Source: Bryocella elongata (GTDB lineage: Bacteria > Acidobacteriota > Terriglobia > Terriglobales > Acidobacteriaceae). From it: 64,000 nt of DNA. Both the position numbers and the translations under genes were made by a program. Location: positions 248,001 to 312,000 of the forward strand of contig NZ_FNVA01000005.1 of NCBI RefSeq assembly GCF_900108185.1. Reading direction: 5' to 3'. This document shows positions 1-64,000 of the stretch, in pieces; position 1 is the first letter of the stretch; every line of letters begins with the position of its first letter. Under the pieces are notes generated by a model. That model was given only the letters and a program-made list of their open reading frames with translations. It was not told the origin of the DNA and searched no databases.

Positions 1-2
1 AG

Positions 3-185
3 GTAAATCTGGGCGAGTTGTTTGTCACCAGCATTCAGATCAGCGGCTCCAGCGAAATCCCGATGGAATCGGTCTCCTTCAGCTACAACACGATCAAGAT
101 GCAGTACTGGCAGCAGGACGAGACGGGCAAGCTCGCGGCTAAGTCGCCGGTGACTTACGATCTGAAGGCGAACAAGGTCAGCTAA
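3..185 (+). CDS. hcp: Hcp, T6SS inner-tube protein (C-terminal end only)
   Basis: The window opens inside this gene. The last 60 codons are readable, starting VNLGELFVTSIQISGS and ending in TAA. Alternating strands with an SSEIPMESVSFSYNTIK stretch are typical of the end of Hcp, which stacks as hexameric rings to form the tube propelled by the T6SS sheath and carries small effectors in its lumen. It lies 7 bp before the tagJ gene, in line with a T6SS operon running rightward. The identification rests on a short fragment plus context, but the context is strong. Confidence 0.8.
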   Translation, partial: VNLGELFVTSIQISGSSEIPMESVSFSYNTIKMQYWQQDETGKLAAKSPVTYDLKANKVS

Positions 186-192
186 GAGGTTC

Positions 193-957
193 ATGACTCC
201 ACAGGACCTTTACCGTGCTGGGGAGTTAGACCAGGCAATCAAGGCGCTTGGCGAAGAGCTGCGGTCCGCGCCGCTCGACGCCAAGCGCCGTACTTTCCTG
301 TTCGAACTTCTGTGCTTTGCTGGCGAGTACGACCGCGCTGAGAAGCAACTGGCCGTGCTCGAAAGTCAAAACCCCAAGACGCAGATGGCTTACCTGGTGT
401 ATCGGAGTGCGCTGCATGCGGAGCGCACGCGCCAGGAGATGTTCCAGACCGGTGTCCTGCCGGCGTCGGTCGCCAAGATCGCCGCCCAGGGTGGAACCTG
501 GAACGATGAGCCATTTGAATCCTTGCAGGACGCCGATGCCCGTATTGGCGACCATCTGGAGGTGTTTATTGCGGGAAGCTACACCTGGATCCCGACGAGT
601 TATGTGCGTCGACTCGAAATCGAGGCTCCCGTAGCGTTGCGCGACCTGATGTGGGCCCGTGCGCGCATCGAAGCAAGCCCTGAGTTTCGGCTTCAGGATC
701 TTGGTGAAATTCTGCTGCCTGTGCTCGCTCCGCTGAGCTGGACCTCAAGTGATAACTCGGTACGCCTGGGACGGACGAGTGTATGGGAAGACCAGCCGGA
801 TGGCAGTGAACGCCTCTTTGGGCAGAAGATGCTGCTGGTGGATGGAGAAGAGATTCCGATACTCGAGTTCCGCAGCCTGGTGTGGAATTCGCCCAAGGGG
901 TCCGAGGACGAGTCGGAAGCAAATCCTGTAGGAGAGCCTGAAGATGCCGCTTCGTGA
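193..957 (+). CDS. tagJ: TagJ/ImpE-family T6SS accessory protein
   Basis: 254 residues. The N-terminal half is a helical, TPR-like region (LYRAGELDQAIKALGEELRSAP, then a second repeat around residues 37-55). The C-terminal half carries the ImpE features YIPTSYVRRLE-like (here WIPTSYVRRLE) and RDLMWARARIE. ImpE/TagJ proteins bind the sheath protein TssB and may help ClpV recycle contracted sheath; they are an optional part of T6SS clusters. The gene follows hcp closely and its last 14 bases overlap tssA, so translational coupling is likely. It is a soluble cytoplasmic protein of normal length for the family. Confidence 0.85.
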   Translation: MTPQDLYRAGELDQAIKALGEELRSAPLDAKRRTFLFELLCFAGEYDRAEKQLAVLESQNPKTQMAYLVYRSALHAERTRQEMFQTGVLPASVAKIAAQGGTWNDEPFESLQDADARIGDHLEVFIAGSYTWIPTSYVRRLEIEAPVALRDLMWARARIEASPEFRLQDLGEILLPVLAPLSWTSSDNSVRLGRTSVWEDQPDGSERLFGQKMLLVDGEEIPILEFRSLVWNSPKGSEDESEANPVGEPEDAAS

Positions 958-2806
958 TGATCTGCTGACACCGATCTCAGCCGAGGCGCCATCGGGACCG
1001 AATCTCCAGTACGACAAGCTCTTCGACCAGATCAAGGAAGCCCGGCAGGAGGATGATGAGTCCCTTGCTGCCGGCGTCTGGGGCAGAGCGCCGAAGAAGG
1101 CAGACCGCAACCTTGTCATCAAGCTTGCGGGCGAAGCGCTTGCGACCAAGACGAAGGATATCCGTCTCGCGGGCTGGTACCTGGAATCTCTCCTGCGGAA
1201 GGAGGGCTTCCCTATCCTTCAGCCCGGCCTTACGCTCCTGCGCGAACTCCAGCAGACGTTCTGGGACACAGTCCATCCGCAGCTGGATGAAGACGATCAG
1301 AGCCCCGATCTTCGTGTCGGCGCGCTGGAGAGTTCAGCGAACCTGATCGCGTTGTCGATGCGCCAGATCCCGGTGGCACGGGGATTCAACTGGCTTCAGT
1401 ACCAGGATGCGCGCACCATCGGTACGGAGGAGTCCGCGACTTCCGACGAGCGGCGGGAGATGCGCGAAGACGCTATCGCGCGTGGCCGTCCCACCGAAGA
1501 AGATCTGATCAAAGCCATCGAGCTGACCCCGAAGGCGTTCTATAAGGACACGGAGGCTTTGCTGGCCACGGCTCTGGAGGAGCTCGACCAGCTGGATATC
1601 TTCCACGAAGAGAAGTATCCCGTGGAGCAGCCTTCGTTTGGAAAGCTGAAGGCGGCGATTGAAGATGTGAAGCGCGTGATCGGGTCGTCGCTGGCTGAAA
1701 AGCGCAAGACCGATCCCGATCCGACGGACGCTCCAGTGGTGGAAGAGGAGGTTCTCGAGGACGTCGATCCCTGGGCGAACTTCGATTCGACCTCGTCCGG
1801 TGCGGCTGGCGGGGAGGAAACCGCACAGGTCGCGCAGGGAGCGCCTGCTGCAAGAGGGCCACGAGGTGGCGGAATCTCCGTCACGGACCAGCAGAGCGCC
1901 TATGCGGCGGTACTGGCGGCTGCAGAGTTCCTGCGCAACGAAGATAACTATTCGCCCATCCCCTACCTGCTCTGTTCTTCGCTTCGCCTGGGCGAGACGC
2001 GTCATGCGGACATTGACGACTACACGTTTGCGGTAGCGCCTCCTACGGAAACCCGGCAGCAGCTTCGCCGTCTGGCGAATGAGTCAGGCTGGGATGAGCT
2101 GATGCAGGTGGGGCTCAAGGCGCTGGCGGAGCCATGCGGTCGTGTATGGCTCGATGTGCAGCGGTATCTCTGGCGGGCGGCCCAGGAGATGGGCCAGTAC
2201 GACGTCGCAGCTGCGGTCATCAGCACGGTCCGCGGCCTGTTGCAGGACAAGCCGGGCGTTCGCCGCATCACGCTGAACGATGACACTCCCGCGGCCAATC
2301 CCGAGACGCAGCAGTGGCTCGATACCGAGGTGTTTCCGCCGGCGCCCGAAGTGGTTGTCTCGGAGGATGCGAGCGAGGCCGAGGAGACACCTCGTTATGA
2401 GCCGGTCCCTGCTGTGGCTGCGGCAGCGGACGAAGCTCCGGATGTCTATCGGACCGCGCTGGATATCCTGAAGCAGGGAAGAGTGAACGAAGCGATCACG
2501 CTGCTGGTGCGAGACTCCGAACTGCAACCCAGCGGACGAATGCGCTTCCAGCGCCGTGTGCAGATGGCTCAGCTTTGTCTTGCGGCCGACAAGTCTGCGG
2601 TTGCTTATCCGGTGTTGCTCGATCTGTCGAGTGAGATGGAACGGCGGTCACTCGAGAGTTGGGAGGCGGCTGAGATGCTGGCCCAGCCGCTGAGCCTGCT
2701 GCTGCGATGCATGGATGCGCGCAAGGCCAGCAGCGAGGAGAAGGAAGTCATCTTTTCGCGGTTGTGCCGCCTCGATCCCGAAGCAGCCCTCAGCATCCGC
2801 CACTAA
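944..2806 (+). CDS. tssA: TssA, T6SS cap/assembly protein (ImpA N-terminal domain)
   Basis: 620 residues. The N-terminal ImpA domain (about residues 8-130) shows the family pattern SAEAPSGPNLQYDKLFDQI, and WGRAPKKADRNLVIKLAGEAL followed by KDIRLAGWYLESLLRKEG. A long acidic, low-complexity linker (around residues 255-315) separates it from a helical C-terminal half. TssA starts at the membrane complex, primes tube and sheath polymerisation and stays at the distal end. The long variant suggests the TssA class with an extended C-terminal oligomerisation region. It overlaps tagJ by 14 bp and is followed 24 bp later by tssE. Confidence 0.87.
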   Translation: MPLRDDLLTPISAEAPSGPNLQYDKLFDQIKEARQEDDESLAAGVWGRAPKKADRNLVIKLAGEALATKTKDIRLAGWYLESLLRKEGFPILQPGLTLLRELQQTFWDTVHPQLDEDDQSPDLRVGALESSANLIALSMRQIPVARGFNWLQYQDARTIGTEESATSDERREMREDAIARGRPTEEDLIKAIELTPKAFYKDTEALLATALEELDQLDIFHEEKYPVEQPSFGKLKAAIEDVKRVIGSSLAEKRKTDPDPTDAPVVEEEVLEDVDPWANFDSTSSGAAGGEETAQVAQGAPAARGPRGGGISVTDQQSAYAAVLAAAEFLRNEDNYSPIPYLLCSSLRLGETRHADIDDYTFAVAPPTETRQQLRRLANESGWDELMQVGLKALAEPCGRVWLDVQRYLWRAAQEMGQYDVAAAVISTVRGLLQDKPGVRRITLNDDTPAANPETQQWLDTEVFPPAPEVVVSEDASEAEETPRYEPVPAVAAAADEAPDVYRTALDILKQGRVNEAITLLVRDSELQPSGRMRFQRRVQMAQLCLAADKSAVAYPVLLDLSSEMERRSLESWEAAEMLAQPLSLLLRCMDARKASSEEKEVIFSRLCRLDPEAALSIRH

Positions 2807-2830
2807 CGACGCAAACGCACCGGAGGGGAT

Positions 2831-3319
2831 ATGGCACCGAGAGGACGGACAGACACGCCGGTTACGCAGTCGCTGTTGGATCGGCTGGACACGGGCTTTG
2901 AGGCTCCGACCTCGCGCGCCGCGTCGATCGCCGTCTTCAAAGCGGGGATCCGGCGGGATATCGAGTGGCTGTTGAATACGCGGCGTACCGGCGAGGATTC
3001 GCTGGAGCGGTGTCCGCAGGCCTTGAACTCTGTAGCCACCTATGGACTGCCGGACATCGCTGAATTAGGCGCGGGCGTCGTTGGCCCAACGCAGGTGCTC
3101 GAGTCGATTCGCTCGACGCTGAAGGTGCACGAGCCCCGCATCCGCGATCCCCGAATCACTCTGATCCGCGAGGACAAGCTGAGGCGCAGCTTTCGCTTTC
3201 ACGTAGAAGGCACGGTGATGATCGAAAACAGCGAGGAAGACATCAGCTTCGATACGTTGCTGGACACCGTCAACGGAGAGTTTACCGACCCAACCCGCGG
3301 CGACATCCGGCGCGGGTGA
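2831..3319 (+). CDS. tssE: TssE, T6SS baseplate protein (gp25-like)
   Basis: 162 residues. The protein has the gp25/lysozyme-like TssE signature: SLLDRLDTGF near the start, a central FKAGIRRDIEWLLNTRR (the conserved R-x-x-E/D-W-L-L-N motif) and VATYGLPDIAELG. TssE is the baseplate wedge subunit that nucleates the sheath, working with TssF, TssG and TssK. An upstream GGAGGG sequence lies about 6 bases before the ATG. The gene sits between tssA and tssF with short gaps of 24 and 14 bp, as expected in a T6SS operon. Confidence 0.92.
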   Translation: MAPRGRTDTPVTQSLLDRLDTGFEAPTSRAASIAVFKAGIRRDIEWLLNTRRTGEDSLERCPQALNSVATYGLPDIAELGAGVVGPTQVLESIRSTLKVHEPRIRDPRITLIREDKLRRSFRFHVEGTVMIENSEEDISFDTLLDTVNGEFTDPTRGDIRRG

Positions 3320-3333
3320 GGACTTAGGAGAGC

Positions 3334-5178
3334 ATGCGCGAGGAGCTTCGAGAATATTACGAAAATGAGCTCACTTATCTTCGCCGGATGGGCGGGGATT
3401 TCGCGCGCCGATATCCGGGAATCGCGAGCCGGCTGACACTTAGTGGCGACGCTTGCGTGGATCCCCACGTGGAGCGCCTGCTGGAGGGGGTGGCCTTCAT
3501 GGCGGCGCGTGTTCATCGCCGCCTGGACGACGACTTTCCCCTGCTCAGCGAGTCTCTGCTGAACCTGCTCTATCCCACGTTCCTGCGGCCTGTGCCGTCG
3601 ATGACCATTGTGGAGTGCACGCCCGATCCTGCGCTGGGAAAGAAGACGGCGGGCATGCGAATCCCCAAGGGAACGCAGATGGTGTCGCGTCCTGTGGACC
3701 GTGTGCAGGTGGACTTCCGTACCGCGTACGACGTGGACCTGTGGCCGTTTTCGGTGACCCAGGCGGAGTGGCGCATGCCGGAACAGCTTCCGCGCCAGCC
3801 TCGACCCACAGGTGGTCGTCAGGCTTCGGCCGCAGCAAGGTTGCGTCTCACCTGCCTGCCGGACGTCAACTTCAGCGGCCTGCCGATGACCAGGCTGCGC
3901 TTCTATCTGGCAGGCGATTCACCGGTCGTGTATGCGCTTTACGAGTTGCTGTCCGGCAACTGCATCGAGATCCAGATACACGAGCTTGGTGGGGAGAGGC
4001 GAGTGATCGTCCTCGATCCGAGCTGCCTGAAGCCGGTGGGATTCTCTCCTGAGGACTGCCTGCTGCCGTATGACCGGCGATCGATGGACGGCCATCGGCT
4101 CCTGCAGGAGTACTTTGCGCTGCCGGAGAAGTTCCTCTTCTTCGATCTCTCCGGCCTCGAAGAGCTCTCGAACACGGACTTCGGCAACGAGGTCGACATC
4201 ATCCTGCTGTTCTCGCGGTTCGAGCGTTCCGAGCGGCACCAGATCCTGGAACGGAACCTCAACGAGACGACGTTCCGGTTGAGCTGTACGCCCGCGATCA
4301 ACCTGTTTGAAAAGGTGGCTGAACCGATTCAGCTCTCGCAGCGCCGCGGGGCCTATACCGTTGTCCCGGACACGCGCGCAGGCGATTCGATTGAGGTGTA
4401 TTCGATCGATGAGGTTCACGGCACGAACGTCCGCATGGGCGAGACCATGAAGCTGGAGCCCATCTTCGGGTATCGATTCCAGACCCGGTCGGAGAACCGG
4501 CTGGCGTTCTGGAGCGCCTCAAGGCAGCGCAGCGAGCTGGGCGAGTCGACGCCTACCCATGTCAGTCTGTCGGTGGTAGACATCAACGGCGAGCTGACCG
4601 ATCCACGCTTCGAGTCGCTTACCGTTCGCACGACCTGCACGAACTTCGATCTGCCGACCCGCCTGCCGGTGATGATTGCCGACGGCGACCTTCGGGCGCC
4701 GACGTTTCCTGCGGCGAAGAAGATCTCGTGCCTGCGCAAACCGACGGACTCGTACTCGCCGCCCACGGGACCGGGGCAGGTCTGGCGGCTTATCTCACTG
4801 CTCTCGCTGAACTATCTCTCGCTGAGCGAAGAGGGCAAGGGAGCGCTGCAGGAGATTCTGCGGCTGCATAACTTTACCGGAGCGACGACGACCGAAAACC
4901 AGATCGGCGCGATCCAGAAACTCACCGTCTCTCCGCACTTCGCCATGGTCGCGTCGGACTACGGGCTGATGCCGGCGAGAGGGAATGCAATTCTGGTGGA
5001 GCTCGATGAGCAGCAGTTTGCCGGCGGAAGCGCGTATCTTTTCGCTGCGGTGCTGGAGCAGTTCTTCTCGGGCTATGCTTCCGTGAACAGCTTTGCGCAG
5101 ACCACGGCACGTACCAATCTGCGAAAGGAGAACCTGCAGGCATGGAGACCACGGTCGGGACGACAGACGTTGTTGTAA
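3334..5178 (+). CDS. tssF: TssF, T6SS baseplate protein (VasA/ImpG family)
   Basis: 614 residues, the usual size. The start MREELREYYENELTYLRRMG followed by FARRYPGIASRLTL and DPHVERLLEGVAFMAARV is diagnostic for TssF/ImpG. With TssE, TssG and TssK it builds the cytoplasmic baseplate wedge under VgrG. The last 37 bases overlap the start of tssG in another frame, a longer overlap than usual for translational coupling. No truncation is visible. Confidence 0.95.
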   Translation: MREELREYYENELTYLRRMGGDFARRYPGIASRLTLSGDACVDPHVERLLEGVAFMAARVHRRLDDDFPLLSESLLNLLYPTFLRPVPSMTIVECTPDPALGKKTAGMRIPKGTQMVSRPVDRVQVDFRTAYDVDLWPFSVTQAEWRMPEQLPRQPRPTGGRQASAAARLRLTCLPDVNFSGLPMTRLRFYLAGDSPVVYALYELLSGNCIEIQIHELGGERRVIVLDPSCLKPVGFSPEDCLLPYDRRSMDGHRLLQEYFALPEKFLFFDLSGLEELSNTDFGNEVDIILLFSRFERSERHQILERNLNETTFRLSCTPAINLFEKVAEPIQLSQRRGAYTVVPDTRAGDSIEVYSIDEVHGTNVRMGETMKLEPIFGYRFQTRSENRLAFWSASRQRSELGESTPTHVSLSVVDINGELTDPRFESLTVRTTCTNFDLPTRLPVMIADGDLRAPTFPAAKKISCLRKPTDSYSPPTGPGQVWRLISLLSLNYLSLSEEGKGALQEILRLHNFTGATTTENQIGAIQKLTVSPHFAMVASDYGLMPARGNAILVELDEQQFAGGSAYLFAAVLEQFFSGYASVNSFAQTTARTNLRKENLQAWRPRSGRQTLL

Positions 5179-6215
5179 TCGACCCTTCGGAGCCGCCTGC
5201 CTGGCAGCGCGATCCGTTCGGTACCTTGCGCGAGATGCTGCAGGAGCAGGGTTTCCTGTTCGAGTTCTTCCAGGCCGTGAGGCTCCTTCAGCTCATGCAC
5301 CCGGCGCAGAAGCCCGTCGGCTACTTTCACTCGCCGAACCACGAGGTGTTGCGGTTCTCCTCGGTGTCGACGCTCGCATTTCCTCCCAGTCAGCTGGCAA
5401 CAGTTGAGAAGGACGAGCATGGGCAGTACCACATGCGGGTTCACTTCATGGGCCTGACTGCGACGATTTCGGTGATGCCGGATGCCTACGTGGAGCACAT
5501 GCTCCGCATCCAGCGCGAAGGGGATAAGGCCACCGCCGAGTTCTTCGACATCTTCAACCATCGACTGATCTCGCTGTTCTATCGCGGATGGGAGAAGTAT
5601 CGGTTTTACATCGGCCTGGAGAGCGGACGCCCTGACAGCTTGTCGCCGCGTCTGTATGATCTGCTGGGTCTGGGCACAGAGGGGCAGCGGAACCGTGGAG
5701 TTCTTCCGGATGAAGCGTATCTGTCTTATGCCGGTCTGCTTGCACGTCACGTTCGATCCGCGGAGTCGCTGCGGCAGATTCTGGAGGACTACTTCGAAGT
5801 CCAGGTAGCGGTGCATCAGTTTGCGGGTACCTGGCGTCGGCTTCCGGAGCAGGATCGAAGCGAGTTGAACGGCACGGGGCAGGATTCGGAGTTGCTCGGA
5901 GTGGGCACCATCATCGGGGAAGAGGTGTGGGATCATCATGGGCGCATTCGCGTGACTCTCGGCCCGATGGAGTTTGATCGCTACGTCAAGTTTCTTCCAG
6001 GGAACGATGCGTACCTGATGTTGCGTGACTGGATCCAGTTTTATTCGTCGGGCCAATACGAAGCAGAGATACAACTGGTGCTTGTGGCAAAGGATGCACC
6101 CGGAGTGCAGCTGGGAGTTCGAGGGCAGGATGAGCCGCGCCTCGGCCTGGTGAGCTGGTTGAAGACCAGGCCCCTCGCGGGCGATCCAGGGGATGCAATC
6201 TTCCTGCTGACATAG
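5142..6215 (+). CDS. tssG: TssG, T6SS baseplate protein (VasB/ImpH family)
   Basis: 357 residues. Near the N-terminus the protein reads FLFEFFQAVRLLQ, then EVLRFSSVSTLAFPPSQL and VHFMGLTATISVMP, and farther on EFFDIFNHRLISLFYRGWEKYR, all conserved features of TssG/ImpH. It pairs with TssF in the baseplate wedge. The chosen ATG (5142) lies inside tssF; the sequence just before it (AGGAGAACCTGCAGGC) contains AGGAG at suitable distance. It is followed after 72 bp by clpV. Confidence 0.93.
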   Translation: METTVGTTDVVVIDPSEPPAWQRDPFGTLREMLQEQGFLFEFFQAVRLLQLMHPAQKPVGYFHSPNHEVLRFSSVSTLAFPPSQLATVEKDEHGQYHMRVHFMGLTATISVMPDAYVEHMLRIQREGDKATAEFFDIFNHRLISLFYRGWEKYRFYIGLESGRPDSLSPRLYDLLGLGTEGQRNRGVLPDEAYLSYAGLLARHVRSAESLRQILEDYFEVQVAVHQFAGTWRRLPEQDRSELNGTGQDSELLGVGTIIGEEVWDHHGRIRVTLGPMEFDRYVKFLPGNDAYLMLRDWIQFYSSGQYEAEIQLVLVAKDAPGVQLGVRGQDEPRLGLVSWLKTRPLAGDPGDAIFLLT

Positions 6216-6287
6216 CAAAGGCACTGTTCGCCAGCGGGCCAGTTCGTCGCAAGAGTGGGATCACGATCGAAGGGGAGAGGAACTGAA

Positions 6288-8942
6288 GTGAGCCTGAATC
6301 TGAAGTCGCTGATTAGCAAGTTGAACGACACGACCCGGAGCGCCCTTGAGGCGGCTGCCGGACTTTGCGTGTCCCGTGCGCACTATGACATCGAGATCGA
6401 GCACTATCTGCTCAAGACGCTCGAGTCGAGTGACAACGACATCGCCGCAATTCTCCGGCACTACGGCATCGACAAGTCGCGCCTGACAGCTGACCTGCAG
6501 CGAAGCCTGGACAAGCTGAAGAGCGGCAATGCGCGCTCGCCGGCATTCAGCCCGCTGCTGGTGAAGACGCTCAGCGAAGCCTGGACGCTGGCGTCGATCG
6601 AGTTCGATGCGGGCTCGATCCGTACGGGCCTGACGCTGCTCGCGCTGCTCTCGAACGAGGAGCTGGCTCGCGTGCTGCGTGAGACCACGACTGAGCTGCG
6701 CAAGGTCGAAGCGGAGGGCCTTCGCGTCGCGTTCTACGACATCGTGTCGAATTCGGCCGAGCGTCAGTCGCCTCTCGGTGCGAGCGTTGCTTCGGGTGGT
6801 CCCGTCAGCACGTCCGGTCCCAGCGGAGCGGCATCGCCTTCGGGCGGCAAGACGCCGCACCTCGACCAGTACACGGTGAACCTGACGGCGAACGCCAAGG
6901 CAGGCAAGATCGATCCGGTGTTGGGCCGCGATGCCGAAGTGCGCCAGATGATCGATATCCTGATGCGCCGCCGCCAGAACAACCCTATCCTCACCGGCGA
7001 GGCCGGCGTGGGCAAGACGGCCGTTGTGGAAGGCTTCGCCAACCGCGTGGCCGAGGGCGATGTGCCCCCGGCGCTGCAGGGCGTGCAGCTGCACTCGCTC
7101 GATCTCGCTCTGCTGCAGGCAGGAGCCAGCGTCAAGGGCGAGTTTGAGAACCGCCTCAAAGGGCTCATCAACGAGGTCAAGAGCTCGACGGCGAAGATCA
7201 TCCTCTTCATCGACGAAGCGCACACCATGATCGGAGCCGGAGGACAGGCCGGACAGAACGATGCTGCCAACCTGCTGAAGCCGGCGCTCGCCCGTGGTGA
7301 GCTGCGGACCATCGCCGCCACGACCTGGAGCGAGTACAAGAAGTACTTCGAGAAGGACCCCGCACTGGCCCGCCGCTTCCAGGTGGTGAAGGTGGAGGAG
7401 CCGACCGAAGAGGTGTGCTGCACGATGCTGCGTGGCATCGTAAGCTCGCTGGAGAAGCACCACAACCTGCGCATCCTCGACGAGGCGATTACCTCGACCG
7501 TGAAGCTTTCGCACCGTTATCTTGCGGGACGCCAGTTGCCGGACAAGGCGGTCAGCGTGCTGGACACGGCATGCGCGCGCTTGTCGCTGGGACAGAACTC
7601 GCAGCCGCCGACCCTCGAAGAGGTCTCGCGTCGCATCGATAGTCTTCACGTCCAGCGTCGCATCCTGGAGCGTGAGACAGCGATCGGCGCCAACCACGAT
7701 GAGCGGATCGCGGCCATCGACAAGGACATTGCCATCTGCGACGAAGAGAAGAAGATTCTCGAAGGGCAGTGGGAGAAAGAGAAGGGAATCGTCTCCGAAA
7801 TTCGCAGCATCCAGGCCACGCTGGAAGATGCGGTCTCGAAGAAGGAAGCTGCTCCGGAAGGCGCGAAGGAACGGCTTTCTGCGCTGGAAAAGGAGTTGAT
7901 CGACCTCCAGGGCGAGACGGGCATGATGCGCGTTGCGGTCGATGCGCAGATCGTCGGCGAAGTCATCAGTGCATGGACGGGTATCCCTCTCGGCAAAATG
8001 ATGAAGGACGAGATCGAGACGGTTCTCTCGCTCGATGTGCACCTGAAGAAGAAGGTCATCGGTCAGGACCACGCGCTGGAAGCCATCTCGCAGCGCATCA
8101 TCACTTCGCGCGCGAACATGGACGATCCGGTCAAGCCTGTTGGCGTGTTCATGCTGGTCGGGCCCAGCGGCGTCGGCAAGACGGAGACCGCGATCGCACT
8201 GTCGGATCTGCTCTTCGGCGGCGAGCGGAACATGATCACGATCAACATGTCGGAGTTCCAGGAAGCGCACACGGTGTCGACCCTCAAGGGTTCGCCTCCG
8301 GGCTATGTGGGCTACGGCGAAGGTGGTGTGCTGACGGAAGCCGTACGGCGCCGGCCTTACTCCGTCGTGCTGCTGGACGAGGTGGAAAAGGCGCATCCCG
8401 ACGTGCTGGAACTGTTCTTCCAGGTCTTCGACAAGGGCCGCATGGAAGATGGTGAAGGGCGCGAGATCGACTTCCGCAACACGGTCATCATCCTGACCAG
8501 CAATGCTGCGACGGACACGCTGATGAAGCTTACAGCGGATCCCGAGACGATGCCGAACGGAGATGGCCTTCTGCTGGCGATGAAGCCGGAGCTGAATGCC
8601 ATCTTCAAGCCCGCGTTCCTCGGAAGAATGCTCGTCGTACCGTACTTCCCGGTGCGCGATGAGAATCTGAAGAAGATCATCCGCTTGAAGCTGGGCAAGA
8701 TTCAGCGCCGTCTCCTCGAAACTCATCACATTGAGATGGGTTACGACGACGCTTTGCTGAACGGGGTTGCGGACCGTTGCACCGAGGTGGAGAGTGGCGC
8801 CCGCAACGTCGACAACATTCTGTCCAACACGCTGCTTCCGGAGATGAGTCGCCAGATTCTGGGCCGCCTCGCTTCGGGTACCTCCGCCGCTTCAGTCAAC
8901 GTAACGATTGATGACGGTAAGTTCGCATACGTCTGGGGATAG
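6288..8942 (+). CDS. clpV: ClpV/TssH, AAA+ ATPase that recycles the T6SS sheath
   Basis: 884 residues from the GTG at 6288, chosen over an in-frame ATG at 6255 because AGGGGAGAGG sits 7 bases before the GTG and because the family begins with (V)NLKSLISKLN. An N-terminal Clp-N domain (residues 1-150) follows the ClpV pattern CVSRAHYDIEIEHYLL. After a Gly/Ser/Pro linker come two AAA+ modules: Walker A GEAGVGKT near residue 240 and GPSGVGKT near 624, with a coiled-coil middle domain around 430-550. ClpV extracts TssB/TssC from the contracted sheath so that they can be reused. Length and both ATP sites are complete. Confidence 0.95.
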   Translation: MSLNLKSLISKLNDTTRSALEAAAGLCVSRAHYDIEIEHYLLKTLESSDNDIAAILRHYGIDKSRLTADLQRSLDKLKSGNARSPAFSPLLVKTLSEAWTLASIEFDAGSIRTGLTLLALLSNEELARVLRETTTELRKVEAEGLRVAFYDIVSNSAERQSPLGASVASGGPVSTSGPSGAASPSGGKTPHLDQYTVNLTANAKAGKIDPVLGRDAEVRQMIDILMRRRQNNPILTGEAGVGKTAVVEGFANRVAEGDVPPALQGVQLHSLDLALLQAGASVKGEFENRLKGLINEVKSSTAKIILFIDEAHTMIGAGGQAGQNDAANLLKPALARGELRTIAATTWSEYKKYFEKDPALARRFQVVKVEEPTEEVCCTMLRGIVSSLEKHHNLRILDEAITSTVKLSHRYLAGRQLPDKAVSVLDTACARLSLGQNSQPPTLEEVSRRIDSLHVQRRILERETAIGANHDERIAAIDKDIAICDEEKKILEGQWEKEKGIVSEIRSIQATLEDAVSKKEAAPEGAKERLSALEKELIDLQGETGMMRVAVDAQIVGEVISAWTGIPLGKMMKDEIETVLSLDVHLKKKVIGQDHALEAISQRIITSRANMDDPVKPVGVFMLVGPSGVGKTETAIALSDLLFGGERNMITINMSEFQEAHTVSTLKGSPPGYVGYGEGGVLTEAVRRRPYSVVLLDEVEKAHPDVLELFFQVFDKGRMEDGEGREIDFRNTVIILTSNAATDTLMKLTADPETMPNGDGLLLAMKPELNAIFKPAFLGRMLVVPYFPVRDENLKKIIRLKLGKIQRRLLETHHIEMGYDDALLNGVADRCTEVESGARNVDNILSNTLLPEMSRQILGRLASGTSAASVNVTIDDGKFAYVWG

Positions 8943-8983
8943 GCTGAAGGTTCGGTCAACCGCAGCCTGGAAGAGAGGCAATC

Positions 8984-11155
8984 ATGCCGTACAAACAAGC
9001 CGATAGACTCATGCAGTTTGCCAGCGTGCTCGGTCAGGACGATCTCCTGATCGATTCGCTGGAGGGCGTCGAGGGCATGTCGCGCCTGTTCGATTTCCAG
9101 GTGGAACTGCTGGTAGAAGCCGGAGAGACGGTGAACCCTGTGGCCTTGGTGGGAACCAAGGCCACGATCGCCATCAAGACCGTGGATTCGGACGATCCGC
9201 GTTATATCAACGGCCTGATTGCAGCGTTTGAGCAGACCAGCGGCGACGAAAACTTCGACAACTATCGCGCCCACATCGTGCCTTCGATGTGGCAGCTGAC
9301 ATTGACCTCCGGCTGCCGCGTCTTTCAAAACCAGACGCCGATGGACATCATCAAGAAGGTGCTGAAGCAGTACAGCCTGAGCCTCAAGGATCAGACGGAC
9401 GGTGGCGCTCCTTCGCTTGATTACTGTACGCAGTACAACGAGTCCGACTTTGCGTTTGTGAGCCGTATTGCTGAGAAGTACGGCATCTACTATTGGTTCG
9501 ACCATGAAAACGGCGACCACACGGTGGTCTTCGGAAACTCCACCACCGGCTATGATCCCGATCCGGTCAAGGTCGAATACGCGGCACAGGGACAGAACTC
9601 CGAACAGCTCTATCGCGCTCTCGTCACTGACATCCGGGCCACGGCGGTAATGGTCTCGGGTAAGTACAGCTATCGCGACTATGACGTCTCGGCCCGTCAG
9701 GCGATGGAGGTCGGCCCCGAGCTCAGCAAACAGGTGGCCGGCAAGAACATGTTCGAGGTCTACGCCTACCCTGCTGAAGGCAATGCGGCGATCAAGCAAC
9801 TCGGCGATATTCCCGAGGTGAAGACCAAGTCCAAGACAGGGGATGTTCTCATTGCAGAGCGCGATGCCGGCGATGTTGGCTTCAACACGTTTCATGGCTC
9901 GATGACTGCGCGGAACTTCTATCCGGGCGGCCTCTTCACGCTGGGATCGCATCCTCGAGGTGACTGGAACCGCGACTACCTGCTCACCGAGGTGATTCAC
10001 CATGTGCGGCAGTCTCCGGGCTATCTAAGCAACGAACACGAAGCGAATCCGTACGCCGGCCGCTTCACCGCGATCGAGAGCAACCGCCTCTTTCGCCCGG
10101 TCGCACGCACGCCAAAGCCGGTGATCGCGGGTCCGCAGTCCGCTCTGGTCGTCACTCCGTCGGGAGAAGATCTGTATGTCGACAAGCTGGGCAGGGTCTG
10201 CGTGCAGTTCCTTTGGGACCGCGAGCGTAAGCCTGACACGCTGGACAACACCTGGGTCCGTGTCGCGCAGCCCTGGGCCGGCAGCGGCTGGGGATCGTAC
10301 TTCTGGCCTCGCAAGAACGACGAAGTGCTGATCCAGTTCATGAGCGGCGATCCGGACGCGCCGGTCGTGATCGGTTCGGTGTACAACGGCGTGAATGTCC
10401 CGAAGTATGCTCTGCCGGATATGAGTACGCGGTCAGGCTTCCTCACGCGCAGCGTCAAGGAGGGCGGGGCGTCCAACGCGAATGAGCTTCGCTTCGAAGA
10501 CAAGAAGGGAAGCGAGCAGATCTTTCTCAACGCCGAGATGGACATGGACCACCGCATCGAGAACGATCTGCGGACCTACGTCATGGGGCAGGAGTCCCGC
10601 ATCGTCGACAAGGATCAGCTGGAGCAGGTTGGCGGCAATTACAACCGCAGCATTAAGGGCGATGCGGTGGAGTCCACAACCGGCAAACAGGACGTGCAAA
10701 TTACGGGGAACGTCTCGCACAAGTACAACGCGAACTATGGCCGTGAGGTCTCCGGCGATGTGCTGGAGAAGATCGATGGCAAGCTCGGCGTGAAGGTCAC
10801 CGGCGCCGTCGCGCAGCAGTACGACGACAGCATGTCGTTGAAGATTGCCCAGAACCTCGGCGAAAAAGTAGGCATGAACTATGCGCTCGATGCCGGGATG
10901 GAGGCTTACATCAAGGGCGGCATGAGCGTGACGATCGAGGCAGGATTGGAGCTCACGCTGAAGGCTGCGGGTGGTTTCATCACGATTGGGCCTGCGGGCG
11001 TGGCCATCTCCGGCACGATGGTGCTGATCAACAGCGGTGGTGCGGCCGGTTCAGGCTCGCCCCCAACCATTACCGAGCCAGACGCACCCACGGCACCCAC
11101 GGCGCCCAAGGATCCCGACAAGGCCGACGATGGGACCAAGGGCGGCAAGATGTAG
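8984..11155 (+). CDS. vgrG: VgrG, T6SS spike protein
   Basis: 723 residues. The first part (to about 370) is gp27-like, with SRLFDFQVELL and FVSRIAEKYGIYYWFDHENG. The gp5-like OB fold follows (GRVCVQFLWDRERK, WVRVAQPWAGSGWGSYFWPRKNDEVLIQFM split over residues 405-455), then a repetitive beta-helix. The protein ends in a Pro/Asp/Lys-rich tail (EPDAPTAPTAPKDPDK) with no obvious enzymatic extension. It forms the trimeric tip of the T6SS and receives a PAAR protein. A DUF1795 gene, a PAAR toxin and an immunity gene lie directly downstream, so this is probably the carrier of that cargo. Confidence 0.95.
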   Translation: MPYKQADRLMQFASVLGQDDLLIDSLEGVEGMSRLFDFQVELLVEAGETVNPVALVGTKATIAIKTVDSDDPRYINGLIAAFEQTSGDENFDNYRAHIVPSMWQLTLTSGCRVFQNQTPMDIIKKVLKQYSLSLKDQTDGGAPSLDYCTQYNESDFAFVSRIAEKYGIYYWFDHENGDHTVVFGNSTTGYDPDPVKVEYAAQGQNSEQLYRALVTDIRATAVMVSGKYSYRDYDVSARQAMEVGPELSKQVAGKNMFEVYAYPAEGNAAIKQLGDIPEVKTKSKTGDVLIAERDAGDVGFNTFHGSMTARNFYPGGLFTLGSHPRGDWNRDYLLTEVIHHVRQSPGYLSNEHEANPYAGRFTAIESNRLFRPVARTPKPVIAGPQSALVVTPSGEDLYVDKLGRVCVQFLWDRERKPDTLDNTWVRVAQPWAGSGWGSYFWPRKNDEVLIQFMSGDPDAPVVIGSVYNGVNVPKYALPDMSTRSGFLTRSVKEGGASNANELRFEDKKGSEQIFLNAEMDMDHRIENDLRTYVMGQESRIVDKDQLEQVGGNYNRSIKGDAVESTTGKQDVQITGNVSHKYNANYGREVSGDVLEKIDGKLGVKVTGAVAQQYDDSMSLKIAQNLGEKVGMNYALDAGMEAYIKGGMSVTIEAGLELTLKAAGGFITIGPAGVAISGTMVLINSGGAAGSGSPPTITEPDAPTAPTAPKDPDKADDGTKGGKM

Positions 11156-11208
11156 CGCGACCCCACTGATTCTCTCCACGAGGCGCAATGTGAACCTGGC
11201 GGTGAGGT

Positions 11209-11712
11209 TTGACGCAAGCAGCAGGACAACCCGAGGCGGTCTGGAATTACCCCCGCGTGGGACGGTGGGGAATTACTGTCCTGCCCGAGGGATGGGTGAT
11301 CGTCCCGAACCTGGGGGCACGCCAGTTCTCGCAGGATCCTCGCGCGATTGTAAGCAGCATCGTGCTGTCGCACGACCCGTTGCCGCCCGGCAAGACACTC
11401 CTCGAGTACATGACCACGCAGCGGACCATGATCGCGGCGAGCTATCCCGAGGCGCAGATCGCCGGGCCGCAGCCGTCGCCGTTCCCCAACGCCGAAGAAG
11501 GCTTTCTTCTGCTGGTGCGCCATCGCGTGCCCATGGGCATGGACATGCTGCACGTGCAGAACTACGTGCGCGTCGGGACCTGGATCGGAATCGTCACGCT
11601 CACGGTCGCCGAACCGATGCTGCGGACCATACGCCCGGACCATGATGCGTTTGTGAAGGGGTTGTGTATTCTGCCGCCCGAACCACCAGCGCCCCCACAG
11701 CAACTGCAGTAG
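11209..11712 (+). CDS. DUF1795/DcrB-like protein, probable Eag-type effector chaperone
   Basis: 167 residues from a TTG start (11209) preceded by GGTGAGG. The pattern WGITVLPEGWVIVPNLG, then SIVLSHDPLPPGKTLLEYM and GFLLLVRHRVPMG, fits the DUF1795 fold used by Eag chaperones, which bind and load T6SS effectors onto VgrG. A Pro-rich tail ends the protein. It lies between vgrG and a PAAR toxin, the same position as eagT6 in Pseudomonas. One oddity: Eag proteins usually shield membrane segments before the PAAR domain, and the neighbouring PAAR protein has none. It could also be a DcrB-like protein with another role. Confidence 0.65.
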   Translation: MTQAAGQPEAVWNYPRVGRWGITVLPEGWVIVPNLGARQFSQDPRAIVSSIVLSHDPLPPGKTLLEYMTTQRTMIAASYPEAQIAGPQPSPFPNAEEGFLLLVRHRVPMGMDMLHVQNYVRVGTWIGIVTLTVAEPMLRTIRPDHDAFVKGLCILPPEPPAPPQQLQ

Positions 11713-11760
11713 AAGACCCGAAGAAGCGCAGAAGACGACCACGAGGAAAGGAGGAACCCG

Positions 11761-12615
11761 ATGCCGCCAGCAGCCCGATTGGGAGACATGCACGTCTGCC
11801 CGATGGTCACACCCGGAGTCCCTCCGATCCCACACGTAGGCGGTCCGATTCTTCCGCCTTGCGAACCGACCGTCTTGATTGGCTTCATGCCTGCCGCTCG
11901 CGCGACAGATATGGCGGTGTGTGTCGGCCCCCCGGATACGATCGCGATGGGATCTCCGACCGTGCTGATCGGCTACCTGATGGCCGCGCGCCTCGGCGAT
12001 CCTACGATGCACGGCGGCGTCATCGTGATCGGCTGCCCGACGGTGATGATCGGCGAAGCGGGCGGTGGTGGGGGTGGCGCTGGCGGCGGAGGCGGCGCGG
12101 GTGGAGCGGCATCCATCAGCATCGGCCTGACGCAGAGCCAGGCGGACACTCCGATCGTCGAGAACACGTCGAAGTACTCCACCGCAAACTCAGCGGGCGC
12201 GGCGCTTGCGCCTGAATCTGAGACGCCGATCCAAAGGGCGCAGAAGATCAAAGTGATCTGCGCCGCCTACGGCATCAATGATCCGATAGACCAGGAGAGC
12301 CATGTCGACGGTGCCGACCTTGACAAGCCAGTAACTGTCGAGACGTTGAAGAAGGGTGATACGTTCGACGTGTGGGTGCGCGACGGAGGCAAGCCAAATA
12401 TGTATGCCACCGAGCCCGGGACCGACCCAAAGACGATCGGGATTATCGTCGAGGGGCGACACCTTGAGCGGTACGAGGTGCAGCAAGATATCAAAGTGGT
12501 AAAGTCCACAGCGAAGGATTTCGACAACGGCAAGGTTGAGGGCGTGGGTGGCAAGGGCGGGGGACCGCAGTACATCCTGGAGCCGGGCTGGCAGAAATCG
12601 GTGAAGCAGATATGA
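11761..12615 (+). CDS. PAAR-tipped T6SS effector with a C-terminal predicted NAD-targeting toxin domain
   Basis: 284 residues. Residues 1-98 are a PAAR domain: AARLGD twice, repeated PTVLIG units and Cys/His residues that would form the metal-bound spike tip. A Gly-rich linker (100-118) follows. The C-terminal 120 residues contain GDTFDVWVRDGGKPNMYATE, GIIVEGRHLERYEV and a final GGKGGGPQYIL, a pattern seen in ADP-ribosyltransferase-like and NAD-glycohydrolase toxins. It overlaps the next gene by ATGA, as toxin-immunity pairs often do. PAAR is clear. The toxin class is inferred from motif shape and from the Tsi6-like neighbour. Confidence 0.75.
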   Translation: MPPAARLGDMHVCPMVTPGVPPIPHVGGPILPPCEPTVLIGFMPAARATDMAVCVGPPDTIAMGSPTVLIGYLMAARLGDPTMHGGVIVIGCPTVMIGEAGGGGGGAGGGGGAGGAASISIGLTQSQADTPIVENTSKYSTANSAGAALAPESETPIQRAQKIKVICAAYGINDPIDQESHVDGADLDKPVTVETLKKGDTFDVWVRDGGKPNMYATEPGTDPKTIGIIVEGRHLERYEVQQDIKVVKSTAKDFDNGKVEGVGGKGGGPQYILEPGWQKSVKQI

Positions 12616-12923
12616 CGCAAGCGATTTTCGTACCGAAGGTCAACGTGGTGGCGGCGATTGATCGTGTCATCGCGTGGTGTATTGAGTCTCAGGCAAGGAC
12701 TCCGGATGCAGCGGTTGAGGAAGAGATCAAAGACCTCCAGATCTTGCGGCTGCAGGTTCAGCAGGAGTGGCCTCTCTCGCAGGGTGTGAAGGAGACCATC
12801 AAGATCGGACCCTTCGCAGTAAAGAACATTGCTGACTGGAATACAGGATTGTCGAAGGCTCTTACAATCCTGCACCATGTCCTGAAGCATGATGGAGATT
12901 CCATCGGCAGGCTCGGGACATAG
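12612..12923 (+). CDS. Probable immunity protein (Tsi6-like)
   Basis: 103 residues, predicted mostly helical and cytoplasmic, starting in the stop codon of the PAAR toxin gene (ATGA). The C-terminal half reads IKIGPFAVKNIADWNTGLSK followed by ALTILHHV. As remembered, Tsi6 from Pseudomonas aeruginosa has a corresponding LGSIAVKEF...LSRAL pattern; this was not checked by alignment software. The expected role is to bind and block the toxin in the producing cell. Position, size and the family resemblance agree; direct proof of the pairing is lacking. Confidence 0.65.
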   Translation: MTQAIFVPKVNVVAAIDRVIAWCIESQARTPDAAVEEEIKDLQILRLQVQQEWPLSQGVKETIKIGPFAVKNIADWNTGLSKALTILHHVLKHDGDSIGRLGT

Positions 12924-13144
12924 AGTTGTGTTCGCCGCGTACCATGGAGTTTGAAATCGTCGTCTCAACCGTATGAGCGGGTACAGTGAGTGTTTGTGAG
13001 GCGACGGAAGGTGCGGAGCGTACTCGAACAGCGGACGCAAAGATCGATAGCGATAGAAATCGGGCTCGGCTGAAACGATATCTTTCTGTTGGTGGTGATA
13101 CCGCCGCTGAACGGGACGATAGCAGGGGAGTACGGTAGACACGA

Positions 13145-14110
13145 ATGAAGCTCGAACTCATCGTTCTCGAGGGGCCGCAGGTGGGACGTCGCGTTACGCT
13201 GACGGACCAGCCGCTGGTGATTGGCCGCGCCCCGGACGCTCCGTTGCCGTTCCCGGCCGATAGCTTCATGTCAGGCCATCACCTGTCTGTGCAGACCGCA
13301 GGTGTGGGTGTCCTGCTGATCGATCTGCAAAGTACCAATGGCACCAAGCTGAATGGCCAGTCTATCGCCCAGGCCATGGCGTTTGTCGGCGACATTGTGA
13401 AGCTAGGGGGCTTGACCCTTCAAGTTGTGCCGGCGTTGCCGCGGGTTGAAGGCGCGATGTCGCTCGAGCTGCAGGTCCCAGTAACCCGGTCGTTCAGCGA
13501 TTCAGGGAAGACCTCGGTGGTTCGGCCGGTGCAGGCGGTGCGATCGCCGCAGCTTTCAGACTCGGCGCGCCGCGAACAGAGGGCCGCACTGAGTCCCACC
13601 TCGGTGCTGGTGCGCAGCCTTTGCCGCAGGCCGCTGTACTGCCTGCTGGACGCAGGCGCGAGCGAAGTCATCCCAGCCCTCTTGGCGTTGGCGCCGGAAA
13701 ACCACGAGTCTCTCTACGACGGTGAGGCTGCGGAGACGATGGCGCAATGGGCGCCGTACCTTGTCGAGCTTCCCCCCGATGGCCCGCTTCTGGATGTGCT
13801 CGTCCGGCAGGGCTGGGGCAAGGGCTGGGCCAGTTACTTCACCTCCGCTGCTCCGTTCGAGGAGCTGCGTCAGCACTTCCGCCGGTTTCTTCTGGCACAG
13901 CTCGAGGGCGGAAATGAGATTTCGTTCCGGTTCTACGATCCCAGGGTCCTGCGGGAGTTTCTTCCGAGCACCAGCGCGCAGGAGCTGAGGATCTTCTTTG
14001 GAGCAGTGTTTTCCTGGCTCGTCGAAGCTGAATCTCACGGGACCGTGCTCGAGATGAAGCTGACCGACGATAGCCTCGAGACAACCCCGCATACCATCTC
14101 AACGCCATAA
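13145..14110 (+). CDS. FHA domain fused to a DUF4123 (T6SS adaptor) domain
   Basis: 321 residues. The N-terminal FHA domain (5-97) has GRRVTLTDQPLVIGRAPDA, SGHHLSV and LQSTNGTKLNG, which bind phosphothreonine. After a ~55-residue linker the C-terminal part (from RPLYCLLDAGAS, residues 160-290) looks like DUF4123: APYLVELPPDGPLLDVLVRQG, SYFTSAAPFEELRQHFRRFL and FRFYDPRVLREFLP. DUF4123 (Tap/TEC) adaptors load effectors on VgrG; FHA proteins act in threonine-phosphorylation control of T6SS. The fusion would link the two. A divergently placed Ser/Thr kinase gene follows. No strong ribosome-binding site is visible. Confidence 0.8.
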   Translation: MKLELIVLEGPQVGRRVTLTDQPLVIGRAPDAPLPFPADSFMSGHHLSVQTAGVGVLLIDLQSTNGTKLNGQSIAQAMAFVGDIVKLGGLTLQVVPALPRVEGAMSLELQVPVTRSFSDSGKTSVVRPVQAVRSPQLSDSARREQRAALSPTSVLVRSLCRRPLYCLLDAGASEVIPALLALAPENHESLYDGEAAETMAQWAPYLVELPPDGPLLDVLVRQGWGKGWASYFTSAAPFEELRQHFRRFLLAQLEGGNEISFRFYDPRVLREFLPSTSAQELRIFFGAVFSWLVEAESHGTVLEMKLTDDSLETTPHTISTP

Positions 14111-14190
14111 TTTCATGTCCAGCGGGTTGGGCAGGATCGTCTCCGCCCAAGGCCTTATCTGATCAGGCGTATCTGAAGCTCTGAAATTGC

Positions 14191-14224
14191 AGCGGCGTCG
14201 GGAGATAACTTCCCCGACGCCGCT
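14191..14224. terminator. Bidirectional hairpin between convergent genes
   Basis: A perfect 12-bp stem (AGCGGCGTCGGG paired with CCCGACGCCGCT) with a 10-base loop lies in the 155-bp gap between the FHA-DUF4123 gene (plus) and the kinase gene (minus). Only weak T-rich sequence follows on either strand. The symmetric position suggests transcription termination for both genes. Confidence 0.7.
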
Positions 14225-14265
14225 CCTGGTTCCAAGCTGTTACTTCGTGGGTTGCGAGAAACGTC

Positions 14266-17200
14266 TTACCGCAGCGAAGTCCTGTCCTTCAGCACCCATT
14301 TCCCATTCTGTTTCACGAAGGTGTAGTTGAAGGGGTTGGTTCTTGGGCTGTCGCTCTTGTCGTATTGGGTCGTCTCATCGCAGCGCTGCGTTGCGGTGTC
14401 GCCGTTGATGTTTGGCTGACCCTGGCACTTGTCACTCATCTTCACCATCGATGCAGATTCAAAGACGCCCTTGAAGTTCTTGCCCTGGCTTCCCGCGTTG
14501 AGCCACGCTGCCTGAAACTGGCCCATGTTCCGGCTCTGGAAGGCGGCCACGAAGTTCGAAACCGCAGCCTGAATTCCCTTGTAGTCGGCGCTGTGATCCT
14601 CGGCGGCAGGCGCTGCTGGCTGGACGACAGTGGCCGGTTGGACTGGAGCGGCCTTCGCCATCAGGTTCGCGAGCACCGACTGCGAGCCGACGTTGATCCT
14701 GCCGGTCATGTGTGCGGGCTGGAAGCCGTCCTTGCTGATATCGATCGAGTAGGGGCCGGGCTTGAGGTTCGCCAGATTGACGATGCCTGAGCCGTCTGCC
14801 GTGCCACTGCTCTGGCCATTGTTGAAGGAGACCTGCGCGCCGGGCGTGGTCTGGATCGAAAGGATGCCGGTCGCCGGCGCCATCGGTGAGAGCGGCTGCC
14901 GGAAGGACGCAGGTTGCCCGCTCGTAATCGTGACGGTGCGACCCGAAATTGGTTCGAAGTTATCCAGGCTGATATCGACCGTATGGTTCGACGCGCTCAG
15001 GGAGTTGATGGTGAGTGAACCGGACTGATCCGCATGTCCCTTCGCCTGGCCATCCACCGTGACGAGAGCGCCGGGGCTGGTCTGGACGATGAGGCTACCT
15101 GGCGCCGAGGCTACTGGCGTGGGCGCGGGAGGTGGCGCCACCTTGACCGGCTGCTTCAGGGTGAACGCGTCCGTCAGGCTCTTGCCGGCTGCGATGAGGA
15201 TGGTGTGCTTCGGTGTGGTGTCCGAACCATCTTCATTGAGGTATTGAATGGTGTGCGATCCAGCCTCGAGGGTGAGCGTACCTTGCTTCTTCAGGACTTC
15301 GCCGCGGGAATGGTCATCCACCATGACCTTGAATCCGGGCAGGTTGCTTTCCATCACGAGAGTGCCGGAGTTGCTGGCGGGAGGCTGTTTCGCCATGGCG
15401 ATGTTGTCGACCACGGCGTCGCCGGCCTTTACCTCGAGCTTGTCGTTGTAGGGATCGTAGCCATCCTTGGTCACCTGCAGCAGGTGGGTACCGGGGCTCA
15501 CTGGCACCGACAATGAACCATTGGCGTCGGCTGCGCGAGGTGTGCCACCGTCGATGGAAACAAGCGCTCCGGCGGGAGCCTTCGCAATGCTGATGCGGGA
15601 CTCGGTCGGAGCGACGGGCGCTGCTGGTGGCGGTTTGCGCAGGACGAGCACGCCCACACCGCCGATCACAGCGCAGGCCGCCAGGCCGCCCAGGCCGAGG
15701 ATGAGCGGCGAAACCGGCTTGCGAGCCGCGGGCGCGTCGGGCAGGTCCGCCAGCGGATCCACGATGATGGTTCCGGTCGGAGCGCTCTGCGCCTTCTTGG
15801 CCGCTTGCCCGATTCGACGCCAGTCAGCCTGGCGGTTGGCATCGGCGAACTCCACCATCTCATTGGCGGAGCGGAGCGCCGTCATGGCGCCGTTGACATC
15901 GCCTGCGAGCAACGCAGCGCGAGAGGTCTCAATCGACTGGGTAACTACCTTTTGCGCGTGGGCGACACGGGCACGCTTCACGGCCTCGGCAGCTTTGGTC
16001 AGCTCGTCCGATTCGCCGTATGCAAGCACGACGGCCTGCAGGGACTCAAGCGCGGCAGGGAAGTTGGCCTGCTGCGAAGATGCCTCCGAGGTGGCGATCG
16101 CCTGCTTTGTGACTTGCCTACGGGTGCGCTCGGCCTCGATCGAGTGGAGCAGATCCTCGGCGTCCGGATTGTGCGCACCAGTCGCGAGATAGTCGCTGAG
16201 CAGTTTGATCGCGTCGTCGAGCTCGCCGCGTTCCCGATGCGAGACGGCACGCTTCAGGATCGCGTCGCGCTTGCGAACAACCGCCTGCTGCTGCGTGCGA
16301 ACGTCCTCCAGAAGGCCTGACAAAGTCGCGTCGCCGGAGTCACGAATCTCCGGGGACTGGAGGGCGGACTCCAGTGCTCGGGCGGCGTCCTCGAGCCGCT
16401 CCTGCGACATCAAAGAGCGTGCCTCGGTCGCGGTGCGCTCCACCAGCGCCCTGCGACGCTGATTGGCCAGCTCCTGTCGGGACAATATCAGCAGATGGTC
16501 CACTTCGGCATGGCTTCCATGTTCGAGTTGGTAGGCCTCGAGCACCCCGATCGCCTTGTCGAACTGTTCGCCCTTGAGGAACTCGCGGGCCTCGCGCAGT
16601 GATTCGTCGAGCAGCTGCTTCTCGCGGGCTGCATCGGCCTGCTGCCGCAGCGAGCGCTCGGCCGCCATCAGGCGTTCATCCCCGGGGCGATGCTGCAGCG
16701 CCTGCCTCAGGATGTCGATGGCCTTTTCCGGATCGGAGGCGAAGGCCTCCTGTGCTGAAGCCACCGCGCGGTCCACGAAGCGGATCGAGTCGAACTTCTG
16801 CGCCGCGGTATCGACCTCCAGCTTCAGCCGATGGAGCATGGTCTCGTCGGGTAGCTTGTCGATCGCGCGGCTCAACAGGTCCGTGGCCTGCTCGTAGTTA
16901 TCGGCGCGGAGGAACTCGTTGACGTGACGGTGAATCTCTTCGAGCAGCTGGCGGCGGCTCTCCCGTTCCCGTGCGCGAGCCAACTCGTGGCGCAACTCGT
17001 CGAGAACCGGATGCGAGCGGTCGACCGCCTCGGCTTCCGCGAGGATCTGCGCGACCTGGTCGAAGTTCTTCGCTGCGAGCCCGCTTCTTGCCGCGTCGAA
17101 CAACGTTGCCAGCTGGGCTTCCTGGGCCTCGCGCTCCAGCTGTTTGGCGATGGCCGCCCGCAGTGCGAGGAGCCGCGTGTTGTCGGGATCTTCGCGGACG

Positions 17201-18444
17201 GCAGCTTCGGAGATGCGCAGGGCGCCGGTGATGTCGCCGCGGCTCTTTGCCGCCTCCGCCTCGTTGATAGAGGCGATGCACCTGTCATAGCGCTGCTTGG
17301 TCTCTTCGACCGACGCGATGCGGGCCTTCAACTCCGGCGATGCAGGGTCGACGCGTAGCGCTTCCTTCAGCTGGGCGAGCGCCTCGGCATAGTTCTCGAC
17401 CGCGAGGAGTTCATCGGCACGGACAAAATATTCTCTGAGCTTCTCGGTCCGCTTCCGCTTGTCCTGGTGTTCGCGGACGATCTTGCGAAGCTTGCGTACC
17501 TGCGTATTCGATGGGTCCAGCTTGAGGGCTTCGTCGAGCAGATCCAGCGCAGGCTCGTAGCGTGTCTCCACGGTGAGGCGCTCGGCATCGTCGAAGAGCT
17601 TAAGGATGCGGGTCTCCTTAATGTCTTCAATCACCTCGTGCAGAGCGTCCGCGAAGTCCTCGGCTGTAGGGAACCGCTGATCGGGATTCTTCGCCAGGGC
17701 CTGATCCATGATGGAGTCAAGCGCCTCGGGGTAATCGCGCAGGTGTGCCCGCAGCGGCGTCGGGGCCTCATTCACAATCTGATACGCCGCAGTCATCTCG
17801 CCGCCGGAGAACGGAAGCCGCCCGGTGAGGAGAAGGTAGAGCATGACGCCGGTGGAGAAGACGTCGACGCGCCCATCCATCGCTTCATTCTTGAAGCGCT
17901 CGGGCGCGATGTAATGCAGGGAGCCGATCACCTGGCTTGTCTGGGTCAGATCAGTGGTGCGCTCCAGGTCCACCATCTTCGCGATGCCGAAGTCGATGAT
18001 CTTGGCCACGCCATTGGCGGTGACCATGATGTTGCCCGGCTTGATGTCGCGATGGATGAAGCCCTTCTGGTGCGCATATCCAAGTCCGGCGCAGACCTGC
18101 TCAATAATGCTGAGCTTGAGAAGCAGGTCCATCGGCTTGCCGGAGTCGATCATCTCCTTCAGCTCTTCGCCGTCGACAAATTCCATCGCGAGGAACGGTC
18201 TCCCGTCCGGGGAGAATCCGCCCTCGTAGATCTTCGCGATGTTCGGATGATCCAGTGCGGAGGCTTTGGCCTCGAGTTCGAAGCGCGCGAGACCGTCTTC
18301 CTGCGCTGACAGGAAGGGGCGCTTAATGGCGACGCGACGTTCTTTGTCGTCCCGGGCGAGAAGAACCTCGCCCATGCCACCGCTCTTAAGACTCTTAATG
18401 ACGTGATATGAGCTGTACTTCCCCTGGATCGTTGTATCCGTCAT
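14266..18444 (-). CDS. Receptor-type Ser/Thr protein kinase with TPR-like and PEGA repeats
   Basis: 1392 residues. A kinase domain (12-272) has the Gly loop GGMGEVLLA, VAIKR, HRDIKPGN near 131 and DFG near 150, so it should be active. A long helical TPR-like region (about 285-890) follows. One membrane span (about 911-933) is followed by four PEGA-type beta repeats (950-1250) and a C-terminal ~105-residue domain that resembles NTF2-like folds. The topology would place PEGA repeats outside the cytoplasm. It faces the FHA-DUF4123 gene, and kinase plus FHA is the known threonine-phosphorylation switch of T6SS (PpkA-Fha1), so a T6SS role is likely but not proven; it could also be an independent sensor kinase. 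Confidence 0.85.
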   Translation of the reverse strand: MTDTTIQGKYSSYHVIKSLKSGGMGEVLLARDDKERRVAIKRPFLSAQEDGLARFELEAKASALDHPNIAKIYEGGFSPDGRPFLAMEFVDGEELKEMIDSGKPMDLLLKLSIIEQVCAGLGYAHQKGFIHRDIKPGNIMVTANGVAKIIDFGIAKMVDLERTTDLTQTSQVIGSLHYIAPERFKNEAMDGRVDVFSTGVMLYLLLTGRLPFSGGEMTAAYQIVNEAPTPLRAHLRDYPEALDSIMDQALAKNPDQRFPTAEDFADALHEVIEDIKETRILKLFDDAERLTVETRYEPALDLLDEALKLDPSNTQVRKLRKIVREHQDKRKRTEKLREYFVRADELLAVENYAEALAQLKEALRVDPASPELKARIASVEETKQRYDRCIASINEAEAAKSRGDITGALRISEAAVREDPDNTRLLALRAAIAKQLEREAQEAQLATLFDAARSGLAAKNFDQVAQILAEAEAVDRSHPVLDELRHELARARERESRRQLLEEIHRHVNEFLRADNYEQATDLLSRAIDKLPDETMLHRLKLEVDTAAQKFDSIRFVDRAVASAQEAFASDPEKAIDILRQALQHRPGDERLMAAERSLRQQADAAREKQLLDESLREAREFLKGEQFDKAIGVLEAYQLEHGSHAEVDHLLILSRQELANQRRRALVERTATEARSLMSQERLEDAARALESALQSPEIRDSGDATLSGLLEDVRTQQQAVVRKRDAILKRAVSHRERGELDDAIKLLSDYLATGAHNPDAEDLLHSIEAERTRRQVTKQAIATSEASSQQANFPAALESLQAVVLAYGESDELTKAAEAVKRARVAHAQKVVTQSIETSRAALLAGDVNGAMTALRSANEMVEFADANRQADWRRIGQAAKKAQSAPTGTIIVDPLADLPDAPAARKPVSPLILGLGGLAACAVIGGVGVLVLRKPPPAAPVAPTESRISIAKAPAGALVSIDGGTPRAADANGSLSVPVSPGTHLLQVTKDGYDPYNDKLEVKAGDAVVDNIAMAKQPPASNSGTLVMESNLPGFKVMVDDHSRGEVLKKQGTLTLEAGSHTIQYLNEDGSDTTPKHTILIAAGKSLTDAFTLKQPVKVAPPPAPTPVASAPGSLIVQTSPGALVTVDGQAKGHADQSGSLTINSLSASNHTVDISLDNFEPISGRTVTITSGQPASFRQPLSPMAPATGILSIQTTPGAQVSFNNGQSSGTADGSGIVNLANLKPGPYSIDISKDGFQPAHMTGRINVGSQSVLANLMAKAAPVQPATVVQPAAPAAEDHSADYKGIQAAVSNFVAAFQSRNMGQFQAAWLNAGSQGKNFKGVFESASMVKMSDKCQGQPNINGDTATQRCDETTQYDKSDSPRTNPFNYTFVKQNGKWVLKDRTSLR

Positions 18445-19113
18445 TGAATGTGGGATTCCTACCGGAAAATATACACCTCACGTTCGTGATTGGCAGGTCA
18501 ACTTCCGCACGAACTCAAACACGGGTGAAGGCACCAGCCTGGGCGTCCGCAACTTCGGCATTCCTGGCGCGATTGCGTTTCCCAGGTCCTCTTCGTCACG
18601 CTGCGCGCGAGGGCTTCCATGCTCCGGATTGGAAGGCTTGCGGAAGCGCCGCTCTCGCAGCAGGTGAAACCGGTACCGGCTAGCTGCACCTTTGAGATAT
18701 GACGGGGAAGAAAAAATTGGTTCCACTATCTCTGGGCTGGAGTAGTATGGTCGGCTCCCGCGACTTCGCCGGTTAGGATGACAGCTCCCTGAAACGCCGT
18801 GCCGGCGATAGCTATATAGGTCGATCTGCAAAAGGAGGTATCAACGGCATCTTCCAACGAGCGATATCTCCGTGAATCCGATGGGGCGCATTATTTGACA
18901 GTCGACTTTCCCTCCCTGGGCAGTGCAGCAGGGGGAGCGGGGCGATCTTGTGTGCGGCATTTCCAGCTCGACAGTACTCCGCAGCACTAGCTGGGCCGCA
19001 CGCAACGGGGCCTATCTTGGGAACGATTAACACCAAGTTGGGTCAGCATGTCGCTTGTGTGAATGCAGTGCCGAGACGGGATTCTCGAGATGTAAGTTGA
19101 GGGCTTTTATGCT
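18445..19113. other. Gene-free region upstream of the kinase and the surface-protein genes
   Basis: About 670 bp between two divergent genes. Open frames here are short, overlap each other on both strands and show no family features, so no gene is called. An isolated perfect Shine-Dalgarno-like AAAGGAGGT lies at 18831-18839 without a start codon at usable distance. The promoter of the kinase must lie in the left part, but no convincing -35/-10 pair was found there. Confidence 0.5.
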
Positions 19114-19142
19114 TTGACTTGCCTTACCCTGCATGCTAGGTT
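19114..19142 (+). promoter_or_regulatory. Candidate sigma-70 promoter for the giant surface protein
   Basis: A -35 box TTGACT (19114-19119), a 17-base spacer and a -10 box TAGGTT (19137-19142), with TGC just before the -10. Transcription would begin near 19149, leaving a leader of about 310 bases before the ATG at 19458. Prediction by eye only. Confidence 0.45.
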
Positions 19143-19148
19143 GATCTG

Positions 19149-19457
19149 CACAGGTTCACGACCAGGATTTTTAGGCCATGCATTAGACGTTGCTGCGTTC
19201 ATTATGTAAGCGCGTTAAGCGCTTGGCGACTCGAATCGCAGCGAGTGTGTTTCGGGCCCGCGGCAGGTGATCGATTTGGTCATCCTGAGTTGCCCGCAGT
19301 TTCTGTTTTGCCAGATCGTTCGCTATGGGAAAGCTCTACCCGGCTTATGAGCCGGTGGGTGAGGTATGCCCAATCGCCGTCTCCCACGGTCCGCTGGATG
19401 CCTGGGCGACTCCTGTTGGTATTGCGTCAAGTCTGCAGCTGGTGTTTGGAGATCTCT
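19149..19457 (+). promoter_or_regulatory. Long structured 5' leader
   Basis: If the promoter at 19114 is used, about 310 untranslated bases precede the coding region. They contain several inverted repeats, including CCGGCT-TATG-AGCCGG near 19339-19354 and the palindrome AAGCGCTT near 19214. The open frame extends back to 19245, but the residues encoded before 19458 look non-coding and the signal peptide begins at 19458. No known riboswitch class could be matched. Confidence 0.35.
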
Positions 19458-22400
19458 ATGAACTTGCGTCCGTGGTTCCGCGTCTGTGGCAGTGTCGCTT
19501 CCGCCATTCTTTCTGTCGTCGTGTCAGGCCTGGTGATGGGGACAGGGGTCTCTGTGCAGGCCCAGAGCTTAGCCATGGCTCCCACGACGGCTCTTGGAGC
19601 GACCAGCGCGACACAGACGGCAACGGTAACCATTACGACGGCGGGTACGCTGGCGAACATCAATGTCTTGACGCAAGGCGCAGCCGGACTGGATTACGCC
19701 TTCGTCGCCGGTGGTACCTGTGCCACGACGACGATGTACACCGTCGGGCAGACCTGCACGGTCAGCTTCACCTTTGCCCCGTCGAAGCCCTGGACACGCT
19801 ACGGCGCTATCTCGCTTTCCGATTCTTCTGGCATTCTCCTGGGAAATATCTATCTCGTCGGAACTGGCACGGGCCCGCAGGTGAGCTACCCCCTGGGCGC
19901 TTCCAGCGTACCCACGATTCTCGCCAATGCTTTCCTGCACCCGAAGGGCATTGCGGTAGACGGCAGCGGAAACGTTTATGTTGCCGACACGGGCAACAGC
20001 ACCATCACCGAGCTGGTCGCGGTGGGCGGCGTCATTCCGGCGAACCCCTCGCCTCTTACGCTGGGGACCGGCTTTTCGGGGCCTACCTCCGTCGCCGTCG
20101 ATGGCGCAGGCAACGTCTTCGTCGCCGACACTGGCAATAACATGGTCAAGGAACTGGTCGCAGTCAACGGAGTGGTCTCGACGACGCCTGTGATCGTTTC
20201 GATCGGAAGCGGTTACTCCTCTCCCTCCGGCGTTGCTGTGGACGCGAGTGGCAATGTCTATGTCGCCGACACCGCAAACAATGCAGTGGAAGAGATTCAG
20301 TCGGTGAATGGAGTCATCCCGGCGGCCGCTACTCCGGTTACGTTGAGCAGCGCGTTTTCCATGCCGACCGGCATTGCCGTGGATCCGAGCGGGAACGTCT
20401 ATGTCGCCGACACGAATAACAGTGCGGTGAAGGAGATCGTCGCTGTAGGCGGCGCGATTCCCGCCACCCCGACGATTACTCCCCTCGGCACAGGCTTCCA
20501 GCTTCCGACGGGAGTGGCGGTTGATGGCAACGGCAACGTCTATGTGGGCGACTCGGGTAATAACGCCGTCAAGGAGATCCTGGCCGTGTCCGGGGCAATC
20601 CCTGCCAGCCCCACCATCGTCACGCTGAGCAGCGGATTCACGTCGCCCTCCGGGCTGGCGGTGGATGGCAGCTTCGATCTCTATGTCACCAATACCGGTG
20701 GCAACGCAGCTGCAGAACTGAACGCGCAGACTGCGCCGACGGTAAACTTCGCCTCCACAGCTGTTGGCCAGACGAGCACGGATAGCCCGGTGACAGTGCC
20801 GATCGCCAACACGGGCACGGACCCGCTCATCTTCGCGATCCCGGGGGCGGGCAGCAACCCTGCCATCTCGACGAACTTTACAATCGGCGCTGCGTCCACG
20901 TGCCCGCAGACGAATTCGACGGCTACCACGCCGGCGCAGCTCGCTCCCGGCGCCAGCTGCACGAATATCGTCAGCTTCTCGCCGCTCATGGCAGGAACGA
21001 TCAGCGGCGCTCTCGCGATCACGGACAACAATCTCAATCTGACGACGTCGACCCAATCCATCACACTTGCTGGCCAGGCGACACCCGGAACCGTGACGCT
21101 CGCGATGTCCACGCAGTCGGTGCCAGTCAACACCGCCTCCGTGACGTTGTCTACTTCGCTCACGTACGGCAGTGGCCCGGCACCTACGGGCGCCGTAACG
21201 TTCTCGGTGAACTCGGGAGCCGCTATCCCGGCGACTTGCACGGGATCGTCTTCGCCCCTGCAGTGCACGGCGACTTACAACACTGCCAGCCTGACCGCAA
21301 ATACCTATGCGGTCACTGCCAACTCGGCCGCAGACAGCAATTACAACAGCGCCACGACCGGTACCACGCTGACGATCACGCAGGCAACGCCAACGATTGC
21401 ACTTGGAACTTCGGGTGCGTCGAGCACAGTGAATGGCTCCGTTACCCTGACGGCGACTGTGACGCCGACCAGCGGCATCACCCCTTCGGGCAAGGTCGCG
21501 TTTTCAACCACCGTCGGCAGCGCGACTTCGACGATCTCGGGTTGCGGTTCGGTCGCGCTGGTGGCATCTGCGGGCCCGACGTTGACGGCGACCTGCACGA
21601 CCACCAGCCTCGTCGCGGGATCGAATTCAGTGAACGCAACGCTCCAGGCGGACACGAACTTTGTCTCGGTCACCTCGAGCAGCATCACCCAGGCCGTGGC
21701 GCAGGGGACTCCAGCTATCACGCTCGGCACCTCCGGCGCGAACACCACGGTAAACATGCCGGTAACTCTCACGGCCACCGTGACGCCGAATAGCGGCATC
21801 ACGCCGAGCGGCACGGTCGCATTCAACACGGTGCTGGGCGGAGTGACATCGACGATCGCCAACTGCGGCACGGTGGCCCTGGTTTCAGCCGCGGGCCCCA
21901 CCCTGACCGCGACCTGCCAGACCAGCACCCTTGGCCTCGGATCCAACTCGGTAACGGCCACGATTGCGGCCGATAGCAACTTCTTCACTGCTACCTCAGG
22001 CAGCGTAGTCCAGACGGTCGCTGTTGCTCCGACAACCCTCGTGCTGTCACCGACCACTGCGTCAACCGTGGATAGTGCGATCACTTTTACCGCGACCCTG
22101 TCCTCAACGTCAGGCTTTAGCCCCCTGACCGCAGGCGGTACCGTTGGATTTACGGCAGGCGGCGTAACGATCCCCGGTTGCGCGGCTGTGAGCGTTAGCG
22201 GGACCAGCCATACAGCGACCTGCACCACGAGCTCGCTGGTCGCCCCTGCCGACCAGATCGGAGCTTCTTATACCCCCGATACGAACTTTGCGGCATCCAC
22301 CGCGGCCCCCGTCACACAGACGATGGCCAAGAACACCCCTGTCATCAGCGTCAGCTCGACTCTGCCGACCACTGCGGTCGTGAATCAGACGGTGACATTT

Positions 22401-25160
22401 ACCGCGACCGTAACGCCGAATGGAGCCTCAGGGGCAGGTGTTGTCCCAACCGGTAGCATCATCTTCTCCAAGGGGGGCACGCAGCTATGCGGAGCCGTCG
22501 TGGTGGCCGGGAACTCCGCAACAGGCACCGGTACGGCATCCTGCGCTCCCAACTTCACCACGTCGTTCTCTTCGACGAACATCGTCGCTACGTACAGTAG
22601 CGACGCGAACTTCTTCGCCGGAACTCCCGGAACCGTGGCACAGACCGTTCTCGCCGCGCCGACGGCAACCGCAGTGACTTCCAACCCGACCTCGGTAGGC
22701 GTCAATCAGAATGTCACTCTCACGGCCACCGTGACAGCGGCGAACTCCGGCGCAGGTTATCCGGGCACGCAGACGCCGCAATCCGGCACGGTGAACTTCT
22801 ACGACTCGGTGAATCCGACCACGTCGATCTGCAGCTCCCCAGTCTCCGGCGGAGTCGTCCAATCGACCTGCTCCTACGCCCCCGCATCCCTCGGCACACA
22901 CGTCATCACGGCGAGCTTCACTTCCACCGACAATAACTTTGCGAGCACCTTGGCGTCGGCTATGACGGGCGCAACGATCACGGTTGGGACCTCCAGCGTT
23001 GGCCTCGCTCTCACCGCCTCCGGGATTTCGGGAATCACGGTGAATCAGTCGGGAAGCTTCATGGCGAGCTTCAACACCTTCCCAACAGGTCTGACCTCCT
23101 CACCCGGAACGATCACCTATTTTGATGGCTCCACCGCGATCAGCGGGGCTACCTGCTCCAACGTGCCAGTCTCGACGACAGGTACTCTTCCAGGGGCCTG
23201 TTCCTACGCGTTCGCAACGGCGGGCCAGCACCCCATCTCGGCTATCTTCACTCCCGGACCGGGAGGGGCATCCTTCTCAACGCTCACGTCGAACGTCGTG
23301 ACGGTCACACCGGCAAAGACTGCGACCACGTTGAGCATCACGTCGCCGACGGCTGGCGCCACCGCGACAACCGATCAGGTTCTTGCGTTCTCAGCAACCG
23401 TGGCGCCAGTGACGTCCGGAGCCACCACACCGAGTGGATCGGTGGTGTTTGCGTACTCTCTTGGCGGAGGAGCCGCGACCACGATCTGTACTGCCTCAGT
23501 CACCACGGCTGCAAGCACCTCGTCTGCTGCGTGCAGCGGTCCGCTCCCGGCGACGGGAACGTACACCATCACGGCAACCTACTCCAGCGATTCGAACTTC
23601 TCGGCGCCAGCTTCTCCCACAGCAGTCAGTCAGACGGTAACGAAGACGGCAACCACCCTTGCGCTGGTAACGCCAACGAGCGCTGCCATCAATACCGCCG
23701 GGACATATACCGCAACCGTTTCACTGCCGGGATCGATCACTGACTCGGCCTCGGGGCTCGCGATGCCTACCGGGACGGTCACCATCACGGACCTCAACAA
23801 TCCAACCGTCACGTGCACCGCAAATGTGGTCGCCGCTACCGGAGTAGCATCCTGCTCCCTGACGCCTATCTCGTCAGGATCCCACTCGATCAGCGCCTCT
23901 TACAGCGGAGACGGGAACTTCTCGTCCAGCGCGGTACCGACGCCGCAGACCGTATCCGTGGCACTGGAAACGCCGACCTTGACGCTGACCCCCTCCGCGA
24001 CAAGCATCGTAGCGACTCAGTCGGTCACCTTCACTGCGGTTCTGTCGTTCCCAAGTGCTCAAACTGCGGATACGCCGACGAACTTGCCCACAGGCATCAG
24101 CATCAGCCCGGCCGGTTACTCCTGCAGCAATCCGACGCAGACCGGAAGTGTCACTTCATACACCTATACCTGTGTCGTACCCACAGCCGCGACGAGCTCC
24201 AGTACCATCCAGGCCGCCATCACCTACGGTGGAGACGGCAACTACAACGCGGTCACTGCAACTCCGGTCACCGTGGCTGTTCAAACCTTCACGCCGACCG
24301 TCGTTGTATCGTCCAAGAGTTCCACGATCAGCTTTGCGCAGGGATACACCAGCGCCTCTGATCCGTTCAACCCTGCGGTGATCAAGGTGACCGCGGCTAC
24401 GACCTCCGGCTTCGTCGACCCCCTGGCGATCACGGCATGCTCTGTCACTTCCGGCGGCACATTGGTTTCGACCCTGACCTGCGCGCCAACCCCTGCCTCG
24501 GGCACGATCTCCGGGCAGACGGTTGTGGTGAGCCCAACTTCGCAGAGCACTGTAACTCCTATTGGCACGAGCTACATTCTGAATGTCACAGTTACAGACA
24601 CTGCGAACTCGAATTTGAAGATGACGGCGACTCAGCCGCTTACCATCGTCAACTTCCCAGCTTCGGTCAATGTCTTGTCTGTCGGCACGGTGACGGCACA
24701 GTTCACGGCGACGGCTGGCCAGACGGGCCTCCAATGCGGGACGGAAGTCTACTCGTTGGTAAGTGGCACGTATGTCGACGATGGCCTGCTTAGCAACATC
24801 AACGTATCCTGCTCAAACTTCGCCGAGAATCCAGCGGGAACCTATACCTTCACGCTTACGGCAGGTACCAAGCTGTCCCTCCTGGAAAAGGGCGGTGGAA
24901 AGATTGAGTGGGCCTATATGGCCGCACCGTTCCTGCTGTTGCTCGGCCTGCTTCCCAGGATGCGGAGATCGCGCAAGGCGCTGTTGCAGGGAGCACTGAT
25001 CTTCATCGTGGGACTTATTCTGTCCCAGGCCACGGGGTGCAGTAGCGGCGGGTTTGTCAGGTCCAACGGCGCTGGCGCCCTGGATGGTTCTTATCTGATA
25101 AACATCAAGTCGACGAGCGGAGCAACGGTGGCTGAAGTTCCATTCGTTGTCCAGGATTGA
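19458..25160 (+). CDS. Giant exported protein with NHL and Ig-like repeats
   Basis: 1900 residues from the ATG at 19458 (GGAG 6 bases upstream), where a signal peptide begins (MNLRPWFRVCGSVASAILS). After an N-terminal beta domain come about six NHL-type repeats of roughly 45 residues with GVAVDGSGNVYVADTGNN cores (about 150-410). Many Ig-like repeats of about 95 residues follow (TLTATVTPTSG...PSGTVAF patterns, to about 1690). The C-terminus has two hydrophobic segments around an RMRRSRK cluster, then a lipobox-like SQATGC and a short beta domain. Such proteins are common in Acidobacteria and probably act in adhesion or surface display. Composition is Thr/Ser/Ala-rich. Function is unknown. Confidence 0.85.
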   Translation: MNLRPWFRVCGSVASAILSVVVSGLVMGTGVSVQAQSLAMAPTTALGATSATQTATVTITTAGTLANINVLTQGAAGLDYAFVAGGTCATTTMYTVGQTCTVSFTFAPSKPWTRYGAISLSDSSGILLGNIYLVGTGTGPQVSYPLGASSVPTILANAFLHPKGIAVDGSGNVYVADTGNSTITELVAVGGVIPANPSPLTLGTGFSGPTSVAVDGAGNVFVADTGNNMVKELVAVNGVVSTTPVIVSIGSGYSSPSGVAVDASGNVYVADTANNAVEEIQSVNGVIPAAATPVTLSSAFSMPTGIAVDPSGNVYVADTNNSAVKEIVAVGGAIPATPTITPLGTGFQLPTGVAVDGNGNVYVGDSGNNAVKEILAVSGAIPASPTIVTLSSGFTSPSGLAVDGSFDLYVTNTGGNAAAELNAQTAPTVNFASTAVGQTSTDSPVTVPIANTGTDPLIFAIPGAGSNPAISTNFTIGAASTCPQTNSTATTPAQLAPGASCTNIVSFSPLMAGTISGALAITDNNLNLTTSTQSITLAGQATPGTVTLAMSTQSVPVNTASVTLSTSLTYGSGPAPTGAVTFSVNSGAAIPATCTGSSSPLQCTATYNTASLTANTYAVTANSAADSNYNSATTGTTLTITQATPTIALGTSGASSTVNGSVTLTATVTPTSGITPSGKVAFSTTVGSATSTISGCGSVALVASAGPTLTATCTTTSLVAGSNSVNATLQADTNFVSVTSSSITQAVAQGTPAITLGTSGANTTVNMPVTLTATVTPNSGITPSGTVAFNTVLGGVTSTIANCGTVALVSAAGPTLTATCQTSTLGLGSNSVTATIAADSNFFTATSGSVVQTVAVAPTTLVLSPTTASTVDSAITFTATLSSTSGFSPLTAGGTVGFTAGGVTIPGCAAVSVSGTSHTATCTTSSLVAPADQIGASYTPDTNFAASTAAPVTQTMAKNTPVISVSSTLPTTAVVNQTVTFTATVTPNGASGAGVVPTGSIIFSKGGTQLCGAVVVAGNSATGTGTASCAPNFTTSFSSTNIVATYSSDANFFAGTPGTVAQTVLAAPTATAVTSNPTSVGVNQNVTLTATVTAANSGAGYPGTQTPQSGTVNFYDSVNPTTSICSSPVSGGVVQSTCSYAPASLGTHVITASFTSTDNNFASTLASAMTGATITVGTSSVGLALTASGISGITVNQSGSFMASFNTFPTGLTSSPGTITYFDGSTAISGATCSNVPVSTTGTLPGACSYAFATAGQHPISAIFTPGPGGASFSTLTSNVVTVTPAKTATTLSITSPTAGATATTDQVLAFSATVAPVTSGATTPSGSVVFAYSLGGGAATTICTASVTTAASTSSAACSGPLPATGTYTITATYSSDSNFSAPASPTAVSQTVTKTATTLALVTPTSAAINTAGTYTATVSLPGSITDSASGLAMPTGTVTITDLNNPTVTCTANVVAATGVASCSLTPISSGSHSISASYSGDGNFSSSAVPTPQTVSVALETPTLTLTPSATSIVATQSVTFTAVLSFPSAQTADTPTNLPTGISISPAGYSCSNPTQTGSVTSYTYTCVVPTAATSSSTIQAAITYGGDGNYNAVTATPVTVAVQTFTPTVVVSSKSSTISFAQGYTSASDPFNPAVIKVTAATTSGFVDPLAITACSVTSGGTLVSTLTCAPTPASGTISGQTVVVSPTSQSTVTPIGTSYILNVTVTDTANSNLKMTATQPLTIVNFPASVNVLSVGTVTAQFTATAGQTGLQCGTEVYSLVSGTYVDDGLLSNINVSCSNFAENPAGTYTFTLTAGTKLSLLEKGGGKIEWAYMAAPFLLLLGLLPRMRRSRKALLQGALIFIVGLILSQATGCSSGGFVRSNGAGALDGSYLINIKSTSGATVAEVPFVVQD

Positions 25161-25305
25161 TCCGGATGCCTTGGCCAAGCCAGACGGACTCCAGAAGCGG
25201 TCCCAAGCGATCCTTTTTTCAGGGCCCAGACCGCTTCGCTATACGCAGACGAATGAACCGGAACGCCAGGTGAGCGAAATGACCGCAGAACGACGGAGCG
25301 CAGGG

Positions 25306-26646
25306 ATGAAAGCTATTAGAAGGATGATTGTGATGGCTGCCGGGTGTCTGGCGGTTTTGGGGGCTGACGGCCAATATGTGAATTGCGGGAGCAGCACAGC
25401 CACCCAACTAGTGTGCCTTGTGCCGTATGGCACCGGCGCGGCGAATCAGACGAATGGCACGGCAATTCCCACGACGTCGATCTTCAACGCTCCCATTGGC
25501 TCGCAGTTGACCCAGCTACCTTCGGCGTCGTCTGCTCCAGGTACGGTGATCTTGACCATCCACGGAAATCCCGAACCGTATTACAACCTCGGCCCAATTC
25601 TGATCGATCGTCCGGACAGTGTGGGGCAAGGGCATTTGATTGTCGGTTTCAGTGCACAGCAGTACAGGTTTGACCACCTGGACGGTACTCCCATTAACGC
25701 TGTTCCTCTGGTTTTTGTTGAAGGCTCCGGCTCCAACGTGCAAACGTATGAGCAGACAGAGAAGGCCGACATCAGGCTGAATCAATATACGTTTGTGGGC
25801 ATCCTTGGACTCCCCAAGAAGACGGATATCAGCGTAACTGTCCCTTATAACCGAATCGCCATCGGCGCGACCTCCACGCCAACTGCCGTTTACACCAGTA
25901 GCTCTGTCAATACCGCGCAAGGTCATTACAACGCAGGATTTGCCAAGGGCATCGGCGATATCGTGCTGAACGCCAAACATGTCCTCTGGAGTGGTGGTGA
26001 CGAGGGCAGAATGTCCGTTTCAACGGGCTTCGGGCTTCGCCTTCCTACTGGCGATGCGCTGAATTACCTCGGTTCAGGTGCGTATGGATATAACGTCTAC
26101 GCTCTGGCTGCCGACAAGCGCCGCTTCTCGACGCACGTGAAGATCGGTTACCAGTGGAACACCAATTCGGTGCTTCTGAACGTCTCCGGGGCTGCAGGGC
26201 AGAATCAGCGGCTTCCTGGTGGACTTCAGACCGCTGTGGGCGCGGATTTCGGGGCCACCCGTCACTTCACCATCTCGGCCGATGTTGTGTCGAATGAGTT
26301 CCAGAACTCGCCATCGATCAGTGTTGTGCAGTATGGCAGTACGGTCGCCGGCGCCGGCGCCACTGGCACTACCGTGCCTTCTACTGCGTCCTGCCAGACC
26401 GGCGTCGTGGCATTGACGGCTGTCTCAACCCTTTGCACTGCGAACATCGTCAACAAGACCTTCACGACCGCGAACTTCAGTGGTGGTATCAAGTGGAAGC
26501 CGTTCGTGCGAGGCGGCCTCGTGCTCTATGGAAACGTTCTTGTTCCGATCAACGACGTCGGCCTGCGTAGCAAGCCATCTCCGTCCGTCGGAGTCTCTTA
26601 TAACTTCAAGGGCCTCGACAAGGCGCCTAGTTGGTTGAACCGGTAA
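25306..26646 (+). CDS. Predicted outer-membrane beta-barrel protein (MetA-type channel family)
   Basis: 446 residues from the ATG at 25306, chosen because GGAG lies 8 bases upstream and the encoded start MKAIRRMIVMAAGCLAVLG is a good signal peptide. The open frame reaches back to 25147, inside the previous gene, so an ATG at 25279 is an alternative. The mature part has alternating strands (YNLGPILIDRPDSVGQGHL, VSTGFGLRLPTGDALNYLG) and ends GVSYNFKGLDKAPSWLNR, as in the phenol_MetA_deg family of outer-membrane proteins. Substrate unknown. It lies 145 bp after the giant surface protein and may be cotranscribed with it, perhaps helping its export or acting at the same surface. Confidence 0.7.
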   Translation: MKAIRRMIVMAAGCLAVLGADGQYVNCGSSTATQLVCLVPYGTGAANQTNGTAIPTTSIFNAPIGSQLTQLPSASSAPGTVILTIHGNPEPYYNLGPILIDRPDSVGQGHLIVGFSAQQYRFDHLDGTPINAVPLVFVEGSGSNVQTYEQTEKADIRLNQYTFVGILGLPKKTDISVTVPYNRIAIGATSTPTAVYTSSSVNTAQGHYNAGFAKGIGDIVLNAKHVLWSGGDEGRMSVSTGFGLRLPTGDALNYLGSGAYGYNVYALAADKRRFSTHVKIGYQWNTNSVLLNVSGAAGQNQRLPGGLQTAVGADFGATRHFTISADVVSNEFQNSPSISVVQYGSTVAGAGATGTTVPSTASCQTGVVALTAVSTLCTANIVNKTFTTANFSGGIKWKPFVRGGLVLYGNVLVPINDVGLRSKPSPSVGVSYNFKGLDKAPSWLNR

Positions 26647-26676
26647 TCCGCAATATACTCTGGCTCTATCAATCTG

Positions 26677-26705
26677 CCCTGGCGACGGCCAGGGCGATTG
26701 TGTTT
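26677..26705 (+). terminator. Hairpin terminator after the barrel gene
   Basis: A 7-bp stem CCCTGGC/GCCAGGG with loop GACG (26677-26694) followed by a T-containing stretch (CGATTGTGTTT). It starts 31 bases after the stop codon and fits a rho-independent terminator. Confidence 0.65.
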
Positions 26706-27207
26706 CTAGAACGGGTCGCCTGGAGCTTCTACGACGCCAAGGAGTGATGCCGGCAGTCTTCGTCCGCTTCTTGCGGTATGGTCTAGATCGCCTGCCAGGT
26801 CCGCTCTACAACGGGACGGCAATAGCCTCATCCAGTAACTAGCCGCAGAGCATCGCCTCCGAAGCCCGCAAAATCGAGGGCTCGGCCGATACTGCCATGC
26901 ATTGCGGTGGAACCGCGGTGGCAATCCTGCGTGATCCGTTTGCCATGCCCAGGCAGCGCACAGCGCTTCCGTGATCGTGGTCGCGAGCATAGCTCGTGCG
27001 CCCGAGAGGCTCCAAGATCCGGGACGATGAGGCATGCTAGCTGGCTTCTGTGCTGTCGTCGTCGTGTTTTCCTGCGAACGGCGAAAGGAGACGGCACTGC
27101 GCAGCCTAGTGGCGTGATGACTGCACCGCACCCAACCCACTCGCACGGACAGAACGCCTGCCGTCGGACCACGAATGGAGGACCCGCTGCATTCGCTGTT
27201 GGTTGGA
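26706..27207. other. Gene-free stretch left of the island
   Basis: About 500 bp between the terminator of the barrel gene and the left island boundary. Open frames on both strands are short or of unlikely composition, and nothing was recognised. It is probably the original chromosomal flank that once lay next to the 3' end of tRNA-Pro. Confidence 0.4.
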
Positions 27208-27256
27208 TAAATGGTCGGGACGACTAGATTCGAACTAGCGACCTCACCCACCCCAA
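27208..27256 (-). repeat. attL: 3'-half copy of tRNA-Pro(GGG) at the left island end
   Basis: These 49 bases are identical to 50970-51018, which covers the anticodon loop to the encoded CCA end of the intact tRNA-Pro plus four bases beyond. The copy breaks off at the anticodon loop, so it cannot make a tRNA. This is the expected left attachment site of an element that inserted into the tRNA gene; the distance between repeat starts is 23,762 bp. Confidence 0.92.
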
Positions 27257-27339
27257 ACCCGGAATAGTGGGAATTTGCTCAACTTTGCTGGATTTTTCGG
27301 CACGTTGAAGAGCGCCAAAAAGCGCTTCAAAACCCATAT

Positions 27340-27369
27340 TGCACCTTTACTGCACCCACAGTTGCACCC
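27340..27369 (+). promoter_or_regulatory. Candidate integrase arm sites (left)
   Basis: TGCACC at 27340 and TGCACCC at 27351 and 27363 form three direct repeats spaced 11-12 bases. The same heptamer occurs twice with 12-base spacing at 50916 and 50928, just inside the other end. Position and spacing suit arm-type binding sites for the N-terminal domain of the island integrase. Confidence 0.5.
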
Positions 27370-27854
27370 ACGCTGGCAACCGCGACCACGCGGCACGAAC
27401 GGCAACGCCAGCCTGGCTCTGATTCATATATGCCGCAGTCGATAGCCATTTCGCTGCGTCGACGAAGCCGAGTGCGAGGCCGTGCGGGACATTGACAACT
27501 GACAGGGCCTCGTCATCGAATGAGGTTAATGTCTCGGGGGAAGGCGCGAGAACACCGATCCCCGGAGTTATGTGCTACTTCATGAGCAGCACGACGATGA
27601 GAAGAACCACGGCCACCACGAACCGCCAGTCGACGGCGATCGTGGCATGGATCCAGGCAAGCTCCTGGGGTACAGGCGACGTCACTTGGCCTGACGTCGC
27701 TAATTTCTATTTAACTTGCGCATCGCTCTGTAACAGGTTGTCGTGCTTCACGCCCTTGAGCCTGAGGCCGAGCGGCTGTGGCGATTGAGCCTGGAAATGA
27801 ATTCCCGCTTTGGTGGTATAGGCGAAAGGGCGCGGGTCTCATAGCGTCAGCAGC
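27370..27854. other. Gene-free left edge of the island with an inverted repeat
   Basis: No convincing gene. An open frame on the plus strand (27492-27788) has no family features. A 9-bp inverted repeat, GCGACGTCA/TGACGTCGC with a 7-base loop, lies at 27676-27700 and is followed by AT-rich sequence; it could be an operator or a terminator. Confidence 0.4.
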
Positions 27855-29099
27855 ATGGCTGATCTATCGCACTACGGCGACACCGTTCTTATCGAGAGTT
27901 TGTCGGATAGCTCCAAAGCGAAGAAGCTCACCCGATTAGCACTGGAACCCGGGGAAACTGATAAGAAGTGCAGTGAACGTTGGCTGCAACGCTTGATCAT
28001 GACCCATCCAGGCTTGCTGCCAATCTCGCAGGTGGAACCGGTGTTTGAATCTATGGTTCCGATCTGCATGGAACTGCCTATCCGAGATCGGTTTGTCGAC
28101 AACGTCTTTGTGACCCCCAACGGTCACATCGCGATCGTCGAATGTAAATTGTGGCGAAATGCCGAGGCGCGTCGTAACGTCATCGCTCAGGTCATTGAGT
28201 ACGCAAGTGAGCTGAGCAAGCTCAGCTATGAAGAGTTTGAGTCCGCTGTGCGGAGAGCGGAACCGGTGCAAGATGACACTCCAGCGGGGGCTAGTACGCT
28301 CTTTGAGATGGTGACGGAAGGGGAGGGTGTCGATGAGGCAGCTTTCCACGATGCCGTGACGGAGACCCTTCGCCGCGGTCGGATTCTGATCATCATCCTA
28401 GGAGACGGTATTCGACAGGGATTGGAGACGATGGCTGGCTTCCTCCAGCAGCATGCCGGACTACATTTCACTCTGTGCTTGGTCGAGTTGGCTCTATTTG
28501 AACTCCCCAACAGCAATGGCGCGATCATTGCACAGCCGCGCATCGTGGGGAGGACTACAAACATTGAGCGTGGCATCGTGGTGCTGGATGATTCACGCAT
28601 CTCTATTAAGCCACTTCCTACGAAACCGGGAGTGGTTGCACAGCCCAGTAGCATCAGTTCGGAGAGCTTCTACGAAAGCCTAGATGCTGCGGCCCCTGGT
28701 GCGAGCGCCGGCCTGCAAGCGCTATTGGCCGACCTGGATATTCTTGGGGTCAAGCCGGACTTCAAGGCCAAGACGCTAACGCTGCGATGGACTACTGACC
28801 GGGTGAACTGGAACCTCGGTACGTTTCACAATGATGGCGCACTCTGGATGGATTACCACTCGCAGCAGGCTCGGAACCTGAACCTGATCGAGGAAAGCCG
28901 TGCATACCTACAAAGACTTGCCGAAATCACTCCCACGGCGACGGTCGCTCAAGCAGCTTCTGGAAAAGGATGGGGACTGCATCGTGTTGGGGTTGGACCG
29001 CTGAAAATAGTCAACTTCTTGACGGATGTCGGTCGGAAAAAGTGGGTGGTCGCGATCGAGTCCTTCCAGCGGGATGTCGATAAAGCCTACCCTCAATAG
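27855..29099 (+). CDS. PD-(D/E)XK nuclease-like protein of the island
   Basis: 414 residues, soluble. The N-terminal region contains RFVDNVFVTPNGHIAIVECK (about residues 78-97), the D...ExK arrangement of PD-(D/E)XK nucleases, followed by NVIAQVIEYASEL, a helix often found after the active site in restriction-type enzymes. The rest (about 270-410) is an unrecognised domain containing a TLRWTTDRVNWNLG segment. It stands alone on the plus strand, about 370 bp ahead of zorA, in a region dense with defence genes. A role in defence is plausible, but no partner or specificity is visible. Confidence 0.6.
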   Translation: MADLSHYGDTVLIESLSDSSKAKKLTRLALEPGETDKKCSERWLQRLIMTHPGLLPISQVEPVFESMVPICMELPIRDRFVDNVFVTPNGHIAIVECKLWRNAEARRNVIAQVIEYASELSKLSYEEFESAVRRAEPVQDDTPAGASTLFEMVTEGEGVDEAAFHDAVTETLRRGRILIIILGDGIRQGLETMAGFLQQHAGLHFTLCLVELALFELPNSNGAIIAQPRIVGRTTNIERGIVVLDDSRISIKPLPTKPGVVAQPSSISSESFYESLDAAAPGASAGLQALLADLDILGVKPDFKAKTLTLRWTTDRVNWNLGTFHNDGALWMDYHSQQARNLNLIEESRAYLQRLAEITPTATVAQAASGKGWGLHRVGVGPLKIVNFLTDVGRKKWVVAIESFQRDVDKAYPQ

Positions 29100-29131
29100 G
29101 CTTGAGTGTTGCTAATTGCTCCCCACGAGTA

Positions 29132-29308
29132 CATCGAGTCATGCGTGCTGTTCTTGCCAGCATCGCGTCAGGAACAGCGGACAATATGCGGACGCGTCGG
29201 GATGAACACAAGGAAACGATTGAGACGGTTGTCGTAAGGTTTGACAACCATGCTAGGTCTATACAGGAACCCGGCTCAGCTCTTCCCGGGCAACAAGTCG
29301 CAGCCTAG
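29132..29308 (+). pseudogene. Decayed fragment of a second zorA
   Basis: The sequence encodes HRVMRAVLASIASGTADNM and continues for about 58 residues that match the tail of the intact ZorA (HQVMRGVLASITSGTADNM, encoded near 30684), including TRxxxxExKETI and a final GQ. The DNA itself is similar to 30684-30860. Nothing of the N-terminal motor part of zorA is present. It seems to be the remnant of an earlier Zorya copy or a partial duplication. Confidence 0.8.
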
Positions 29309-29470
29309 CCGCACGCCCGCGAGACTGTGCTCAAGAGGGCTCCAAAGCCTTATTTCACGGTTCTTGCTCCCACCATAGCTCCCAAGCTGGCATCCGCGAC
29401 CTCCGGCTAACGGTCGGATCGAATTTCTCTTCTCTTGGGGCGACATCTTTCGTAATCTCTACTCACTCCC

Positions 29471-31453
29471 ATGCTGAACCCGACTGTTGAGTTTTTCCGT
29501 CTTCTCCCGTTACCAATAAAGATTGGTACGCCAGTGGTGGCTCTTGTGGCCGCAGCAGGGGCCGTGAGCCTGTACGCAAGAACGCGTCGAATTGTAAAGC
29601 TGATGCGCCAGTTTTGCCTTTTCCTCGGTTCGGTTGACGACGTACCCGATGCCCATCACGCTGGAGCTACGGCTCAGGTCTTTGATCGGTTGAGAACCGA
29701 GGGCGGATCATTATCAGGGCCACTGATGGCTTGGTGGCAGCGTTGTGAAGACGCCGCTGAAGCATATGAAGGTCTCGACGGGCACGAAGGCTACTTCCTT
29801 ACGGATCCACCGACAGAGGTATTGCCATTCGAGACTGTAATGGCATCCATCGCTAGAGACTTCTATCGGTCGCTCCCAGGAGTCTTGACAGGTGCTGGCC
29901 TATTTCTAACCTTTGTTTCCATTCTCTCGGCACTTCACGGCGTCCACTACGACAAAGCGAACGCGGTCGAACCTATTACTGGCATCGACATTCTTATCAA
30001 TGGATTGTCGGGAAAGTTTCTCAGTTCCGTCGTCGCCCTGCTGTGCAGTATTCTCTTCACGTTCTTTGAACATTCTCAGTCCGCTCGCGCAAGAAAAGCG
30101 TACGCCGATACGATCAGCACACTGCGGGCGGTGATCCCGCGTTTAACGACAGCACGGATCCTGCTCGACATTCGGAAGTCGTCAGAGGATGCCAGCGTCG
30201 AGGTTAAGCACATAAGCTCTGATGTCGTCGCGCGGTTTACGGACGCGCTGAACGACCAGGTTGTTCCTCAGTTAGCTATTTCCATGGCCTCCGGGGTTGC
30301 TGGCGCATTCCAACAACAACTCAGCCCAACACTCGACAGGATGACGGGGTCCCTAGACACCCTACAGGGTGCGATCGTGGGCCTTGAAGCCCAGAAGCAA
30401 TCATCAGTCACTGGTGAGTTCGAGCGACTCTTGCATGGGCTCGAACGATCGATGACGGATGCTCTCGGGAAGATGGCAAGCGGATTCCAAGATGCGCTAT
30501 CGGGATCCGCGCGCCATGAGTTTACCAACATGCAAGCTACGCTCGAAGCTACGCGCGGCATGCTGTCAGCCATGAACGACCAGTTTGGCGCCACGCAGGC
30601 ATCCTTCAACGGGGTGATCGCACGAGCGGAAGAGACGACGATGCAGCAGGTGGCGGCCGGACGCGAACAAACCGAACAACTGCATCAGGTAATGCGTGGC
30701 GTTCTGGCAAGCATTACCTCAGGAACTGCGGACAATATGCAAACCCTGAGAGATCAACTGAAGGAGACGATCGACCAACTTGTTTCGCAGGTCGAGCTTC
30801 ATACCAGATCCTCACAAGATTCTGCGTCGACGCTTCTCGGACAGGCGGCATCCTCGTCCCAAGCGATGACCGACCGTCTTGAAGGAGTGCTGAACAGCCT
30901 TCAGGATCGTAGTTCCGACTTCGAGCATGCAAGTCAGCAGCTGACCGCTGCGCAAGGCTTTATCTCAGCACTCTTGCAACAGAATGGTACGGCCCTCCAA
31001 CAACTCGGTGCTGCAAGTGCGGAGGTTCGCGGCTACACGGCCGATCTTCGTGCGCAAGCTCAGTCACTCGGCACTGTTGTGAGTGGGCAGGTTTCTGTCG
31101 CGGACCGCCTTTCCGGGGCGGCGACGAAGGTGCAAGAGGCCCTGAACGATCAAGAGGCGCGTCTGAATCGCTACGCATCCAGCCTCCAACAGTTTGAGAA
31201 GGTCATGGAAGACTTGGACAAGCGAATCGCAGCCGTCCTACAGGAGTTCGGCAGAGGATTCAATGACTACCAAGCGAGCGTTTCAAAGAACTTCGACAGC
31301 ATCGTGAAAATCGCCAACGAGCTCATCCCACGGGCCTCGACTGGCTTGGAGACGCGCGTTGCTGAATTCACTGAGCAGATGACAGGCTTCACAGAAGCCA
31401 TTCAAGACGAGATTAAGAAGGTCAAGGGAGCGGGCGATGGAAGAGTCCGCTAA
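29471..31453 (+). CDS. zorA: ZorA, motor stator-like subunit of Zorya defence
   Basis: 660 residues. Three hydrophobic segments lie near 18-36, 136-155 (LPGVLTGAGLFLTFVSIL) and 181-199 (SSVVALLCSILFTFF), the MotA/ExbB/TolQ-like arrangement. A very long helical, Gln/Ser/Ala-rich tail (about 240-660) follows, as in ZorA, where it projects into the cytoplasm. With ZorB it forms a proton-driven membrane motor thought to sense phage entry and signal to the effector subunits. It overlaps zorB by 17 bp. No clear Shine-Dalgarno sequence precedes the ATG. Confidence 0.9.
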   Translation: MLNPTVEFFRLLPLPIKIGTPVVALVAAAGAVSLYARTRRIVKLMRQFCLFLGSVDDVPDAHHAGATAQVFDRLRTEGGSLSGPLMAWWQRCEDAAEAYEGLDGHEGYFLTDPPTEVLPFETVMASIARDFYRSLPGVLTGAGLFLTFVSILSALHGVHYDKANAVEPITGIDILINGLSGKFLSSVVALLCSILFTFFEHSQSARARKAYADTISTLRAVIPRLTTARILLDIRKSSEDASVEVKHISSDVVARFTDALNDQVVPQLAISMASGVAGAFQQQLSPTLDRMTGSLDTLQGAIVGLEAQKQSSVTGEFERLLHGLERSMTDALGKMASGFQDALSGSARHEFTNMQATLEATRGMLSAMNDQFGATQASFNGVIARAEETTMQQVAAGREQTEQLHQVMRGVLASITSGTADNMQTLRDQLKETIDQLVSQVELHTRSSQDSASTLLGQAASSSQAMTDRLEGVLNSLQDRSSDFEHASQQLTAAQGFISALLQQNGTALQQLGAASAEVRGYTADLRAQAQSLGTVVSGQVSVADRLSGAATKVQEALNDQEARLNRYASSLQQFEKVMEDLDKRIAAVLQEFGRGFNDYQASVSKNFDSIVKIANELIPRASTGLETRVAEFTEQMTGFTEAIQDEIKKVKGAGDGRVR

Positions 31454-32096
31454 GACTGACCATCTCAGCAACTCGCTGACGGATTTGATGACATCGCTAA
31501 TGGTCATTTTTATCCTGTTACTACTCGCGTTCATCAGTCACACGGCATCGAAGGATGCGGCTGTTGCGGATGTTCTTCTCAAGAAGCTGCAAAAGGATCT
31601 GAAAATTCAGGGAATCGATAACGAACGGCTCAAGCTCGATCCCCGGGACAAAAATGTCATCCTCGTCATCGTCCCCGGCGACCTCATGCGATTCGAGACG
31701 CAGAAGTCGGACCTCAGGTCTGAAGGACGCGACTGGCTCGACGAGAACATTCCAAAATTCTCTTCCATTCTCTGTGCGGCGAAGTACGCCCCCAGCGTAG
31801 ACTCCATCGTCGTCGAGGGGCATACGGATAAGCAGGGCTGGGCCGGCAAACCAGGGGTAGAGAGTGAAAACGCCAATCTGGCCCTGAGTCAGGAACGATC
31901 TATGGCAGTCGTGAAGGAGGCACTGCATTCGCTGGAGGCGCGTCCACAGGAGCGGGACTGCTTCTTGGAAAAGCTTTCGGCTGTTGGCAGAGGACAGCGG
32001 GATCCCGAACCTACAGATGAAGAGAGTCGGCGTGTGATCTTCCGCATTCGAGTCAAAGCCACAAATGAACAGAATATAGAGAAGCAGCTCCGATGA
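31437..32096 (+). CDS. zorB: ZorB, peptidoglycan-binding stator subunit of Zorya
   Basis: 219 residues. One transmembrane helix near the start carries the conserved aspartate (SLTDLMTSLMVIFILLLL, Asp16), the proton-binding residue in MotB-like stators. After it comes an OmpA/MotB domain (about 90-210) with VDSIVVEGHTDKQG, ALSQERSMAVV and AVGRGQRDPEPTDEESRR, which anchors to peptidoglycan. It overlaps zorA by 17 bp and zorC by ATGA, so the four genes form one tight operon. Confidence 0.93.
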   Translation: MEESAKTDHLSNSLTDLMTSLMVIFILLLLAFISHTASKDAAVADVLLKKLQKDLKIQGIDNERLKLDPRDKNVILVIVPGDLMRFETQKSDLRSEGRDWLDENIPKFSSILCAAKYAPSVDSIVVEGHTDKQGWAGKPGVESENANLALSQERSMAVVKEALHSLEARPQERDCFLEKLSAVGRGQRDPEPTDEESRRVIFRIRVKATNEQNIEKQLR

Positions 32097-33481
32097 AGCA
32101 TCTAGAGGAGGCTTTCGCACAACTCAAGGTACAGCTCACGGGCTTAGCAATTCCCGCACTCGATGATATCGAAGTGCGTCGATGTCTAAGGGACTTGGTC
32201 AGGTTCACAGATGCGGTGTCTAAGCGCTCGCCAAGATTCCACCAAGCCACTGGTCTTGACCCCGAGACTGTTTGGAAGGATTGGGCCGCCGTCGGATTCC
32301 GACCTCACGCGCTCTCATCCCGAGAGATGAGAACGCTCTGCGGCTCTCCCCTGACCTGTCTCCGTTCGCAACTCATCGCCGAACTGCAAGCCCGACCGGA
32401 GCCCCTAGATAGGTTGGCGAACTTCCTAGGAATTGCGGCCGCCTATTTCAGGTATTGGCGGCCCGAGCATAAATCGATGGCACCGCCGGGTGACATTGAG
32501 AACCTCATCGTGAGCCGCCTCGAGACGCGCTATCGAGAGAGCAAGAGCCCTCTTCTAGTCTCTTGGAGGACTGCGGTTGCTTTATTTAGCGTAAACGGCA
32601 CCGGGTGGGTTGCTGATCGTGTGATGCGTCAGCGGTCTTCTGTTGCCGAGGTGGTGAAGTCTGCCTATGTGGAGCCAACATCCCAGCTTGCGGTGAAGAG
32701 TCTCGACCTGGTGGCATTGCGAGCCACCCATGCTCTTATGAGAACTCCGAAAGTGGCTACCGATGCTGTCGTTGGCGAGCAGGCGAAATGGCTTGTGGAA
32801 ACGGTATTCCAGGACGCGTTGGACCCTAGCACCCTTCGGCGATGTATAGCCGACTTGATCTTGAGCGATCTGCCCGATCGATATTCGCAGATCCGACAAC
32901 TGCTTATTCAAGTTGTCGGCCGCCATACGAAACTCGGTGATCCGCGGCTCCCAGAAAACGGTCCGAACTGGCGCGAGATTCCGGTTGAGGCAAAAGAGAC
33001 CTTGGTCTCTTGGCTTGCCGCGCAGTACATACAGCTATTTTTCAACCTTATCGTTCCAGGCAGTGACGAGAATCGTCGGCGCGCGCTTTTTTGGCTGAAG
33101 TACGCGGCGAGAAGAGGCTCGATCAAAGATTTCCAGGTCGCGGTTTCAGCCGAAGACTTGCGAAAGGTTGATGGTGTGCCCGCGGCGAAAGGCTTGATGT
33201 GGGCACGCGTCAGTGCGGCTTCCAACGCGAGCAGCGCGTTCCTCATGGAATTTCACGCGATGGGTGAGCGCTACATCATCATTGAATTTAGCGAAACCGG
33301 TAATGCTGCGTGCATTTACAGGAAGACTATCTTCGAGTCGAATGGCGCGACTCTCCGACGGCGAAGTTTTGGAATGTCAGAGCTTCGCGACACCAAACGA
33401 CGTGATGACAGCATTAACCACCTGGGTGCATGGGAGCATCCCGCGGCGATGAAGCTGCGGAAGATAGGAATCGTACCGTGA
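32093..33481 (+). CDS. zorC: ZorC, EH-signature protein of type I Zorya
   Basis: 462 residues, soluble, Arg-rich. It has the central FxxLIVPGSDENRRRALFWLKYA stretch (about 315-340) expected of the EH_signature family and lies between zorB and a helicase gene, the fixed place of zorC in type I Zorya. ZorC is reported to bind DNA and act with ZorD after the motor is triggered. It starts inside the zorB stop (ATGA) and its TGA overlaps the GTG start of zorD. Assignment rests on gene order plus moderate family resemblance. Confidence 0.85.
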   Translation: MKHLEEAFAQLKVQLTGLAIPALDDIEVRRCLRDLVRFTDAVSKRSPRFHQATGLDPETVWKDWAAVGFRPHALSSREMRTLCGSPLTCLRSQLIAELQARPEPLDRLANFLGIAAAYFRYWRPEHKSMAPPGDIENLIVSRLETRYRESKSPLLVSWRTAVALFSVNGTGWVADRVMRQRSSVAEVVKSAYVEPTSQLAVKSLDLVALRATHALMRTPKVATDAVVGEQAKWLVETVFQDALDPSTLRRCIADLILSDLPDRYSQIRQLLIQVVGRHTKLGDPRLPENGPNWREIPVEAKETLVSWLAAQYIQLFFNLIVPGSDENRRRALFWLKYAARRGSIKDFQVAVSAEDLRKVDGVPAAKGLMWARVSAASNASSAFLMEFHAMGERYIIIEFSETGNAACIYRKTIFESNGATLRRRSFGMSELRDTKRRDDSINHLGAWEHPAAMKLRKIGIVP

Positions 33482-36246
33482 CGATAGACCTCCGGGTTTT
33501 CAATGGGACTGTCCGCATCAGCGCTGCGGAGGATGCACTGTTGGTGACGCACAGAGGCACGAGCTTTCCCTGGGAGATTTCCGAGGCGTGGCCAGCGGTT
33601 GTTCGCGAGAGCGCTACGGGAAGAAGGCTGGTTTTCGACGTCCAGTTGGCTCTGGAGATGGGACTGGGCGATGTCCTGGGCGGAGACTTCGTGGTCCCGT
33701 ACACGAATTTTGAAAGCCTCGAGCGCGAAGAACTTAAGCTCCATCGGCTCTTCACGAACCCCAGTCCCTTCCTACTTCGGATCGGTCGCAGGGGTGTATT
33801 GGGTAGGCCGGACTTCCACTACGAAATTAGCTTTCTGTTAGGGGGAGCCCCAATTCCTTTGGACATCGCGGGCCCATACCTTCGCCGTGTGGCGACGGGA
33901 GAGTGCTTCCACCTCGATAGTGCTCAATACGCTCTTGTCAGAGCCCTCAGACAATTCAACTCCTTACCGGCGGAGGAGCGCTCACCTCAAGCCAGCTGGC
34001 TGGCATTCGCCGACGTCAAACGACTTTCGAATGAGGTAAATGTATCCCTAGACACTTGGCTTGCTAGTAACGATGTCATCGTGCCCTCCTCGATTGGGCT
34101 CGATTTTTACGAGGAGACCGACGGCTCTCTCAGCTTCGTTCCTACGTCGCCCTCACTCGATGGTGCGACGTTCCGTACTCTCTTCCAACAGAGCCGCGAT
34201 GCCCACGGTCTCTACACGGTGCAGCGTAGTGGCGGTGAGCGAGTGCGGGTCGTGCTGACGGATGGTCAGAAAGAAATCCTCCGACGGATGAAGCGAGTGC
34301 AGCGAGTAAGAGGGCCGCTCAGGGAATCGCTCGAGCGAGACCCCCTCCAAGTGTTCGATGGAATCGCGGGAGATGTGACCTTACCGGATTCATATAGTGC
34401 TCGGGTAATAGGGATCGGGGCATTCCAGTATGAGCCCGTACCAAGAGCTCCGAATGACGACAGCAGCCTAGCTGCTCTTTGGGGTTCTGACGGTGGTCCC
34501 CAGGGCGGTGAATCTGAGGAAGGCTCGCCTGAATCCTCGAGCCCACGCAAGACTCTGTTGATCCGCACCAACCAAGACGAAGTAGACGACGAATACGTTG
34601 GCGAGGCCGCTCGGGCCGCCGCTGGCCTCGACGGTTGGGAATTCGTTTCTCCCAATGCGCTAGGAACTGACTGCCGCCTGGATGCGCATCAGCGAGATGG
34701 TGTTGGATGGCTGCAACGATGCAGCCAAATTTCCGATCGGCGCGGGGTATTGCTCGCCGACGACATGGGGTTGGGTAAGACACTCCAGATCCTGACATTC
34801 ATAGCTTGGGTCATTGAGAGCGGAATGTTCCCGGAGCTCTCTCGACCTCGCCCACCGTACCGGCCCATTCTGATCACGGCGCCACTTATCCTCCTAGAGA
34901 ACCAGACTTGGGAGGATGAGATGAAGCGGTTTTTCAGGGAACAAGGCAACATCTTCCTCCCGGTACTGCCGCTCTATGGCGCAGCGCTTCGGAGTTTTCG
35001 GCGGAAGGACCTCGCTGGCACGGAGGGTGTCCTTGGACAGCCAATCCTCGACCTTGATCGGATTCGTCAGCATCGAGTTGTGATCACAAACTATGAAGCG
35101 CTGCGCGACTACGAGTTCAGCTTTGCTTACCATCCTGAGGGGCAATCTCTGTGGTCCATGGTTATCTCCGACGAAGCTCAGGAGTATAAGACACCGAATT
35201 CTCGGATCTCCCATGCGATGAAGAAGCTTGATCCTCCTTTTCGAGTGGCATGCACCGGTACTCCAGTAGAGACTCGTCTGTTGGACCTGTGGAACATCTT
35301 TGATGCGGCACAGCCCGGGCTCCTGGGCTCTGCTCGGGAGTTTGTTCAACGATTCGAAACTCCTGTCGGAGCGTCAGGGGTGAGTGCCCTCAAGAAGGCA
35401 CTCCTCTATCAGCGTCCGAGCGCATTCATGCTCCGCCGAAACAAACAGGAGGTTCTCGACCTGCCGGAGAAGACTGTGGAGCGGCTCCTGTGCCCGATGT
35501 CCCCGGAGGAGATTGAAGCACACAAGACCCTGTCGGAAGGGATGACATCAGCTGGGGCGAAGAAACAAAAGCTCACTCTTCTCAATGACTTCGCACGGCT
35601 TTACCAACATCCAGCTCTCTTACGGTCTTCTGGAGATGACCAGACCAGCTCCGCTCTTCGAGCATCCAGCTCAAAACTGCGGGGCGTGGTTGATCTCCTC
35701 CATCGAATTAGGGAGAAGGGAGAAAAAGTTCTGATCTTCGCGCGTCATAAGGACGCACAACGCATGTTGGCATCGGTCCTATCTGACGAGTTCGACCTCC
35801 CCGTGCGAATTCTCAACGGCGATACACCAACCTCAAGTTCGGCTAGGAACGGTGCGACGCAGACTCGTCGGTTGCTTCTCAACGAGTTCAAACAACGCAC
35901 CGGATTCAGCGTGATTGTGCTGTCGCCTTTCGTCGCCGGTGTTGGTCTGACGATCGTCGAGGCAAACCATGTCATCCACTACGGTCGCTGGTGGAATCCT
36001 GCACTGGAGTCGCAGGCTACGGACCGCGCCTATCGGAGAGGTCAGCAGCGCCCGGTGAGCGTCTACCTACCAATTCTCTACGACCCATCGGGTCAGATCA
36101 GGGACTCTTTCGATGAGCTCTTAGATCGGTTGATGACAAGAAGAGAGGAACTGGCGAGGGCTACGCTCGCGAAAGAAGGATTCACACCAGTTGCAGATTC
36201 GGAAGACAACACAGGTGAGCAACTCATCGCCTCTCTGTCAACATGA
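33478..36246 (+). CDS. zorD: ZorD, SNF2-type helicase/nuclease effector of type I Zorya
   Basis: 922 residues from the GTG at 33478, which overlaps the zorC stop (GTGA) and has TAGGAA 7-8 bases upstream; an upstream in-frame ATG (33430) is less likely. The N-terminal ~390 residues are unrecognised. A SNF2 helicase core follows: DAHQRDGVGWLQR, Walker A ADDMGLGKT near 430, SDEAQEYK near 565 (DEAQ box), and a C-terminal lobe with VLIFARHKDAQRML, LSPFVAGVGLTIVEANHV and SQATDRAYRRGQQRPV. ZorD attacks invading DNA. Both helicase lobes are complete, so the system looks functional. Confidence 0.9.
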   Translation: MTIDLRVFNGTVRISAAEDALLVTHRGTSFPWEISEAWPAVVRESATGRRLVFDVQLALEMGLGDVLGGDFVVPYTNFESLEREELKLHRLFTNPSPFLLRIGRRGVLGRPDFHYEISFLLGGAPIPLDIAGPYLRRVATGECFHLDSAQYALVRALRQFNSLPAEERSPQASWLAFADVKRLSNEVNVSLDTWLASNDVIVPSSIGLDFYEETDGSLSFVPTSPSLDGATFRTLFQQSRDAHGLYTVQRSGGERVRVVLTDGQKEILRRMKRVQRVRGPLRESLERDPLQVFDGIAGDVTLPDSYSARVIGIGAFQYEPVPRAPNDDSSLAALWGSDGGPQGGESEEGSPESSSPRKTLLIRTNQDEVDDEYVGEAARAAAGLDGWEFVSPNALGTDCRLDAHQRDGVGWLQRCSQISDRRGVLLADDMGLGKTLQILTFIAWVIESGMFPELSRPRPPYRPILITAPLILLENQTWEDEMKRFFREQGNIFLPVLPLYGAALRSFRRKDLAGTEGVLGQPILDLDRIRQHRVVITNYEALRDYEFSFAYHPEGQSLWSMVISDEAQEYKTPNSRISHAMKKLDPPFRVACTGTPVETRLLDLWNIFDAAQPGLLGSAREFVQRFETPVGASGVSALKKALLYQRPSAFMLRRNKQEVLDLPEKTVERLLCPMSPEEIEAHKTLSEGMTSAGAKKQKLTLLNDFARLYQHPALLRSSGDDQTSSALRASSSKLRGVVDLLHRIREKGEKVLIFARHKDAQRMLASVLSDEFDLPVRILNGDTPTSSSARNGATQTRRLLLNEFKQRTGFSVIVLSPFVAGVGLTIVEANHVIHYGRWWNPALESQATDRAYRRGQQRPVSVYLPILYDPSGQIRDSFDELLDRLMTRREELARATLAKEGFTPVADSEDNTGEQLIASLST

Positions 36247-36404
36247 TCCTTTAAGGTCGGCGCGTTGCGGTCCATGATACTTCGCGATCTTACGGTCCTG
36301 ACCTGTCGCGGCACCAGATGACACGGGCAACCGCCACCGGTCGGCCTTCTCGCTGCAAGACTATTCAGCCTCGCCAGCTAGGAAACTCGGCCTTTGACAT
36401 TGCG

Positions 36405-39400
36405 TTACTGGTAGACATTCAAATCTCGATCGGGGTAGTTCTCGTAGAAGTGTTCGAAAACGGCGGAGCACTTCTGCTCATAGAGATCCTTTGAGAAGGC
36501 CCGGGGCAGCCCCTCATCTAGCAGATCCTTGATCGCATCCTCGACAGACGCTCGCGCCCGGCGCGTCTTCCGCCAGTCGAGGACGAGAAGGTTCTTGAGC
36601 CGCTCCAGCAAGTACCTCGCGACTCTTTTCACTTCCGCTCGTTCCTCTGTGGATAGATCTGGTGCTGGCCGCGTCAATATGTCGAAGATGACCAGCTCTT
36701 CCTCAGACAGATTCTCGCGGACATGCCGCTTCTCCTCATCGGTCAGACTGCGGCTCAGTTCTACTAGCGCGCGGAATAGCTCCTCGATGTTGAGGCTCCC
36801 AGCGTTGTAGTCCTCGATCAACTGCTCAAACCTCGCACGGAAGTCGACTCGGGTTTTGTTCAGGCGGACCAGCTCTTCCAACTGCACCCGGACGGCTGCT
36901 TTCAAGACTTCCAAGTCGGTGTTCTTGTGCTTCGCTCGAGTGAATTTCTTCTGGAGCGCGTCGAAGTCGATCTTGGAAAGGTCCAAAACGACCCCGCCTG
37001 CTTTCGGCATCGAGACGCCAGTGATCGATGTATCCAGCAGCTCGCCAATGTCTGCCATCACGGCCGAGATGTTCACTGGGTCAGGATGGAGCTTGGCACG
37101 CATCGCCTCAGCGATAGCGCTCAAGCAAAGAACAGACTCCGTAAAGTTCAGGGCTGCCTTGTCTGGCTTCAGGGCGTTATAAAGAGTGTTCACCAGCCGT
37201 TCGTGGGCCTGGAAGTCGCGGCGCACCGCGTCCGGCGAGATCAACGCGTTCACCGCATCATCCAGCCGTGCCAAACGCTCGAGGCCGATCGGCGTCTGCG
37301 CGATTTCGTCGATCGAGACACCATGGTTCACGCAAAACTGCCTGGTTTCCTCAAGGCTAACCGCCAGATCCGCGACGAGCTTCCCGATATCCTTGACCGG
37401 CGACTTCCCATCCTTGCCGGCGCCATAGATCGCAAGCGCCTTCTCGAGCGATGCAAAGACGTTGGCGTAGTCCACGATCACGCCGCTGTGTTTCCCGGGG
37501 TACACGCGATTCGCGCGGGCGATGGTCTGCATCAGCGTGTGGTTACGAATCGGTTTGTCCAGGTAGATCGTTGAGCAGCTCGGCACATCGAAGCCCGTCA
37601 GCCACATGGCGCACACGAAGACGATGCGGAGCGGGTCCTTCGCATCCTTGAATCTTTCGTCAAGTCCGGGCTGGGACTCCTTCATCCGCTTACGGTGCGG
37701 CGCGATATCCAGACCTAGTTTCTGCATCTCCGCGATCTCGTTCTGCGCAGGCGAAACGATCAGGGCCATATCTGTCGACTTCAGCAGCTCTTGCCGCTGC
37801 CACAGTTCGCCGTGTTGCGATTCGTTGAGATCGGTACGTTGCACCTCCATGTCGACACGAGCAGCCTCTTCATTCCAGTACTTCCGGACCTTGTCATACA
37901 TCCGCAGCGCAGTAGCCTTGTCGATGGCGACGACCATGGCCTTGCCCGCGAAGCCGCGGCCCAGGAAGTGCCGCACGACATCCTTCGCTATCGTCTCCAG
38001 GCGGTCGTCGCGAGTGAGCAGGTGATACTGCCTGCTGAGCTCGCGCTCCAGCTTCTTTTCCTGCTCCGGATCAAGATCGGCATCTTCTACCAGGTCGTAG
38101 ATCTGCTCATTCAGATCGGGATTGACGAGTTGCAGCTCAGGCGTGCGGTTCTCGTAGAACAACGGTACCGTGGCGCCGTCCTCCATCGACTGCTGGAAGT
38201 CATAAATCGAAACGTAGTCGCCAAAGACGTCCTTGGTGCGCTCCTCACCGGCGATCAGGGGCGTCCCGGTAAAGGCCAGGAAGGTCGCGTTCGGCAGCGA
38301 GGAGCGCATGTTCAGCGCCAGAGTGTCGTATTGGCTGCGGTGCGCCTCGTCCGTGATCACGATGATGTCGGAGCGGTCGTTCAGCGGCTCGGGCGACTGG
38401 AACTTCTGGATCAGCGTGAAGACGTAGCGGTGGTTGCCCTGGAGCAGCTCGCGGAGGTGGCTGCCGCTGTCCGCATGGACCTGCTTGCTCTCCGTCTCGC
38501 TTACCGCCCCGGTGGCTTTGAAGGTCTTGGCAATCTGGTCGTCGAGCTCCACGCGGTCGGTGACGATGACGAAGGTCCAGTTGCCGTGCTGCTTGCGCAT
38601 CATCTTCTGCGCGAAGAAGACCATGGAGTAGCTTTTGCCGCTGCCCTGGGTCTGCCAGAAGACGCCGCCGCGGCCGTGGCGTTCGTCGCGGGCCTTCAGG
38701 GTCGAGGCGATGGCGTTGTTCACGCCCAGAACCTGGTGGTTCTGGCCGATGATCTTGACGATGCCTTCTTTGGCCTCGGAGAACAGCGTGAAATTCTCGA
38801 CGATGTCGAGCAGACGGGTCTTGTCGCAGGTGCCTCGGAGCATCGTCTCCATGGAGACTCGGCGCTTCTCGTCCTCGCTCTCGATGCGCTTCCACTCGAA
38901 GAAGCGGTCCCAGTCGGCGGTCAGAGAGCCGACGCGGCTGTCTGTACCGTTCGAGGCGATCATCAGGGCGTTGAACCAGAAGAGGGCTGGGATTTGCGCC
39001 TTGTAATGCGTCAGGTTGTCGTCGAAGGCGGCGCGGGCCGGGACCCCAGCGTTTTTCAGCTCGATCACGACGAGCGGCAGTCCGTTGACGAAGCCGATCA
39101 GGTCGGGCCGGCAAGTGTAGAGAGTGCCGGTGATGGTCATCTGGTTGAGCAGCAGGAAGTCGTTTGCCTGCGGCGTCTCCCAGTCGATCACTCGAACGCG
39201 TTCTTGCTTCTGGCCGTGGTGGTCGCCGTCGCGGACGGTGACGAGAACGCCTTCTTTCAGTAACTTGTACACCTCGCGGTTGGCCGCGGGCAGCAGCATC
39301 GCCGAACGGTCGAGCATGAGGGTTTCAATAGCCGCAGTGATGGCTTCCGCAGGCACGCCGGGATTCAGACGCTCAAGTGCAGTGTGCAGTTGCGGCACCA

Positions 39401-39545
39401 GCACGACCTCGCTCTTCGTCTCGCGACCGAGCGAACCGTTGGCTCCAAAGGTTTCCTCCGCCGCCGATGCCGTCTCCCACTCCATCCAGCGGAACAGCTC
39501 GATGGCTGGCTGTTCGACGAGAAGGTTTTCGGAGAAGGGTGGCAT
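36405..39545 (-). CDS. hsdR: HsdR, type I restriction subunit
   Basis: 1046 residues. The N-terminal PD-(D/E)XK nuclease has RPDLIGFVNGLPLVVIELK near 145-162 (Asp, Glu, Lys present). The SF2 motor has Walker A TQGSGKSYS near 300 and DEAH near 398, then FTGTPLIAGEERT and later LTGFDVPSCSTIYLDKP and ARANRVYPGK. It translocates and cuts unmodified DNA with HsdM and HsdS. It is the last gene of an hsdM-hsdS-hsdR operon on the minus strand, 3 bp after hsdS, and converges with zorD 158 bp away. No frameshift or missing motif is visible. Confidence 0.95.
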   Translation of the reverse strand: MPPFSENLLVEQPAIELFRWMEWETASAAEETFGANGSLGRETKSEVVLVPQLHTALERLNPGVPAEAITAAIETLMLDRSAMLLPAANREVYKLLKEGVLVTVRDGDHHGQKQERVRVIDWETPQANDFLLLNQMTITGTLYTCRPDLIGFVNGLPLVVIELKNAGVPARAAFDDNLTHYKAQIPALFWFNALMIASNGTDSRVGSLTADWDRFFEWKRIESEDEKRRVSMETMLRGTCDKTRLLDIVENFTLFSEAKEGIVKIIGQNHQVLGVNNAIASTLKARDERHGRGGVFWQTQGSGKSYSMVFFAQKMMRKQHGNWTFVIVTDRVELDDQIAKTFKATGAVSETESKQVHADSGSHLRELLQGNHRYVFTLIQKFQSPEPLNDRSDIIVITDEAHRSQYDTLALNMRSSLPNATFLAFTGTPLIAGEERTKDVFGDYVSIYDFQQSMEDGATVPLFYENRTPELQLVNPDLNEQIYDLVEDADLDPEQEKKLERELSRQYHLLTRDDRLETIAKDVVRHFLGRGFAGKAMVVAIDKATALRMYDKVRKYWNEEAARVDMEVQRTDLNESQHGELWQRQELLKSTDMALIVSPAQNEIAEMQKLGLDIAPHRKRMKESQPGLDERFKDAKDPLRIVFVCAMWLTGFDVPSCSTIYLDKPIRNHTLMQTIARANRVYPGKHSGVIVDYANVFASLEKALAIYGAGKDGKSPVKDIGKLVADLAVSLEETRQFCVNHGVSIDEIAQTPIGLERLARLDDAVNALISPDAVRRDFQAHERLVNTLYNALKPDKAALNFTESVLCLSAIAEAMRAKLHPDPVNISAVMADIGELLDTSITGVSMPKAGGVVLDLSKIDFDALQKKFTRAKHKNTDLEVLKAAVRVQLEELVRLNKTRVDFRARFEQLIEDYNAGSLNIEELFRALVELSRSLTDEEKRHVRENLSEEELVIFDILTRPAPDLSTEERAEVKRVARYLLERLKNLLVLDWRKTRRARASVEDAIKDLLDEGLPRAFSKDLYEQKCSAVFEHFYENYPDRDLNVYQ

Positions 39546-39548
39546 GGG

Positions 39549-40775
39549 CTAGTTAGCCTCCAACTTGATTTGACCTGAAAGAAGGCGGGGAAGGAGTAGA
39601 TCGCGCGTTACTCTAAGGTTCTCGTTTTGATTCAGGTAGCTGACAACTGCTTTTCGGAGCGGTCCAACTACCCCTCCGAAAGCGGTCTGAATTTCCAGAG
39701 GGGGAATAATCATTTCGACCTGTCCGATAGCCCTTCGCGACAATTCAGTTTGTCCCGTTGCACCGACTCCTAGACGCTCAAACTCGGTCTCGCGATCAAG
39801 AAGAGCGCACCCGAAATAGTGTTGGTCGGTGCCGGGTGTAGGCCGAACGATTGTTACGTGAGAGTCAACCGTGACGGGGCCGATTTTATCTACTACCTGC
39901 GCTACCCGACCAAGAGTTCCGACCCCAGTTGAATTGATGAGCACATCGCCGACGCTCAGGATCCTGGTTTTGGGGATCATCTTCGATTGCCTGCGGGCCG
40001 GGCCGAGTGAAAGACGTTGGTCACGTATGCACTTCTGATTTATAACTAACGACTCTCCGTCGTCATCATACTTCGGCGAAATGCCACGAGAGAGAAATGC
40101 GGCGATATTGTCGATTGTTCCCGGCTTCCAACCCATCGGGACTTGCCCGAGATGTGATGGAACGCGAGGATGGTTTTCGTGACAGGGGAAGCGGAAGTGG
40201 ACGAACCACTCTCGATAGACACTGCGGACCATATTCTCCAGTATCCGGATCCGTCGCTGGTTATTCTCAATCAGATCGTCATAGGCAGACAGCAAGGCCC
40301 CAATTCGTCGCTGCATTGGCGGCTCCGGCATGCGAAGGGTCAGCTTGCTGAAGGCCGTCTTATTCAAAATTGGGGTCCTGACTCCAGCTGCGGAGCCCAG
40401 CGACAGAAGTTGCTGCTTTCTTGGCAGCAAAGAATAATAAAGAAAGCTGGCATTCACCTCATCATGCGGGACTACTGTGTTTATTTGCTGGTTGGTAAAG
40501 GAGTCCGTCTCCGTCATCACAACTTCACCCATCTGCCAACCGATGCAGGAGACACAGACGCTTCCTGCTGGGACTTTGATCCTGGAGAGTAACGCGGCGC
40601 CCTTCTCCGACAAGCTCCTCGTTGTCGATCTGACGTATTTACCCTGATGCATATCCCCAGGGGTGATGAACGGAAAATCATTCCCGAAATACTCAGGGTT
40701 CTCAGTGGGAGGGGTACGGCCCGTGACTAGTCTGCCAACTTCCCCGATCTCCATCTTTTTCCAAGATTCGGGCAT
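39549..40775 (-). CDS. hsdS: HsdS, type I specificity subunit
   Basis: 408 residues with two target-recognition halves. The first starts WKKMEIGEVGRLVTGRTPP and contains FITPGDMHQGKYV; it ends in the helical spacer MQRRIGALLSAYDDLIENNQ. The second starts MGWKPGTIDNIAAFLSRGISP and ends near LLPRLLSGQIKLEA. These halves bind the two parts of a bipartite DNA target. The gap to hsdM is 2 bp and to hsdR 3 bp. The target sequence cannot be predicted by eye. Confidence 0.93.
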   Translation of the reverse strand: MPESWKKMEIGEVGRLVTGRTPPTENPEYFGNDFPFITPGDMHQGKYVRSTTRSLSEKGAALLSRIKVPAGSVCVSCIGWQMGEVVMTETDSFTNQQINTVVPHDEVNASFLYYSLLPRKQQLLSLGSAAGVRTPILNKTAFSKLTLRMPEPPMQRRIGALLSAYDDLIENNQRRIRILENMVRSVYREWFVHFRFPCHENHPRVPSHLGQVPMGWKPGTIDNIAAFLSRGISPKYDDDGESLVINQKCIRDQRLSLGPARRQSKMIPKTRILSVGDVLINSTGVGTLGRVAQVVDKIGPVTVDSHVTIVRPTPGTDQHYFGCALLDRETEFERLGVGATGQTELSRRAIGQVEMIIPPLEIQTAFGGVVGPLRKAVVSYLNQNENLRVTRDLLLPRLLSGQIKLEAN

Positions 40776-40777
40776 TC

Positions 40778-42397
40778 TTAAGCTCCAAGGATCTCAGCAG
40801 CGTTGCGGGCGATAGTTACTTCTAACTCACGCGCTTGGGAATTAAGGGATGAGAGCTGTTCATTTAGCGCCTCGAACTGTTGATGGAAATCCACATCGCT
40901 GATCCTCTCTCCAGGAGCCACGCCAACATACCGGCCGGGGTTGAGTGACCATCCCTGCTCCCCGATTTCTTGTCGTGTGGCCACCTTGCAAAGTCCGAGG
41001 CTATCGACGTACTTCGGTTTCGTCCCGAAGATATCCTTGATTTTCGCCTCCGCATCAACACCGCCGCAGGTGTAGTCCAGTTTCTCGCCACGGTAAAGTC
41101 TTACGACATTGGCGAGGAAGCCGATCTGTGCAGCGCTCCAGTCGCGGTGGGCGCGGTCAATCTGGCGGTAGATGTGGCGCGCATCAAGAAAGAGCACCGT
41201 GTCTTTGCGCGACGTCGTGGCCTTGGCCTTGTCGAAGAACCAGAGCGTACAGGGCAGCGTGACCGTGTAGAACATGTTTGGGCCGACGGCGACGATGACG
41301 TCGACCGCGCCGGACTCGATTAGCTTTTGCCGAATCTCCTGCTCGGAGGAGCGTGCATCCGCGGCCGAGTTCGCCATGACAAAACCGGCGCGGCCTTTAG
41401 CGTTTAGCGAGGAGTGGAAGAGCTGGATCCAGAGGTAGTTCGCGTTGTCTGCGCGCGGAAGACCGAACGGGAAGCGGCGGTTGGGTCCGACCGCATCCTT
41501 GAGGCGTTCTTTGTCGACGGCATCCACATTGAAAGGAGGATTGGCGAGGACGAAGTCGAACTTGCCGATGGCGGAGTGCGGGTCGTCGTAGTAGGTGTTG
41601 ACGTTGCCGCCGTGCTTGATGTCGCCCTCGAGGCCGTGGACGGCGAGGTTCATGCGGCAGAGCCGGCCGGTGGCGTCGGTCTTCTCGACGCCATGGATGG
41701 AGAGTTCGGCGGCGGGGTTGTGCTTGTGCTCGGCGACGAAGCGCGCCGAGGAGACGAACATTCCGCCGGAGCCGCAGGCGGGATCGAGGATGCGGCCGTG
41801 GTAGGGCTCGATGACTTCGGTGAGCAGGCGGACGATGGGGGAGGGGGTGTAGAACTCGCCGCCGCCCTGGCCCTCGGTGCGGGCGAACTCGCCGAGAAAG
41901 TACTCATAGATACGGCCGAAGGCGTCGTAGTCCAACGACGCAGGGATCTCGGAGATGAGCTTGAGGATCTCCTTCAGCAGTGTGCTGGTGAAGCGGCTGT
42001 AGGTGCGCGGGAGGACGCCGGCGAGCTGGTCATTGTGCTTCTCGATCTCGCGCATGGCCTCGTTGACGGCCTTGCCGATGTTGGCGGACTCGGGCAGCGA
42101 AAGGAGGTAATCGAAGCGAGCATCCGGCGGGAGGTAGAGAACCCCGGATGCGTGATAAGCGGCGGGGTCGTCAACGCGAGAGCTGCGTCGCGAACCGGCA
42201 GCTGCCTTCTCGAGCGTGGCGCGCTGGGCGTCGAAGCGCACGCCGGCGAAGCGCAGGAAGATGAGGCCAAGGATCGGCTGCGAGTACTCGGAGGCAGCAA
42301 GGTCAGAGTTGGCGCGGAACTGGTCGGCGGCGTCCCACAGGCGCTTCTCGAGCGTCGTGGTGCCGGCATCTTTCTCGGAAGGGGCAATCCACTGCAT
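40778..42397 (-). CDS. hsdM: HsdM, type I adenine methyltransferase subunit
   Basis: 539 residues from the ATG at 42397; the frame stays open to 42511, but the extra residues do not resemble the family and [20 protein letters not shown] fits a normal start. Features: [19 protein letters not shown] near the N-terminus, [15 protein letters not shown], the SAM motif [10 protein letters not shown] near 209 and the catalytic NPPF near 286. It modifies adenine in the HsdS target. No strong ribosome-binding site precedes 42397. First gene of the operon; divergent from the plus-strand gene at 42555. Confidence 0.93.
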
Positions 42398-42516
42398 AGG
42401 CGTTGAGTAGGAGTTTACCTCGTAAGTCAACGTATTACATCGCTTTCCGCCAAGACCTGCTTGCAACAAATCGTTGGCAAGAAAGGCGGGAGAGCAACCA
42501 TCAACGCACACAGAGA

Positions 42517-42535
42517 AGGCGGCCTAGAGCCGCCT
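42517..42535 (+). terminator. Hairpin in the leader of the first DnaQ-like gene
   Basis: AGGCGGC-CTAGA-GCCGCCT, a 7-bp stem followed by CTTCTCATT, 20 bases before the ATG at 42555. It could be a terminator or attenuator, or could stop transcripts entering from the left. The second paralogous gene (45911) is also preceded by a terminator hairpin. Confidence 0.45.
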
Positions 42536-42554
42536 CTTCTCATTGGAGGCACAT

Positions 42555-43025
42555 ATGCTTGCACCCCCAACGCCTCGTCGGCGCTGGGTCGTCCTGGACA
42601 TCCGGTCTGCCCCCGTGGGGTTTACCCCGGGGTACCGAAATTTCGTTGGGTTGACTCATAGGGTGGCGTCCATCGCGATGCTGATCGACAACGGCGTACA
42701 GGTTGTCACACATCACCTCGAGGAGCGGAGGGAGGATGACTTGCTGAGCCGCCTTTGGGAACTGATGAAGCCGAATGACGTGGCGATTGGGGGAACCGCA
42801 ATTGATGCCCGGTGGACCTTGCTCCTGCATCGTTCCTGGATGCGGCGCTTCCCCTCGCTGGATATCTCCATCCTGAACGTCGAAGCCGATTCTCGATCAG
42901 GTGCCGGGGAGGACTTGCCGGCCGACGACTCGGGAAAGTCCCGGGTCAATGTCCCGTTGGGACCTTCAGCCAATGAAGTGATCCGGCTACATCAACTTGC
43001 TCTGAATGCGATTGACCGCGTCTAG
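42555..43025 (+). CDS. Island protein resembling a catalytically degenerate DnaQ/RNase H-fold exonuclease (paralogue 1)
   Basis: 156 residues, start ATG 42555 with GGAGG 5 bases upstream. It is clearly related to the protein at 45911: both have an initial (V)xLD strand, SIAMLIDNG/AISLLIDDG, then LWELMKPNDVAIGG/FWNALKPRDLLIGL and a final helix. The layout resembles the DEDD exonuclease fold (strand with DxE, then a G/N-containing motif), but the DxE position reads D-I-R here, so the usual metal site is broken. A non-catalytic binding role is possible. The fold call is tentative; the paralogy is clear from the sequence. Confidence 0.45.
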   Translation: MLAPPTPRRRWVVLDIRSAPVGFTPGYRNFVGLTHRVASIAMLIDNGVQVVTHHLEERREDDLLSRLWELMKPNDVAIGGTAIDARWTLLLHRSWMRRFPSLDISILNVEADSRSGAGEDLPADDSGKSRVNVPLGPSANEVIRLHQLALNAIDRV

Positions 43026-43144
43026 AGGCGCTGGAGCGGCTTCCCCTGAGCTGCTCATTTCTCGAGGCCCGAGGAACAGGCCCAAGGGGACATTGTCCTG
43101 AAGAGACGTATGACCAATTCTTCAGCGATGTCAATGTGTTTATA

Positions 43145-43271
43145 GCGCTCTCTGCTGCCGAGAGCGCCAAAGCGCAAGGATTGAATCGGGGGCGATGAAC
43201 GGAGAGAAGACACCCACCTTCTGCACCTTCACGATCGTACCTCAGGGTTAACCAGTGGGCAAAGCGCCCAC
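43145..43271 (+). other. Two hairpins upstream of the HUH endonuclease gene
   Basis: The 377-bp gap between 43025 and 43403 has no gene but two inverted repeats: GCGCTCTC/GAGAGCGC with a 7-base loop (43145-43167) and GTGGGC/GCCCAC with a 5-base loop (43255-43271). HUH proteins usually nick next to hairpins, so these are candidates for an origin or nick site. Simple regulatory hairpins are also possible. Confidence 0.4.
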
Positions 43272-43402
43272 GCAACCACCTCAGAAGATTCGAAGGGTTT
43301 CAGAACGAGGGGCCGCATATGCGGCCGCGGTCGAAACCCACCGGATTTCCGGCACCTGCCCGAGACGGCAGGATGTACTCGGTATGCCTGAAAGGAACAT
43401 GG

Positions 43403-44032
43403 ATGAAGTTCTACCAGCGGTACCCGACCCGCAAGGAGCTGCAACTCCGACAGGAGTTTGCAGCGTTCTTCAATGCGCCGATCTTTACGTGGGATTGGTA
43501 TGTGACGCTCACGATGGATCGTGGCCTTACACCCGCCGTTGCGCGTGGTCTCCGGGACTCGTTCTTCAGAGAGGTCGCCGAGTATTGCCACATCACGGCG
43601 ATCCTCTGGGTAGAAGAGAGCAAACCGTCAGGACTGGGATTCGCTGGTAACGGAATCCACTTCCACCTGCTGTTGGAATGCAAAGATATGGATCCCAGTC
43701 GTGTGAAAGCCCACTGGGAACGTGCTTGTTACGGCGGAAAGCGTTGTAAGGGCAATGAGCAAAGGCGCGGTGTCGACGTCAACGAGACTATGGGGGGATC
43801 GGCGTATATCGTACGGTTCGTCTCCAGCATTTCCGCGACATACTACATGCTCAAGGATCATCACATTGACCCTGACGCCTGGGGTCTGATTGACACACTT
43901 GGATCGCGCCGCCTGCCTCCGACGAAGACCCAGATACGTCGCATGCAGCGAATCGCTGCAAAGCGCCGGCAGCATGAGCAGTCCCATCGGGGTGACTTTC
44001 GCTATGACATCCCTGTGAGTCCGATTAGCTAA
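43403..44032 (+). CDS. Candidate HUH-type endonuclease (replication initiator or relaxase-like)
   Basis: 209 residues from the ATG at 43403 (GAAAGGAAC just upstream; in-frame ATGs at 43319 and 43376 are alternatives). Three features match HUH Rep proteins in order: WYVTLTM (motif 1), GIHFHLLLE (motif 2, H-hydrophobic-H) and, about 80 residues later, AYIVRFVSSISATYYMLKD, which supplies tyrosines for motif 3. HUH enzymes nick single-stranded DNA and join it covalently, starting rolling-circle replication, transfer or transposition. It sits among integrase and nuclease genes in the island with hairpins upstream. Family call by motifs only. Confidence 0.6.
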   Translation: MKFYQRYPTRKELQLRQEFAAFFNAPIFTWDWYVTLTMDRGLTPAVARGLRDSFFREVAEYCHITAILWVEESKPSGLGFAGNGIHFHLLLECKDMDPSRVKAHWERACYGGKRCKGNEQRRGVDVNETMGGSAYIVRFVSSISATYYMLKDHHIDPDAWGLIDTLGSRRLPPTKTQIRRMQRIAAKRRQHEQSHRGDFRYDIPVSPIS

Positions 44033-44047
44033 GCCCCCGCGATCTTT

Positions 44048-44074
44048 GGCCTGCCGGTCGGATGCTGGCAGGCC
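44048..44074 (+). terminator. Stem-loop after the HUH gene
   Basis: GGCCTGCC/GGCAGGCC, a perfect 8-bp stem with an 11-base loop, 16 bases after the HUH stop codon. No T-tract follows, so it is either a factor-dependent terminator/RNA stabiliser or part of a DNA site for the neighbouring HUH enzyme. Confidence 0.45.
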
Positions 44075-44324
44075 TACCCCACGAAATCTGAATCCTCTTG
44101 TCGGCAGGATGATCTCGAACTCCTACGTCGACCTATCGCGGATTTGCTGGGTATCGTGCGTACCCAGCCTCATAGCCGATCGGTAGCCGCTGAAGAGCGG
44201 CGTTGCGACCTCTTGCTCATCCGGTCCCTGTCGCTTGCTGGCGAAAGCGTCAAAGGCAATCTAGTGCTCGAGCGCGGTCGCAACTATGACAATCAGGACG
44301 GCTCTATTTGCGTATCTACCCTGC

Positions 44325-44339
44325 ACATTTTGGTAGCCC
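44325..44339 (+). repeat. 15-bp repeat, copy 1 (ACATTTTGGTAGCCC)
   Basis: Identical to 46679-46693, 2,354 bp away in the same orientation. Each copy lies before a recombinase-related gene (degenerate integrase at 44391; HTH plus recombinase genes from 46872). The remaining 44033-44390 gap contains no gene I can support. Confidence 0.55.
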
Positions 44340-44390
44340 TCCTGCTTTGCTGCAATGTGGCAATAGAGCCCACGCTCGACTGGAGGGAAG

Positions 44391-44816
44391 ATGAGAAGTT
44401 CAATAACGCCGTCGGACGACGAAGTCCGCTGGCTTTGGAGGGAGGCAGATAAATGCCCGGACCAGCGTGCACTACCTGCGCTTGGGCTAATGCTCTCCCA
44501 AGGCACTTCGATCGCCGTCCTCAATCGCCTCCGATGGAACCAACTAGACCGGAGGAATGCCATCTTGGCCTACCCGTGCGGTAACGGGTACGGCTCTCTG
44601 TGGATCACTCCCTACCTTCAGACCCTGTTCAACCGGCTTCCCCACAAGAAGTCTCCCTTTATATTCGCCCCGATCAATGAGGGCCAGCTCACCCTAAACA
44701 CTCTCATCCTGGGGCTGCTCCATAGGAGCGGACTCTCACACCTCCAAGCCTCAGACCTTGTCGAATGGTCTCGCAACCAGAGTCTGGCCGTCCGCAGGTC
44801 GACGGTCACAACCTAA
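44391..44816 (+). CDS. Degenerate tyrosine-recombinase-like protein
   Basis: 141 residues. The core LPALGLMLSQGTSIAVLNRLRWNQLD follows the pattern of the integrase segment around the first catalytic Arg (usually LxxxTGLRxxExLxLxWxDID), but the Arg position is Ser/Ile. The later part (LLHRSGLSHLQASDLVEWSR) sits where HxLRHT would be, without the His-x-x-Arg pair. The protein has lost the catalytic residues but the frame is open and has GGAGGG before the ATG, so it may be expressed, perhaps as a regulator. It lies 10 bp before the Cas4-like gene. Confidence 0.45.
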   Translation: MRSSITPSDDEVRWLWREADKCPDQRALPALGLMLSQGTSIAVLNRLRWNQLDRRNAILAYPCGNGYGSLWITPYLQTLFNRLPHKKSPFIFAPINEGQLTLNTLILGLLHRSGLSHLQASDLVEWSRNQSLAVRRSTVTT

Positions 44817-44826
44817 AGGAAAATCC

Positions 44827-45732
44827 ATGTCCCCAGCACGTGAGTGGTCCAACGCCCGCATGAGCCCGTCAAAGATCGGCGTGCTCTCCAACCCCAATGC
44901 CTGTTTGCGCTGCTTCTGGACTCTGCTTCGCGCTAAGTTCAAGAAGCCCTTCAGCTTCCCCATGCCTGGCATCATGTTCACGCTCGACGCCCAGGAAAAG
45001 GCGCTCGTTAAGGCATTCGTTTCCCGCGGCGAACGCCTCCCAAAGTACTTCGGCGCATTCCGTGACGTTGTCGAGATCATCCCGATGCGCACCGTGTCGG
45101 GGCGCCACGAGGAAACGGGTCTCGATCTTTATGGCCTGCCTGACCTAGTGCTGCGGCTTCAGTCCGGCGAGGTCCTCGTTATTGATAACAAGACGGCCCA
45201 GCCCAAGGATCCGGATCATCCGCTCTATGGAATGTATGTCGCGCAGCTGAATTTTTACGCGATGGTGATTGCCATGATGGACCCCGAAAATGCTCCAACT
45301 AGGCTCGCATTGCTCAATTACGCCATCTCCGGCCTCGATGACGAGGAACTCTACGAGATGACGAGTAGCGACTCTATGCTTGCGCGTTTCAAGCCGGTAA
45401 TCCAGGAACTCACCTGCAATCCCGCCGAGATCGTTGAACCGCTGCTTCGCAAGGTTAGGAAGCTGATCGATGCGACGGAACCGCCAGCCGGCGCCGAAGG
45501 GTGTAAGGATTGTGCAATCTTGGCCAGTTTCAGCGACTGCCTCAGCGTGAACGATTCGGCACGCGGGTCCTGGATGACCTCCCAGGAGCAGACGCAGTGG
45601 TTGCGTCTTCATGATCATCGGCGTCTCAGTGCGATCGACTCCGTTCGTCAGGCGCAGTTGGACACAGTGACAGCGGTTGCTCAGGCAGAGCGCCCCTACG
45701 GAGTTCTTGCAGCCTGGGCAGAGTCCGAATAA
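44827..45732 (+). CDS. Cas4/RecB-like PD-(D/E)XK nuclease with cysteine cluster
   Basis: 301 residues from the ATG at 44827 (AAAGGA upstream; longer in-frame starts overlap the previous gene). The active site reads GLPDLVLRLQSGEVLVIDNK (about 102-122), the D...DxK pattern of this nuclease family, followed by QLNFYAMVI, the QxxxY helix. Cysteines in NACLRCFW near the N-terminus and CKDC plus a further Cys near 225-240 are placed as in Cas4 and AddB iron-sulfur nucleases. No cas genes or CRISPR repeats are nearby, so a role in island DNA processing is more likely than spacer acquisition. A terminator follows. Confidence 0.7.
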   Translation: MSPAREWSNARMSPSKIGVLSNPNACLRCFWTLLRAKFKKPFSFPMPGIMFTLDAQEKALVKAFVSRGERLPKYFGAFRDVVEIIPMRTVSGRHEETGLDLYGLPDLVLRLQSGEVLVIDNKTAQPKDPDHPLYGMYVAQLNFYAMVIAMMDPENAPTRLALLNYAISGLDDEELYEMTSSDSMLARFKPVIQELTCNPAEIVEPLLRKVRKLIDATEPPAGAEGCKDCAILASFSDCLSVNDSARGSWMTSQEQTQWLRLHDHRRLSAIDSVRQAQLDTVTAVAQAERPYGVLAAWAESE

Positions 45733-45750
45733 ATAGGAATGCGGTCTGCG

Positions 45751-45780
45751 AAGGGCACCCATTGGGTGCCCTTTCTTCTT
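45751..45780 (+). terminator. Rho-independent terminator after the Cas4-like gene
   Basis: AAGGGCACCC-ATT-GGGTGCCCTT, a perfect 10-bp stem, followed by TCTTCTT. It starts 18 bases after the stop codon. Confidence 0.85.
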
Positions 45781-45910
45781 GCCAAGACTGCTCAACGGAA
45801 TTGGTCGCGGTCGAGTTGCTTCGCCGGCATCTGCAAGACGCCCATGTGAACTCAAGCAGGATAGGACCCAGATTGCCCGGCCCATCCAAACCAAACGAAT
45901 AGAGGAACTA

Positions 45911-46546
45911 ATGAACATCGATCCAAAAGAAGATCTTCGCTACGTGGCACTAGACGTCCAAACCCTCGGACCATTGCCTCAGGCGCTACGCTACGACTGT
46001 GCACCTGCCGATCCACCTGTTATCGCCATTAGCTTGCTAATCGACGACGGACAGAAGCTTACGGAGCATTCTCTCGTCAGCGACTACGAGCCTGCAATTC
46101 TCAGGGCATTCTGGAATGCTCTAAAGCCTCGCGATCTCCTGATCGGGCTAGACTCCGTTGAGAAGTCGATGTCCTGGGTGCGACAGCGGTCCCTGCTTGC
46201 GGGGATACGGCCGGCAGACGAGTTTGATCTTCAGCGCTTCTTCAGCCACGACATTGTGGAAGTGCTAACCATGTGGGGAAACTGCCCCGTGTTGCACCGT
46301 CCATCCCTGGACGACCTGGGAGAAATGCTTGACATTGTCCGCTACGACGTCCGGCTGAACACAACTGTCAATAGATGGTCTGTACGTGATCTGGCGGGGA
46401 TCCGCGCCGAAGCGCAGCAAGAGGCTCGCTTTCTTTACGAAGCCTTGCACCGGCTGGCTGGTCGGAAGTTGCCTGACCGCTACTTCGGGTTGCCGCGCAT
46501 TAGCTCGGATCGCCGAACTCTCGAAATCGTCTTCCGGCGGCCTTGA
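45911..46546 (+). CDS. Island protein resembling a catalytically degenerate DnaQ/RNase H-fold exonuclease (paralogue 2)
   Basis: 211 residues, start ATG 45911 (GAGGAA upstream). It resembles the 42555 protein across the first ~110 residues (LDVQTLGPLPQ, AISLLIDDG, FWNALKPRDLLIGLDS) and then continues with a longer C-terminal part (LDDLGEMLDIVRYDVRLN, AEAQQEARFLYEALHRL), which resembles the end of DEDD-type exonucleases. The DxE position is D-V-Q, so the normal two-metal site is probably lost. The two paralogues flank the HUH, integrase-like and Cas4-like genes. Function unknown; fold call tentative. Confidence 0.45.
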   Translation: MNIDPKEDLRYVALDVQTLGPLPQALRYDCAPADPPVIAISLLIDDGQKLTEHSLVSDYEPAILRAFWNALKPRDLLIGLDSVEKSMSWVRQRSLLAGIRPADEFDLQRFFSHDIVEVLTMWGNCPVLHRPSLDDLGEMLDIVRYDVRLNTTVNRWSVRDLAGIRAEAQQEARFLYEALHRLAGRKLPDRYFGLPRISSDRRTLEIVFRRP

Positions 46547-46871
46547 GCTGGAGAACGCCTTCAGTGATCAGGACGAGAAAATCCCAGCGAGCAACTAACC
46601 GCCCTTCGCTCTGTGTGATTGGTCGCCAGCCAACTCGAGTCGTACCGCACCTTCCGCGAATGCGTTGGATTTACTTGGACATTTTGGTAGCCCCTCCCTC
46701 CCGTAGCAGTGTTGGAAACAGGACGGGGGCATAACCATTGCGTGGTTGCCGCGCACCCATTTAGCGGGCACCCTTTGGTGCTCCCCTCCTGCGTAGCAAG
46801 AACGGCAGCATCACCTTTGCGACTGCGAAGCTCACTTCGCGATAGCAGTGATACGACCACTGGGAGTGTGC
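46547..46871 (+). other. Gene-free region with repeat and hairpins before the HTH/recombinase genes
   Basis: This 325-bp stretch holds copy 2 of the ACATTTTGGTAGCCC repeat (46679-46693), an imperfect GGGCACC/GGTGCTC hairpin near 46766-46783 and a GCGAAG-CTCA-CTTCGC hairpin at 46825-46840, 31 bases before the ATG at 46872. It is probably the control region of the following recombination genes. No gene is supported here. Confidence 0.45.
46679..46693 (+). repeat. 15-bp repeat, copy 2 (ACATTTTGGTAGCCC)
   Basis: Second copy of the direct repeat at 44325-44339. The pair brackets the degenerate integrase, the Cas4-like gene and the second DnaQ-like paralogue. Confidence 0.55.
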
Positions 46872-47090
46872 ATGACAACCACGAGGGAGCGGCGGCTTTA
46901 TTCCGCCGCTCAGGTACAGGAATTACTCAACATCAGCCGTCACGACGTAGACAGGCTGATCAATACAGGTCAGCTTGTAGGCATTCGGCTCTGCGGAGAG
47001 GTTCGCTTCGATTCGAAGGATCTCGAAGTCTTGATCGAAACATACAAACGAGTTGCTGAAAGGACGAAGGATGTCAAGTCAGTTGGATAG
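46872..47090 (+). CDS. Small HTH protein, excisionase-like
   Basis: 72 residues from the ATG at 46872 (GGGAGTG upstream). It carries one helix-turn-helix of the MerR/excisionase type: LYSAAQVQELLNISRHDVDR followed by a wing-like GIRLCGEVRFDSKDLEVL. Such proteins bend DNA and steer recombinases toward excision. Its last 20 bases overlap the start of the recombinase gene at 47071, so the two are probably translated together. Confidence 0.7.
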   Translation: MTTTRERRLYSAAQVQELLNISRHDVDRLINTGQLVGIRLCGEVRFDSKDLEVLIETYKRVAERTKDVKSVG

Positions 47091-48396
47091 CGTTCTGCCG
47101 CCGGTCGAGCCGCAGAACACCGAGCCTGAGGCCCGCACCGTCCCACACGGGGCGAAGCGCATTGTGCAGCGCAACAAGATGATCCCGACTACTTACCGCC
47201 CGGCCCGGAAGTGCGATCGGCGTGGATGCGAGGTCATCGTCCGGGCCGCTATGGTCATCAAGCGCCATAGGTTGGCGTTCTGTTCGACAAAGTGCCGGGC
47301 GAAGTATCACAAGGAGTCACATCTGGCGGGCCACTGTCGGTACTGCGGTTCCGAGATTTTCGATAGTCGCGGTCGTGTGGGCAAGCGTGTCTACTGCTCG
47401 CGAGAACACCAGATTCTCGGCATCGAAGATGAGAACTTTGCTCCGGCGGGACCGTTCAGGTCCGTAATCGAGAATTATCTCGGCCGCGCTCTTCACTACA
47501 GGGGAAAGACCCTGACGTCCGTCAAGGTTGGTCTTGTGTCCTTCTTCGCCTATGCTCACAGCGTTGAAGGCGCTAATACCGTCAACGAAATCACGCCGTC
47601 GATGGTAACGCGGTACATCGCTTCGGAGCGTCGGCGGGAGCGCTCCGCAGACAACGCAATCGGATTCTTGAGTACCTTCTACCGTTACCTGATGGCAGAA
47701 GACGATTCCATGATGCTGCGCAACCCGGTGATCTCGAGGCTGCATTACGAGAAGAGGCCGCAGAGGCTTCCGAGGCCCTATACCGACGAGCAGCTGAGCG
47801 GGATCCGCGATCTGATCGAGGGAAGCGGGCGGCTCGAACTGATGCTCGCGGCCGCAATTGGCGAAGAGTGCGGGCTCCGCATCGGTGAAGTAGCCAACAT
47901 TCGGGTTGTCGATGTCGACACGCTAAGGCAGACCATCCATGTGCGACTACCCACCAAGAATCTGGAAGAACGTGATGTCCCCTATCATGACCGGGTCGCG
48001 CTGCATATGAGCCGGTGGCTTGAGCGTCGTCTGCCATGCGGAGAGGACGACCACTTGCTCCTCTCTTTGAGGGGGCGGCCCTACTCGAACAGCACACTCT
48101 GCATGCAGTTTCACAACCTCTTCCTCCGACAGGATTCGCCTGCGCATGGTTTCTCGTTTCATCGGCTCCGCCACACCTGGGCCACGAAGCTGATGAACAA
48201 CGGTCTGGAACTGTCGGTGCTCAAGCTGCTTGGCGGTTGGAAGGACCTCACCTCGATGCAGCGGTACATCCAGGTGATGCCGGAGACCATCCAGCGCCAG
48301 TACCAGGAGGCATTCCAGAAGCTCTCGGCGAGGCCTCAGGAGCGCATCGCTCCGGTCATCTCGCTGAACGAGTATGCCCGGCGCAGGGCGGCGTAG
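47071..48396 (+). CDS. Tyrosine recombinase with an N-terminal cysteine-rich (zinc-binding) region
   Basis: 441 residues from the ATG at 47071 (GAAAGGACGAAGG upstream). Residues 45-120 contain paired cysteines (KCDRRGC, FCSTKC, CRYCGSE, VYCSREH), likely zinc-binding fingers. A SAM-like core-binding domain follows, then the catalytic domain with GLRIGEVANIR (Arg), HRLRHTW (His-x-x-Arg), GGW and the nucleophile in MQRYIQV. All key residues except the usual second His (Trp here, tolerated in the family) are seen. It pairs with the HTH gene before it and a second recombinase after it. Confidence 0.88.
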   Translation: MSSQLDSVLPPVEPQNTEPEARTVPHGAKRIVQRNKMIPTTYRPARKCDRRGCEVIVRAAMVIKRHRLAFCSTKCRAKYHKESHLAGHCRYCGSEIFDSRGRVGKRVYCSREHQILGIEDENFAPAGPFRSVIENYLGRALHYRGKTLTSVKVGLVSFFAYAHSVEGANTVNEITPSMVTRYIASERRRERSADNAIGFLSTFYRYLMAEDDSMMLRNPVISRLHYEKRPQRLPRPYTDEQLSGIRDLIEGSGRLELMLAAAIGEECGLRIGEVANIRVVDVDTLRQTIHVRLPTKNLEERDVPYHDRVALHMSRWLERRLPCGEDDHLLLSLRGRPYSNSTLCMQFHNLFLRQDSPAHGFSFHRLRHTWATKLMNNGLELSVLKLLGGWKDLTSMQRYIQVMPETIQRQYQEAFQKLSARPQERIAPVISLNEYARRRAA

Positions 48397-48410
48397 ACCA
48401 CCAGTCACAG

Positions 48411-48440
48411 GATGGCGGGTAACACTGCTTACCCGCCATC
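48411..48440. repeat. Perfect 12-bp inverted repeat with a 6-bp centre (candidate recombination site)
   Basis: GATGGCGGGTAA and its exact complement flank CACTGC. The element lies between two recombinase genes and ends 10 bases before the ribosome-binding site of the second. Arm and spacer lengths match tyrosine-recombinase core sites (11-13 bp arms, 6-8 bp centre). It could also be an RNA hairpin controlling the downstream gene; it lacks a T-tract on the plus strand. Confidence 0.55.
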
Positions 48441-48459
48441 AATTAAAAACAAAGGACTT

Positions 48460-49380
48460 ATGCGGATCGAAGAATATATGTTGTCACTGTCCGTCAGGAC
48501 CCGAAGCGTCGAAACGCTTCGGGCATACCGCCAGGATCTTCAGCGCTTCCAGCTCTTCCTCCATACCAACAACCTCTCAATAGACCAGGTGAGGCCTTCG
48601 ACGATCGAGTCTTACGTGGCGCACCTAAACACCGAGAGTCAGCGGCTACGCGGGCAAGCGCTGTCTCCAGCCACGATTGTGCGAAGGCTAGCGGTCGTGT
48701 CGGATTACTTCGACTGGACGCAACAGGACTCAGAGTCTTTCGGTCTCAATCCGGCGCGCATTGTGCGTCGTCCCAAAGTTCGCAACGTCGGGATTCGATC
48801 AGTGGACGACGTCACGCTCGAGGCACTTCTGTTGAGCGTGAGTCACAGACGTGACAGGGCGATCATCTTGCTCTTCCTGTATTCAGGACTGCGACTCTCG
48901 GAGCTGCGAAGTCTCAACCGAGACACCATTAGCGCACGTTGCGTATCACTCCCAGATGGGAGCTCCGACTACTTCGGGGAAGGTGAAGTGACAGGGAAGG
49001 GTAACAAGCGTCGGTCTTTCCGGCTGGGCCCTCCGGCCTTGGCGGCGATCGCGATCTATATGTCAGAGGATCGTGAAGATGACTCTAACCCTGCACTATT
49101 CCTTTCCGAGCGCGGCGAACGCATTAGTGCCCGTAGTATCCAGCGCATCCTGTCTTCTGCGTGCGAAGCCGCCGGAATTCCCCACATCCATCCGCACCAG
49201 CTTAGGCACTCGTTCGCTACCCGAGCCGTCAACGCGGGTATGTCAACACCGGTGCTTCAAGAGCTCATGGGGCACTCAAGCCTCGCAACAACTCAGCGCT
49301 ACTTCCACATGAAGGCAGAGCGGGTCGCTCGCGAGTATCACGCGACGATGGCGTTCGTACGGCTTACTTCGCCAGTCTGA
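48460..49380 (+). CDS. XerC/XerD-like tyrosine recombinase
   Basis: 306 residues, standard Xer length, start ATG 48460 with AAAGGA 4 bases upstream; an upstream in-frame start (48412) would lie inside the inverted repeat. Catalytic residues are complete: SGLRLSELRSL (Arg), TGKGNKRRS (Lys), HQLRHSFAT (His-x-x-Arg), GHSSLATT (His) and TQRYFHM (Tyr). The protein should be active. It lies 63 bp after the zinc-finger recombinase, and both may act on the inverted repeat between them. It is not the housekeeping Xer by context. Confidence 0.9.
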   Translation: MRIEEYMLSLSVRTRSVETLRAYRQDLQRFQLFLHTNNLSIDQVRPSTIESYVAHLNTESQRLRGQALSPATIVRRLAVVSDYFDWTQQDSESFGLNPARIVRRPKVRNVGIRSVDDVTLEALLLSVSHRRDRAIILLFLYSGLRLSELRSLNRDTISARCVSLPDGSSDYFGEGEVTGKGNKRRSFRLGPPALAAIAIYMSEDREDDSNPALFLSERGERISARSIQRILSSACEAAGIPHIHPHQLRHSFATRAVNAGMSTPVLQELMGHSSLATTQRYFHMKAERVAREYHATMAFVRLTSPV

Positions 49381-49495
49381 ACACTGCGTATCAAGCTAGC
49401 CCGGCAGAACTCCTCCGAAAAGGTCGAGCGGCGGATGCAGTTGGTACGCCAGGAGCCAACGGCCCAGGCCACAGTACCGCAAGGATAGTTACCAC

Positions 49496-49720
49496 GTGTC
49501 TAACAACATTGAGAAGCCAATCACGGCACAGCAGCTTTCAGAGATCATCCCCTTGCACCCCGTCACGATCCTGCGTTGGGCGCGAGAGGGCCGAATCCCA
49601 CACCTTCGCCTGAGCGCGCGCAAGATCGTCTTCTTGCCTACGGAGATCAACGCGTGGCTGAGCTCGCGGTACACTGATCCAGCCGTTCGTGCCGCCCAAC
49701 CCGAAAGGCAGGCAGCATGA
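49496..49720 (+). CDS. AlpA-like excisionase
   Basis: 74 residues from a GTG start (49496) with AAGGATAG upstream. A single HTH: ITAQQLSEIIPLHPVTILRW then AREGRIPHLRLSARKIVFLP, typical of AlpA/Xis regulators. It overlaps the island integrase by ATGA, the usual xis-int arrangement, and probably directs excision between the 49-bp att repeats. Confidence 0.75.
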   Translation: MSNNIEKPITAQQLSEIIPLHPVTILRWAREGRIPHLRLSARKIVFLPTEINAWLSSRYTDPAVRAAQPERQAA

Positions 49721-50904
49721 ACAAGATGACGCACACGCGCGAACGCTACCAAGCTGGTTCTTTGAAAATCGAGAAGCGTCGCACCGGCGGAGATGTTTGG
49801 ATCTATCGCTGGCGCGAGTATCGGAGCGACGGGACGTCGACGTACCGAAAGCGGATAGTCGGGCTGGTGAGTGAGTTGCGGACAAAATCCGCGGCTCACA
49901 AGGCTATCGAAGGTCTCAAGCTCGATATCAACGCAGAGGTGACGAAGATGCCCGTGACTCGCACAGTCGCGGAGCTAATTTCACACTACGAAGAAGTGGA
50001 GCTTGCCAGCGGCAAGCATACGCTTCGCGTAAGACAGGTCTACAAGCATAACCTGAACGACTTGATCCTACCGAGGTGGGGCGACTACCGCTTGCAAGAC
50101 GTCACGCCAGTGGCGGTGGAACGGTGGCTCGCTGAATTGCCGTACGCCCCTGCCACACGCACGAAAGTGAAGGGAGTGTTCGGCACGCTATTCCGTCATG
50201 GAATGCGTTACCAATGGGTAGCGACCAATCCGATCGCGCTCGTGCGCAGCAGTAGCAAGCGGGTGAATGCGCCGGACATCCTCACTCCCCTTGAGATCCA
50301 GGCGATCGTCGCGGAGCTTTCTGAGCCGGCACGAACCGTCACCAAGCTCGCCGCCATCACGGGGATGCGGCGCGGCGAATTGTTCGGGCTGAAGTGGCAG
50401 GATCTGGACTTCCATGGTCGAGCGATCCACATCAGGCGCAGCCTAGTGGATCAGGTGGAGGGATTGCCGAAGACGGAGACATCGCGGAAACCTCTGCCGA
50501 TGTCAGACGGCCTCGCGGTGACGCTCTCCTCCTGGAGGGAGCGCACAGATTACGCGCAACCCGAAGACTGGGTCTTTGCGAGCCCCGTGTCTTTCGGTGA
50601 GTTCCCCTACTGGCCGGACATGATGCTGCGTCGGCACATCCTGCCCGCGGCGACGCGGTTGGGTATTCGGAAGCGGATTGGGTGGCATACCTTCAGGCGC
50701 ACGGCAGCAACGCTACTGATGTCGTCCGGCTCGTCGTTGAAAACAACCCAGGAACTGATGCGACACGCAACTGCCGACATCACGATGGAGCTGTATGCCC
50801 AGGCCATTACGGAAGAGAAGCGGCAGGCTCAGAACGCCCTGGCGGCGCTCATTTCTGGGCCGGCGGTAGCGTTGAATGAAGCTGATTCAGGCGCGGCAGC
50901 ATAA
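49717..50904 (+). CDS. int: Island integrase (phage-type tyrosine recombinase)
   Basis: 395 residues. An N-terminal arm-binding region (GSLKIEKRRTGGDVWIYRWRE, SDGTSTYRKRIVG), a core-binding domain (TVAELISHYEEVEL) and a catalytic domain with ITGMRRGELFGLKW (Arg), the Lys strand, WHTFRRTAAT (His-x-x-Arg), MRHATADI (His) and TMELYAQA (Tyr). It ends 65 bp before the 49-bp repeat at the 3' end of tRNA-Pro, exactly where the integrase of a tRNA-targeted island should be. It is very likely the enzyme that inserted the island. Confidence 0.93.
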   Translation: MNKMTHTRERYQAGSLKIEKRRTGGDVWIYRWREYRSDGTSTYRKRIVGLVSELRTKSAAHKAIEGLKLDINAEVTKMPVTRTVAELISHYEEVELASGKHTLRVRQVYKHNLNDLILPRWGDYRLQDVTPVAVERWLAELPYAPATRTKVKGVFGTLFRHGMRYQWVATNPIALVRSSSKRVNAPDILTPLEIQAIVAELSEPARTVTKLAAITGMRRGELFGLKWQDLDFHGRAIHIRRSLVDQVEGLPKTETSRKPLPMSDGLAVTLSSWRERTDYAQPEDWVFASPVSFGEFPYWPDMMLRRHILPAATRLGIRKRIGWHTFRRTAATLLMSSGSSLKTTQELMRHATADITMELYAQAITEEKRQAQNALAALISGPAVALNEADSGAAA

Positions 50905-50915
50905 CTGAACCCCTC

Positions 50916-50934
50916 TGCACCCGAGGTTGCACCC
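50916..50934 (+). promoter_or_regulatory. Candidate integrase arm sites (right)
   Basis: TGCACCC at 50916-50922 and 50928-50934, spaced 12 bases and in the same orientation as the three copies near the left end (27340-27369). They lie between the integrase stop codon and attR. Confidence 0.5.
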
Positions 50935-50969
50935 AGAGGATCTAGAAGCTTTGATCAAGTTGTTGAAAG

Positions 50970-51018
50970 TAAATGGTCGGGACGACTAGATTCGAACTAG
51001 CGACCTCACCCACCCCAA
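50970..51018 (-). repeat. attR: 49-bp direct repeat within tRNA-Pro
   Basis: Identical to 27208-27256. It covers the 3' half of the tRNA (anticodon loop through CCA) plus four downstream bases. Insertion here keeps the tRNA intact on the right side, as usual for tRNA-targeting elements. Confidence 0.92.
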
Positions 51019-51050
51019 GGGTGCGCTCTACCAGGCTGAGCCACGTCCCG
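50974..51050 (-). tRNA. tRNA-Pro(GGG)
   Basis: On the minus strand the sequence folds as a full cloverleaf: acceptor CGGGACG/CGTCCCG, D stem GCTC/GAGC, anticodon stem CACCC/GGGTG with loop TTGGGGT (anticodon GGG at 51014-51016), T stem GCTAG/CTAGT with loop TTCGAAT, discriminator A and an encoded CCA. 77 bases including CCA. It is the insertion target of the island; its 3' half is repeated at 27208. Confidence 0.97.
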
Positions 51051-51100
51051 ACTTCTTTCTTGTAGCGCCAGGCATTCGCCTCGCGCGGGGTACAACCAGT

Positions 51101-55235
<4,135 letters not shown>

Positions 55236-55406
55236 CGTCACACTCCTCGCGGAAGATCCTTCGGTACAGCCACGGAATACACGAACGTCTGCGGATCGGT
55301 TCGATTCGCAGAAGGACGGAAAACTTGGCCGTGGATACGCCTCCAGCATACCCTGAAGGAGGATGGTTGCAGCGGCGCACGCGGCAGCCTCCTTCGATAG
55401 GAAGAA

Positions 55407-56237
55407 ATGGATCTCAAGGACAAGTCGGCTAAGCTCGCGGAGCAGCTGGGTTCGCTCGGTTCGGTGCTGGTCGCCTACTCGGGCGGCACGGATTCGGCGT
55501 TCCTGGCATGGAAGGCGTATCGGGAGCTGGGAGATCGCATGCTCGCGGTGATCGCGGACTCGCCCTCCCTGCCGCGACGCGAGCTGGCGGCGGCGCTCGA
55601 CTTCACGGCGCAGCACGGAATCCCCACGCGCATCCTGCAGACGGCTGAGCTGGAGAGCGAAGACTACGCCCGCAACGATGCGCAGCGCTGCTTTCACTGC
55701 AAGGACGAGCTCTTTACGCGCATGGAGCAAGCGCGTTCGGAGCTGGGCTTCGCGCATCTCGCGTACGGCCGCAACCTCGATGACGATGGCGAGTTCCGGC
55801 CCGGTCAGCGCGCGGCTTCGATGCATCATGCGGTTGCTCCATTGGCGGAGGCGTTGTTGACCAAGGCTGAGATCCGCACCCTGGCACGCGAGGCCAGACT
55901 CAGTCTCGCGGACAAGCCCGCGAGCGCTTGCCTGTCCTCGCGCATTGAATATGGACGTGCGGTAACGGTGGAGGCGCTCGCGCAGGTGGAGCAGGCTGAA
56001 GATGCACTGCACGCGCTGGGCTTTGCGCAGGTGCGCGTGCGGCATCACGGCAATCTCGCCCGTGTAGAGATCGCTCGCGAAGATCTTGCACGTGCGCTCA
56101 ATGTCGAGATGTTCGATGCCATCACGCACGCGCTGCGGCCACTTGGCTTTACCTACACCACGCTGGACACGCAGGGGTATCGCTCCGGCTCGATGAATGA
56201 TGTGCTGCCAGTCTCGGCGGTAAGGCCCGCGCGTTGA
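55407..56237 (+). CDS. larE: LarE, sulfur-sacrificing transferase of nickel-pincer cofactor synthesis
   Basis: 276 residues. An N-terminal PP-loop, VLVAYSGGTDSAFLAW (about 20-35), adenylates the substrate; the Cys of the CLSSRI segment (about residue 175) is the expected sacrificial sulfur donor, and CFHCKDEL lies upstream. LarE converts the carboxylates made by LarB into thiocarboxylates for the LarA-type nickel cofactor. First gene of larE-larC-larB; gap to larC 26 bp. Confidence 0.93.
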   Translation: MDLKDKSAKLAEQLGSLGSVLVAYSGGTDSAFLAWKAYRELGDRMLAVIADSPSLPRRELAAALDFTAQHGIPTRILQTAELESEDYARNDAQRCFHCKDELFTRMEQARSELGFAHLAYGRNLDDDGEFRPGQRAASMHHAVAPLAEALLTKAEIRTLAREARLSLADKPASACLSSRIEYGRAVTVEALAQVEQAEDALHALGFAQVRVRHHGNLARVEIAREDLARALNVEMFDAITHALRPLGFTYTTLDTQGYRSGSMNDVLPVSAVRPAR

Positions 56238-56263
56238 GTCGCGCGAAAGAACGACAAGGACCT

Positions 56264-57598
56264 ATGAAGATTGCGTATCTCGATTGCTTTGCCGGCATCT
56301 CCGGTGACATGTTTCTCGGCGCTCTGCTGGATGCGGGTGTGCCGCTCGCCGTGCTGGAAGAAGCCACAGCCACTCTGAACATCGGTGCGAGCCTGCGCGT
56401 GGAGCGTGTGGATCGCAGCGGCATTATGTCCACCAAGGTGCATGTGATGGAAGGCGAGCGGCTTGCTGAAGATGCCACATCCGACGCGATGCCGGAGCAG
56501 CAGGAGCATACGCACTCGCATCATCCGCAGACGCAGCATGAGCACAAGGGCGGCCATCATCATGACCACGAACCTCACGAGCACGCTCATGATGAGACGA
56601 ACACGCACAGTCGCGACCACTCGCATGGCCGCTCGTTGACGGAGATTCGCCGCATCATCGCGGCCGCTTCGCTGGCGGAGCCGGTCAAGCGTACAGCCAT
56701 TCGCGCCTTCGAACTGCTGGGAGCCTCCGAGGCGAAGATCCATGGTGTGGATGTGGAGCAGATCCACTTCCATGAAGTAGGAGCTGTCGATGCGATCGTC
56801 GATATCGTTGCTGCCAGCGCGGGGATTCATCACCTCAACGTGGGCAAATGGTTCAGCTCGGCGGTCAATGTTGGCGGCGGTATGGTGGAGTGCGCGCACG
56901 GCACGTTTCCTGTGCCTGCGCCTGCGACGGCCGATCTGCTGCGCGGCGTGCCAACGTACTCGGCGCATGTGCAGAAGGAACTCGTGACGCCGACCGGCGC
57001 CGCGTTGCTGCGTGTGCTCGATGCCGAGTTTGGACCGCAGCCGGCAATGCAGATCGAGAGCATCGGCTATGGCGCGGGCTCGCGCAATCCGCATGGCTTC
57101 CCGAATGTGTTGAGGCTAAGCCTCGGTGAAGCTCTGGCACAGGTGAGTGAGATGGTCACCGTCATTGAGACGGCCATCGACGACCTCTCGCCGCAGCTGC
57201 TGGCGAACGTGGCCGAGCTTGCCCTGACAAAGGGTGCGCTCGATGTGATGCTCACGCCCGTCATCATGAAGAAGGGAAGGCCAGGTACGCTCATCACGGT
57301 GCTCGCGAGCGATGCGACTACCGAAGCGTTGCAGTCGCTGCTGCTGCGAGAGACCAGCTCGCTCGGGCTGCGGATACGGCGTGATGAACGCATCGTCCTC
57401 GAGCGGCGCTTCGAGACGGTTGCGACGAAGTTTGGAGAGATTCGCATCAAGCTTGGCTTGCGTGGCAGTGAGGTCTTCAATGCCGCACCGGAGTTCGAAG
57501 ACTGCCGTGCAGCAGCAGAGGCTCGTGACGTCGCGGTGAAGCTTGTGCAGCAGGCCGCGATGGCTGCCTGGACGAACAAGTCGGCGGAGTCCCGATGA
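56264..57598 (+). CDS. larC: LarC, nickel-inserting enzyme (single open frame)
   Basis: 444 residues from the ATG at 56264 (AAGGAC upstream). The start KIAYLDCFAGISGDMFLGAL, then QIHFHEVGAVDAIVDI, FPVPAPATADLLRG and VTPTGAALLR are family hallmarks; the C-terminal half has ETAIDDLSPQLLANV and PVIMKKGRPGTLI. LarC uses CTP to put nickel into the pincer cofactor. A His-rich insert (about 81-121) probably stores nickel. In some bacteria larC is made by ribosomal frameshifting from two frames; here the frame is continuous. The stop overlaps the larB start (ATGA). Confidence 0.94.
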   Translation: MKIAYLDCFAGISGDMFLGALLDAGVPLAVLEEATATLNIGASLRVERVDRSGIMSTKVHVMEGERLAEDATSDAMPEQQEHTHSHHPQTQHEHKGGHHHDHEPHEHAHDETNTHSRDHSHGRSLTEIRRIIAAASLAEPVKRTAIRAFELLGASEAKIHGVDVEQIHFHEVGAVDAIVDIVAASAGIHHLNVGKWFSSAVNVGGGMVECAHGTFPVPAPATADLLRGVPTYSAHVQKELVTPTGAALLRVLDAEFGPQPAMQIESIGYGAGSRNPHGFPNVLRLSLGEALAQVSEMVTVIETAIDDLSPQLLANVAELALTKGALDVMLTPVIMKKGRPGTLITVLASDATTEALQSLLLRETSSLGLRIRRDERIVLERRFETVATKFGEIRIKLGLRGSEVFNAAPEFEDCRAAAEARDVAVKLVQQAAMAAWTNKSAESR

Positions 57599-58347
57599 CG
57601 AAGCCGCAACTGCTTGAGGTGCTGGCACAGGTGGAGCGGGGTGCGTTATCGCCGGAAGATGCAGCGTCGCGCCTTCGCTCGCTGCCGTACGAAGATCTCG
57701 GCCACACTCGCGTCGATCATCATCGCAGCCTGCGTTCGGGGCTGCCGGAGGTGATCTATGCGGCGGGCAAGTCAACGCAGCAGGTGCTGGAGATCTTCCG
57801 TGCGTTGGCAGTGAGCGGTGTCGATGTACTGGCGACACGCGTTGCTGCAGAGGCTGCTGCGGCGATCCTCGCGGAACATCCCTCAGCTCAGCATCACGAG
57901 CTGGCGCTGACCGTTTCATTGCGTCGAAGCGAGACGGCACGGCGCGGGCACATCGCTGTGGTTTGTGCAGGAACGAGCGATCTTCCTGTTGCGGAGGAAG
58001 CTGCTGTAACAGCCGAGACCTTCGGCGCCGAGGTGACGCGGCTCTATGATGTTGGCGTTGCTGGCGTCCATCGCTTGCTGGCTGTTCGCGAGCAGCTTGA
58101 TGCCGCAGACGTGGTCATCGTGTGCGCGGGGATGGAGGGGGCACTGCCTTCCGTCGTTGGCGGGCTCGTTGGAGTGCCGGTGATCGCTGTGCCGACGTCC
58201 GTGGGTTATGGAGCTTCGTTCGGTGGAGTCACCGCGCTGCTGGGGATGCTGAACTCCTGCAGCCCGAACGTGACGGTGGTGAATATCGACAACGGCTTTG
58301 GCGCGGCGTATACGGCGACGATGATTGCACGTGCCGGGGAGCGGTGA
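57595..58347 (+). CDS. larB: LarB, nicotinic-acid adenine dinucleotide carboxylase
   Basis: 250 residues. The C-terminal PurE-like domain has VVCAGTSDLPVAEEAAVTAE, GVAGVHRLL, VVIVCAGMEGALPSVVGGL and VPTSVGYGASFGG, as in LarB. It carboxylates and hydrolyses nicotinic acid adenine dinucleotide to begin the pincer cofactor. It starts in the larC stop codon. No larA (lactate racemase) is in the window, so the enzyme that uses the cofactor is elsewhere. Confidence 0.94.
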   Translation: MTKPQLLEVLAQVERGALSPEDAASRLRSLPYEDLGHTRVDHHRSLRSGLPEVIYAAGKSTQQVLEIFRALAVSGVDVLATRVAAEAAAAILAEHPSAQHHELALTVSLRRSETARRGHIAVVCAGTSDLPVAEEAAVTAETFGAEVTRLYDVGVAGVHRLLAVREQLDAADVVIVCAGMEGALPSVVGGLVGVPVIAVPTSVGYGASFGGVTALLGMLNSCSPNVTVVNIDNGFGAAYTATMIARAGER

Positions 58348-58352
58348 CCCCC

Positions 58353-58508
58353 CTACCCCCGGGTGTCGATAAAATCCTGATCGCAATCGGGATAGAGGCG
58401 GGGATTACCCCTGGCTGGCTGCGCTGCTTGAGGCCGCAGACGATCCGGGGCCCAGTCCTCGCGGAAGAGGCTGCGACGCGTCTCCTGCTTTTCGAGCACT
58501 TCTTCCAT
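58353..58508 (-). CDS. Possible small protein (51 residues)
   Basis: An open frame encoding MEEVLEKQETRRSLFRED and ending CDQDFIDTRG lies in the 282-bp gap between larB and der, on the der strand. The composition is plausible (charged helix, then a Pro/Arg-rich part with one Cys) and the stop is five bases from the end of larB. No good ribosome-binding site is seen. It could be a real hypothetical protein or chance. Confidence 0.4.
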   Translation of the reverse strand: MEEVLEKQETRRSLFREDWAPDRLRPQAAQPARGNPRLYPDCDQDFIDTRG

Positions 58509-58629
58509 GATAGCGGCTGGCGAGGGGGGAGTACGCCAGGCCGCAGGTGATGGATTTGAGCTGCATTGACGCGGGTTTGCGCGTTGCCGGCGGGACGGGT
58601 GGGGTTGACAGGGTTAGGGCGGAACGGAG

Positions 58630-60528
58630 CTACTCTTCCTTCTTTTTGTTCCGCGACTTCACCTTGAACCAGATCGGTGAGCCGATGAACTTGAAGCTGT
58701 CGCGCACTTCGTTGGCGAGGAAGCGTTCGTAGCTGAAGTGCAGCTTCACATCGCGGTCGGTGAAGAGCACGAAGGTGGGTGGAGCTACGGCGGCCTGCGT
58801 CATGTAGTAGATCTTGACGCGCTTGTTCATCGGCACGCTGGCGCGCTGGAAGTCGATGCGGTCGAGGAACCGATTCATCGCGCCGGTCGACACGCGCTTG
58901 CGGCGCTCGCGCGCAACCAGCTCGATCTTCTTGAAGACCTCGCCGATGCCCTTGGACTCTGCGGCCGAGATGAACAACAGCGGAGCGTAGTCCAGGAACT
59001 TCAGAGCGTCGCGCACCTGCTGCTCATAGACCTTCTTGTCGGCGATCGGGCCGCCGTCGAACGCGCGGTTGCCGTCAGGACCGGCCTTGGTCATCAGGTC
59101 CCACTTGTTGACGATGATGATGACGCTGCGGCCGCTCTCGTGCGCGTAGCCGCCGATGTTGGCATCGGCGGCGGCGACGCCTTCAATCGCGTCGATCACC
59201 AGCAGAGCCACGTCCGCAGCTTCAAGATGCTTGCGGCTCATGATGACCGAGAGCTTCTCGGCCATGAGCTTGGTCTTGCCCTTGCGGCGGATGCCGGCGG
59301 TGTCGATGAAGCGGAAGTCGTGGCCATCACGATGCACGACCTCGTCGACCGCATCGCGCGTGGTGCCTGCGATGGGTGAGACGATTGCGCGTTCGGTGCC
59401 GGTCAGCGCGTTCAGCAGCGTGCTCTTGCCGACGTTGGGGCGGCCGATGATGGCGACCTTCGTCTCGGTCGGTACATGTTCGGCATGAGAGCGCAACCTG
59501 CGCTCCGGCGTGCCGGTCTCTTCGTCGGGCGGTTGCTGGGCGCCCGGCAGAGGATCACCGCCGCCGTCCATGTCCTCAAGCTCTTCCGTCTCTTCGGTGT
59601 CGAGGCTCTCTTCGGGCTCCTCGGCGACAAACTCCGGCGGCAGCGCGGCCCACACCTCGTCCAGCAGGTCGCCGATGCCATTGCCGTGCTCGGCGCTGAT
59701 GGGCTGTACGTTCTTGAAGCCCAGCTGGCGGAAGTTCTCGGCCTGCGCAAACATCTCCGCAGAGTCGGCCTTGTTCACCGCGAGGAACAGCGGCTTCTTG
59801 CCCCCGCTGCGCAACAGCAGGCGTGCCAGCTCGCGGTCGGGCGAGGCCAGTTCGGTGCGGCCATCGACCACCATGATGATCGCGTCAGCTTCTTCCAGCG
59901 CAACCTGCGCCTGCCGGAAGATCTCGCTGGGGATCAGGGCTTCATCGTCAGGAATCACACCGCCGGTATCGACCAGGCGCACCGTGCGGCCGGACCATTC
60001 GACCTCGCCGTAGATGCGATCCCGCGTGATGCCGGGTTCATCGCCCACAATGGAGCGGCGCGATTCGGTGAGCCGGTTGAACAGGGTGGACTTGCCCACG
60101 TTGGGGCGGCCGCAGATGGCGACCAGCGGCATGCGGTACGGGTCGCGATGGCCCGCGTCAGGGACCAGCGTCAGGCGGCTGGCAAGCTTCTCAGCTTCCT
60201 TCCAGTCGCGCTCTTCATCGCCTGTGCCCACGGCGCCACTCAGCAGAGGACGGCGGGTGCGTGCGCGCGTCGGCTCAGCGCCGGCCTTGCTGCCGGGAGC
60301 CAGCGTCTTCTTGTGCTCGAACTCGGGGCTGCGCGCAGGGATCCGCGCTGCCTTCTCGGCGGCAGCTTTCTTCGCAGCAATCTCTTTACGCTTCTTCGGA
60401 GAGACCGCCGCGGTCTTTGCGGAAGTCTTGTCGGCTCCCTGCTTCGGGTTGCGGCCCAGCTTGGGCCGGGTGCTGGCCTGCCGGTGTTTCTTGCCTAACC
60501 GCTTTGTCGTTCCACGCTTCGGAGCCAT
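58630..60528 (-). CDS. der: Der (EngA), ribosome-assembly GTPase with a basic N-terminal extension
   Basis: 632 residues from the ATG at 60528. Two GTPase domains: GRPNVGKSTLFNRL near 140-153 with DTGG and NKAD, and GRPNVGKSTLLNAL near 360-373 with DTAG and NKWD, then a KH-like C-terminal domain ending SRNKKKEE. Der acts in 50S subunit maturation. The first ~132 residues are Lys/Arg/Ala-rich; an ATG at 60132 (MPLVAICGRPNVGKS) would give a normal 500-residue Der but has no ribosome-binding site. A long acidic insert (EEPEESLDTEETEELEDMD) separates the GTPase domains. Confidence 0.93.
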   Translation of the reverse strand: MAPKRGTTKRLGKKHRQASTRPKLGRNPKQGADKTSAKTAAVSPKKRKEIAAKKAAAEKAARIPARSPEFEHKKTLAPGSKAGAEPTRARTRRPLLSGAVGTGDEERDWKEAEKLASRLTLVPDAGHRDPYRMPLVAICGRPNVGKSTLFNRLTESRRSIVGDEPGITRDRIYGEVEWSGRTVRLVDTGGVIPDDEALIPSEIFRQAQVALEEADAIIMVVDGRTELASPDRELARLLLRSGGKKPLFLAVNKADSAEMFAQAENFRQLGFKNVQPISAEHGNGIGDLLDEVWAALPPEFVAEEPEESLDTEETEELEDMDGGGDPLPGAQQPPDEETGTPERRLRSHAEHVPTETKVAIIGRPNVGKSTLLNALTGTERAIVSPIAGTTRDAVDEVVHRDGHDFRFIDTAGIRRKGKTKLMAEKLSVIMSRKHLEAADVALLVIDAIEGVAAADANIGGYAHESGRSVIIIVNKWDLMTKAGPDGNRAFDGGPIADKKVYEQQVRDALKFLDYAPLLFISAAESKGIGEVFKKIELVARERRKRVSTGAMNRFLDRIDFQRASVPMNKRVKIYYMTQAAVAPPTFVLFTDRDVKLHFSYERFLANEVRDSFKFIGSPIWFKVKSRNKKKEE

Positions 60529-60679
60529 ATCTCTTCTATGGTCGCACGTTTGGCCCCGTCGGGCCGCCATTCGCGGCTCTTCGAGGCTCCATGTTGGCCT
60601 CTGTTTCCCTCTGTCGCGGCCTTCCGTAGAATGCGGGGGCCAGTCCTCCACTCCGTCTGGCGTTGCGCGAGGTGACAGG

Positions 60680-62092
60680 TTGAATCGAAGACGTTGGCTG
60701 CAAGGGGCATTGTGGAGCGGTGCCGCCGCCGCCTCGCGCGCGCAGAAGATCCCGGCGATGCTTGCTCCGCAACCCACCGCGACGACCGTGCGCGGCCAGC
60801 GGCTCATCACGCTCTGCCTCATGATCCGCACCACGCCATGGGAGGTCTCGCGCGACGTCAAGCTGCTCGATCGCGACGAGTCCGCCTGGCACACGCTGGA
60901 AGGCGTGCGCGCGCTGCGCGAGGCCTTCGCCACAGGCAATCCCGACGGCCGCCTCACCTGGGGCTTCACGCTCAACGCGCTCGAAGACAAGCGCAAGAAC
61001 TACCAGCAGATCCGGGCCTACGCGGTCGAGTGCCACCATCGCTTCGGCGACGAGATCTCCTACTTCCCCGGCTACTTTCCCGCGATGTACCTTCCGCGCG
61101 AGCGCGTGAACCGCGAGATGACGGAGGCCCTCCAGATCATCACCTCGTTTGTTGGCGAGGGCTACCGCCCCGGCTGCGTGATGGGCGGCTTTCTCTCCGC
61201 CGACACGCTGCGCTACCTGGCCGAAAAGGAGAAGATCCACGCGGCGCACGCGGTCATCTGGAGCCAGCATGCCATCGACGGCGGAGGCGCGGATGGCTCG
61301 CCGTCGTACCCGTTCTATCCCTCTACGGAGCACTTCTGTAAGCCCGCGCAGGGCGCTGCCGACTTCATCGACTGCGTGAACCTCGATGGCTGGACGATGG
61401 ACTTCATCTGCGCCCGCCGCAGCGGGGCGCTGGACCACAAGCTGACCGGCTACAACAGCCGCCGGGGCGTCGGGCCCATCGAGACCTACGTCGGCTGGGG
61501 CCTGGACCTCGGCCATCGCGAGGTGATGCACACCCAGAGCATCCACTTCGACGAAGGCTTCCAGCGCAACGGCTTCGCTTGGGTCACCAACATCTGGGAG
61601 GCGCAGATGGTCTACGAGTTCGGCATGGACCTCGTCTGCTCCGCGATGCGCATGTGGGTGACGGACACGCGCAAACGCTGGCCCGACGCCCGCTTCGTCA
61701 CCTTCGGCGAGTACGGCGCGCTGTACCGCAGCACCTTCCCCAACAACGACAAGCTCAATGTGAGCTTCCTCGAACGAGGCTCCGGGCTGGGCGATTCGTA
61801 CAACAACCTCGAGATCGAGTGGTTCATGAACCGCAGCTTCCGCCTCGCCCTGCTGCGCGACTGGCACAGCAACACCCCGCGCCAGGTCATCGATCTCACC
61901 CGCTACGACCTGCCCGCGCAGGAGCCGCCCGACCCCAGCCCGCAGCACCCGGCAAAGAACTGGAGCCTGATGAATCGCATCAACCAGAAAGGCTTGCGCC
62001 CGCAGGACAAGCCGCGGCCGTTGGCCGAGCTCGATCCGCAGGATCTGGAGTTCGTCCTCGCAACGCTGCCGCAGCTCAAGGCCTACCTGTAA
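60680..62092 (+). CDS. Exported DUF3863-type protein with Tat signal
   Basis: 470 residues from a TTG at 60680 (GAGGTG 5 bases upstream). It begins NRRRWLQGALWSGAAAASRA, a twin-arginine signal peptide. The mature part has WGFTLNALEDKRKNYQQIR, YFPGYFPAMYLPRERVN, VIWSQHAIDGGGADGSPSYP and THEHFC-like segments with several conserved His, Asp and Trp residues, as remembered for DUF3863 proteins, which are linked to carbohydrate metabolism in other phyla. The fold and His/Asp pattern suggest a polysaccharide deacetylase or glycosidase-like enzyme in the periplasm, but the function is not established. Divergent from der. Confidence 0.6.
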   Translation: MNRRRWLQGALWSGAAAASRAQKIPAMLAPQPTATTVRGQRLITLCLMIRTTPWEVSRDVKLLDRDESAWHTLEGVRALREAFATGNPDGRLTWGFTLNALEDKRKNYQQIRAYAVECHHRFGDEISYFPGYFPAMYLPRERVNREMTEALQIITSFVGEGYRPGCVMGGFLSADTLRYLAEKEKIHAAHAVIWSQHAIDGGGADGSPSYPFYPSTEHFCKPAQGAADFIDCVNLDGWTMDFICARRSGALDHKLTGYNSRRGVGPIETYVGWGLDLGHREVMHTQSIHFDEGFQRNGFAWVTNIWEAQMVYEFGMDLVCSAMRMWVTDTRKRWPDARFVTFGEYGALYRSTFPNNDKLNVSFLERGSGLGDSYNNLEIEWFMNRSFRLALLRDWHSNTPRQVIDLTRYDLPAQEPPDPSPQHPAKNWSLMNRINQKGLRPQDKPRPLAELDPQDLEFVLATLPQLKAYL

Positions 62093-62134
62093 CGAGATGC
62101 AATAACCTTTCCCTTGACACCTTCTTCGAGATTC

Positions 62135-62569
62135 ATGACAGCCAAACCCATCCCGACCGCGATCTTGAGCGCCACCGCCGCCTATTTCCTTCTTGGCTCG
62201 GCGGCCCTTGTGCTCGGAGGAGGTGGACACGGACTCGTTGAGCCGTTGTTGCTGATGGCTGCGCCGATACCCGTCCAATGGATGGGGTACTACGGCCTTC
62301 CGCTGGTCGTCATTTACTGGGGCAACACAGGATATGTGGCGGCGCGGGGAGCCAAGTGGATGCTGCCCATGCTGCTTGTGCTGCATTACGTCGTCGGTGC
62401 GATTGTCGTCGCGGTTGCACTGCGCACGGAGCTGAATGACTCGTATTTTCCCCTCGGACAGGTAGCGCGAGACCTCGCATGGCCGCTCGCTTTCTGGATC
62501 ATCGGCTACCTCGCGATGCAGGGAATCTTGTGGTTCATCTGGAAGGCGAAGAAAGGGCGATTATCATGA
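62135..62569 (+). CDS. Small integral membrane protein
   Basis: 144 residues with four predicted membrane helices (about 8-30, 38-62, 76-98 and 112-135; for example LPLVVIYWGN and MLPMLLVLHYVVGAIVVAV). No family is recognised. The ATG at 62135 is used; an upstream TTG at 62114 is possible. It lies 42 bp after the DUF3863 gene and 6 bp before the helicase gene, so cotranscription is likely. Confidence 0.65.
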   Translation: MTAKPIPTAILSATAAYFLLGSAALVLGGGGHGLVEPLLLMAAPIPVQWMGYYGLPLVVIYWGNTGYVAARGAKWMLPMLLVLHYVVGAIVVAVALRTELNDSYFPLGQVARDLAWPLAFWIIGYLAMQGILWFIWKAKKGRLS

Positions 62570-62575
62570 GATCTG

Positions 62576-64000
62576 ATGCCGCCACCGCCTCCAATCGAAA
62601 GCAAGCTCGAGAAAAAGCTCGAGGCCGCGGCGTCCGAGCGGCGACGGCTGCCTTCGCTGCATGAGTTCTTTCGCCCCGGCGGCATCCTGGCGGACTCCTC
62701 GCTGGCCTTCGAGCACCGGCCCGGCCAGTACAAGATGGCGCAGGCGGTCGAGGAAGCGTTGACCCACCGCCGCAATCTGATCGTGGAGGCCGGTACGGGC
62801 ACCGGCAAGACGCTCGCGTACCTGCTGCCCGCGCTGCGCCATGCGCGCGAGCAGAGGCAGCGCGTGATCATCAGCACCGGCACCAAGAACCTGCAGGAGC
62901 AGCTCTTCTTCAAGGACGTACCGTTCCTTGAATCGCTGCTGGGCCCGCTCGACGTGTGCTACATGAAGGGCCGCGCGAACTACCTTTGCCGGCAGAAGCT
63001 CTACGCGCTGCGCGACAACCCGCTGCTGCGCGGGCTCGAGGAGGTGGAGCAGTTTCACCGCATCTCCAACTGGGAGCGCGAGACCGAGACCGGCGACCGC
63101 GCCGAGCTGGTCACGCTGCAGGAGCACTCGCCACTGTGGCACAAGATGGATGCCCGCAGCGAGGTGTGCCTGGGCCAGAGCTGCCCCAGCTTCGAGCAGT
63201 GTTTCATCACGCAGATGCGGCGCAAGGCGCTGGACTCCGACATCATCATCGTCAATCACCACCTGTTCTTCGCGGACCTCGCCATCAAGCAGCAGTCGGA
63301 TGGCGCGCGCGATGCCGGCATCCTGCCCGATGCGGCGGCAGTGATCTTCGACGAGGCGCATGAGCTGGAGGACGTGGCCTCGCAGTACTTCGGCGTGGCG
63401 CTATCGAATGCCCGCTTCGAGGAGCTCGCACGCGATGTCGAGGCGCTGCTCAAGGCCAAGGGCGTGTACACGGCGTCCATCCCCGGTGCGTGCGAGATGA
63501 TCCGCCAACGCGCGCGGCTGTTCTTCTCTGCGCTGCCCATGCCCAACGGGCCGTCGGGCAATCCGATGGGCCGCATGGAGTTTCACGACCGCGAGGACTT
63601 CCTCGAAGAGTGCGGCGATGTGTATATGGGCGCGCTCAATGCGCTGGAGAAGCTCAGCGGTGAGCTGGAGCGGCTGCGCGAGGTGGAAGAGGCCAGCGGC
63701 CTGCGCAAGCGCGCGCAGGACATCCAGGCCCACATGAAGTTCCTGCTCGAGAGCGAGGAGACGAACAACGTCTTCTGGATCGAGCGCCGCCCAACGGGAA
63801 ACATGCGCAACGCCGCTCGGCTGTTGCGTTCCAGCGATGCCGCGCAGGCCTACTCCACGCATGTGCAGGCCACGCCCATCGATGTCTCGGGCGTGCTCGC
63901 GGACTCGCTCTACATGAGCTATCCGAGCGTCATCCTCACCTCGGCAACGTTGGCCGTGGCGGAGAAGAGCGCCATCGTCGCAGGCGAGACCACGCCGGGC
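62576..64000 (+). CDS. DinG/XPD-type DNA helicase (5' part, runs off the window)
   Basis: 475 codons are present from the ATG at 62576 (MPPPPPIESKLEKKL), and the frame is open to the window end. Walker A EAGTGTGKTLAYLLPALRHA, TGTKNLQEQ, an iron-sulfur cluster candidate of four cysteines (CYMKGRANYLC and VCLGQSCPSFEQC; one Cys may be extra), IIIVNHHLFFADL, the DEAH box FDEAHELEDVAS and VILTSATL are typical of DinG/YoaA helicases, which unwind DNA 5'-3' in repair. It is continuous and in frame over the visible part. Confidence 0.93.
   Translation, partial: MPPPPPIESKLEKKLEAAASERRRLPSLHEFFRPGGILADSSLAFEHRPGQYKMAQAVEEALTHRRNLIVEAGTGTGKTLAYLLPALRHAREQRQRVIISTGTKNLQEQLFFKDVPFLESLLGPLDVCYMKGRANYLCRQKLYALRDNPLLRGLEEVEQFHRISNWERETETGDRAELVTLQEHSPLWHKMDARSEVCLGQSCPSFEQCFITQMRRKALDSDIIIVNHHLFFADLAIKQQSDGARDAGILPDAAAVIFDEAHELEDVASQYFGVALSNARFEELARDVEALLKAKGVYTASIPGACEMIRQRARLFFSALPMPNGPSGNPMGRMEFHDREDFLEECGDVYMGALNALEKLSGELERLREVEEASGLRKRAQDIQAHMKFLLESEETNNVFWIERRPTGNMRNAARLLRSSDAAQAYSTHVQATPIDVSGVLADSLYMSYPSVILTSATLAVAEKSAIVAGETTPG

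Follow-up and report, generated by a model that had tools for sequence, protein, structure and literature searches.

A genomic island at tRNA-Pro(GGG) of Bryocella elongata carrying Zorya, restriction-modification and an apparently separately inherited recombinase operon

A 23.8-kb segment at a tRNA-Pro(GGG) gene of Bryocella elongata (Acidobacteriaceae) raises the question of whether it is a mobile island and, if so, which of its several recombinases moves what. We analysed it within a 64,000-nucleotide stretch of DNA, referred to here as the window. A 49-bp perfect direct repeat, with copies 23,762 bp apart, greatly exceeds every other exact repeat of the window (the runner-up is 20 bp), and the single tRNA that ARAGORN found there is the tRNA-Pro(GGG). 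The ends and the adjoining integration genes are as follows.

27208-27256 (strand not applicable): attL, the 49-bp repeat, the 3' part of tRNA-Pro alone
27280-27285 (strand not applicable): CAACTT, a putative site for Int binding on the inner side of attL
49496-49720, plus strand: Xis-like recombination directionality factor (HTH_17, E 3.4e-9; PHROG 'excisionase', E 5.7e-8)
49717-50904, plus strand: Int, the tRNA-Pro integrase (Pfam Phage_integrase, E 3.5e-20)
50957-50965 (strand not applicable): AAGTTGTTG, putative Int-binding site on the inner side of attR, from comparison of tRNA-Pro islands
50970-51018 (strand not applicable): attR, the second 49-bp copy, ending at the edge of the anticodon loop
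50974-51050, minus strand: intact tRNA-Pro(GGG)

The attR copy comprises the 3' 45 nt of the tRNA and 4 nt outside it, and attL consists of that part alone; the segment runs from a 3' fragment of the tRNA to the intact gene, with a tyrosine integrase adjoining the latter. Residues R-K-H-R-H-Y are visible by eye in Int, and the Xis-like ORF overlaps its gene by 4 nt. The repeat search, ARAGORN and the Pfam and PHROG matches bear out the preliminary description, which had proposed a perfect direct repeat bounding the segment, with the right copy in an intact tRNA-Pro and the left copy its 3' part only, a phage-type integrase and overlapping xis beside the tRNA, and intact ends and machinery: the att copies are identical, and Int and Xis are open and full-length by sequence. 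The reading of the segment as a tRNA-anchored integrative island is supported, and we consider it very probable that this is a mobile genomic island which its own tyrosine integrase inserted at tRNA-Pro(GGG) and which carries an apparently separately inherited recombinase operon. The attP of the circular form would be the 3' part of the tRNA, with exchange probably within the 7-nt anticodon loop; integration would restore a whole tRNA beside Int, leaving the 49-bp copy at the opposite end, and the reverse reaction with Xis would release a circle of 23,762 bp.

Comparison with relatives identified five islands at tRNA-Pro(GGG): that of the window and those of G022, G134, G074 and G313. The four other integrases are 53-79% identical to the window Int (76.5% for G022 and 77.6% for G134), and each of the five islands has two exact repeat copies of 45-49 bp with the same end base, the second copy of the four others being 45-48 bp long and ending at the edge of the anticodon loop. 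A further integrase (60% identity) lies at tRNA-Val, where a 46-bp repeat has, by eye, the same loop-edge end. CAACTT (CAATTT in G134) lies 23-24 nt inside the core end of attL in all five tRNA-Pro islands, and 0 of 1000 shuffles did as well, with a motif that was picked post hoc. On the other side, AAGTTGTTG is exact in G022 and G074, a variant in G313 and unrecognisable in G134; it is not island-specific, since it also occurs exactly beside tRNA-Pro in G002 and G023, where no Int was found.

The preliminary description had proposed comparison with relatives that have an empty tRNA-Pro site, and this succeeded for a homologous island and not for the window's own. The 9.2-kb island of G313 has an exact empty site in its congeners G188 and G205, which join its left outer flank to an intact tRNA; alignments to the joined flanks score 201.0 (G188) and 167.5 (G205), whereas the occupied attR side reaches 161.0 and 140.0. 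No exact empty site of the window's island was found among the fetched relatives, none of which has close counterparts of its left neighbours beside tRNA-Pro. One search with left-side genes gave just three weak matches (23-32% identity), in G017 and G018. Four of 27 other genomes of the genus encode a relative (33-34% identity) of a left-side kinase of 1392 aa, three on a contig other than that of tRNA-Pro and one (G002) on the same contig, 1.9 Mb away. A contrast between occupied and apparently unoccupied sites, whose absence was to have counted against an island, is seen among relatives. Of 24 same-genus relatives listed, a stretch of 3.4-17 kb to the left of the tRNA was fetched for 18, and in 16 of the 18 that stretch showed no Int homologue and no further att copy in direct orientation; G022 has both and G019 a decayed pair. 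The neighbourhood is common within the genus, with ligA near tRNA-Pro in 17 of the 18.

The genes between attL and the recombinases are listed next.

27855-29099, plus strand: protein of 414 aa, possible solitary nuclease; weak PADLOC candidate PDC-S11 (E 8.7e-7 across 68 residues)
29125-29223, plus strand: possible zorA remnant (99 nt, 74% identity to zorA 30676-30774)
29471-31453, plus strand: ZorA of type I Zorya (PADLOC ZorA1, E 1.2e-25; PDB 8qyd ZorA, E 1.5e-14)
31437-32096, plus strand: ZorB (PADLOC ZorB1, E 4.3e-33; PDB 8qyd_F, E 0.006; 8vvi, MotB-like, E 1e-8)
32093-33481, plus strand: ZorC, EH_Signature (Pfam, E 2.2e-22; PDB 8r68 ZorC, E 2.7e-4)
33430-36246, plus strand: ZorD, SNF2 helicase (PADLOC ZorD1, E 4.2e-172; PDB 8qy7, E 5.5e-95)
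36405-39545, minus strand: HsdR (family searches)
39549-40775, minus strand: HsdS (family searches)
40778-42511, minus strand: HsdM (family searches)
43319-44032, plus strand: HUH-endonuclease-like ORF, possible replication initiator (PHROG replication initiation, E 4.7e-5)
44391-44816, plus strand: 141-aa tyrosine-recombinase-like protein, catalytic residues missing by eye
44827-45732, plus strand: Cas4-like PD-(D/E)XK nuclease with CxxC pairs (Pfam PDDEXK_1, E 1.4e-8)
45911-46546, plus strand: ORF without a family match in Pfam, NCBIfam and PHROG searches

The cargo is, as far as family and structure matches tell, anti-phage, consisting of type I Zorya and type I restriction-modification. 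ZorA, ZorB, ZorC and ZorD lie in one operon in that order, each matching a solved chain of its own kind, although the set is divergent and the matches to solved chains are weak for ZorB (E 0.006) and ZorC (E 2.7e-4); HsdR, HsdM and HsdS likewise occur together. Both systems had been named as cargo from the letters alone, and both hold, Zorya as a complete type I set. To the inventory given then we add the HUH-like ORF and the Cas4-like nuclease with its partner, as well as the HTH-YR1-YR2 operon (46872-49380) described below, which it had missed. The 414-aa protein has no Pfam match at 0.001 and no NCBIfam match. The island is a comparison-backed case of integrase-borne Zorya and restriction-modification in Acidobacteria.

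The possible zorA remnant raises the alternative of a relic, fixed in place and no longer able to excise, and such islands do decay, G019 retaining fragments and G074 having its Int in two frames. The identical att copies and open Int and Xis reading frames of the window argue otherwise, and we regard a relic as unlikely. It is more improbable still, and in our judgement very much so, that the island is a phage satellite or prophage remnant: a phage-type Int with Xis and an HUH-like replication protein would fit, but no phage structural or packaging family was found among those island ORFs that were compared with Pfam, or among nine compared with PHROGs, and viral contigs yielded nothing for the nuclease and, for YR1, only partial matches at 25-27% identity. 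Nor did the Pfam scans show a relaxase or conjugation (ICE/IME) family in the ORFs covered, the HUH-like ORF at 43319-44032 being unassigned. That ORF has, by eye, the motifs WYVTLT, HFHLL and YYMLK, and one ORF each in L149 and L076 has similar motifs; it has no relative in 298 other genomes of the class and no match in plasmids or phages, and its single-sequence fold (mean pLDDT 40.3) failed as a model. The Cas4-like nuclease has relatives in G055, G128 and G142. Its 141-aa neighbour, without a family match in searches that included Pfam, PADLOC, NCBIfam and PHROGs, has a 145-aa counterpart adjoining the nuclease in G055 (29%) and resembles ORFs of 195 and 225 aa in G128 and L083 (25-26%).

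Between this cargo and Xis-Int lies a three-gene operon.

46872-47090, plus strand: HTH_17 protein, the first gene (HTH_17, E 3.8e-8)
47071-48396, plus strand: YR1, tyrosine recombinase with a Cys-rich N-terminal part (Phage_integrase, E 3.3e-26)
48412-49380, plus strand: YR2, XerC-like tyrosine recombinase (Phage_integrase, E 1.7e-34)

A candidate gene at 46709-47059 was rejected, the conserved frame being 46872-47090, and a weak match of YR2 to GmtY (45 bits) was judged generic. Eight Acidobacteria loci have HTH-YR1-YR2, all tied to an integrase and a tRNA gene or tRNA-like repeat. In all eight, an HTH_17 counterpart lies 5' of YR1 and YR2 lies downstream; R276, K302, H370, R373, W396 and Y405 of YR1 are invariant, and the YR2 tyrosine is aligned in seven, L083 having been retained although its YR2 frame lacks it. 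The count leaves out G189 (part of YR1 and lacking YR2), G142 (split over two contigs), G563 (XerC-like but without the pair), and L081 and L085, which duplicate the contigs L074 and L075. Across the eight loci, YR1 and YR2 distances are correlated (r=0.91; 8 of 40,320 permutations as high), and neither follows Int (r=-0.01 for YR1 and 0.04 for YR2), the latter a coarse test because several Int pairs share only 17-27% identity, near saturation. Since YR1 and YR2 covary with each other and not with Int, they are apparently a separately inherited module that is not tied to the island integrase. The little-known pair also occurs in islands whose integrases are very different. Two recombinases that are passed on together, seemingly irrespective of the anchoring integrase, may explain exchange of defence cargo between islands in different tRNA genes.

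What the operon does can be weighed against two alternatives. It could help the tRNA integrase to integrate or excise, as in a GInt-like machine of three recombinases: in mapped loci its place is either right beside Xis-Int or between the cargo and Int, and GInts require all of ginABCD, according to the portion of the source available (PMC5385486). Yet YR1 and YR2 do not covary with Int and are absent from three of the five islands at the same tRNA (G022, G134 and G074); Int therefore seems not to need the pair, and we think a helper role quite unlikely. A Xer-like pair that maintains the circle, resolving dimers from HUH-like replication rather than moving or handling cargo, is doubtful on somewhat better terms, since YR2 is closest to XerC (E 2.1e-54), the island has an HUH-like ORF and the pair occurs in tRNA- or integrase-linked loci. 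Against it, HUH-like ORFs occur in only 3 of 22 stretches, in a scan whose pattern was modelled on the window's ORF, the one in G157 lies outside the repeat-bounded unit, and the same three tRNA-Pro islands lack the pair. In the reading that we favour, HTH_17-YR1-YR2 is apparently passed between islands and most likely forms a second unit of site-specific recombination, which would serve cargo exchange or its own movement. More tentatively, it is possible that it is an undescribed Acidobacteria cassette that loads, swaps or moves restriction-modification and other defence cargo in tRNA islands; if so, one mobile recombination unit would feed many defence islands with unrelated integrases.

The island resembles known tRNA-anchored defence islands in its attL/attR repeat of the tRNA 3' part, its Int beside an intact tRNA, its Xis and its defence cargo, and differs in the extra operon, which other islands also have. 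GInts, as partially described in PMC5385486 and set beside the island by description rather than by GinA-D sequence, likewise group several recombinases with a small helical protein on one side of varied cargo, and some loci here have a catalytically silent recombinase-like protein. Here, however, the small protein is HTH_17, the small silent partner is missing from some loci, a separate Int-Xis lies at the tRNA, and the island repeats are perfect and 45-49 bp long, compared with imperfect GInt repeats of 10-17 nt. Strand-biased circularizing elements (SE; PMC10214605) also combine two catalytic recombinases with a silent one, but the part of that source available reports them in Gammaproteobacteria, with a Tfp of at least 550 aa and no separate tRNA integrase among the SE proteins listed; in a comparison by description with the tfp-srap synteny block, ORFs and Pfam showed no long catalytically silent recombinase in our operon. 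In the features tested, HTH-YR1-YR2 is akin to RIT and Tn554 elements without matching either. All have adjacent tyrosine recombinase genes, but the excerpts of PMC3414803 and PMC8138268 describe RIT as three adjacent overlapping genes (ritABC), unlike two recombinases 15 nt apart followed by Xis and Int, and the Tn554-like group as having two adjacent recombinases, one abnormally long (611-828 aa; PMC3414803), unlike YR1 (at most 447 aa) and YR2 (322 aa); those excerpts make no mention of HTH_17 as first gene.

One comparison, of the sequence after YR2 with that inside attL, gave no terminal repeats for a nested HTH-YR1-YR2 element. Out of 40 shuffles, 6 (direct) and 3 (inverted) came up to the best score of the window; in G313 the figures were 19 and 29 of 40. 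As regards imperfect terminal repeats of the GInt kind (10-17 nt, enclosing recombinase unit and cargo), the best matches between these stretches, in the window and in G313, did not surpass shuffles. Between islands, the following matches beat six shuffles each by more than 2: after YR2, window-L083 (14 nt, one mismatch); before YR1 and within the HTH gene, window-L084 and L084-G128; also before YR1, a short G128-L083 match of 12 nt; and, ahead of the HTH gene, window-G313, which was absent from the six other loci.

The island is real. As the preliminary description had claimed, it is bounded by a 49-bp perfect direct repeat whose copies lie 23,762 bp apart (start to start), and this is the longest exact repeat in the window, the next longest being 20 bp. 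According to ARAGORN, the right copy lies over an intact tRNA-Pro(GGG), the sole tRNA found in the window, and covers its 3' 45 nt plus 4 nt beyond. By sequence, one edge of the 7-nt anticodon loop (51012-51018; stem CACCC/GGGTG) marks the exact end of the repeat. The machinery and cargo described earlier were also recovered: the integrase next to the tRNA (Int) matches Phage_integrase, the overlapping 74-aa ORF (Xis) is an excisionase-like HTH_17 protein, ZorA-D match the PADLOC type I models as well as solved Zorya chains (with varying strength), and HsdR, HsdS and HsdM form one type I restriction-modification (RM) set. Upstream of zorA, a 99-nt stretch (29125-29223) shares 74% identity with a segment of that gene (30676-30774) and may be left over from a former zorA copy.

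Features of the island
27208-27256: attL, left repeat copy
46872-47090: HTH_17 gene, between the cargo and Xis-Int
from 47071: YR1, tyrosine recombinase with a Cys-rich N-terminal part (by eye), between the cargo and Xis-Int
downstream of YR1: YR2, XerC-like tyrosine recombinase, between the cargo and Xis-Int
49496-49720, plus strand: Xis
49717-50904, plus strand: Int
50970-51018: attR, right repeat copy
50974-51050, minus strand: tRNA-Pro(GGG)

To place the island among relatives, we compared 18 same-genus genomes, of 24 listed, for which a stretch round tRNA-Pro was fetched (G003 and G013 lie on short contigs). ligA adjoins the tRNA in all of these except G020 (17/18), and neither Int nor a second att copy was found in the fetched stretch of 16. 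Relative G022 carries Int (76.5%), Xis (62%) and a second att copy, G019 retains a 35-residue Int fragment with a 44-nt att copy at 95%, and in G004 there is another tRNA-like copy, inverted and at 89%. A search of four genomes picked because Int sits at tRNA-Pro yielded a second exact att copy of 45-48 bp in each, at a distance of 17.5 kb (G022), 18.8 kb (G134), 37.9 kb (G074) and 9.2 kb (G313), and in these four and the window the repeat terminates at the same base. The Int reading frame of G074 is split in two, so that island may be decaying. All five tRNA-Pro islands have CAACTT 23-24 nt inside attL (CAATTT in G134), a result equalled in 0 of 1000 shuffles for a motif picked after the fact in related islands. 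AAGTTGTTG occurs on the inner side of attR in the window, in G022 and in G074, with a variant in G313 and nothing recognisable in G134; it also adjoins tRNA-Pro in relatives without Int, exactly so in G002 (L007) and G023 (L008), where no Int was found and where it is either a scar or native sequence. In G218 (L141), the intact tRNA-Pro is directly adjoined on its left by two decayed tandem copies of its 3' part, which are likely scars of earlier insertions.

Of the empty tRNA-Pro sites anticipated in related genomes, an exact one was found for the homologous island of G313, not for that of the window. Using the left outer flank of G313 plus the core as query against 11 congeners, we found that G188 (85%) and G205 (78%) match far into this flank, which there continues directly into an intact tRNA; the other nine match in the core only or a few bases further. 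The joined flanks align better than does the occupied attR side (201.0 versus 161.0 for G188, 167.5 versus 140.0 for G205).

Relatives of Int are widespread in the family: at E<=1e-60 they occur in 85 of 200 genomes, counting that of the window. Of the 19 best-match Int loci scanned for tRNA genes (L052-L070), 15 have a tRNA within the few kb fetched. The island itself is of a known kind, and what sets it apart is the embedded HTH_17-YR1-YR2 operon. Elements with two or three recombinases have been described, including GInt (PMC5385486), SE (PMC10214605) and others (PMC3414803, PMC8138268); among the elements in the available portions of these four papers, none is an HTH_17-YR1-YR2 operon in a tRNA island. 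Judged by titles, a literature search, whose coverage excluded most subscription papers, returned none describing such a module.

At E<=1e-20, YR1 matches 5 of 200 genomes of the family, a figure that includes the window's own genome and two partial matches. With a profile at E<=1e-30, 4 of 297 phylum genomes match, among them again the window's own and the XerC-like G563. A scan of genome contigs gave at least five loci, all those listed being Acidobacteria by title. After removal of fragments and doubles, eight loci have both recombinases: the window, G128, G157, L082, L083 (Edaphobacter lichenicola), L084 (KBS 89), G313 and G352. In all eight, YR1 is followed downstream by YR2, with a second YR1 between them in G352, an additional YR1-like piece before YR1 in G128 and L082, and, in L083, a YR2 whose frame diverges near the end, without an aligned tyrosine. 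All eight loci have an HTH counterpart on the 5' side of YR1 or the additional piece, two of these counterparts being self-matches because the queries came from two of the loci, and the L082 match falling at the edge of the searched piece. In seven loci an integrase adjoins a tRNA gene (Pro, Met, Thr, Ser, Ala, Pro, Ser). In the fetched G157 stretch no tRNA gene was found; this locus, possibly a tandem array, combines an integrase with a 46-bp repeat recognisable by eye as a tRNA-Met 3' part. Island borders are defined only for the window and G313, and for G157 as a repeat-bounded unit. Defence or DNA-methylation families were present in each of the six loci (all but L082 and L083) whose neighbouring genes were scanned in a selection, and in one PADLOC comparison three of nine neighbours had no match at 1e-10.

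Families beside the YR operon
Window: Zorya and type I RM
G128: HmaC
G157: N6-methylase-type matches
L084: C5 methylase
G313: C5 methylase and Vsr
G352: type III RM

Over the eight loci, pairwise distances of YR1 and YR2 are strongly correlated (r=0.91; 8 of 40,320 permutations as high). Correlation with Int is lacking for both YR1 (r=-0.01) and YR2 (r=0.04), a coarse test since many Int pairs are 17-27% identical and near saturation. The YR1 nearest to that of the window is in G128 (39%; Int 24%), and the nearest Int among the eight is in G313 (53%; YR1 28%). Neither YR1 nor YR2 was found in the G022, G134 and G074 islands, the sole matches there being weak cross-matches to Int. Together, the correlations and these absences suggest that the YR1-YR2 pair behaves as its own unit and seems dispensable for an Int of the window type. 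The operon may serve in cargo exchange, in its own movement or in dimer resolution. No termini of the operon were found in the comparison made. Just before the HTH gene, a 28-nt stretch with GCACC-GGTGC arms (46763-46790) is alike at 22/28 positions in G313 (L116:8838-8865) and was not found in the six other YR loci.

A Cas4-like PD-(D/E)XK nuclease (44827-45732) lies downstream of a 141-aa tyrosine-recombinase-like protein that lacks catalytic residues. G055 has a similarly composed pair, of 145 and 322 aa, beside HsdR- and HsdM-like genes (L108:9852-11327), and this is a candidate defence or mobility unit; in G128 the nuclease adjoins a 195-aa recombinase-like ORF. Counting the genome of the window each time, the nuclease was found in 4 of 250 genomes of the family and 13 of 399 of the class. 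Ten of the 13 belong to family f5, where it is shorter in most; scans of four f5 loci revealed no tRNA. Near recombinase-rich loci there are small HUH-like proteins with HFH and YxLK (L149:3569-4150; L076:5504-6100), that of L076 with a sub-threshold REP_ORF2-G2P match. To the left of the island, a type VI secretion cluster (944-14110) encodes ImpA/VasJ, TssF, an AAA ATPase, a VgrG-like protein, a PAAR protein with Ntox46 and DUF4123/FHA.
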